From: an uncultured Clostridia bacterium
Lineage (GTDB): Bacteria; Bacillota; Clostridia; Christensenellales; UBA1242
Assembly: GCA_946610655.1 (NCBI GenBank)
Contig: CAMOCH010000004.1
Span: 1 to 34,961 of the forward strand
Direction of reading: 5' to 3'
DNA: 34,961 bases
The position numbers were made by a program, and so were the translations under genes. This document shows positions 1-34,961 of the stretch, in pieces. The notes beneath the pieces were generated by a model. The model was given only the letters and a program-made list of their open reading frames with translations. It was not told the DNA's origin and did not search any database. How positions within the stretch are numbered: the first letter of the stretch is position 1; the number at the start of each line of letters is the position of its first letter.

Positions 1-1
1 T

Positions 2-781
2 GAGGCAGGAAGAAAAGCAAAAGAAATTGCAAGACAAACAAATAGTCTTGATAACACTAGCACATTGGTTGGAAAACTTGCTGCTTGTTCTGGCAAGTTC
101 TATCCAAACAATGAACTTTTTATTGTTGAAGGAAACTCAGCTGGTGGAAGTGCAAAACAAGCAAGAGACAGACACTTTCAAGCAATCTTACCTCTTAGAG
201 GAAAACCTTTGAACGTAGAGAAAAAGCGTCTTGACCAAGTTCTTCAAAATGAGGAATTTAGAACACTTATAACAGCTCTTGGTGCTGGTATTGGTGAAAA
301 ATTTAATCTTGAAAACCTTAAATATCACAAGGTTATTATTCTTGCCGATGCCGACCAAGATGGTGCGCATATTCGTGCAATCCTTTTGACATTCTTCTAT
401 AGGTATATGAGAGAACTTATAACAGAAGGGCACGTTTACATGGGTATGCCACCACTATACAAACTTAAAAAGAAAGATATGGTTGAATACGTTTATAGTG
501 ATGCAGAAATTGATGAGGCAATTTCAAGATTTGGCTCAAACTATAAACTTTCAAGATATAAAGGTCTTGGTGAAATGAACCCAGAAGAACTTTGGACAAC
601 AACACTAGACCCAAAAGAGAGAACAATTGTGCAAGTTACAATTGAAGATGCAGCCGAAGCTGAAAAAATGATAACAACACTTATGGGTGATAACATTGAT
701 GCAAGAAAAGCATACATAAGTGAAAATGCAAACTTTAACAAAGTTGATAAAGCAATGAATTTACTAAAAAAGAGCAAATAG
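2..781 (+). CDS. Type IIA DNA topoisomerase B subunit (GyrB/ParE), 3' partial; gene begins before the window
   Basis: Frame is open from nt 2 (EAGRKAKEIARQTNSLDNTSTLVGKLAACSGKF...). TOPRIM motifs EGNSAGGSAKQARDR, PLRGKPLNVEK, DADQDGAHIRAILLTFFYRYM, YKGLGEMNPEELWTTT. GyrB versus ParE not resolved by eye. Confidence 0.95.
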   Translation, partial: EAGRKAKEIARQTNSLDNTSTLVGKLAACSGKFYPNNELFIVEGNSAGGSAKQARDRHFQAILPLRGKPLNVEKKRLDQVLQNEEFRTLITALGAGIGEKFNLENLKYHKVIILADADQDGAHIRAILLTFFYRYMRELITEGHVYMGMPPLYKLKKKDMVEYVYSDAEIDEAISRFGSNYKLSRYKGLGEMNPEELWTTTLDPKERTIVQVTIEDAAEAEKMITTLMGDNIDARKAYISENANFNKVDKAMNLLKKSK

Positions 782-797
782 AAGGGAAATTTAATTT

Positions 798-3239
798 ATG
801 GCAAAAAATGAAGAAATATTATACGGAAAACATGTTTTAAATATTGGCCTTGATGAAGTTATGAATGACTCAATGATGCCATATTCAGAGCACGTTATAC
901 TTGATAGAGCTCTTCCAAGAGTTGAAGATGGACTTAAACCAGTTCAAAGAAGAATACTTTTTACTCTTAATGAACTTGGAATAACCCCAGATAAGGAGTT
1001 TAAAAAATCAGCACGTATTGTTGGTGAATGTTTGGGTAAATATCACCCACATGGTGATACATCTGTTTATGATGCAATGGTTCGTCTTGCTCAAAACTTT
1101 AATATGCGTATGCCTCTTGTTGAAGGACAAGGAAACTTTGGTAGTATTGATGGTGATGATGCTGCTGCCATGCGTTACACAGAAGCAAGAATGGCGCCTC
1201 TTGCACTTGAAATGCTCAGAGAACTTGATAAAAACACAATAGAGTGGCAACTTAACTCTGATGATCCTCTTCAAGAACCAGTAACTCTTCCTAGCCGTTT
1301 TCCAAACCTTCTTGTTAACGGAGCAAGTGGTATTGCCGTTGGTCTTGCAACAAACATTCCAACACATAACCTTGCTGAAGTTATCAATGGTGCAATTGCT
1401 TTAATTGATAACAGAAATATTACAACAGCAGAACTTATGAAATATATCAAAGCTCCAGATTTTCCAACTGGTGGATATATTATTGCTGGTGATGAACTTT
1501 TGCAAGCATATGAAACAGGAAAAGGCAAAATATATATTCGTGCAAAAGTGCATATTGAAACCAATGGAGACAAACAAACAATTGTTATAACAGAGCTTCC
1601 TTATCAAGTGAATAAGGCAAAACTACTTCAAAGAATTGTTGAACTTAAAGATTCTAAAAAAGACACTTTTGCTGATATTGCAGAAGTTACTGATGAATCT
1701 GATAAACAAGGTATGCGTGCAACAATTAAACTTAAAAAAGATGCAGACACAAGAAAAGTATTAGACGCACTTTTTAAATATACCGATATGCAAATCTCGT
1801 TTGGTATAAACATGGTTGCAATTGCAGAGGGTCGTCCTCAACAAATGGGCATCAAAAAGATGCTTAACTATTATGTTGACTATCAAAGAGATGTCGTTTA
1901 CAGAAGAACAAAGTTTGATTTGGATGCTGCAAAAGAAAGAGAACATATTTTAAAAGGACTTATTATTGCAGTTAGAAATATTGATGAAGTTGTGCGCATA
2001 ATTAAACGCAGTGCAAACACAACTGAAGCAAAACAAAACTTGAGAGAAAGATTTGAACTCTCTGATCGTCAAGCACAGGCAATACTAGATATGCGTCTTG
2101 CAAGACTTACAAGTTTGGAAATATATAAACTTGAACAAGAACTTTTGGAAGTTCAAGAACTTATAGCTAAACTTTCTGCAATTCTTGCAAGCAAAAAGCT
2201 TCAATTTGAGCTTGTTAAAGATGAAATGACAGAAATTAAGAAAAAATATAAAGATGCAAGAAGAAGTGAAGTCCTTGATACTTTTGATGATTACAAAATT
2301 GATAATGCAGCAACAAGTTCTGGAACAACTGTTGAAAAAATGACTGTTTGTGCAACGGCTGCGGCAACAATCAAAGCTATTCCAACAAAAAAATATTCTG
2401 GAGCAAGCAAAGTCTGGACAGAAAGATCAAATCTTCATGAAGTTGTTATTTCTTCTGACGAGGTTATGAGCAGCGACACAGTTCTTGTTTTCACAAACCT
2501 TGGAAATGTTGTTAAATTTGATGTTTCATCACTTGGCTCATCAAACTTTAAAGATAAAGGCCTTGTGTTTAACAAACTGGACAAAAACTTGCGTGCAGAT
2601 GAAATTCCCGTTGCAGTGTTTGACTCTCCAACAGAAAAAGATAATTATGACTTATTATTCTTTACAAAACAGGGAATGATTAAAAAGACAAACATTCAAG
2701 AATACACACTTTTGAAATCTTATTATCAAGCTGCAAAAATTAAAGAAGGAGACCAAATAATAAGTGTTCAAAAAGATGAACCAAACACAAGTTTGATGTT
2801 TGTGAGTGAGCAAGGTATGGCACTTAATGCTGATAAAAATGATATTCCGCTTCAAGGCAGAATTTCAGCAGGTGTAAAAGGTATGATGCTTGCAGATGGA
2901 GACTTTGTTGTTAGTGTTGACCAAGTTACCAGCGCAGATGAAATTGCAATAGTTTCTAACACTGCATATGCAAAGAGAGTTATTGCAAGTGAAATAGATT
3001 TGCTCGCTAGATATAGAAAAGGTGTTAAAATTATTGAACTTAAAGGAGATAATTCATCTGGAACAAAAGTTATTTGCTCTGGAAAAGTTGCAGCAAATAG
3101 TGAAATTGTTATTGTTTCTGAAAATGAAATAAGCACAATTAGCAGCAGACTTCTTGAAGAAGATGTTAGAACCAGCAAAGGAAAGTGTATTTCTGTTACT
3201 GGAGTTAAACCAACAAGTGGTTACATTCGTAATGTTTAA
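798..3239 (+). CDS. Type IIA DNA topoisomerase A subunit (GyrA/ParC)
   Basis: [70 protein letters not shown] with catalytic Tyr, [21 protein letters not shown]; beta-pinwheel C-terminal part with [24 protein letters not shown] upstream; adjacent to the B subunit gene. Confidence 0.95.
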
Positions 3240-3244
3240 AATAT

Positions 3245-3273
3245 TTGACTAATTTATTTGTATTTTATATAAT
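3245..3273 (+). promoter_or_regulatory. SigA-type promoter for the 3293 gene: TTGACT-17 nt-TATAAT
   Basis: TTGACT at 3245-3250, TATAAT at 3268-3273, 17-nt spacer, in the intergenic gap just before SD AAAGGAG. Confidence 0.65.
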
Positions 3274-3292
3274 TTAAAAAGGAGATAGACCT

Positions 3293-4339
3293 TTGAAAAA
3301 AGATAAAGATGATATTGTTGTTGACTTAAGTGCAGCAGATGAAAGTTTAAAGAACTTATCTAAAGAAGATCAAGCTCAAATGAAAAAACTTTCTGAGCAA
3401 ATCAAAAAAGAGCTTAACGAAGAAGAAAAACAACGCAAAGTTTCTGCAAGAATGCTCAAAAAGAGAGAAGAAAAAGCTGCAACTCAAGAATCTGTTGTTA
3501 AAGATGAACGACCAGATGAATATACTGGCAACTATTCAGAGTTTTTAAAACAGTATTCAAAAAATGAAACAGCAGATTTTGGCAAACTTGGTAAATATGA
3601 TTCAGACCTTGACTTTAAACTTAATCGCAAAATGAGAAAAGTTCATTTGCCAATGCCAAAAAAGAGAAAAATTTTAATTTCGTCTTTGGTTGGTGTGGCA
3701 GCAGTTATATTGATTGTTGTGCTTGCAGTTCTTCTTTATAAGCCTCCTGCAGCAATAACAATAACAAGCATGGCATTAACTCAACCAAATCAAGATGGCA
3801 TTTATGTTGTTGAAGGTAACTATACAGGCGATAAAATGTCGTTAGACTATATCTATGTTGTTTGTCGTTATTCTGATGGTTCAACAAAGAAAATACCACT
3901 CAGTAAGGCTATGATAACAAGAACAAGAAATTTGGATAACAATGGTTGTTTTACTGATACTGATGCATTTGTTTACATTTCATATAACGGACAAGATATG
4001 ACAATTAGATATTTGGTTGAAGACAAAACACCAGAAGAAATTATAGTTTTTAAAGTTTCATCAACAATAAAACCAACCAGAAGAGATAGTAGTAACAACT
4101 ATATATTGTCTGTAAAAGATAAGATATTTGTAAACTTAAAATATTCAAATGGTGAAATGAAGAATATTGATATTGAAGATTGCACATTTGATATTGCTGC
4201 AAAAAAAGGCAGAAGATGTGTTGATGGAGAAATCAATATTGGAGATTTGGATAATGGCACATATATTATGAAAGTTAATTATTTGGTTGAAGGAATGGAA
4301 GAACCATTTTCTAAAGAAATTGAAATAAAAATTGGTTAA
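3293..4339 (+). CDS. Single-pass membrane protein, charged cytoplasmic N-terminal half and extracellular beta-rich (bacterial Ig-like) region
   Basis: TTG start with SD AAAAAGGAGATAG. Lys/Glu-rich N-terminus, TM ILISSLVGVAAVILIVVLAVLLY, then two similar segments (CRYSDGSTKKIPLSKAMI... / LKYSNGEMKNIDIEDCTF...VDG/VEGMEEPFSKEIEIKI). Confidence 0.7.
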   Translation: MKKDKDDIVVDLSAADESLKNLSKEDQAQMKKLSEQIKKELNEEEKQRKVSARMLKKREEKAATQESVVKDERPDEYTGNYSEFLKQYSKNETADFGKLGKYDSDLDFKLNRKMRKVHLPMPKKRKILISSLVGVAAVILIVVLAVLLYKPPAAITITSMALTQPNQDGIYVVEGNYTGDKMSLDYIYVVCRYSDGSTKKIPLSKAMITRTRNLDNNGCFTDTDAFVYISYNGQDMTIRYLVEDKTPEEIIVFKVSSTIKPTRRDSSNNYILSVKDKIFVNLKYSNGEMKNIDIEDCTFDIAAKKGRRCVDGEINIGDLDNGTYIMKVNYLVEGMEEPFSKEIEIKIG

Positions 4340-4349
4340 TACATAATAA

Positions 4350-4386
4350 ACAAAAACAGGGCAAAAAATTTGCCTTGTTTTTTTGT
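4350..4386 (+). terminator. Rho-independent terminator after the 3293 gene
   Basis: AAAAACAGGGCAAA-AAA-TTTGCCTTGTTTTTTTG stem (one G:T wobble) with T-tract. Confidence 0.75.
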
Positions 4387-4444
4387 TATATTTTTTTTGT
4401 TATATGCATAGGTTAAAGTATGTTACAAAAAGTAAAATCAACAT

Positions 4445-4477
4445 TTTTCGACAAAATATTATATAAAAATATATAAT
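4445..4477 (+). promoter_or_regulatory. Putative Spo0A-box promoter of the pdaB-like gene
   Basis: TTTTCGACAAAA (4445-4456; reverse complement TTTTGTCGAAAA). TCGACA 4448-4453, 18-nt spacer, TATAAT 4472-4477. Confidence 0.55.
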
Positions 4478-4552
4478 ATTTAAAAATCGGACAGGTTATG
4501 TTTTATGTAACAGAAAAACTTTTTAGTAGAATATAGGAGATGTTAGTGCATT

Positions 4553-5317
4553 ATGAAAATTGTATGCGTAAAAGCAAAGCAAATAACAGCAATAATAAGT
4601 TTAGTTTTGGTGTTTGTAATGCTGGCAGTGGTAACAAGTGCAACAACAAGTTATAGGGTGTATTTTGGGCATGCAAGCAGGCTGGTTCCAATTTATTCAG
4701 TAAAAACTGATGAGAAAAAAGTGGCATTAACGTTTGATGCTGCGTGGGGCTCTGACAAAACAAGTCAAATAATAAAAATATTAAAAGATGAAGGGTTAGA
4801 AGGCACATTTTTCTTGGTTGGTTTTTGGGTTGAAGCAAATCCCGATAAAGTTAAAGAAATTGATGAAGCAGGGTTTGATATTGGAACACATTCTAACACA
4901 CATCCAAAAATGAGCACACTTTCAAATAGTCAAGTAACAAACGAACTTGTTACAAGCTGCGAACTTATAACAAACATAACAGGCAAAAAAATTCGCTTTT
5001 TCCGTCCTCCATACGGAGATTATAACAACCAACTTATTACTTGTGCATCGAACTTGGGATTGCAAACGATTCAATGGGATGTTGACAGTTTGGACTGGAA
5101 AGGTTTGTCTGCTAGTCAAATACTAACGAGAATCGAAACAAGTGTTAAAAATGGTTCAATAATACTTTGTCATAATAACGCTGATCACATCGTTGAAGCT
5201 TTGCCACTAATTATTAAATATTTAAAATCACAGAATTATAAGATTGTGAAACTTAGTGAACTTGTTTATGAAAGTGATTATACAATTGACAATAATGGCT
5301 TACAAATAAAAAAATAG
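4553..5317 (+). CDS. PdaB-like polysaccharide deacetylase (NodB domain, sporulation type)
   Basis: N-terminal signal/TM segment; NodB motifs KKVALTFDAAWGSDKT, GTFFLVGFWVEANP, GFDIGTHSNTHPKMSTLS, RFFRPPYGDYNN, IQWDVDSLDWKG. SD AGGAGATG upstream. Confidence 0.85.
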   Translation: MKIVCVKAKQITAIISLVLVFVMLAVVTSATTSYRVYFGHASRLVPIYSVKTDEKKVALTFDAAWGSDKTSQIIKILKDEGLEGTFFLVGFWVEANPDKVKEIDEAGFDIGTHSNTHPKMSTLSNSQVTNELVTSCELITNITGKKIRFFRPPYGDYNNQLITCASNLGLQTIQWDVDSLDWKGLSASQILTRIETSVKNGSIILCHNNADHIVEALPLIIKYLKSQNYKIVKLSELVYESDYTIDNNGLQIKK

Positions 5318-5329
5318 AAGAGGAATAAC

Positions 5330-5995
5330 ATGAATTACGAAAACAACAATATAGTTAAAGTTAGGGGGAAGCTCGTTGAAGAATTAAAATATTCTCACAC
5401 TATAATGGGTGAAGGCTTTTTTGAAGGTAAAATTGAAATAAAAAGATTATCTGATGAAAGTGATATTTTGCCAATTACAGTGTCAGAAAGGCTATCACTA
5501 AATGTGAAAGTTGGTGAATTTGTTACAATCGTTGGGCAACTTAGAAGTTATAACAGAGAAGAAGATGGGCATAGTAAATTGATGCTTACAGTTTTTGCAA
5601 GAAAAATTTCTGATGATTGTGAAGAGGAATATAATAACATTAATTTAATTGGGTATATTTGTAAGCCGCCAGTATTTAGAACAACTCCTTTTGGAAGAGA
5701 AATTGCTGATGTTCTTTTGGCAGTCAATAGGTCATATAACAAAAGTGATTATTTACCTTGCATTGCGTGGGGAAGAAATGCAAGATTTATTAAAGATATG
5801 CAGGTTGGAGAAAAAATAGAAATCACAGGAAGAGTGCAAAGCAGACAGTATCAAAAGAAAGATGAAAATGGTGAGACTATCATTAAAACTGCGTACGAAA
5901 TTTCTATTAATTCAGCTATACTTGCAGAAGAAAATTATCAGCAAAACGAGGGAATTATTGTAGAAAATAGCAAAAAAATTGCAGCTAGGGTATAA
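5330..5995 (+). CDS. SSB-like protein with two predicted OB folds
   Basis: N-terminal half KVRGKLVEELKYSH...GEFVTIVGQLRSYN...LTVFARKI; C-terminal half NNINLIGYICKPPVFRTTPFGREIADVLLAVNRSYNKSDYLPCIAWGRNARFIKDMQVGEKIEITGRVQSRQYQKK...YEISINSA is typical SSB/PriB OB fold. SD AGAGGA. Confidence 0.8.
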   Translation: MNYENNNIVKVRGKLVEELKYSHTIMGEGFFEGKIEIKRLSDESDILPITVSERLSLNVKVGEFVTIVGQLRSYNREEDGHSKLMLTVFARKISDDCEEEYNNINLIGYICKPPVFRTTPFGREIADVLLAVNRSYNKSDYLPCIAWGRNARFIKDMQVGEKIEITGRVQSRQYQKKDENGETIIKTAYEISINSAILAEENYQQNEGIIVENSKKIAARV

Positions 5996-6094
5996 AATTT
6001 GTAGTTAATTTATATAAAAATTGCAGAAATTTAATATTTTTTATAATATTTTATTTAATAAATCATTAAAAATCTGCAAATATTAAAAAATAGC

Positions 6095-6128
6095 AATAAA
6101 AAAAACACCAATTATGGTGTTTTTTATT
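6095..6128. terminator. Bidirectional terminator between convergent SSB-like (+) and SH3-like (-) genes
   Basis: AAAAAAAACACCA-ATTA-TGGTGTTTTTTATT: perfect stem flanked by A and T tracts. Confidence 0.75.
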
Positions 6129-6133
6129 ATTCA

Positions 6134-7918
6134 TTATTTAGTAATCTTTTTTCGTGTAATAAACAGAACAACTAAGAAACATACATTAATTAGAACCAAT
6201 ATCACACCTATAATTTGAAGAGTAGTGAAACTGTTTGAGCGAACATATGAAGCTGTTATGTATCCTTCATAATAGTTGCCATATTCATCGTTGTATGCAA
6301 TTTTAACAAAACCATTTCCATCTCTTGGTCCAATTATTTTAACTTTTGAATCGGCTTTTAAAATGGTTTGAGCATAAGAACTTTTATCTGCTTTTTCATA
6401 TATAATTGCATCAGCTAAAACTGTTGCATTAGATATAACAAGAGCAACTCTTCGGTCTTCACTCATTTCTCTGCTTGCACTGATAAATCCAATGTTACTA
6501 CCAACTTGAACCAAACAATATTTGTTTGTTAATGAGTCGGTGTCTTCATATCCATTTTTAAATTCACCCAAGTCTAAAAGTAATTTAACAGGGGTGTGTT
6601 GACCAATGTTCATCAAAACAGTGTTAATGCTGTCAACTTCTAGTGATGGATAAGAAAGAAGTTGGGTGTTGTCTAAAACTTTGATAGTTTTATCATTTTC
6701 GGTTGTTTCAATCAATTCAAGATTGGTTGAATCATCATTTATGTATCCAAAAATATTTTCACATTTCCAAATATTAAATTCTTTATAATAATTCGTATAT
6801 ACGACGTATTTATAGCCCAAAAGTGCAGAAGTGCTATTAATGTTAACATCGGCAATTCTTGTTACGTATGCGCCTTCTGGAACAGCTTCTGACCTTTCTG
6901 TGCCAAGAGTGGAAATAATAACGCTATCTTCTTTTACTTTATAATATTCAAAATCTTCTTTATCGAGTTCAATAAGTGTGCATACTGGGTTTTGTATGCA
7001 AGTTGAAATTTCGTTTGATTCAAGATTAAGAGTGTAATGTCCATTTTTTGTAAGCAAATAGATATTAGTATCATCAAAAGAAGTGTCTTTACAAACAAAA
7101 TTCTTTTCGTCATAAACATTATTTACTGATTGAGCGTATTCTATTGTATCTGATGTAACAATTCCGAGGCTATCGAGGCTATTGTGTTTAAAATTATAAA
7201 TATCTGTTTTTGTTTCATAAGTTATGGCAAGCTTGTTATTTGTATAGTTTGCAAACTTAATATCGGCTGTATTTTCAGTTAGGATTAGTTTTGTTGTTGT
7301 AGATAATGTTATGTTGCTGCCAAAAACAACAGGGAAGTGTAAAAATATTGAAGATTTTGTTGTTTGCATCAAATATGTAATTTCACCATATGTAATAAAT
7401 TTGTAATCAACGCTTTCTTCGTTTGCTTGAGAAATGGTTATGGTGTTTCTGTCAAAAGAAACATTATTTTGCAAAAAGTAATAAAGCTCATTGTTTTGCT
7501 TAGAATAGGTTAATAAAACAACCTTTTCATCTTGGTAGCTAGCGCTTATGCTAGAAAATTTATAGTCACCGAGATTCATTATAATATCAGAAACTTCTTT
7601 TGTTTCTGTGTTAAAGCAAGAAATTTTGTCGGTTCTAAGAAGATATATTTTGCCGTTAACAGCAGACATGTCTATAACTTTGCCAACACTATAACTAGAA
7701 GATTCGGTTGAATCTTCCTTCATAAGTTTTAAACATTCATCAGATGAGTCAAAAACATATGTTTCGCCAGCAGTTGTTGCAATTAAACTAGGATTAACCA
7801 TAAATATTGTTTTGCTGCTTGCAAAGGCAAAATTATGACCTATATTTAAATTCAAAAGCAGTGCTGCAGCGAGCACAAATGCAAAAGATATTAAAATTGT
7901 TCGAATAAATTTTTTCAT
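6134..7918 (-). CDS. Secreted/membrane protein: N-terminal signal, central beta-rich (propeller-like) region, two SH3-like segments, C-terminal TM and KKITK tail
   Basis: ORF track starts at GTG 7924, but ATG 7918 has SD GGAAGA at better spacing. MKKFIRTILISFAFVLAAALLLNL signal; C-terminal NATVLADAIIYEKADKSSYAQTILKADSKVKIIGPRDGNGFVKIAYNDEYGNYYEGYITASYV is bacterial SH3-like; TM TTLQIIGVILVLINVCFLVVLFI. Confidence 0.65.
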   Translation of the reverse strand: MKKFIRTILISFAFVLAAALLLNLNIGHNFAFASSKTIFMVNPSLIATTAGETYVFDSSDECLKLMKEDSTESSSYSVGKVIDMSAVNGKIYLLRTDKISCFNTETKEVSDIIMNLGDYKFSSISASYQDEKVVLLTYSKQNNELYYFLQNNVSFDRNTITISQANEESVDYKFITYGEITYLMQTTKSSIFLHFPVVFGSNITLSTTTKLILTENTADIKFANYTNNKLAITYETKTDIYNFKHNSLDSLGIVTSDTIEYAQSVNNVYDEKNFVCKDTSFDDTNIYLLTKNGHYTLNLESNEISTCIQNPVCTLIELDKEDFEYYKVKEDSVIISTLGTERSEAVPEGAYVTRIADVNINSTSALLGYKYVVYTNYYKEFNIWKCENIFGYINDDSTNLELIETTENDKTIKVLDNTQLLSYPSLEVDSINTVLMNIGQHTPVKLLLDLGEFKNGYEDTDSLTNKYCLVQVGSNIGFISASREMSEDRRVALVISNATVLADAIIYEKADKSSYAQTILKADSKVKIIGPRDGNGFVKIAYNDEYGNYYEGYITASYVRSNSFTTLQIIGVILVLINVCFLVVLFITRKKITK

Positions 7919-7952
7919 AAGCACTTTCTTCCAATTAAATTATATAAATTTT

Positions 7953-7987
7953 TATTCACTTTGGCAAGTTTTTTGCCAAAGTGAATA
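7953..7987 (-). terminator. 15-bp perfect hairpin downstream of the giant gene (terminator or processing/attenuator stem)
   Basis: TATTCACTTTGGCAA-GTTTT-TTGCCAAAGTGAATA. On the - strand it follows the giant gene's stop and lies before the 7918 start; the trailing sequence AAAATTTATATAATTT is not a strong U-tract. Confidence 0.55.
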
Positions 7988-8002
7988 GGGTATTATTGTT
8001 TA

Positions 8003-11000
8003 TTAGCTAGGGAAATCTGAGAAGTCTAGGCTGCTAACAAATTGTTGCAATGCACTTGCACGATTGTTATCGTTGTTAATTGCACTGTCAATAAGGCAAA
8101 CACCTTCATAAACTGCATAACCAATAGCCACAGCTCCAATAGCGGCAGTCGCAGCATGGATTGCGAAAGCTGCTTTTGCTCCAAGGGCAAGAGCTCCAAT
8201 AACAGCACTACCAGCACCCCAAGTTGCAACAGTAACAACAACAGAGGCGACAGCGATTGCACTAACAACAATAATATTTCTTACTATTGCAGGGTGTTCA
8301 GCATCAAGATTGGTTGTTTTAACTTTGTCCACATATAGTTTTAATGTTACACCAGCAGTAAATATTGTGTTATCTGTATCATAGAATTCTTCACTAACAG
8401 GGCAAATACCTGAGTGAGTTGTAAGCAAATATGTTCCAGCATATTTAGCACCACGATTTGTAATACCAGAAGCCCATTTTGAAAGTTTTGTCCATTTATT
8501 ACAATCAACAGTGTTCTTTATAAATGAATCTGAGTTTGCATAATCGTTATCATGATAGGTTGTTATTGTTTTACCATTAAGTTCACCATTTGTATATCCT
8601 TCAAATGTTGAAGTTGCGTTATCAATATAAACATATCCACGAATTTCATCTTCCCAAATTCCTCTATCACGGTGAGGGTAAACATGCTCAGTGAGTTTAA
8701 CAGTTGAAATAATTGCATCACCATAATTAAGGGCATTTCCAAAATATCTATAGTCAATTTGTTTATTTGTATCAACTTGAATTGTTGCTTTATAACCTTT
8801 TAGTCCAAACATCTTGTTATAATCATTTTCATACCCACCAAGATTGTTTTGTCCTTCTTCAAATGTTATTGAATTTTTAAAGTTTTCATAAACATTGATT
8901 CTATAGAAGGTTAAGTCGTCAGATTTTTCAAGACGTGTTGCCAAAGCATCAAGTTTTAATGTATATCTCAAAATGTTAGCAAAGTTTTCTTTTGTGCTTG
9001 ATGTGTAATCAAAGATTGTTCCTGATTGAGGCATTCCACTATAATATTTGTCAGTTCTTTCATTAATTTCACTTTGAACAGATGTATGATTAATACTTTT
9101 TGAATAAGTTCCAAAATTAATATTGTTTGTTGGGTTAAATGAAATTATTTCAGTCATAATGTAAACAAGTTGAGCTTGAATATTTGTAGATAATCTCATA
9201 GTTCTAAGAGCATTTTCAATTGCTTCAACATATGTCAAGGCATTTTTAATAACATATAAGTCGTAGCCATCAATTAAATCAACTTTGCCAGAAAGATAGT
9301 TAGGGTGGTCACATTCTGTTTTAACAGATTGATTAAAGTATTCTTTCATGGCATTAATATAAGCAGCATTTCCTTTGTTAGTATCAGCAGGAGATATAAA
9401 ATCAACAATTAATTGAGAATCTTCTGTTTTAGCAACATTAAGTTTTGCTGAAACATTTTGAGAAACTCTTTCAAAGCTCATAAGAGTGTAGAGATTCATT
9501 GATGGATATTTTTCAGTATCTCTAATCATTGTTTTGGTTGCCTCATCATAAATAAGTGAGTCACCATAGAATGTTCCAGAGAAGTTGTTTCCATTAACCT
9601 TACTACCATACATTGTGCTTGTTGATGCTCGGTCACAATGTGCAATGCAAGATGTGTAACCTATGCATTCTTTTTTGGTTTCATCATCAAAATTATAGTT
9701 TTCAATGTTAAATTCGATTGAGTATTTACTTGAATCGAAGTCGTCTGTAACAGTATGTTGATATGCAATTCCATATTCTGTTGCAACACCAGTAACAGCA
9801 GCAATTTCAAAATCAGGGAATCCAGAGTTTTCATTTGCATAAACATAAAATTCAAATTTGAGAGAGTCTTCAATAATGTCGGCCATTACCATAAATTTAA
9901 TGTTATTGATACTAGATTTAATAAATAATACATTATTATTTGTTGTAAGTTTAGAGAATGTTCCTTTCATGCTGCCAGAATTGATTGTTGTGCCATCAAT
10001 TGTAACGCTAAATAAATTGTCTTTAACTTTGATTGTTGTTTCATCAATTTCAAGATAGTCAAACACACTTGCAACTTTGTCGTAAACTTGATCAACCATG
10101 TCACAGTATTTAATAGTTGTGTTTGGAATTGAATCTTTAGTAACTTTATCGACATCTGGTTTACTTGTAAGTATTGGATAATCAGCACTTCCATCAGTTC
10201 TAGTAAGGAGAATAGGGTCGTTTTCATCATCTGGATTGATTTTTATCATGCTGCTAGTAACTTTAACAGGGTATGCCAAACGATTTCCATTACAATCAAT
10301 CCATGTGTAAATATATGGGTCTTTTTCATTTGTAACATATTTACCATCATATGATGGGTTTTTCCAACCTTCTGTTGCCATAACTGTTGCAGAGTATCCA
10401 ATATATGGTGTTTGAACTCCAACAGGAGTTTTTCCATCAACTGAATCTGGTTTTTTGCCGGTATATTCTGTTACTTCAGAATTAACGGTGTAGTAAATAT
10501 CAGCAAAGTATAAGTATATTGTAATATCATCATTTTTATTAATTTGTTGTTGAGTGTATGGGTCAGCAAAATATAAATATAAGTAGTTGATATTAGAAGG
10601 GTTAACTGACAATTTCAACTCAGAGTTTCTAATGCTGTAATCTTCAATGAACAATCTTTCAGGTCTTAAATAACCATATGTTATTGTTTTGTCATCTTCT
10701 TTTTTAATTTGAGAATCTAATAATGAAGTTGTGCCTTGTTCTTCGTTATAACTATTGCGATAAATATTTTCATAGTATGAATTTGCATTAGTAAAGTTGT
10801 CTGCTGCTTCAATTACTGTTGATTCAGAATAAATTGCAGCAATTGAAGAATTAGAATCTTTAACAGTTGCACCTTTATATTCAGCAAAGCCATTTGCAGA
10901 AATAAGAAGTTGAACATATACAGTGTCTGAGGTGTAAAGCAAAGATTCAACTTTAATCTTACCTTTGTTTGTTGATTCATCAGTTGATCTTCCACTGTTT

Positions 11001-14000
11001 GAAATTGTTGGAGTAGGGGTAAATTTTGCACTAACAGTGTTTTCAATTTTATCTTCATCAAATGTCATTTTTGAAAGGTTAAGAACATTAACTTTTGATT
11101 GATACAAAGCAATAATTATTGCATCACCATCAATGCTATCATAGCTTGCAGCATAATATGTTTTTTGAGTTCCGTCTTCACTTGTAACAGTTGCAACTTT
11201 TGATGAAGAAGCAGGAAGAATTCCAATGCTTGATTTGCCACCATAAAGTGCATATTTTAAAGTTTCATCATTAAATACATTTTGAACTGGAATTTCACTT
11301 GCGCAATGAATTTTATCGTTTTGAGAAATAATTACAAATCCATAGAACACTTTGTTATCAAGCTTTTCTGCAAGAAGAGTAACTTTCTTATATTTTTTAA
11401 CTTGCATTGTTGTGAGAAGGTCAGTTGTTTTTAAGTTTCCACCATGGTCTTCAACAACATATGCAATTCTTTCATCGCTAGGAATCCATCCATGGTTGAA
11501 GTCTGATTCTTCTTCGCCCAAGCATTCTGCAAGTTTTTGCAAAATAGTGCTATCATCATTTTCAAACAGTTTATCATTTGTCATGTATTTTTTAGCAGAA
11601 GATATTTCGGTTGAAATAACTTTGTTATTAACAAGACCAATTGCAACTTGATATCCTGGTTGAGTTAATGAAATTTTTGTGTTTGCAAAGTTTACATCGG
11701 TTGATACATTTGATTCTGAGAATCTAGAAATGATGCTGTTTGCAAGGGTATATTGAATTCTTGTATCTTTATAAACATAGTTAGCACCATTCATATTGAA
11801 GCCTGCAGGAAGAGTTCCACTCTTATACACAATAACAGTTTTTTGATGAATATTTTGAGTTGAATCATATGGGTTTTCATTAATTGGTTTTTCTTCATAT
11901 TCAAATGTGCATCCATCAATAGTAAGATATTTTTTACCATCAACAGTTTCATATTGATAATCTTCGTTATTATAAACATCATCAGTTGTTAAGTAATAGT
12001 CATAAAGTGAAATAGAGTGAATTTTATTATAGTCATCAAGTTTATATTCAAAGTTTTCTTTAATTACATAAGAAACATCAGTGCCTTTTTTTGCAGAGGT
12101 GATAACAAAATTTTCACCTGTGTAAATGTTTTTAACAACGCTATCTTTGTTTGTGTCATCAAAAATAAATTGTGTTGATTCATCAGCACCAATAACCAAA
12201 CTCAAGAAATATCTTTGGTCTTCAAAAATACCAATGTGGTCAGCAATAAAACTTGCGTTAGAGTTTGCAATAAATGTGTAGGTAGATTCTTGGTCAAGAA
12301 TATTGTTGTTTGAATATTCATTTAGTGAAGTGTAGTAGTTTTTCTCTTCGGTGATGATTTGTTGTTTCCAAGCTGTAACAGGGTTATCTATATCATATGT
12401 TGTTTGATAACCATTAGCATAGAATGTGGCTAATATATCAGATAACATTAAGTCTGGAGAAAGAGCCATTTTTCTGTATGAATATGTGGTTGGAACACTG
12501 CTATATTCATAAATTCCTGGGTTTTCAAAATTAATTGTTACAATGGTTCCTTCTTCAACAAGGAAGCTAAGTGCTGCATAGTTCATTTCATCTTTAGAAG
12601 TGAAATAGTTAGAGTGAGTGGTTTGACCATTTATAGAGATTGTAGCTGCGGTAAATTGAGAATTATATGTTGTTGCACGACCAGCTTCAATCAAATATAG
12701 GTTAGTGGTGTTAAGAGTGTATGTTGTTGAATTGACAATGTTTGCAAATTGCATTGCGTTTGCAACGCTATCATATTGAATCAATTCAATTTTGCCAAGA
12801 TTATCTTTAAATCCATTTAATTTATAATATCTTGTTGTGCTTATTGTTCCGTCTTTAGAAACAGCTCTAACAGCAGAATTTGAACCAATAAATGTTGTGT
12901 TTGCAACTTTTCCTGTTATTGTTTGATAAGATGCAGCAATAACTGTAAATTGTGGTGCATGATCTTTAGAATAAGCAATAGTAAGTTTATATGATTCTTC
13001 TTTTTCAATTCTTTGAGCAAATATTGCTTGGTCACCATCAATCAAATGTTCATTACCATCATTAATGGTTGCAGAAACAATATCACTACCATTTTTTGTA
13101 ACAATAGTAAACACTTCTCCAGCAACATCATATTCAATATTAATTTGAGTTACTTGTTCTTTCATTTTTGCAATAATTACAAAGTCAGAAATGTTGATTT
13201 CATCAATTGTCATTTCTAATTCATCAATTGCTGTTTTTGCAAGAGTGTTAATAACAAAGTTAGAATCAAGGAGAAGAGCAGCATTTTCAATTGTAAGCAA
13301 CTTGTTATCACCATAATAAATATACCATTCAACAAATCTGAAATATTCGTGAGTGTCAATCATAGTGATACTAATTGCATCATTAATTTTAAGAGCAACT
13401 GTGTTGACAGCCTCTTCAGTTTCAAAGTTTGTGTATGTTGTTTGGTTTTCAACAACATTAATATAGTTTATAGGTGTTTCAAGTGGATTACCTGGTTTGT
13501 AATACTCAATTTCAAGAGCAAAATTTATGCCGAGTTTTTCTGTAAATTGAGCAATCATCTCAATGTTATCACTGCATGTTGTTGTTCCGTCATTAACAAG
13601 AATACCAGTATCTTCGGCATCTTCTGTAACTTTAATATACTTACCACCATAAATATATCCATTAAATGCAAATTCTTCATTTTCAATTTCGTCTTTAAAT
13701 GCTGCATTTAATTTGTTAATAACAACATAGTTATCATTGTCGTCAATTGTGTAGAACCATTTGTCCAAAATATAAACTAATTTTGGGTTATCAACAGTAG
13801 TAGAGTTTTCAAATGAATTAGTGGTTGTGTTTTTCTCAAGTTTTTCATATTGAGCATAAGCATTAACGTTTGTAACATGTTCATATGTTGTTGAAATTTC
13901 AACATTGTGTTTAAGTGCCCAAGTTGAATTGATTTTTGTAACATAAGCATAATTATTCACATCTGCAGTATCAGTAAACTCAAATGTAAGAGTTGCAGTG

Positions 14001-17000
14001 AAATATGTTTTGCTGTTATATGAATACTCAATAATAATTTCTTGTTCTTGAGCTTTTATTTCAATAAACCAATTGTCTTCAGAAGCAGGGTTAAATATTG
14101 TTTCTTTTTGCATAGCATAGTTATATGCATCAGCAAGAGAAACACAATCAATTCCATTATATAATTTAAGCAAGTCAGACAAATTCTTAGAAACAGTGTT
14201 ATCTCCAATTTTCATGCTAAAAGTAATGTCTTCAACAGAGTAGTTATCTTTTGCAGAAATTGTTGCAGTGTATTGTTGATCAGCAAATCTTGTTTCTGCA
14301 ATACCAGCATTGTTGTCGTTATCACTAACAGAAAGGGCAAATTTGTTAACAATTGTAATCACTGCAAGAAGTGTAGCAGAACTATCATCATTGGTTGTGA
14401 TGTATGTTAAGTTGTTTGATTTTTCTGTTTTGATAGTGGTTGTAATTTCATCACCATCTGTGTTGGTTGTGATTCTAGTTAACACAACGTTAAGCAAGCT
14501 TTCACTTATGCAGTTATTTGTGTTGATAGCAATTGTAATGTTGCTGCTAAGTGCAAGTTTTGCAATTTCAGCATCAGAGAACACAAGTTTATATTTAACT
14601 GCAATAGACTCGGTTAATTCATCTAATATTTTAACAAGAGTAATTTCTTTTTGTGTTCCATCAGAAGAAACAAATATTGCTTTTTCAGCTTTTGTTATTG
14701 TGATTGTGTCAATCAGACCATTTTGTCTAACAATTGTTATAACAATTTCGGCATTGGTTGATGCAACATCAGGAGCAACCAACTCAATTACAAAGTCTGT
14801 TTGTTGGTTGTTGTTGGTGATATCTGTTTCATCAATTTCAAAATCTTCTTCAACAATCTCAATGTCGTCATTAGTATTATCCATTAATGTTACAACATTG
14901 TCAAAGCACAAACTTGCTTTGGCAAAACTTGAAACAGCAAAGCCTGCTGTGCCACGGTCAAGAGTGGCAGCAGTAGTGTTAGTAGAAGGAGCTGCAATTT
15001 GTTGTGTTGCAGAAGCAGTAATTGTTGATAAAATGTTTTCTGATTGATAAATTGTGAATTTATATTTTGTTTTTGTTGTTTTAAATTCATTTGTGTATAG
15101 GTATGTATCAGTGTCTGTTTCATCATCATGAACTGTTGTTCTTGTTTCAAATGTTTGAGCAACATATTTGTCGTCATATGCATTTGAGTCTGGATTAAAT
15201 GATGCATTTTCAGCAGAATTATAGTATCCAAACACAACTTTAGTTCTATACATAAATTGAGAACCATAAAGTGTTTTAACAATCATAAATCCATTATCAT
15301 CAAGAGTAGATGACAAAATTTGAAGAGTGTTTGAAGGTTCTTTTGAAGTTGTTCCACCAAGCACATTATAGTTAACAAAGCTGTTATAGTTTTGACTAAT
15401 GTTTGTAAAGTCAACAGTGTTAGCGTTATTTATAGAAATTTTAATTGTTGAAATTTCAACAAATTCAGCCATCATGTTGATAGCATTTACCATTTGTTCT
15501 GGCATTACTGCATCAGTGTAGTCAAGACCAAGTGTGTTTGTAACAAACATATAGCGTTTTGTGTTTGCAAGTTTAATTTCTTGATACCAACCAGTGAACA
15601 AATAGTCTGCTTCATAAATATTTTCACCATTTTTGTATGTGATATGTAGAACAAGATTATTTGTATTTGCAAGAGTGGTGAATGTGAATTTATATGAGTT
15701 ATATTCAACAACTCCATTAGTTGCATTACCAGCAGCAATTGTGTTAAAGAATGCTGTTAATGCTTTTGCAATGTCACTGTTTTCAATATCACTTGATTTT
15801 GTTGGGTCAAATGTTTTTGTTCCACCAAACGCATTACCAATGAAGCGATAAGCAAATTGAGTATCGGTTGTTTTTCCTGGGACATCAGTTCCTGGGAATT
15901 GTGCAACAATATCAATGCTTTCAGAAAGGGTGAATGAGCAGTTTGTTGTGTAGTTAATTGCAGTGTTACTTCCTGCAATAGATTGGTTTGTATACATAAA
16001 CCAACCATAATATTTAAGTTCACCAATTGTTGGTTTAACAGTTTTGTCATTGTTTGTTTTGTCATAAACAGTAACATTTACAATTGTTCCAATAGGCAAA
16101 TGAAGTTTGATGTACAAACTTTGATTATCTTTATTCCAATAAGAATTTGCGTCTTGTTCGCTATTTGTATAAGTTGTGGTTGTTGTAACACCATAAGTAT
16201 TGGTTGCAGAATTTAATACATATGGGTTATATGTTACAATTTCAATTTCAATATTATCAAGAGCTGAGTTTGCAATTTTGTCTATATCATTTGTGTTATC
16301 AACACCAATACGAACAACAAAGTCAACTTCTTTAACATATCTAAATTCTGCATAAATGTTATGAATATCATAAATGTTGTCATTTGTTGTTATAAAGTCA
16401 GACAAATCAACAACCAAATGTTCTTCGCCATTAACGATATATTTTCCAACAATGTTATAAAGTTTGCCATTTAAATATATACCAATAAATTTGTAGTTAT
16501 CTTTTGTTGGTTGTTTAAGGGCAATATAATTAGATAATTGTGGATAGTAATAGTCATAGTTTATGGTTGAGTATGATTTATCTGTATTTTCATAATTAAC
16601 AGCAATATCGTCAGCATCAAGAGCAACAAAGGTAGTGCCAACTTTCTTAACTTGAGTGAGATAAGTTAATGTTTCATCAAACATAAGAAGAGGAGTGCCG
16701 TTTAATTCAATATATTTTTCTTTTCCTTCTTCACTTATTTCAAACTTAGAGTTTTCATCATTAAAGATTGTAACACCTTGAGAAACTTTATATGAAGTTA
16801 AGTATTTTGCAACAATAACATAGTTAGAAGCTTTTGTTATATCTTCTGCAGGGATAAAGCTTGTTAATGTGTTTGCAAAAACAACCTCGCCATTTTCATC
16901 AATTGCTTCAAGTTTTTCAAATTTATCAATAGAGTCTCCATCTTTTCCAAAATAGAATCCAACAAAATGATATCCAGCATATGTTGAAGCAATAAGTCCC

Positions 17001-20000
17001 AAACTTGTGTTAGACATATATTTTTCAAGTTTGCCATTTGTTGCAAGAGTAAGTTGAAGAGCAGTGTTAAATGCACCTTCAAGATTTGCATCACCAGCAG
17101 TCAAGCCAGTAAGTCTGTTTCCATAAAGTCTCATTGTAAGTTTAGATGCAAGGAAATCACTTTCAATTGCAGTTGCATCACCATAAGTATTAACAATATT
17201 TTCTCCAATGTCAGTTGTTGTTTCTTTGTTAAGGTAGCTGCCATCAAGCATAATGTAAGTTCTTATGGTTGATAGAGTATACCAGCAAGCTGTGATATTA
17301 ATATTAACATCATCAGTTAAGTTTTTGTTGCCTGCTTTTTTATTTTGGGTATTGTTAACAACATAAAGATAGATATCACCATCTCTAAGTTTCACATATT
17401 CTTCGTCATATAAATCATAGAATTCTCCATTAACATAGAATCCTGCAAATTGATATTGAGCAGACAAATATGAGATTCTGACAAATATTGCGTCAGCAAG
17501 GGTAACAATTTTTAATTTAGGATCTGTGATGCTACTGTCATTAAGTTTTGGGAATGTTGAGGTTTGTTCGTTTCCAAGAAGGAATGTTGTTCCTTGTGAG
17601 TCATCTTTTGCAGCAATAGTAAGAGATGAGTTGTTACTAAATTGATTGTCAAGTTTACGAGAAAGAGTGATGGTTCTGCTTGGATAGTAAACAACATCAA
17701 TATCACCTTTAGATGGGTCTTCAAATGAAACAACACCATTTGTTGGAACTTCTTTCTTTGAAGAAGAATCTTTTGCATTTTGAATCATATAGCAACCATA
17801 TCTGTTTGCAACATTTTCATCAATTTTTGTGGTTACAACAATTGAGTCTTTGCTTTGAGCACTAATTGTTGCAGATTTTTTAGAACCAAGAACAATTGTT
17901 GTTTCTTCACCGTATTGGTTAGTATATGTGACATAAACATCAAGCAAAGATCTAAGTTCGTCTGCTGTGAACACACCTATGTCTTGTGGATTAATGCCAC
18001 TAATTACATCATTTTCATCAATGCCATTAATAGATCTTGTTACAGTAACTTCATATGCAGTAACATAATTTGCAATATATGTTGCAGAAGCTCTGTTTGC
18101 AGTTTGATTTGTTGCATCATAAATAATTGCTCTAGAAATGGTATTTTCAGTTGATTCAATAACTTCACTTGTTGAACCACCTTCAATAACCAATTTTGAA
18201 TAGTATACAAATGCATCAGTGCTTTTTGTTGAGCTTGTTGTGAAAGTAACAACTGTTCCACTTAAAATTGTTTCAATAGGAGAAATCAAATTAATTTGTT
18301 TATTAATTTCTTCCTCGGTATAGTGATCAATATAAGAGATATAAACTTGTTGTTTATTTGTATCAATTATTTTACCAGTTGAAAGGTTAATGCTTTGTGT
18401 TTTTGTTTCAACTTTTGCAAAGTGAGTTATTCTTACCTCGATTGTTGTGTCACCTTCAACAGTGTAGGTTGTTGAATATGTTTTAGCTCCGTTGTTTGTT
18501 TCTACAGTGTATTCTGAAAGTTGTCCAATAAGTGAACCATTTGCATAGAAGCCAATAAGACCATAGTCATCTGTATTAGAGAATGACAAAGTGATTACGT
18601 CGCCTTTTTTGTATGGAATATTGTCAATATTAGAAACACCAGAAGGAAGCCTGTTATCATCTAGTCTTGCAACACTATAATCACAAAGTTCACCAGCACT
18701 AATCATACTAATGCTGTTATAATAAATTTTTGTAATAGAAAGGGTAGCAGATTTAACAATATTAGAGTATATACTAAAGTCTTTATCTATTACTGTAAAT
18801 TCGCTAGCAAATGTGGTTGTTTTGTAATTAGTGTTAATTTTTGTTTCTTCAATATTATCTGGGTCATTTTTAAATGAAACAGTTAAGTCTTCAATAATAT
18901 ATCCTTCATTAACATCAACAGTTGTAATAATTTTTGAACCAATAACTGCAACAAAGTGATCATTATAGTTTGCAGAGTTTGAAATACTTACATATGATTT
19001 TACAATTTCACCATCTTCACCTTTGGCAGGAACAGTTTCAAGTTTATGGTTAGAATCAACAGAAATATATCCATTTATGTCTGTTAAAGCAGCAACAACT
19101 TCGCCATTTTCTTTTGTGTAAACATGAGTTTCATCAAGTTTTACTGTTTTTGCATAAATTGCAAAATAGTTTCCACCACCAGTAATATCTGCAGTGAGAG
19201 AGTTAGAGACAATATAAACTTTGTCACCAACAATAGTGAACCAACCAATAAATTTATAAAGGTTTGTTCCGTCCTCGTAGTATTCAAGGTCGGTTTTAAG
19301 TTTAATTTTTGTTGAAGAAGAGAAGTTGAATGTGTTATCTTCAACGCCATAGAAATATGCTTTTCCATTGTTAGAAACAATTTCAACAGTGTGAGTTGTT
19401 TCAACATATTTTGTTTGGGTGGCTAAGCTATAATATTCTCCACCAATTTCAACATATATGCCTTCGCTATCAACTGTGTAGGTCTCTCCATCATAGTTAT
19501 ATTTTGTAAGTGTAGCAATTTCATAATAAACATCATTAACCAAAATGTGTGTGCCGTTTACAGTTGTTTCACTCATAATGGTTTCTGTTTCGTAGTCAAC
19601 TTTTTTACCAGTCCAGTTGATTACACCATATGAAAGATAATCTATTGCAGATTGTTCTTTGCCATTATCTTTTGCAATGTTTGTAAGCTCATCAATTGTA
19701 TCAAGAGATTCAATTGTTTTATAGCTGACATTAAGAGTGCTGTTTCTGTTAATTACGGCAGAAGCAACATATCCAACAATATTTGGACCAAGAGAGAAGT
19801 TCTTGTTAAATAGGTTAACATAATCTGCATCAACAGCAATAGCATCTTCTGATTCTGCATCATAAAGTTCAAGATTGTCCATTGTGTAGTTGAAACAAAT
19901 TCTAAACAAATCATTTACACCAGCAAGAGAGTATAGTTTAATTCTTGGGTCCATTTGTTCAGTAAATTCTTTATATTCATTGATATACCAAGCATTGATA

Positions 20001-23000
20001 TCAATTGCTTCAATATCAACATCATCACTAGCAGCCACATATCCAATGTAAAGTTTTCCAGAAAGTTCTTTGTCAAAGTAGCCACTAATATTCAATGATT
20101 TATTGTTTGCGTCATAAACAACATGAATGTTTCTGTTTGCACTATCAAGTCTGTTTTCTTCTGTTGCAATGTTGTTAACCATTCCATCAACATATTGAGT
20201 TTTAACAACAACAATAGGGTCATCTTCAGTTTCTTTAAACAATATCATTTCGGCACCAGAAAGACCAGTGTCTGAGGTTAATTGGTCACTGAAAGTGTAG
20301 CCATTTATTGTTAAGTAAACAGCAACGATTTCTTTTTCTACAACATTGATTGATGTGTTATTTTCATTAATAAGTTTTCCTGCATAAATTGTTGCATTAA
20401 TTGTTTTTGCAAGGTTGAATCTGTTAGAGAATGTTTCTCCACCAGTTTGCTCAAAAATAACACCATCATCTTCAACACCATCTTGAGTGATGATGAAATC
20501 GTTAAGAATGCTATTTCCACCAACTTTTAATCCTTCATTATCAAATCTGTAGCTACCACTTGGTGTTATTGTTGCAGTAACTTTTGAAGTTACGGTGAAC
20601 ACACCAGAAACGCTGGTGTCTGTTACTTCAATAGGGTTGTTTAAACTGTCATAAATTGTGTTGAAGTTAATAGTAAATGCATTTTTCTCATAAGAGAAAG
20701 TTATTTTTTCTGCTTTTTCAAATATTGCAATAATGTTTGTATCAGCATAAGCAGTTGTTTCAAATGGAGTCTCAATTTGAGTGCTCATAAGTTGCAAATC
20801 AGACCATTGTTTTTTGATGATTGTGTTATTATTTTCATCAGTGGTTGTTTTTTCTATTAATTTTTGTTCATACCAACCAGTGAAAATGTAAATTTCTTCA
20901 TTTTCAGAACCTGCGTTCAATGTGATAGAGAATATACCATTTTTATATTCAAACACATTTTTAATTCCATCGCTAGTAGTGATTTCCAATCTGTTAGAGT
21001 TGTCACTCAAAAGCATTTGAGTTTTGGTTACATTGCCATCAGAATCTGTTGTAGTTTTGCTGTAGCAAAGTCCACCAAGAGCCATAATTGTGTTTTGAGC
21101 AAGAGCAAAGTCATCGGCAAACATGTCGTCGATGTTAGTGTTTGTTGTATAATAACGATTATATGTGTTGCTTTGAATAGCTTTTGTTTCTTCAATTTTG
21201 TCTCCGGCACCAACATATGTATAGTTTCCTTCGTAACCACCACGAGTCCAAATTTGTTGAATAAAGTCAAGGCCTGCTTCTTTTAATTTGACTGCAGCAG
21301 TGTCAGGTTCTTCATAAGAAGAGTAATTAAAATCAACACCATCATATGAATCAATAACTTGAATGCTTGTTGAGTAGGTGTAGATAGGAATAGATGAAAG
21401 GTTAATAAAGTTTGTTGTTCCATTTTTAATTGGAGCAATACGGCTATCTGCTTTGAAATAATCAGAAATAACATTGAATATTTGAGTTTGTTTTGTTAAA
21501 TGAGCTTTTGTTGTGTCTGCTTTAGAAATAACATAAGCAACAGAAAGTTCAACATTATATTCCTTATCAATAAATTTGAAAAAATTATTTAAATTAGAAT
21601 ATTTAATAACGCCATTTTCGTCTTTTTCATAGAAGAGACTATAATCAATATTTCCTTCTTCATCTTTAAAATGTTTAAAGGCAGGGATTGTTTCAACAAG
21701 ATTTTCTAAGTATTCGATTCTTAATTCGATGTTTCTTCCATCAACATCGAATATTTTAATATTGTTTTCGTCATAGAATTCAAACATATTAGAGTAGGTA
21801 ACAGAATAATTTCCAGCAAGAACGTCACCAACAATAGATTTTTCTCTTGTTGGGTGAACTAAATATTCTGGGTTATAGTTGCTATAATCACTATCCATGA
21901 TAGATACAACAATATTGTTGACATTTTCATTTTTATAGTAGACACCATTAGTATAGTTGATTTGATCAACTTCTTCATGGTCAAAAGCCAAATCTCTGTC
22001 AAATGAAACTTTAAATACATAATAGAAGTATTCATCACGTTCATCTTCATTTAGTGTCATGTTTTGTTTAATATAGTTATCGCAAGGATACATAACAGGA
22101 ACAAGAACATGGCTTGTTATCATTCCAAGAGAGTGAATAGTAAGTTGTTTGTCATAATGAACTTTAACAACAATATACACATTTGTGTCAACATCAAAGA
22201 ACATGTTGTTAAGGTTTAAATCTTCTGGAGCAGCTTTTTCAACAGTATCAAGCCCAGAAGTTGTTATTCTTCTGTTAATTCTATAGTTGTTATATTCTAT
22301 TTGTCTTTGAAGGCTTCCAGCATCATCAGGATCAGTTTCTGTTTGGTCAACAGTAAAGTATGAACTAAAGTTGGCACCAACATTTGAATCAACATAGTAT
22401 TTGCCGTTTGTGCCACAAATAGCTGCATAATCTAGATATCTTGTTTCGGCAGATTCATCTGCAGTTAAAATAAAGTCATGAAGATCAATGCCTTCAACCA
22501 TATAGTCTGTTTGAAGGTTTCCATTTTTATCAGATCTTGCACCAATTCTTTTTGAAACAGAACCTTCTTCATTAGATTCAACAAAAGAGTTGTAGTAAAC
22601 AGAAACAACTTCAATGTTTTCAGGGTCTGGTTCTTCGGCAAAAATAAATGCACGATAAACTTCAATAAATTTAGCAACAATTCTCATGTCTGCGTGAAGA
22701 GTAGAAATGTACAATTTATTATCTTTAAATGTAAGGTTAGCACTTTCTTTTGAACGATAGAAATTATTACCATCTTTGTAAACTCTTTCGGTTCCAATAT
22801 AGTAATAATAATTATCTCCACTGGTTATTGTGGTTATTGCATCATAGTGAGCTTTTGTTTCATGTTCACCAGTATATTCTTCTGAATATGTGCGATCTTT
22901 GTAGTATTTTTGGCTTGAACCATATCTATATAATGGATACCAGAATCCACCTTCATTGTAGTATTCACCTCTAACTGCATCAAGAGCTGCGTCACTAACA

Positions 23001-26000
23001 ATAGCCTCATCTGTGTTTGTAACAGTGCCATCTTCAGTTATATGAATTGCTGAATAATAGTAACGTCCTGTGTCTTCAGAGTAGAAATCAGTAACATAAT
23101 ACCAAGTGCCATCAATAAGTTTAACTTCCTTAATAATGTCAGTATATGAATCATTAATACTATCATCAAGTTTAACATCAGAAGCTGTCCAAACGCCAGT
23201 TTCTTCATTATATTCAGCCAAATACCAACCTTCAAGACGATATCCAGAACTTGCATTTGCACTGATTACCATTTGTGTGTCACGGTCGAAGTATGATGTT
23301 TTGAATTGAAGAGAAGGGTAAACGATTTCTTCACCATCTTCATCAAAATATGAATACAATTCGCCAGCTGCAATGTTTGAAAGTTTGCTATACATATAGA
23401 TATCGTTGCCTTCACGATAAGCATAAACGTTACCAGTGTAAACAGCAACAGAGTTATAGTTAATAACTTTTATGTTCGCAAAATGATAAGCATTGGCATT
23501 ATCAGTGTTTTTCAATGCATAGTCAATGGTTTTAGAGCCGTTTTCCATTGTTTCAAGAATTCTTGCAAAATCCAATGGTGATGTTGCATAAAATTCTCCA
23601 GTTTCGCTGTTATAATAAACAACATAATTTTTTTCTTCTGGGTTAACTTTAGATTTATCATTAATATGTGTTACGCCAAATGCATAAGAAATATAGTCAA
23701 GAATATTTCCTGTGCTGTTTTCTTCATAACCAAAATTATTAAAGCTGCTGATAGATCTTGCTTTTCCATCAAGATAGAATCCATAAGAGCCATTTGATGC
23801 AGACAATACAATAAGTCCACGTGATTTATACGCACCATCATTCACATCTGAAATAACTTCAGTAAGAATATTCTCTTCGTTTATTTTTGTAAGAGATTTT
23901 CCATTATCACTAAGTATGTAAAATTCACCATTATAAACAATGATGTTAACCTTTTTAAAGTTAGGATATACTTCGTCTGAATAGTATTTATTGTTTCTAT
24001 AAACACCAGTATGGAAACCTTCAAAATAGAGCATAGGAACAATTTCCAAATCTTTAAAGAAGTATTTGGTTTCAGTTCCCTCGGTTGTTTTAAAGTAATC
24101 AACAAAGTAAGCAGGGTTGCCACTCTTATCAATTTGAGCATTGCCCTTGTTTTCAAAATTAGAAACATCATAGTTTATGGCATTTCCTGAATTTGCATTG
24201 TAAACAACGTTAACGGCACCACCCAAGTTATTTGGACCATCAACAACGCTTGTTGCAAGATTAAGAGTATAAACTCTTTCATAAACAGGCATAAAGATGA
24301 AGTATCCTGCTTCGTTAGATTTAAATCTAAGAACAGCATTATAAATATCATGGCTTTCACCAATTGCTGCCATATTTCTATATATAACTTCGCTGTTATA
24401 TCTGCTGAATATTTCCCAACGTTTAAATCTATAAATTACATTTTCGTTTTCGTTAATATTTATGCTAACAACAGGGCTAGTAACAAACACAACGCCTTCT
24501 TTTCCAGTGAGGAAATATGCATCGCTTGAGTTATAGCTGTTTTGAATGTTAATTGCATCTTCGAACCAGAATGATTGAAGTTTGCTGTCAAATTGTATAG
24601 TTTGAATAGCGTCAGCATTAATACGATAAGCATTTGTAACGCCACCGATCAAAACTTCATCATAATTATATGTGTTTGAACTATCTGAAAATCCACTAAT
24701 ATAAATGTTTTCAACACCTGTGCAGACAGAATTATCATTTTTCAAAGAGTCAGAATAAAGGTTAATAATTCCGTTATCTGCAATGTAATAAGTGTGAATA
24801 TCAAAATATGGAACATTTTCAAGAGATTCTGCACTTGAAGACCAAATGTTAAGTTCATTAGAGTTCAAAAGAAGATATTCGCCATTTTCTGCCAAATAGT
24901 ATAGAGGGGTTTTGTATCTTCCGTTTTCGTCCAAGTCAACAGTAGAATATAAGTTTGTACTGTTATCATTCATTCCAATATTTAAAACTGTGATGTAAGT
25001 GCCATCAAGGTATGGAACATAACCATCATGAGTTTTAGGTTGTCCATTTTCATCATAAACAATATCACCATTTTCATTAGTTTCGGTAATTTTAACTTTT
25101 GTGTATGCAACAATAGGTTGAAGAGTACTTGCCATTACAACATAATAAAGTTTATCCATCTTGCTTTCGTTAGTTAAGTTTGTGATGGTATCTTTAAATG
25201 TTATTGTTGAAAAATCATATATTAAATCAAGTTCAGCAGAAGCAATTGCGTTTGTTAAAAGTTCAACATAGTAACCGTTGACAATTTCAAGACCAAAATT
25301 AAGAACAGCTTGTTCTTCTGCTTTGTGTCTAACTTCAAAGCTAAATACCGGGTTGGTGTATGGAGCACCTGCAAGAAGACTAACACCAGGGAATGCAGAG
25401 ATAACTGATTTAACCGTTGTATAGTCTATGTCGTAGTAGTTATTAACATCGTCAATAATGTTTTCAGAATCGCCTTCATTATAGTAATCGAATGTAGGGT
25501 ATACGTCTGTTTCACCATTTCCAAGAAGAACAACTTTTCCAATAACATGAATGTCTTCACCAGTTGTAAGAGTTGCTTTTCTAACAATATTGTTTGTTGA
25601 ACCAGGCAAGGTTGCTGTTAATGTTTCAGCATAAAGTGTTATACTTCCATCGCTGCTTGTGTATGAGTAGTCTGTAGAAATATATTTATAGCTAACTCCA
25701 TACAAAATGTATGTTGGTTCGTTAACATCGTCAGAAACTGTTTCTGCATCAATTAAGCCAACGTAAAGTTTTTCTCCAAGGGTTGCTTTATCAACATAAG
25801 AACTTGTTGAAGATGAGCTTTCAACAATGGTTTTATAATATTCCCTTTGAACATAAATAGAGTAACCAGAATTTGTGGTGTTAAATGTTTTTGTACTGTT
25901 ATCAACAAGAGTAACTGTAACTGTTTGTCCGTCATCACCTTGAAGGTTTATTATTGGACTACCATCTTTCATTTCTATTGGGGAAATAAGAGGGTATCTG

Positions 26001-29000
26001 TCAATTGAACCATTGTCATTGGTAATATAAACATATTCATTTGATTGAGCATAATATTTGCCATCATTAGCCAAGTATAATGTAAATCCAAAAGTTCCAG
26101 GTTGGTTACTTTGGTCTTCTGTTTTAACAATATAAACATTATACAAAATGGTTAGTTCATCGTAAGTTTTTCTGTTATCAATATAGTAGTATTGTTTTTC
26201 ATCTTGTATAACAGAGCTAACATGAATATTTTCCAAAATTTTGTTATCTTTTTCTTGATTTTTGAATTCTGAGCTTAAATTTCCAACATATGAAGAAATT
26301 GTTGAACCTTTATAAGAATATAAAGACCAATATGCTTTTCCTGTGTTTGTTGAAAGGACATAAGTTTTGTCGTTAACAGAATATATTCCGTTGCTTATAA
26401 TTGATTCAAATGAATCAGTTGTTGGAGTTTCTTCAGAGCTAATAACTTGACCTTTATTGTTAGAAACAAGAACTGTTCCTTTAAGTCCATAGTTATGTCT
26501 ATCAATATTTTCAATAGGAACACCTTCTGTGTAAATTTTTTGAACATAGTGTTTTTCACTTTTGTTTGCATAATCAATAAATTCTATAACGCTATATTTT
26601 TTGCTTGTGTAGTTTTCTATTTCTTCATAGATATAGATGCCATCTTGTTCGTAATAGTGTGGTGTTGCATAGTTTGTATCTTCAACATAAACATCTTTTG
26701 TTGCAACATATGTTCCGTTTTCTGCATAGTAATAGTAGAAGCTGTTGTTAGCTCCTTGATTTCTATTAAATTTAACAAGTTTATCTAATTCGTAGAATGC
26801 CTCATCAATTTTAATGTAAGAACCTTCGTCATCTTGAACAAATTGTGAAGATTCCTCATCATAACTATATTTTGTAAAGCTGCTAATTGTTGCAAAGTTA
26901 GAAGTATTTTTTGTTTTTGCATCGTCTAAAACATAGTATTCAGTATTTTCACTTGCAGAGTTAACAGGGGTATAGTGTAAATCATCAACCTTAACAAAGT
27001 GTTGTTTTGTGGCGTTTGCATCTTCAACTACAGAGGTTGCAATGTAGTCACCATTTTCATCAAAAGTATAGATGTTTCCATCTTTTACATATTTGTTAAC
27101 ATAATAGTCACCATCAACAACATATTTGCCACCAATAAGAATATATTTACCATCGCCTTCTACGTAGTAAACAAATGAGTTGATGCTTGTTGTGTGAGTG
27201 TCTTTATCTGTGTTTACATATTGAGAAATCTCTGCTCTTACTGGAGCATTAAGTTGTTTAACAAGATAGTAGTAGTCTGCAATTATGTGACTAACACCAC
27301 CAATTGCATTAACAAAATTAGCAAAGTCAGCATCGGTTGCATGTTGAATAATAAGGCTACCAAGTGCAATAATATATCTGTGGTCATAAGAGTAAGAGTT
27401 TTGTTTTGCAGTTTGTTTGAATTCATCATTAAACCAGTTTACTTCAGTTGAAGAGACTAATTTTCCAACTGGTTTTGTGTAATAGTATTCAACAATTGGG
27501 TTTCCAATATTATCAAAATATGAGTAAGAGTTAACATCATAATAGATGTAGATTGGAACATTTGGTTCTTCATCTGTATTTGGTTGATTTGCTTCATATT
27601 GCAATCCGGTTTCTTGATTATAATATAATCCTGTTGCATAAACGTCTGCAACAACGTCAATTGCAGTATTTCTGTAGTTGTCAGGAGAATAAACGAATGT
27701 TCCTTCTTCATCTTTGTCATCATATTTAGCTTTATTTTCGTAGTAGGTTAAACTGTAATTAACTTGTACAACTTCTGAATTAGGAACATCTTCAGAATTT
27801 TGAGACAAGAACACAAATGATTCTGTTTCGCCAATTTCTTTCAAATCAGCTTCTTGATAAATGATATTATCAATTTTTGTGTAAGAGTAAAGAATGAATT
27901 TGTCGTCTTGACTAGAAGAAGATTCTTGACGCAAAATTGTTGCTTTTAAGCTTTCAGTATCATCAGCAGAAAGTAGAGTGTAGTAGTATAGATAAGTATC
28001 GTTTCCACCTTGAACAGCTTGATAATCACGGCGAGAAAATTCATATGGTTGATCATCATAATAAAGAGTGCTTTTTGCGGTATTAAGAACTGCGCCAGAA
28101 ATTTCTTCAACAGTTGTGTAGTAATATGTTTTAATAACAGTTCTGTTGATTTCATCATAAGTAATTTTGCAAGTGATGAAATCGGTTTTGTTTGAATTAC
28201 TATTTTCGTAAACAATTTCGCCAATGTTGGTTACAGACTCAACGTTGTATGATTTTAATGTGTAGTTGCTAGGAAGAAGCAAAGATATGATTACTTTTGA
28301 TGTTGTGTAACCATATTTATCTGTTTCTTCTGTTGTTGTACTTATAACTTGATAGCGAACAGAATCGTTGGTAACAGGGTCAACGATTTTTTCATCTTCC
28401 ATGCTAACAGCTTTGTTTCCTTTGATAACAAAAAGGTTTACAGCAACTTCTGTATTTGTTTCATATTTTGTCCCATAAATTGCATTACCAATTCTGTCGG
28501 CATAAAGTGTTTCGTTTTTAAGTTGATTAAGAACATAAATTGAGTTTGAATCATCAACAAGTTTTGTCATGTATTCAGAGAAGAAAGTGTAGTAGTTATG
28601 GTCATGTTCATTTTCATCAATTATTGATTCTTTGGCAAAAGAAATATATGTATCATATGCAAGTCCATTAATTTCAAAATGTCCATTTTCATAAACAACA
28701 AACATTCTTTCAATTCCCATACTTGCAATATGAGCGTCATAATCATATACGTCATCAGTTGCAAGCTCTTGGATTGTGTTTGGTTGTGTGCTAAACACTG
28801 CAGCAAAAGGTTTAGAAGCGCCGTTCTTCCAAATATAAATATCAACACCATCGAGGATTGTTGAAGTTGTTGCAATAAGGTCTTCAGCATCATAAATGTT
28901 GCCGTTCAAATTAAAGTTTTTAACTTTGCTAACATTTGCATAGAAAGTTTTCAAGTTGTTGCCAGAGTATGAAGCAACAGATAAAGTGCCAATGTAATAG

Positions 29001-30391
29001 TTATTGTTTCTAACAATTGATTCTTTGTATGATTTAGTGTTATTAGTTGTATTTAAATTTGTGGCTGAACCAATTTCAACTTCTCTTGCACCAAGAGTTT
29101 CTTTTGCAAAACTTGTAAGACAACTTTTATTCATGAAATTGCTGTCATAAGCATATTTCTCATTATTAACTTCTGGTAAATATTCACTCAAAACATATGA
29201 ATTTTGAGCTTTAACAACGTTTGTCCATTTTTGAAGAGCATAGTCGCTGTTTATGTCCATTGATCTTTGAACATTAACAACTTTGCCTTCAACAAAATAT
29301 CCGGTGAGTTGTGTGTATTCATCGCCAGTAGAAGCTGCTGTTTCAGAAGCAAAATAGTATTTATTTTTGTCGTAGGTGAGAGCTTTGTATTTGTTTTCAC
29401 TTGAGTTAGAACAGTTTGCACTAAAGTTGAGTTGATAAACGTTAAATTTGGTTGGAGCAGTAAAAATTGAGTCTCCACGGTTTTCTGAACTAGAAAGTGA
29501 TGAAACTCTAATATATCTGCTTTGAGAACCTTTGGTTAAGATAGGGTTGTAAACAAGTCTAAATCTGCCATTTTCTGTAACATAAACTTTGGCAACATTA
29601 TAGTTTTCGGCAGTTTGTACAACTGTATCGATTTTATATTCTTTGGTATCGTTATCAAAAACGGTTTTTGTGTAAGAAATAGTAAATAAATCAGAAACAT
29701 CAACGCCTTCTTTTAGAGAGAAGAGCTGAGTTTTGTTTGTATAGTCAATGTAGAGATTTTCATATTGAGATCTGTTAAGTGTTAAAGTGATTCTTGTTGT
29801 TGTGTTGTCATAGTTGGAAATTTCGTAACTTGCAAATTTTGGAAGGTAGCGGCTATTTAAATTATTTAATGTTGTGCCATTTTCAACAATGCCACCACAA
29901 ATCTTTTTAAGAGTTGCGTATTCTATGCTGTAGTAAGCGGTGTCATCATCAGCTTTTGTCCAATAGCCTTTTGTTGCATCAAAAGTAAGTCCTTTAACAA
30001 CTGAAAATTCTGAATTTACAGAAACGTCTGCGTCTGAAGAAAAACTAACGGCATAGTTAGTGCTTGAGTCTGCAGTAATGTAAGCTATTTTCTCATTTTG
30101 TGGGGCATCGGCACTGTTTTCAAAACAGTCATCAAAATAATAAGACAAGTCCCACTCAAAAGAACCGGTAGATTCGTTCACAGAACCATCAGTTGGTATT
30201 TTGTTATAGTCAACAGAAACCATAGGTATTCTTTTTCTACCTTGAGCATCTACAGTCTCTGATGAGGTGTCAGCTTTATTTCCACCAAAGTCACCCCAAG
30301 AGCAGGCAACTAATCCAAATGAACAAATGAATGTAAATAAGGCTGCTAAGATAAATAAAATTTTTGTTTTTTTGTTACGTTTGTTTTCCAT
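8003..30391 (-). CDS. Giant (~7,462 aa) predicted surface lipoprotein with divergent InlB-type GW[YF] modules and Tyr-rich repeats
   Basis: Single uninterrupted ORF (track 8003..30406). Start revised to ATG 30391 because AAGGGA lies just upstream of it. Lipobox GLVAC. GWY/GWF/GFY modules such as IYIFTGWYEQ, YKFIGWFTI, FVGFYFGKDG, FAGFYVNGEFYDL, YLFTGWYQE, LEGWYLAEY. Confidence 0.85.
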   Translation of the reverse strand: MENKRNKKTKILFILAALFTFICSFGLVACSWGDFGGNKADTSSETVDAQGRKRIPMVSVDYNKIPTDGSVNESTGSFEWDLSYYFDDCFENSADAPQNEKIAYITADSSTNYAVSFSSDADVSVNSEFSVVKGLTFDATKGYWTKADDDTAYYSIEYATLKKICGGIVENGTTLNNLNSRYLPKFASYEISNYDNTTTRITLTLNRSQYENLYIDYTNKTQLFSLKEGVDVSDLFTISYTKTVFDNDTKEYKIDTVVQTAENYNVAKVYVTENGRFRLVYNPILTKGSQSRYIRVSSLSSSENRGDSIFTAPTKFNVYQLNFSANCSNSSENKYKALTYDKNKYYFASETAASTGDEYTQLTGYFVEGKVVNVQRSMDINSDYALQKWTNVVKAQNSYVLSEYLPEVNNEKYAYDSNFMNKSCLTSFAKETLGAREVEIGSATNLNTTNNTKSYKESIVRNNNYYIGTLSVASYSGNNLKTFYANVSKVKNFNLNGNIYDAEDLIATTSTILDGVDIYIWKNGASKPFAAVFSTQPNTIQELATDDVYDYDAHIASMGIERMFVVYENGHFEINGLAYDTYISFAKESIIDENEHDHNYYTFFSEYMTKLVDDSNSIYVLNQLKNETLYADRIGNAIYGTKYETNTEVAVNLFVIKGNKAVSMEDEKIVDPVTNDSVRYQVISTTTEETDKYGYTTSKVIISLLLPSNYTLKSYNVESVTNIGEIVYENSNSNKTDFITCKITYDEINRTVIKTYYYTTVEEISGAVLNTAKSTLYYDDQPYEFSRRDYQAVQGGNDTYLYYYTLLSADDTESLKATILRQESSSSQDDKFILYSYTKIDNIIYQEADLKEIGETESFVFLSQNSEDVPNSEVVQVNYSLTYYENKAKYDDKDEEGTFVYSPDNYRNTAIDVVADVYATGLYYNQETGLQYEANQPNTDEEPNVPIYIYYDVNSYSYFDNIGNPIVEYYYTKPVGKLVSSTEVNWFNDEFKQTAKQNSYSYDHRYIIALGSLIIQHATDADFANFVNAIGGVSHIIADYYYLVKQLNAPVRAEISQYVNTDKDTHTTSINSFVYYVEGDGKYILIGGKYVVDGDYYVNKYVKDGNIYTFDENGDYIATSVVEDANATKQHFVKVDDLHYTPVNSASENTEYYVLDDAKTKNTSNFATISSFTKYSYDEESSQFVQDDEGSYIKIDEAFYELDKLVKFNRNQGANNSFYYYYAENGTYVATKDVYVEDTNYATPHYYEQDGIYIYEEIENYTSKKYSVIEFIDYANKSEKHYVQKIYTEGVPIENIDRHNYGLKGTVLVSNNKGQVISSEETPTTDSFESIISNGIYSVNDKTYVLSTNTGKAYWSLYSYKGSTISSYVGNLSSEFKNQEKDNKILENIHVSSVIQDEKQYYYIDNRKTYDELTILYNVYIVKTEDQSNQPGTFGFTLYLANDGKYYAQSNEYVYITNDNGSIDRYPLISPIEMKDGSPIINLQGDDGQTVTVTLVDNSTKTFNTTNSGYSIYVQREYYKTIVESSSSTSSYVDKATLGEKLYVGLIDAETVSDDVNEPTYILYGVSYKYISTDYSYTSSDGSITLYAETLTATLPGSTNNIVRKATLTTGEDIHVIGKVVLLGNGETDVYPTFDYYNEGDSENIIDDVNNYYDIDYTTVKSVISAFPGVSLLAGAPYTNPVFSFEVRHKAEEQAVLNFGLEIVNGYYVELLTNAIASAELDLIYDFSTITFKDTITNLTNESKMDKLYYVVMASTLQPIVAYTKVKITETNENGDIVYDENGQPKTHDGYVPYLDGTYITVLNIGMNDNSTNLYSTVDLDENGRYKTPLYYLAENGEYLLLNSNELNIWSSSAESLENVPYFDIHTYYIADNGIINLYSDSLKNDNSVCTGVENIYISGFSDSSNTYNYDEVLIGGVTNAYRINADAIQTIQFDSKLQSFWFEDAINIQNSYNSSDAYFLTGKEGVVFVTSPVVSININENENVIYRFKRWEIFSRYNSEVIYRNMAAIGESHDIYNAVLRFKSNEAGYFIFMPVYERVYTLNLATSVVDGPNNLGGAVNVVYNANSGNAINYDVSNFENKGNAQIDKSGNPAYFVDYFKTTEGTETKYFFKDLEIVPMLYFEGFHTGVYRNNKYYSDEVYPNFKKVNIIVYNGEFYILSDNGKSLTKINEENILTEVISDVNDGAYKSRGLIVLSASNGSYGFYLDGKARSISSFNNFGYEENSTGNILDYISYAFGVTHINDKSKVNPEEKNYVVYYNSETGEFYATSPLDFARILETMENGSKTIDYALKNTDNANAYHFANIKVINYNSVAVYTGNVYAYREGNDIYMYSKLSNIAAGELYSYFDEDGEEIVYPSLQFKTSYFDRDTQMVISANASSGYRLEGWYLAEYNEETGVWTASDVKLDDSINDSYTDIIKEVKLIDGTWYYVTDFYSEDTGRYYYSAIHITEDGTVTNTDEAIVSDAALDAVRGEYYNEGGFWYPLYRYGSSQKYYKDRTYSEEYTGEHETKAHYDAITTITSGDNYYYYIGTERVYKDGNNFYRSKESANLTFKDNKLYISTLHADMRIVAKFIEVYRAFIFAEEPDPENIEVVSVYYNSFVESNEEGSVSKRIGARSDKNGNLQTDYMVEGIDLHDFILTADESAETRYLDYAAICGTNGKYYVDSNVGANFSSYFTVDQTETDPDDAGSLQRQIEYNNYRINRRITTSGLDTVEKAAPEDLNLNNMFFDVDTNVYIVVKVHYDKQLTIHSLGMITSHVLVPVMYPCDNYIKQNMTLNEDERDEYFYYVFKVSFDRDLAFDHEEVDQINYTNGVYYKNENVNNIVVSIMDSDYSNYNPEYLVHPTREKSIVGDVLAGNYSVTYSNMFEFYDENNIKIFDVDGRNIELRIEYLENLVETIPAFKHFKDEEGNIDYSLFYEKDENGVIKYSNLNNFFKFIDKEYNVELSVAYVISKADTTKAHLTKQTQIFNVISDYFKADSRIAPIKNGTTNFINLSSIPIYTYSTSIQVIDSYDGVDFNYSSYEEPDTAAVKLKEAGLDFIQQIWTRGGYEGNYTYVGAGDKIEETKAIQSNTYNRYYTTNTNIDDMFADDFALAQNTIMALGGLCYSKTTTDSDGNVTKTQMLLSDNSNRLEITTSDGIKNVFEYKNGIFSITLNAGSENEEIYIFTGWYEQKLIEKTTTDENNNTIIKKQWSDLQLMSTQIETPFETTAYADTNIIAIFEKAEKITFSYEKNAFTINFNTIYDSLNNPIEVTDTSVSGVFTVTSKVTATITPSGSYRFDNEGLKVGGNSILNDFIITQDGVEDDGVIFEQTGGETFSNRFNLAKTINATIYAGKLINENNTSINVVEKEIVAVYLTINGYTFSDQLTSDTGLSGAEMILFKETEDDPIVVVKTQYVDGMVNNIATEENRLDSANRNIHVVYDANNKSLNISGYFDKELSGKLYIGYVAASDDVDIEAIDINAWYINEYKEFTEQMDPRIKLYSLAGVNDLFRICFNYTMDNLELYDAESEDAIAVDADYVNLFNKNFSLGPNIVGYVASAVINRNSTLNVSYKTIESLDTIDELTNIAKDNGKEQSAIDYLSYGVINWTGKKVDYETETIMSETTVNGTHILVNDVYYEIATLTKYNYDGETYTVDSEGIYVEIGGEYYSLATQTKYVETTHTVEIVSNNGKAYFYGVEDNTFNFSSSTKIKLKTDLEYYEDGTNLYKFIGWFTIVGDKVYIVSNSLTADITGGGNYFAIYAKTVKLDETHVYTKENGEVVAALTDINGYISVDSNHKLETVPAKGEDGEIVKSYVSISNSANYNDHFVAVIGSKIITTVDVNEGYIIEDLTVSFKNDPDNIEETKINTNYKTTTFASEFTVIDKDFSIYSNIVKSATLSITKIYYNSISMISAGELCDYSVARLDDNRLPSGVSNIDNIPYKKGDVITLSFSNTDDYGLIGFYANGSLIGQLSEYTVETNNGAKTYSTTYTVEGDTTIEVRITHFAKVETKTQSINLSTGKIIDTNKQQVYISYIDHYTEEEINKQINLISPIETILSGTVVTFTTSSTKSTDAFVYYSKLVIEGGSTSEVIESTENTISRAIIYDATNQTANRASATYIANYVTAYEVTVTRSINGIDENDVISGINPQDIGVFTADELRSLLDVYVTYTNQYGEETTIVLGSKKSATISAQSKDSIVVTTKIDENVANRYGCYMIQNAKDSSSKKEVPTNGVVSFEDPSKGDIDVVYYPSRTITLSRKLDNQFSNNSSLTIAAKDDSQGTTFLLGNEQTSTFPKLNDSSITDPKLKIVTLADAIFVRISYLSAQYQFAGFYVNGEFYDLYDEEYVKLRDGDIYLYVVNNTQNKKAGNKNLTDDVNINITACWYTLSTIRTYIMLDGSYLNKETTTDIGENIVNTYGDATAIESDFLASKLTMRLYGNRLTGLTAGDANLEGAFNTALQLTLATNGKLEKYMSNTSLGLIASTYAGYHFVGFYFGKDGDSIDKFEKLEAIDENGEVVFANTLTSFIPAEDITKASNYVIVAKYLTSYKVSQGVTIFNDENSKFEISEEGKEKYIELNGTPLLMFDETLTYLTQVKKVGTTFVALDADDIAVNYENTDKSYSTINYDYYYPQLSNYIALKQPTKDNYKFIGIYLNGKLYNIVGKYIVNGEEHLVVDLSDFITTNDNIYDIHNIYAEFRYVKEVDFVVRIGVDNTNDIDKIANSALDNIEIEIVTYNPYVLNSATNTYGVTTTTTYTNSEQDANSYWNKDNQSLYIKLHLPIGTIVNVTVYDKTNNDKTVKPTIGELKYYGWFMYTNQSIAGSNTAINYTTNCSFTLSESIDIVAQFPGTDVPGKTTDTQFAYRFIGNAFGGTKTFDPTKSSDIENSDIAKALTAFFNTIAAGNATNGVVEYNSYKFTFTTLANTNNLVLHITYKNGENIYEADYLFTGWYQEIKLANTKRYMFVTNTLGLDYTDAVMPEQMVNAINMMAEFVEISTIKISINNANTVDFTNISQNYNSFVNYNVLGGTTSKEPSNTLQILSSTLDDNGFMIVKTLYGSQFMYRTKVVFGYYNSAENASFNPDSNAYDDKYVAQTFETRTTVHDDETDTDTYLYTNEFKTTKTKYKFTIYQSENILSTITASATQQIAAPSTNTTAATLDRGTAGFAVSSFAKASLCFDNVVTLMDNTNDDIEIVEEDFEIDETDITNNNQQTDFVIELVAPDVASTNAEIVITIVRQNGLIDTITITKAEKAIFVSSDGTQKEITLVKILDELTESIAVKYKLVFSDAEIAKLALSSNITIAINTNNCISESLLNVVLTRITTNTDGDEITTTIKTEKSNNLTYITTNDDSSATLLAVITIVNKFALSVSDNDNNAGIAETRFADQQYTATISAKDNYSVEDITFSMKIGDNTVSKNLSDLLKLYNGIDCVSLADAYNYAMQKETIFNPASEDNWFIEIKAQEQEIIIEYSYNSKTYFTATLTFEFTDTADVNNYAYVTKINSTWALKHNVEISTTYEHVTNVNAYAQYEKLEKNTTTNSFENSTTVDNPKLVYILDKWFYTIDDNDNYVVINKLNAAFKDEIENEEFAFNGYIYGGKYIKVTEDAEDTGILVNDGTTTCSDNIEMIAQFTEKLGINFALEIEYYKPGNPLETPINYINVVENQTTYTNFETEEAVNTVALKINDAISITMIDTHEYFRFVEWYIYYGDNKLLTIENAALLLDSNFVINTLAKTAIDELEMTIDEINISDFVIIAKMKEQVTQINIEYDVAGEVFTIVTKNGSDIVSATINDGNEHLIDGDQAIFAQRIEKEESYKLTIAYSKDHAPQFTVIAASYQTITGKVANTTFIGSNSAVRAVSKDGTISTTRYYKLNGFKDNLGKIELIQYDSVANAMQFANIVNSTTYTLNTTNLYLIEAGRATTYNSQFTAATISINGQTTHSNYFTSKDEMNYAALSFLVEEGTIVTINFENPGIYEYSSVPTTYSYRKMALSPDLMLSDILATFYANGYQTTYDIDNPVTAWKQQIITEEKNYYTSLNEYSNNNILDQESTYTFIANSNASFIADHIGIFEDQRYFLSLVIGADESTQFIFDDTNKDSVVKNIYTGENFVITSAKKGTDVSYVIKENFEYKLDDYNKIHSISLYDYYLTTDDVYNNEDYQYETVDGKKYLTIDGCTFEYEEKPINENPYDSTQNIHQKTVIVYKSGTLPAGFNMNGANYVYKDTRIQYTLANSIISRFSESNVSTDVNFANTKISLTQPGYQVAIGLVNNKVISTEISSAKKYMTNDKLFENDDSTILQKLAECLGEEESDFNHGWIPSDERIAYVVEDHGGNLKTTDLLTTMQVKKYKKVTLLAEKLDNKVFYGFVIISQNDKIHCASEIPVQNVFNDETLKYALYGGKSSIGILPASSSKVATVTSEDGTQKTYYAASYDSIDGDAIIIALYQSKVNVLNLSKMTFDEDKIENTVSAKFTPTPTISNSGRSTDESTNKGKIKVESLLYTSDTVYVQLLISANGFAEYKGATVKDSNSSIAAIYSESTVIEAADNFTNANSYYENIYRNSYNEEQGTTSLLDSQIKKEDDKTITYGYLRPERLFIEDYSIRNSELKLSVNPSNINYLYLYFADPYTQQQINKNDDITIYLYFADIYYTVNSEVTEYTGKKPDSVDGKTPVGVQTPYIGYSATVMATEGWKNPSYDGKYVTNEKDPYIYTWIDCNGNRLAYPVKVTSSMIKINPDDENDPILLTRTDGSADYPILTSKPDVDKVTKDSIPNTTIKYCDMVDQVYDKVASVFDYLEIDETTIKVKDNLFSVTIDGTTINSGSMKGTFSKLTTNNNVLFIKSSINNIKFMVMADIIEDSLKFEFYVYANENSGFPDFEIAAVTGVATEYGIAYQHTVTDDFDSSKYSIEFNIENYNFDDETKKECIGYTSCIAHCDRASTSTMYGSKVNGNNFSGTFYGDSLIYDEATKTMIRDTEKYPSMNLYTLMSFERVSQNVSAKLNVAKTEDSQLIVDFISPADTNKGNAAYINAMKEYFNQSVKTECDHPNYLSGKVDLIDGYDLYVIKNALTYVEAIENALRTMRLSTNIQAQLVYIMTEIISFNPTNNINFGTYSKSINHTSVQSEINERTDKYYSGMPQSGTIFDYTSSTKENFANILRYTLKLDALATRLEKSDDLTFYRINVYENFKNSITFEEGQNNLGGYENDYNKMFGLKGYKATIQVDTNKQIDYRYFGNALNYGDAIISTVKLTEHVYPHRDRGIWEDEIRGYVYIDNATSTFEGYTNGELNGKTITTYHDNDYANSDSFIKNTVDCNKWTKLSKWASGITNRGAKYAGTYLLTTHSGICPVSEEFYDTDNTIFTAGVTLKLYVDKVKTTNLDAEHPAIVRNIIVVSAIAVASVVVTVATWGAGSAVIGALALGAKAAFAIHAATAAIGAVAIGYAVYEGVCLIDSAINNDNNRASALQQFVSSLDFSDFPS
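8090..8275 (-). other. C-terminal 62-residue Ala/Gly/Val-rich hydrophobic segment of the giant protein (2-3 predicted TM helices)
   Basis: IIVVSAIAVASVVVTVATWGAGSAVIGALALGAKAAFAIHAATAAIGAVAIGYAVYEGVCLI, followed by a 28-residue polar tail; no LPXTG. Confidence 0.7.
30302..30391 (-). other. Lipoprotein signal peptide and lipobox of the giant protein
   Basis: MENKRNKKTKILFILAALFTFICSFGLVAC: basic n-region, hydrophobic h-region, LVAC lipobox; Cys codon at 30302-30304. Confidence 0.8.
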
Positions 30392-30425
30392 TAAAAATCC
30401 CTTCATTAAGTAGTTTGTTTTTTCT

Positions 30426-30445
30426 AATAAGTAATAATACTTATT
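30426..30445 (-). promoter_or_regulatory. 8-bp-stem palindrome in the giant gene 5' leader
   Basis: AATAAGTA-ATAA-TACTTATT; could be an RNA hairpin or an operator. Confidence 0.3.
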
Positions 30446-30547
30446 AATAATAGTATTTTAACATATTTATTTGTCACATCAAAACGAATTTTAAAAGTTT
30501 TTATATTTTTTTATAAAAAATAATATAAATTTTTATAACAAAGTGAT

Positions 30548-30580
30548 ATAGTAGCACTTATTGTATATTTTTGTCGAAAA
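30548..30580 (-). promoter_or_regulatory. Putative Spo0A-box promoter of the giant gene
   Basis: - strand TTTTCGACAAAAATATACAATAAGTGCTACTAT: extended 0A box TTTTGTCGAAAA on +, -35-like TCGACA, 18-nt spacer, -10 TACTAT. A second TGTCGAT lies at 30592-30598. Confidence 0.5.
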
Positions 30581-30652
30581 TTGTAAAAATTTGTCGATGA
30601 AAATAAAAATTTAATAGTGGACAGAGTGGTGTCTATTATTAGTGATTATTAT

Positions 30653-30666
30653 AGAACAAACGTTCT
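30653..30666. promoter_or_regulatory. Putative LexA (SOS) box
   Basis: AGAACAAACGTTCT, perfect dyad matching the Gram-positive LexA core GAACRNRYGTTC, next to a TATTAT -10-like hexamer (30647-30652). Confidence 0.5.
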
Positions 30667-30777
30667 AAAAACAAAATAAAAATAAATGTCACCAAGTTAA
30701 AAAAATGATTGAATTTTTATTATAAAATGAAATTGAAAATCAATCAAAAACTATGATGAGTTAAAGGAGGAATACAA

Positions 30778-31377
30778 ATGAGTGTTATTTCAAAAAACTG
30801 CAAAATTGATATAAAAAATGTTAAAAACAACACTAAAAGTATTGAAAATGACAAAAATTTTGCAAAAATTGAAAATCAAAAAATTGAACTTATCTCATGG
30901 ATAAGAACTCTTTTATGTGTGCGAAAATACCTGCCAAATATAATAAATGTGCTTGATGAGTTGGCAATAAAAACAGCAACTAACTCAATGTATGAATCTT
31001 GTATATTTGGTGATATGAAAAACGGAACATATAATCAAATAGAACGCCTTATGGAAATTAATGAAAGAAAAGTTTCTATTATTAACATTAAACTTTTTGT
31101 TGATAGCATAATTAATAGTTTGGAAGAAAAATATTTGGACTTTGTTAAATATAAGTTCATTCAAGGCAAGAGTAATAAAAAAGTGGCAGAGCTTTTGTCT
31201 GTCACAGAAAGAACATTGTGTCGTTGGCATAAAACGGTTTTGGAAAAGTTGTATAAGTTTTGTAATGTAAATGGCTATTCTTTAAAATTTATAAAAGAGC
31301 AAATTTGTCATGAAAAATGGATTATTCCGCATTATCAAAAAAGCAAAAAATTGGTTGAACTTTTATATGCATCATAG
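30778..31377 (+). CDS. Sigma-70 region 4-like / ArpU-type phage regulator
   Basis: Strong SD AAAGGAGG. C-terminal HTH LEEKYLDFVKYKFIQGKSNKKVAELLSVTERTLCRWHKTVLEKLYKF; position before terminase genes fits a phage late-gene regulator. Confidence 0.6.
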   Translation: MSVISKNCKIDIKNVKNNTKSIENDKNFAKIENQKIELISWIRTLLCVRKYLPNIINVLDELAIKTATNSMYESCIFGDMKNGTYNQIERLMEINERKVSIINIKLFVDSIINSLEEKYLDFVKYKFIQGKSNKKVAELLSVTERTLCRWHKTVLEKLYKFCNVNGYSLKFIKEQICHEKWIIPHYQKSKKLVELLYAS

Positions 31378-32304
31378 CAGGTCGTCATCATCAACATAGT
31401 TATAATCTGGAAAAACAACTTCATATTCGTCATCTATGTTTTTTGGAGAAGGTGTTTTTCTTTTTCTAATAAAAGATTTAGGTATTTTTTCTTCAATTTC
31501 GTTTTGTGTTTCTTTTATTTCTAGTTTACGTTTTCTCGCTTCAAAAACAGCTTTTATTATGCTTATTAAAAAAAGGATAACAAAAGGAGTTGAAATCAAA
31601 ACAATTAAAATTATTTTTATTGGCTCATTGATTGGAATTGAATTTGATTGCTCTTCAATTATGTCTTGATTTTCAATCTCTAAGTTACTAGGAATATGAG
31701 AAAGATTTTGAGTGGCTTCGCTGTAAATGTAACCTTCATACAAACTGGTGACATTTGATGCAGGGGTGTATCTTGCAAAATACCACAGGTTGCTATTACC
31801 ACCAATTGGAATCTCTCCAACAGTGCTGGCAATATATTCGATTTTTTTTGTGCCGGCAGAAATGGTAGATAAAATATTGCTATTTGAATCAGCTCTTGAC
31901 CAAATTTGTGTTCCTGCAAATTCGTTGATGTCAAAAGTTATGTTAGATAGGTATGGTGTTGATGGAATAAACGAAACAATTTCAAAAGTGTTAGCAGCAG
32001 CGTAACCGGTAAATGATGAGTATTGAACTTTATAAATTTCATCATTAATTTTAGAAATTATTGAAACAAAGTATGTGTTAGGAACATAGAACAAAATGTT
32101 GCTGCTGCTTATATCTTGTGTTTTATAAATGGCACAATTATCACCAACTTTTGCGTATAAAATTTTTTGAGTTTCATATGCAAACGTTTCGATTTTTTTG
32201 CTTTGTAAACAGCAAAAACTGACGTTAAATATTTGTGAAAAAAATATGCTGAGAAAACTAAAAAATATTATAAAAATTTTTCTTAATAAATGATAATTTT
32301 TCAT
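31372..32304 (-). CDS. Signal-bearing membrane protein with SH3-like extracellular segments, one C-terminal TM and an acidic cytoplasmic tail
   Basis: N-terminal hydrophobic IFIIFFSFLSIFFSQIFNVSF; two segments ILYAKVGDNCAIYKTQ...YKVQYSSFTGYAA and TQIWSRADSNSNILSTISAGTKKIEYIAS...LWYFARYTP...YEGYIYSEA; TM IKIILIVLISTPFVILFLISII; tail VFPDYNYVDDDDLL. Confidence 0.6.
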   Translation of the reverse strand: MKNYHLLRKIFIIFFSFLSIFFSQIFNVSFCCLQSKKIETFAYETQKILYAKVGDNCAIYKTQDISSSNILFYVPNTYFVSIISKINDEIYKVQYSSFTGYAAANTFEIVSFIPSTPYLSNITFDINEFAGTQIWSRADSNSNILSTISAGTKKIEYIASTVGEIPIGGNSNLWYFARYTPASNVTSLYEGYIYSEATQNLSHIPSNLEIENQDIIEEQSNSIPINEPIKIILIVLISTPFVILFLISIIKAVFEARKRKLEIKETQNEIEEKIPKSFIRKRKTPSPKNIDDEYEVVFPDYNYVDDDDLL

Positions 32305-32545
32305 AGCTAAATTTTAACAAAAAATGGTATGATTTTTTGATTAAAAATATGTAAATTTTAGTAAAAAAATGTATTATTTTAAAATTTTTAATAAAATCAA
32401 CAAAATAATAAAAAAATACACAAAAATGTTAGTAACTTGGCACTTATTAACATATTTATTAACAAAATTGTTATAAATAGCCATATTTTTATACATTTTT
32501 TCAATTTTAAAAATATATCAAAGTAAGGATTTTTTATTAAAAAAT

Positions 32546-33976
32546 ATGGATAAAAATTTAATAAAAAAATTGATGCAAATTAAAGCAGAATTGTTGGATC
32601 GAAATTATGATGCTTTAAATAAATATAATAGTGGTAAAATTGTTCATCAAAAACAACTAAATTTTCATAAATCAAATAAGAAAAATAGATGGGTTTTTGG
32701 TGGCAACCGAACAGGTAAAACAGAGTGTGGTGCTGTTGAAACAATTTGGCTTGCAAGAGGCAATCATCCATACCGAAAAAATAAACCAAATACTGTTGGC
32801 TGGGTTGTTAGTCTTTCGACCAGAGTGCAAAAAGAAGTTGCTCAAGATAAAATTTTGAAATATTTAAATAAGTCTTGGATAAAAGACATTGTTATGAAAC
32901 AGGGCAAAAAGTCGTCACCAGAATATGGAGTGATTGAATGTATTGTTATTAAAAATGTGTTTGGCGGGCTTAGTGAAATATATTTTAAAAGTTGTGAGGA
33001 AGGCAGAGATAAATTTCAAGGGGCATCACTTGATTATGTTTGGTTTGATGAAGAGCCTCCAGAAGATATTTATTATGAGTGTTTAATGCGAGTTATGGAC
33101 AAAAATGGAGATGTTTTTGGAACGATGACTCCTCTTAAGGGTATGACTTTTGTTTATGATGTAATTTATTTAAACAAGTATAATGACCCAGAAGTTTACT
33201 ATGATTTTATGCAATGGGAAGATAATCCATTTTTGGATAAAACCGAAATTGACAGGCTGTCTAAAACGCTCAGTAGTGATGAGCTTGAAAGTAGGAAATA
33301 TGGCAGATTTGTTTCAAATAATAATTCGCTTGTTTATAAAGAATTTGATGAAAAGGTGCATGTGATTGAACCATTTGATATTCCAAAAGAATGGCAAGAT
33401 AACATTTCGATTGACCCAGGTCTCAATAATCCACTTTCGGCACATTGGTATGCCACTGATTATGATGGAAATGTTTATGTTGTTGCTGAGCATTTTGAAT
33501 CTGGCAAAGATGTTACTTATCATGCAGAGCGAATTAAACAAATTTCAACAAGACTTGGTTGGAAAAGAGCGAGTAATGGAATGTATGCAGCACTGATTGA
33601 TAGTGCAGCAAATCAAAAAACACTTGCTAGTCAAAAAAGTGTGACTGAACTATTTTATGAACATGGAATTTTGGTTAACCCAAAAGTTAATAAAGATATG
33701 TTCACGGGCATAAACAGGGTAAAGTCATATTTAAAAAACGCAAATGGTGAAACCAAACTTTTTATCTTTGCAAACTGCACAAATTTAATTCAAGAAATAA
33801 AGAACTATTATTGGAGCGATGGTGATAACCCAGTTAAAAAAGATGACCACTGTTTGGACGAACTTAGATACTATATTATGAGTCGTCCAGAGCAAAACGA
33901 AAAGCCAAAGTCACAAATTGAAAAAGACAAACAAAGGTTATATCAAAGACTAAGAAGACAACATATGTATAATTAG
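32546..33976 (+). CDS. Phage terminase large subunit (TerL)
   Basis: Walker A VFGGNRTGKTE, Walker B LDYVWFDEEPPE, GTMTPLKGMT coupling-like motif, nuclease motifs SIDPGLNNPLSAHW, LIDSAANQ, CLDELRYYI. Confidence 0.9.
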   Translation: MDKNLIKKLMQIKAELLDRNYDALNKYNSGKIVHQKQLNFHKSNKKNRWVFGGNRTGKTECGAVETIWLARGNHPYRKNKPNTVGWVVSLSTRVQKEVAQDKILKYLNKSWIKDIVMKQGKKSSPEYGVIECIVIKNVFGGLSEIYFKSCEEGRDKFQGASLDYVWFDEEPPEDIYYECLMRVMDKNGDVFGTMTPLKGMTFVYDVIYLNKYNDPEVYYDFMQWEDNPFLDKTEIDRLSKTLSSDELESRKYGRFVSNNNSLVYKEFDEKVHVIEPFDIPKEWQDNISIDPGLNNPLSAHWYATDYDGNVYVVAEHFESGKDVTYHAERIKQISTRLGWKRASNGMYAALIDSAANQKTLASQKSVTELFYEHGILVNPKVNKDMFTGINRVKSYLKNANGETKLFIFANCTNLIQEIKNYYWSDGDNPVKKDDHCLDELRYYIMSRPEQNEKPKSQIEKDKQRLYQRLRRQHMYN

Positions 33977-34106
33977 CAAAAACTGCAAAATTTACCATTA
34001 AATACTAAAAAATATATATAAAATACATTGATTTGATTAAATTTTTGCAAAAAAATAATTGTCACCAGCTTAATTCAAAATCAATATTTTTTGATATATT
34101 TTAGGT

Positions 34107-34394
34107 ATGGAAGAAAAACTAAAAGGGCAAATTAAAAAGATTTTAATTAAGCTTGCAAATGGTTATGAATACTCTGAAAAAGTTGAAGAGTATGTTGTTA
34201 AAAAAGACACCGAAGAGTTGGAACTTGCAAAGAAAAAAATCTCCACGCACTACATTCCACCAGACATGCTTGCAATAAAAATGCTTTTAGAATTTTCTGA
34301 CCAAAATTCAGAAGTTTTGTCTAATATGACAGATGATGAATTGATTGAACTTAAAAATAATTTAATTAAAGAATTAACAGGAGGTGATGATTAA
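34107..34394 (+). CDS. Small protein resembling the C-terminal tail of phage terminase small subunits
   Basis: ILIKLANGYEYSEKVEEYVV...KKKISTHYIPPDMLAIKMLLE resembles the TerS tail pattern (GYEYEE...kk...yiPPDttAqifwLk) without an N-terminal HTH. Confidence 0.5.
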   Translation: MEEKLKGQIKKILIKLANGYEYSEKVEEYVVKKDTEELELAKKKISTHYIPPDMLAIKMLLEFSDQNSEVLSNMTDDELIELKNNLIKELTGGDD

Positions 34395-34580
34395 TTGCTT
34401 TATAAAAATAATTTTCCACAAAAGTGTGATGTAGATTTATGTCAAAACATAGCCGAGTATTCACTCTGTGTTGGGAAAAAAGGAAAGATTAATTTTTGTG
34501 AAAAATGCTTAGATAGGTTATATAAAACAATCAAACTAGAAAAAGGGGAAACGAATGGAAGAAAAAAAGTATCTTTATAG
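34395..34580 (+). CDS. 61-aa putative zinc-binding phage mini-protein
   Basis: TTG start behind strong SD AGGAGGTG; Cys pairs CDVDLC and CEKC. 3' end overlaps the portal start (34554). Confidence 0.5.
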   Translation: MLYKNNFPQKCDVDLCQNIAEYSLCVGKKGKINFCEKCLDRLYKTIKLEKGETNGRKKVSL

Positions 34581-34961
34581 TGAAGAAGAAGATAAGGTTA
34601 TTGTTGATTTTGTGATTGAAGATTATAAAAACAGACAAAGAGAAAGAAGGAGTCAAGAATTAACTTGGGATTTAAATATTAATTATATGCTTGGAAATCA
34701 ATATGCATGCATAAGTCCAAAGGGAGAAATTGATATTTTTGAAAAGAATTTTTATTGGGAAAGTCGAGAGGTGTTTAACCATATTGCTCCAATTATAGAA
34801 ATGCGTCTTGCAAAACTTGCAAAAGTTAGACCAACGGCATCAGTAAGGCCAAGTGGCACAGAGCAAAGTGATTTATATTGCGCCAAGCTTGCAAAAAGCA
34901 TATTAAATGGAGTGTTTAATAAAACGGGACTTTCAAGACTTATAAGCAAAGCAACAGTGTG
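34554..34961 (+). CDS. Phage portal protein, 5' partial (runs off the window)
   Basis: Not in the ORF track because it lacks a stop. SD AAAAGGGGAA then ATG at 34554: MEEKKYLYSEEEDKVIVDFVIEDYKNRQRERRSQELTWDLNINYMLGNQYACISPKGEIDIFEKNFYWESREVFNHIAPIIEMRLAKLAKVRPTASVRPSG..., P22-type portal N-terminus pattern; follows TerL. Confidence 0.7.

Follow-up and report, generated by a model that had tools for sequence, protein, structure and literature searches.

A giant predicted surface lipoprotein encoded within a GTA-like locus of reduced-genome Christensenellales

What a bacterium with a reduced genome gains from a single gene of 22.4 kb, and what that gene does amid phage-derived neighbours, is the question raised by the window, the 34,961-nucleotide stretch of DNA analysed here. 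The window is the entire contig C4 of an 852-kb genome (82 contigs, 91% complete) from a family of reduced-genome Christensenellales, probably UBA1242. The giant gene takes up 2.6% of this genome, and a genome of about 0.85–1.0 Mb that spends such a share on one protein must gain from it. Its reading frame runs on the minus strand from an ATG at 30391 to a TAA at 8003 (positions 8003–30391) and encodes 7,462 residues, in agreement with the single ORF of about 7,460 residues given in a preliminary description that left the strand unnamed. The Shine–Dalgarno-preceded start described there is also present: the ribosome-binding stretch AAGGGA (within 30392–30406, minus strand) lies 7 nt before ATG 30391 and makes it, from sequence, a likelier start than the upstream ATG at 30406, which would give 7,467 residues. 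The plus-strand reading of the frame contains many stops and was rejected, and tRNA and Rfam scans of the window returned no matches. Codon use had been taken to indicate a real protein, and the frame behaves accordingly: the longest stop-free frame in 20 mononucleotide shuffles of the window was 147 codons, and the GC content by codon position is coding-like (41/34/21%).

Homologues were sought first with both ends of the giant as queries among 100 relatives. Within the same genus as the window genome, G002 carries a 7,491-residue ORF (a 7,495-codon frame) that is co-linear with the window giant, the two proteins being about 30% identical across an alignment of 6,757 positions. A second member of the genus, G001, has a giant of 7,034 residues split over two contigs whose ends overlap by 55 bp. 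Complete ORFs in independent MAGs, that of G002 included, encode 7,491, 9,979, 6,663, 6,603, 6,492, 6,694, 6,873 and 6,928 residues, giving, with the window, nine independent assemblies with complete giants of 6,492–9,979 residues. The 9,979-residue homologue belongs to another genus of the family (G059:C2:241883-271822). Identity among the giants is 21–44%, the values between genera being approximate and taken from a light full-length alignment, and even the nearest relatives share only about 36%; length and order are conserved. Nine complete ORFs with conserved length and order at this level of identity rule out misassembly and argue for selection, and the giant ORF is neither a chance opening nor an assembly product. 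Conserved length had been proposed beforehand as a mark of a functional giant and fragmented relatives as its refutation; nine assemblies, the window’s among them, carry complete ORFs, and one genome has an in-frame stop. Of the 310 genomes of the family, 17, spread over 6 of its 42 genera, contain the best-conserved region of the giant; when 396 genomes of the order Christensenellales were sampled, no other genome had it. One further giant-bearing genome, G339, was detected with the N-terminal profile.

The giant opens with a signal peptide and lipobox (residues 1–30; 30302–30391, minus strand), the lipobox LVAC occupying residues 27–30, with Cys30 as the putative lipidation site. The preliminary description had called this lipobox clear, and one is present in 14 of 14 homologous N termini checked. 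Residues 1–3,300 form the best-conserved part of the giants. The conserved N-terminal region (residues 21–800; 27992–30331, minus strand) is predicted to be all-β (pLDDT 67.8, pTM 0.65), and a Foldseek search with this 780-residue model gave Gram-positive pilins and pilus adhesins as its best matches, all weak, with TM-scores of about 0.1. The best-conserved core (residues 1590–2125; 24017–25624, minus strand) is family-specific, and its AlphaFold model is poor (pLDDT 46) and not usable for structure search. Profiles of the core and of the N-terminal region found no significant match in a sequence search of the PDB. Pfam and NCBIfam scans of the window giant placed no domain above its curated cut-off, which confirms the reported absence of an NRPS/PKS signature and leaves a giant protein family without a characterised domain.

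In all ten members with a known C terminus, the extreme end of the protein is hydrophobic and often rich in Ala and Gly; in the window giant this stretch is Ala/Gly-rich, comprises residues 7366–7435 (8087–8296, minus strand) and probably forms a hairpin. Between the two termini, hydrophobic segments are few and weak, and complete giants contain thousands of predicted-soluble residues. The C-terminal part varies gradually among members, with no swapped tips. An LPXTG-type sortase motif is absent from the window giant, and the other giants contain only scattered internal matches.

The repeated GW[YF] motifs pointed out earlier number five in the window giant, against 0.23 expected from its composition. 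A 111-position HMM, derived by iteration from the giants themselves, detects, at E < 0.01, six modules in the window giant and 4–9 in the other complete giants. Module 1, which is InlB-B-repeat-like, spans residues 2299–2418 (23138–23497; E = 3.5e-15 with the HMM from the giants); modules 2 to 5 span residues 3069–3204 (20780–21187), 3637–3737 (19181–19483), 4725–4824 (15920–16219) and 4864–4959 (15515–15802), and a degenerate module 6 spans residues 5638–5700 (13292–13480), all on the minus strand. Neither PF09479 nor PF18998 matches the window giant above its curated cut-off, and InlB-B-repeat matches in two homologues are sub-threshold (26.1 of 27 bits in G338 and 18.9 of 23.6 bits in G334). 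The modules are sparse, six in 7,462 residues, so most of the giant has no assigned fold.

Topoisomerase genes lie on the left flank of the giant, among them a type II topoisomerase A-subunit-like gene (gyrA/parC, named by eye; 798–3239, plus strand). They are followed by a polysaccharide deacetylase (4553–5317, plus strand), an SSB-like OB-fold protein (5330–5995, plus strand) and a 596-residue protein with a signal peptide and a C-terminal transmembrane segment (6134–7924, minus strand), for which an SH3_3 domain was found in 9 of 12 orthologues. The SSB-like protein can be aligned along almost all of its length with the phage family phrog_26861, its linkage to the GTA-like locus described below holds across families, and it may serve incoming single-stranded DNA; the window genome also has an SSB-like ORF of the usual size on contig C6. 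A terminator- or attenuator-like stem-loop (7950–7990, minus strand) lies in the gap between the giant and the 596-residue protein’s gene. An operon of these two genes is only partly supported: G002, G338 and G042 have a gap of 11–17 bp, but that of the window, G001, G024 and G059 is 67–80 bp long and contains a hairpin. Beyond the start of the giant, and divergent from it, is a phage-type sigma/HTH regulator (30778–31377, plus strand), followed by a 310-residue protein with a signal peptide, an SH3 domain and a transmembrane segment (31372–32304, minus strand). The SH3 domains of both flanking transmembrane proteins are supported through orthologues. Short acidic tails (..DDDDLL, as in the 310-residue protein, or ..EDDLL) are common on this terminase-adjacent SH3-TM protein and its orthologues.

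The right-hand part of the window contains a large terminase (32546–33976, plus strand) with intact Walker A (GGNRTGKT) and Walker B (VWFDE) motifs, a small conserved ORF (34107–34394, plus strand) in the gap between terminase and portal, and the N-terminal part of a portal protein (34555–34959, plus strand) that is cut by the contig end. This part of the locus covers 32546–34961 of the window and continues at G000:C1:30175-41649 in the same genome. After the terminase come, in G002 and on contig C1 of the window genome, matches to portal, scaffold, capsid and internal virion proteins and to tail and holin proteins, so that a tailed phage’s genes for head, packaging and tail are all represented. 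No replication or integration genes were seen on inspection of 378–455 kb of G002 and the matching regions, and housekeeping genes lie beside the locus. Of the 310 family genomes, 294, covering all 42 genera, carry the capsid gene, mostly as a single copy. A wider sample from the order has it in 176 of 297 genomes, and in the capsid tree the family is separate from other families. Capsids of four genomes from three genera are 74–75% identical, the terminases of five relatives are 61–80% identical to that of the window, and known phages match the capsid at 30% identity or less. In gene content and distribution the locus fits a domesticated, vertically inherited, podovirus-derived, GTA-like element, apparently an ancient one of the Christensenellales. 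GTA-like DNA packaging has been reported in Christensenellaceae, and a podovirus-like GTA (FpGTA) has been described in Faecalibacterium (PMC12946183). This conserved phage-derived setting was missed in the preliminary description. With its capsid gene found across much of the Christensenellales, the locus may represent a means of DNA transfer in the animal gut that has been widely overlooked. Two tandem or near-tandem capsid copies are present at G003:C2:8035-10367 and in several genomes of the genera g2, g4 and g17.

The giant occupies a fixed position in this locus. It lies between the SH3-TM gene on its left and the regulator in every assembly that covers the junction; the locus is also kept where the giant is missing, and there this SH3-TM gene directly adjoins the regulator. 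The left flank is rearranged in g23 and g34. Genomes with the giant group together in the capsid tree, in one supported clade of which a single member, G025, has no detected giant; a single gain is the simplest account.

The giant is probably a real, selected surface lipoprotein of about 830 kDa that acts as an adhesive fibre or tether and was gained once inside the GTA-like locus. It would be exported by means of its signal peptide, be lipidated at Cys30 and display thousands of β-rich residues, including the InlB-B-repeat-like modules, as a long, flexible fibre, and its C-terminal hydrophobic stretch may be able to insert into a membrane. With such a protein the cell could have a long-reach adhesive tether for capturing something at its surface. 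Its gene would have entered an ancestral podovirus-derived GTA-like locus on a single occasion, at the point where the gene of a membrane SH3 protein meets that of the regulator. The all-β N-terminal model, whose best, weak matches are pilins and pilus adhesins, speaks for a fibre, as do the InlB-like modules. Against a fibre stand the missing curated domain match, the TM-scores of about 0.1, the core pLDDT of 46 and the sparseness of the GW[YF] modules, together with the lack of a sortase-type anchor and a hydrophobic C terminus that is unusual for an adhesin. Of the earlier proposal of a ‘giant surface or forespore/cell-envelope protein’, the lipobox in all 14 N termini, the conserved length and the co-linear homology uphold an exported, membrane-anchored envelope protein under selection; for the forespore part nothing specific was found.

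A place in the forespore or spore envelope is very improbable. Each of the ten genomes tested has genes for both Spo0A and SpoIVA, and sporulation genes in UBA1242 have been reported as unexpected (PMC12306168), but the giant has no spore-protein domain, no evidence of its control by sporulation was found, and it occurs in only 6 of the 42 genera while sporulation genes are also present in the giant-less G011, G049 and G039. The hydrophobic stretch that follows a long extracellular region in every member with a known C terminus might instead insert into the membrane of a target cell, as in a factor for contact-dependent killing or lysis; this is very improbable, since neither a toxin domain nor an immunity-like neighbour was recognised, conservation falls on the N-terminal half, and the C-terminal part shows gradual variation rather than swapped tips. 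That the giant is an assembly artefact or a decaying pseudogene can hardly be maintained. In G257 the otherwise continuous frame of the homologue is interrupted once, by an in-frame stop near codon 3,501 (L171:11390-11392), but this is a low-quality MAG with 7% contamination, and the nine complete ORFs come from independent assemblies and match in length and order. The window genome, of about 0.85–1 Mb, has retained these sporulation genes despite its reduction, SpoIVA lying at G000:C37:1068-1781 and Spo0A at G000:C45:736-1044.

For an adhesive fibre encoded at this position, GTA particles or sibling cells are candidate targets. It is possible, if doubtful, that the giant is a GTA accessory: as a fibre on the cell surface it would capture GTA particles or keep sibling cells together for the reception of packaged DNA, while the SH3 proteins, the deacetylase and the SSB-like protein would take part in wall passage and in the handling of single-stranded DNA around ComEC uptake. 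The giant lies exactly between two locus genes that are adjacent in relatives without it, and the linkage persists in every junction-covering assembly despite the rearranged left flank of g23 and g34, but a single insertion event would make the shared position partly a matter of inertia. None of the reduced genomes tested has lost ComEC or DprA, yet both are common in bacteria at large. The reported DNA packaging in Christensenellaceae (PMC12946183) is in keeping with an accessory role, as is the use of comEC in GTA uptake and the co-regulation of the Rhodobacter capsule receptor with the GTA (PMC6209664). On the other side, most of the 294 capsid-bearing family genomes have no detectable giant, so the locus can do without it; the giant is encoded on the strand opposite to the packaging genes and evolves much faster (about 30% identity, against about 75% for the capsid and 61–80% for the terminase); and no shared promoter motif was found, the sequences upstream of the terminases yielding only low-complexity signals and a probable start-codon context. 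It is more doubtful still that a GTA lineage acquired a dedicated surface lipoprotein of 6,500–10,000 residues as a reception or retention fibre; if true, the giant would rank with the largest receptors known for particles of viral origin. The fixed place of the giant in a locus nearly universal in the family makes it testable how Gram-positive gut recipients catch GTA particles.

Giant surface proteins are already known as a kind: Giant1–5 of Apilactobacillus kunkeei are extracellular proteins of 3,000–8,000 residues that account for about 6% of the genome (PMC12863079). They share with the window giant a Gram-positive host, a small genome and a giant extracellular protein, predicted to be so here. 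They differ in being encoded by five consecutive genes and in the N-terminal β-solenoid of Giant1–4, whereas here a lipoprotein with a hydrophobic C terminus lies in a GTA-like locus, and its N-terminal model, of moderate confidence (pLDDT 67.8), is all-β with weak pilin matches and no β-solenoid seen. The FpGTA of Faecalibacterium prausnitzii, present in all Faecalibacterium genomes examined (PMC12946183), is like the locus in gene content, with podovirus-like terminase, portal, scaffold and capsid and no replication genes; unlike FpGTA, the Christensenellales locus is accompanied by SH3, deacetylase and SSB-like neighbours of its own and, within a single clade, by the giant lipoprotein. The literature searched, which included few subscription journals, contained no lipidated giant with a hydrophobic C terminus that is encoded inside a GTA-like locus. 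InlB-B-repeat proteins (Flg_new, PF09479; Flg_new_2, PF18998) resemble the giant in its spaced GW[YF] modules and in the sub-threshold matches of two homologues, and differ from it in that the window giant has no Pfam match and its main conserved regions are family-specific. The window genome also encodes further ORFs of 2,134–3,663+ residues with InlB-B-repeats (G000 contigs C6, C16, C17 and C24); these large ORFs pass PF09479, and together with the giant they make up more than 6% of the 852-kb genome.

Follow-up and report, generated by a model that had tools for sequence, protein, structure and literature searches.

A candidate Spo0A site upstream of a phage-type activator gene in a GTA-like module of gut Clostridia

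In an uncultured Clostridia bacterium of the order Christensenellales, a sequence resembling a binding site for Spo0A lies in a 370-bp intergenic region that is common to two genes: a giant lipoprotein-like gene and, divergent from it, a phage-type activator gene. Which of the two would such a site control, and what would that control serve? The region belongs to a contig stretch of 34,961 nucleotides, here called the window. An earlier note had proposed that the giant gene is switched on by the sporulation phosphorelay. We favor another reading, at a probability of roughly 0.6, in which the box is a Spo0A site in the control region of a domesticated, podovirus-like module resembling a gene transfer agent (GTA), and Spo0A and LexA together control that module. 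The features first needed are as follows.

30569..30580, minus strand: 0A box TTTTCGACAAAA; its TGTCGAA core is 30572-30578 on the plus strand
30592..30598, minus strand: second near-box ATCGACA (TGTCGAT on the plus strand), starting at 30598, 20 bp from the TTCGACA at 30578
30548..30577, minus strand: earlier promoter candidate TCGACA-18-(TGC)TACTAT, with TCGACA at 30577..30572, TACTAT at 30553..30548 and TG before TACTAT
4445..4456, plus strand: second exact 0A box, upstream of a PdaB-like sporulation deacetylase gene (4553-5317)
8003..30391, minus strand: giant lipoprotein-like gene, ~7462 aa, likely start 30391, with an AAGGG ribosome site and a signal peptide with an LVAC lipobox
30455..30482, minus strand: best-supported promoter of the giant gene, TTGATG-16-TAAAAT, with extended -10 TATGTTAAAAT
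30778..31377, plus strand: gene for a RinA/ArpU-like phage late-gene activator, 199 aa, with a predicted sigma region 4-type DNA-binding fold

The motif TTTTCGACAAAA, the overlapping TCGACA, the 18-nt spacer and TACTAT are all present on the minus strand where the earlier note had placed them. Spo0A boxes of Bacillus and Clostridioides difficile have the same TGTCGAA core and often occur as several near-consensus boxes (PMC3485338). Judged from the window or the genome alone, the site is not significant: TGTCGAA occurs 2 times in the window versus 2.5 expected, and the 0A box was not enriched genome-wide at up to one mismatch (69 matches, compared to 122 for the reversed pattern). At the same tolerance, TTTTCGACAAAA occurs 3 times in the window versus 1.1 expected. 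A genome scan for TTTTCGACAAA-N15-18-TANNNT returned only 2 places, both in the window (this site and the pdaB site at 4445). Four other exact genome matches to the 11-mer were set aside, as they lie in or beside unrelated genes, two of them within a repeat at contig ends. That repeat, TTGATATTTTTTATCATTTTCGACAAA, stands at two contig ends of the window's genome (the starts of C33 and C70), contains an exact 0A-like 11-mer and is probably dispersed.

We compared the 360 bp upstream of the activator gene at 69 non-redundant loci of the host family, with expectations taken from dinucleotide shuffles. TGTCGAA was the most enriched of all 7-mers, found in 34 of the 69 regions (1.74 expected) and in 14 of 25 genera. 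It also ranked first among its 630 permutations (34 regions; the next counts were 15, 14 and 12, including shifted forms of the same site; the mean was 1.4). When one genome was taken per genus, the 7-mer occurred in 11.8 of 25 genera on average, compared to 0.49 for the mean permutation. Its density upstream of the activator was 1.54 per kb, compared to 0.25 per kb for intergenic DNA elsewhere and 0.08 per kb within genes. Near-boxes around the exact boxes prefer spacings of ±10 and ±20 bp; the near-box reported exactly 20 bp away in the window is there, and its phasing recurs across the family. The exact box is missing from half of the family's regions. As an internal control, 7 of 15 other loci of the family have an 0A box in the same orientation ahead of pdaB, and the window has one at 4445.

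These measurements bear on the possibility that the box has no function and is kept by shared ancestry or by chance in AT-rich DNA. The single window, which is not above chance, and the missing genome-wide enrichment would both fit such an origin. However, the regions share <25% of their 12-mers yet retain the 7-mer and its phase, no such recurrence is seen for permuted 7-mers of equal composition, and the box recurs upstream of pdaB, so that we regard a functionless box as very improbable. Taken alone, the window's site is weak evidence and proves nothing; the comparison of family sequences convincingly lifts it far above chance, and the earlier identification of a Spo0A-type box in a regulatory region holds. 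In other families of the order, the 0A box is weakly enriched, in only 5 of 34 regions. We therefore rejected an extension of the box to these families and claim the Spo0A link for the host family only.

The earlier proposal hinged on the host having spo0A, and an intact Spo0A is encoded in the window's genome (G000; 852 kb, 82 contigs, 91% complete). Located on C45, it matches PF08769 (E 9e-42), exceeds the TIGR02875 cut-off, and retains the receiver aspartate region and the SKVERAIRHAIEVAW recognition helix. The sporulation gene set also includes sigH beside rlmB, a spoIIAA-spoIIAB-sigF operon, a sigK-like factor and SpoIVA. Across the host family, Spo0A is found in 112 of 116 genomes and SpoIVA in 110 of 116. 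In many of these relatives, a genome near 1 Mb encodes 2 to 6 proteins with a Spo0A DNA-binding domain, a few of them just 110-150 aa long; the window's genome encodes one. No exact 0A boxes were found upstream of spoIIA, sigK, spo0A or sigH in the host genome; a published study likewise reported that perfect boxes are missing from early sporulation genes such as spoIIAA and spoIIE (PMC3485338). The Spo0A targets of Bacillus and C. difficile are sporulation and metabolic genes, whereas the candidate target here is a phage-derived module.

Could the box nevertheless serve the giant gene? In that case, the box and its overlapping -35 would form a Spo0A-activated promoter, and the giant protein would be a sporulation-phase surface protein. 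The arrangement is suggestive: TTTTCGACAAAA overlaps the -35 and is followed by 18 nt and the extended -10 TGCTACTAT, the same geometry is seen at the pdaB gene (4445), and an 0A box precedes the start of the giant gene by 160-195 bp in G000, G002 and G034. However, TCGACA-18-TACTAT is not conserved in G002, G034 or the other giant orthologues, while a different promoter is. All nine giant orthologues share the extended -10 TATGNTAAAAT at the corresponding upstream position, one of them with a base change; in six or seven of the nine, TTGNNN precedes it by 16-17 nt (read by eye). The window's copy is TTGATG-16-TAAAAT (30482-30455), which the earlier note had named as an alternative, and its extended -10 lies ~95 bp downstream of the earlier candidate. 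Moreover, the giant-bearing genomes G082, G106, G102 and G023 have no exact boxes, and boxes persist in genera without the giant gene.

The box instead follows the divergent activator, including in genera without the giant or without a divergent gene. It is present beside a non-divergent neighbor in G100, G137, G095, G021 and G033, where the activator is therefore the sole plausible target. A Spo0A-type box in a host with Spo0A and a sporulation gene set survives from the earlier proposal, while its target, the giant gene, is probably wrong, and the TACTAT of its promoter was not found at the corresponding position in relatives. We judge a Spo0A-activated giant promoter to be improbable. In the window's genus, G000 and G002 keep the 20-bp box pair, ~190 bp upstream of the giant gene's start and ~210 bp upstream of the activator's; with the box ~200 bp from both start codons, the target within that genus is ambiguous. 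The pair lies in one intergenic region serving both genes, and so the giant may be co-regulated through it.

The giant gene has a restricted distribution. Its open reading frame spans 8003-30406, amounting to 2.6% of the genome, and the protein has C-terminal hydrophobic segments; Pfam searches of the giant protein and of p596 gave no match. Orthologues occur in some genera of the host family only and diverge fast, with ~40% identity within a genus (G000 versus G002). The gene stands between the activator and a minus-strand gene at 6134-7924, whose relatives elsewhere sit directly divergent from the activator, according to weak matches.

The activator protein was assigned from profile matches and a predicted structure. 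Among 18 relatives, 16 match phrog_36 (E 1.7e-10, a profile without a curated cut-off), 14 match phrog_248 'transcriptional activator' and 3 match TIGR01636 phage_rinA. The curated RinA cut-off was not reached (TIGR01636 E 3e-7 at best, in the 3 of 18 relatives), and the window's protein has no TIGR01636 match; we therefore call it 'RinA/ArpU-like' only. The predicted model (pLDDT 88) contains a domain like sigma region 4, with an rmsd of 1.3 over 64 residues at E-values >0.2. The family matches and this predicted domain make the protein resemble RinA/ArpU activators; unlike the arrangement of those activators, here an opposite-strand gene separates the activator from the terminase gene.

Between the 0A box and the activator gene lie three further elements.

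30617..30635, no strand assigned: imperfect palindrome GTGGACAGAGTGGTGTCTA, conserved, upstream of the LexA-box promoter
30654..30665, plus strand: perfect LexA (SOS) box GAACAAACGTTC, directly after a TATTATA -10-like element (30647-30653) facing the activator
30697..30726, plus strand: TTAAAA-18-TATAAA, a weak consensus, positioned as the TTGACT-17/18-TATAAT of relatives

The last of these is probably the activator's proximal promoter, judging by its position. The palindrome, a putative operator, precedes the -10 of the LexA-box promoter by ~12 nt. Many relatives have a counterpart, TGGACA-N6-TGTCCA or TTGACA-N5-TGTCAA, similarly spaced from the LexA box downstream of it. In most of the regions upstream of the activator (L105-L148), TTTTGTAAAA/TTTTACAAAA blocks and a TGNCA motif right before the -35 recur and may be additional operators.

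The LexA box at 30654-30665 adjoins a promoter-like element, and a LexA domain protein is encoded at C62 of the host genome, the two features that would place the activator in an SOS regulon. GAAC-N4-GTTC boxes occur in 15 of 69 regions of the host family. In other families they occur in 11 of 30 regions, and there GAAC ranks first of 256 possible half-sites. The LexA box is thus spread over families while the 0A box is scarce outside the host family, a pattern that points to SOS control as the older of the two and to Spo0A control as a feature of the host family.

The sign of Spo0A control is suggested by the position of its box. In 10 loci, several of them from a single genus, the -35 of the activator's promoter (TTGACT/TTGACA-17-TATAAT) follows the box at a distance of exactly 54 bp; in others this distance is 55-78 bp. 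If Spo0A instead repressed the phage-like module, particles would come only from non-sporulating, DNA-damaged cells. There is precedent in phage phi29, which Spo0A silences in cells entering sporulation and whose phage-type promoter region likewise contains Spo0A sites (PMC9437464). In addition, LexA would already provide induction, and the 0A box lies inside the promoter in G003 and near it in some loci. However, the commonest position, 54 bp upstream of the -35, suits an activator site and not a blocking site. Phi29 is a virulent phage suppressed by Spo0A; the module here is chromosomal and vertically kept. Position would favor activation and the phi29 precedent would fit repression (PMC9437464); we consider repression unlikely.

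Downstream of the activator, the window contains the start of a phage-like head and packaging module.

31372..32304, minus strand: exported or membrane-anchored protein between the activator and TerL, with orthologues in the same place in the loci examined
32546..33976, plus strand: terminase large subunit TerL, intact (PF03237/PF17289, phrog_2)
34107..34394, plus strand: small ORF between TerL and portal, its position kept in G002 and G025
34555..34961, plus strand: N-terminal part of the portal protein (phrog_156), which runs off the contig and continues on C1

The exported protein occurs in the host family and in other families of the order, and has no Pfam or PHROGs match. In an alignment read by eye, TerL has Walker A (GGNRTGKTE), Walker B (FDEE) and nuclease-like acidic motifs. 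The module is complete in the host genome. On C1 of the same genome, which is colinear with G002, it comprises portal, scaffold and capsid genes, 216-aa, 471-aa, 821-aa and 667-aa virion/tail-like proteins, a holin-like gene and a membrane protein, followed by RNase J, O-methyltransferase and U32 peptidase genes, with a sigK-like gene adjoining. The portal matches the P22 type and the capsid matches phrog_14242 (E 3e-61). No small terminase, endolysin or tape measure was clearly identified among the module's genes, and the holin-like gene is the one candidate lysis gene among them. An Rfam search of the window gave no match.

TerL is a single-copy gene in 109 of the 118 host-family genomes, and it occurs in 41 of 42 genera; three genomes show two fragments, and five of the nine TerL-negative genomes still have the capsid gene. 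Across the order, TerL is present in 64 of 121 genomes from ~18 families, nearly always once, and absent from the rest; in the class, close relatives occur in only two further families. Relatives in cultured phages have <31% identity. The named records come from uncultured Clostridia and include one 'Candidatus Stercoripulliclostridium'. In many cases gyrA, pdaB and an ssb-like gene lie upstream of the locus; some genera have other neighbors there. Two variations were noted: G003 has two adjacent capsid genes (C2:8026-10367), and in G104 the module is split, with capsid and TerL ~39 kb apart on C2.

An ordinary prophage sitting at the locus by chance would also bring phage late genes, that is, activator, terminase, portal, capsid and holin-like genes. 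However, the module is present in one copy in nearly all genomes of the host family and in many families of the order. Host genes lie directly on both sides, with the same flanks in G000, G002 and G025; the ORF lists of these three genomes show no integrase or replication genes between the host genes, and no repressor genes were found at the locus. The head genes are as conserved as housekeeping genes: between G000 and G002, identity is 80-86% for TerL, portal and capsid and ~81% for RNase J and U32 peptidase (the giant has ~40%). A chance prophage is accordingly very improbable. The head and packaging genes appear to be kept vertically, as judged from single-copy near-universality and flanks, and without integrase or replication genes, one of the features expected of a GTA. 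Known here from its genes, the module is termed GTA-like, and membership of the gene transfer agents is not claimed.

To our knowledge, few gene transfer agents are known outside the Alphaproteobacteria. A podovirus-like GTA in gut Clostridia was first shown in 2026 (PMC12946183). This FpGTA of Faecalibacterium (Borodovich et al. 2026, PMC12946183) is a ~10 kb operon with podovirus-type terminase, portal, scaffold and capsid genes and no replication genes; it is near-universal in its genus and produces particles in late stationary phase. The same study assigned three cases of GTA-like packaging to Christensenellaceae (PMC12946183). FpGTA is the closest known system, and the module is alike in size, gene content and podovirus type when compared by description. 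FpGTA has a putative small terminase, and Spo0A is unmentioned in its report (PMC12946183). Two features set the module here apart from FpGTA: the Spo0A and LexA boxes of the activator gene at its head, and its retention in ~18 families. A literature search for gene transfer agents linked to Spo0A in Clostridia found nothing relevant.

By circuit, the nearest known system is RcGTA of Rhodobacter capsulatus. Its activator gene, gafA, has a conserved promoter site to which CtrA binds, and there is also SOS input (PMC6363796, PMC6473078). By analogy, the two circuits would share a host response-regulator site that is conserved at a direct activator's promoter despite diverged flanks, together with SOS input. 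RcGTA is siphovirus-like and alphaproteobacterial, and its activator GafA and response regulator are unrelated to those here.

Under the favored reading, in which Spo0A and LexA control the GTA-like module, Spo0A~P would bind the tandem boxes as nutrients run out, while LexA would repress until DNA damage and then release. Bound Spo0A~P and LexA release would turn on the activator, which would in turn switch on the terminase, portal and capsid genes. The particles would package DNA, most simply host DNA, like a gene transfer agent. The divergent giant gene would use its own conserved promoter (30482-30455) and may be co-regulated via the shared region.

The SOS and 0A boxes at the activator suggest that these gut bacteria tie the release of virus-like particles to starvation and DNA damage. 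A broader proposal, which we offer tentatively as possible, is that an ancient GTA-like system has been passed down vertically throughout an order-level group of gut Clostridia and that one spore-forming family has brought its production under Spo0A, so that cells opting for sporulation also build DNA-packaging particles. If true, capsid-borne gene exchange would be an old, regulated trait of these bacteria, and exchange would be linked to the decision to sporulate, in a way similar to the link between RcGTA and CtrA.
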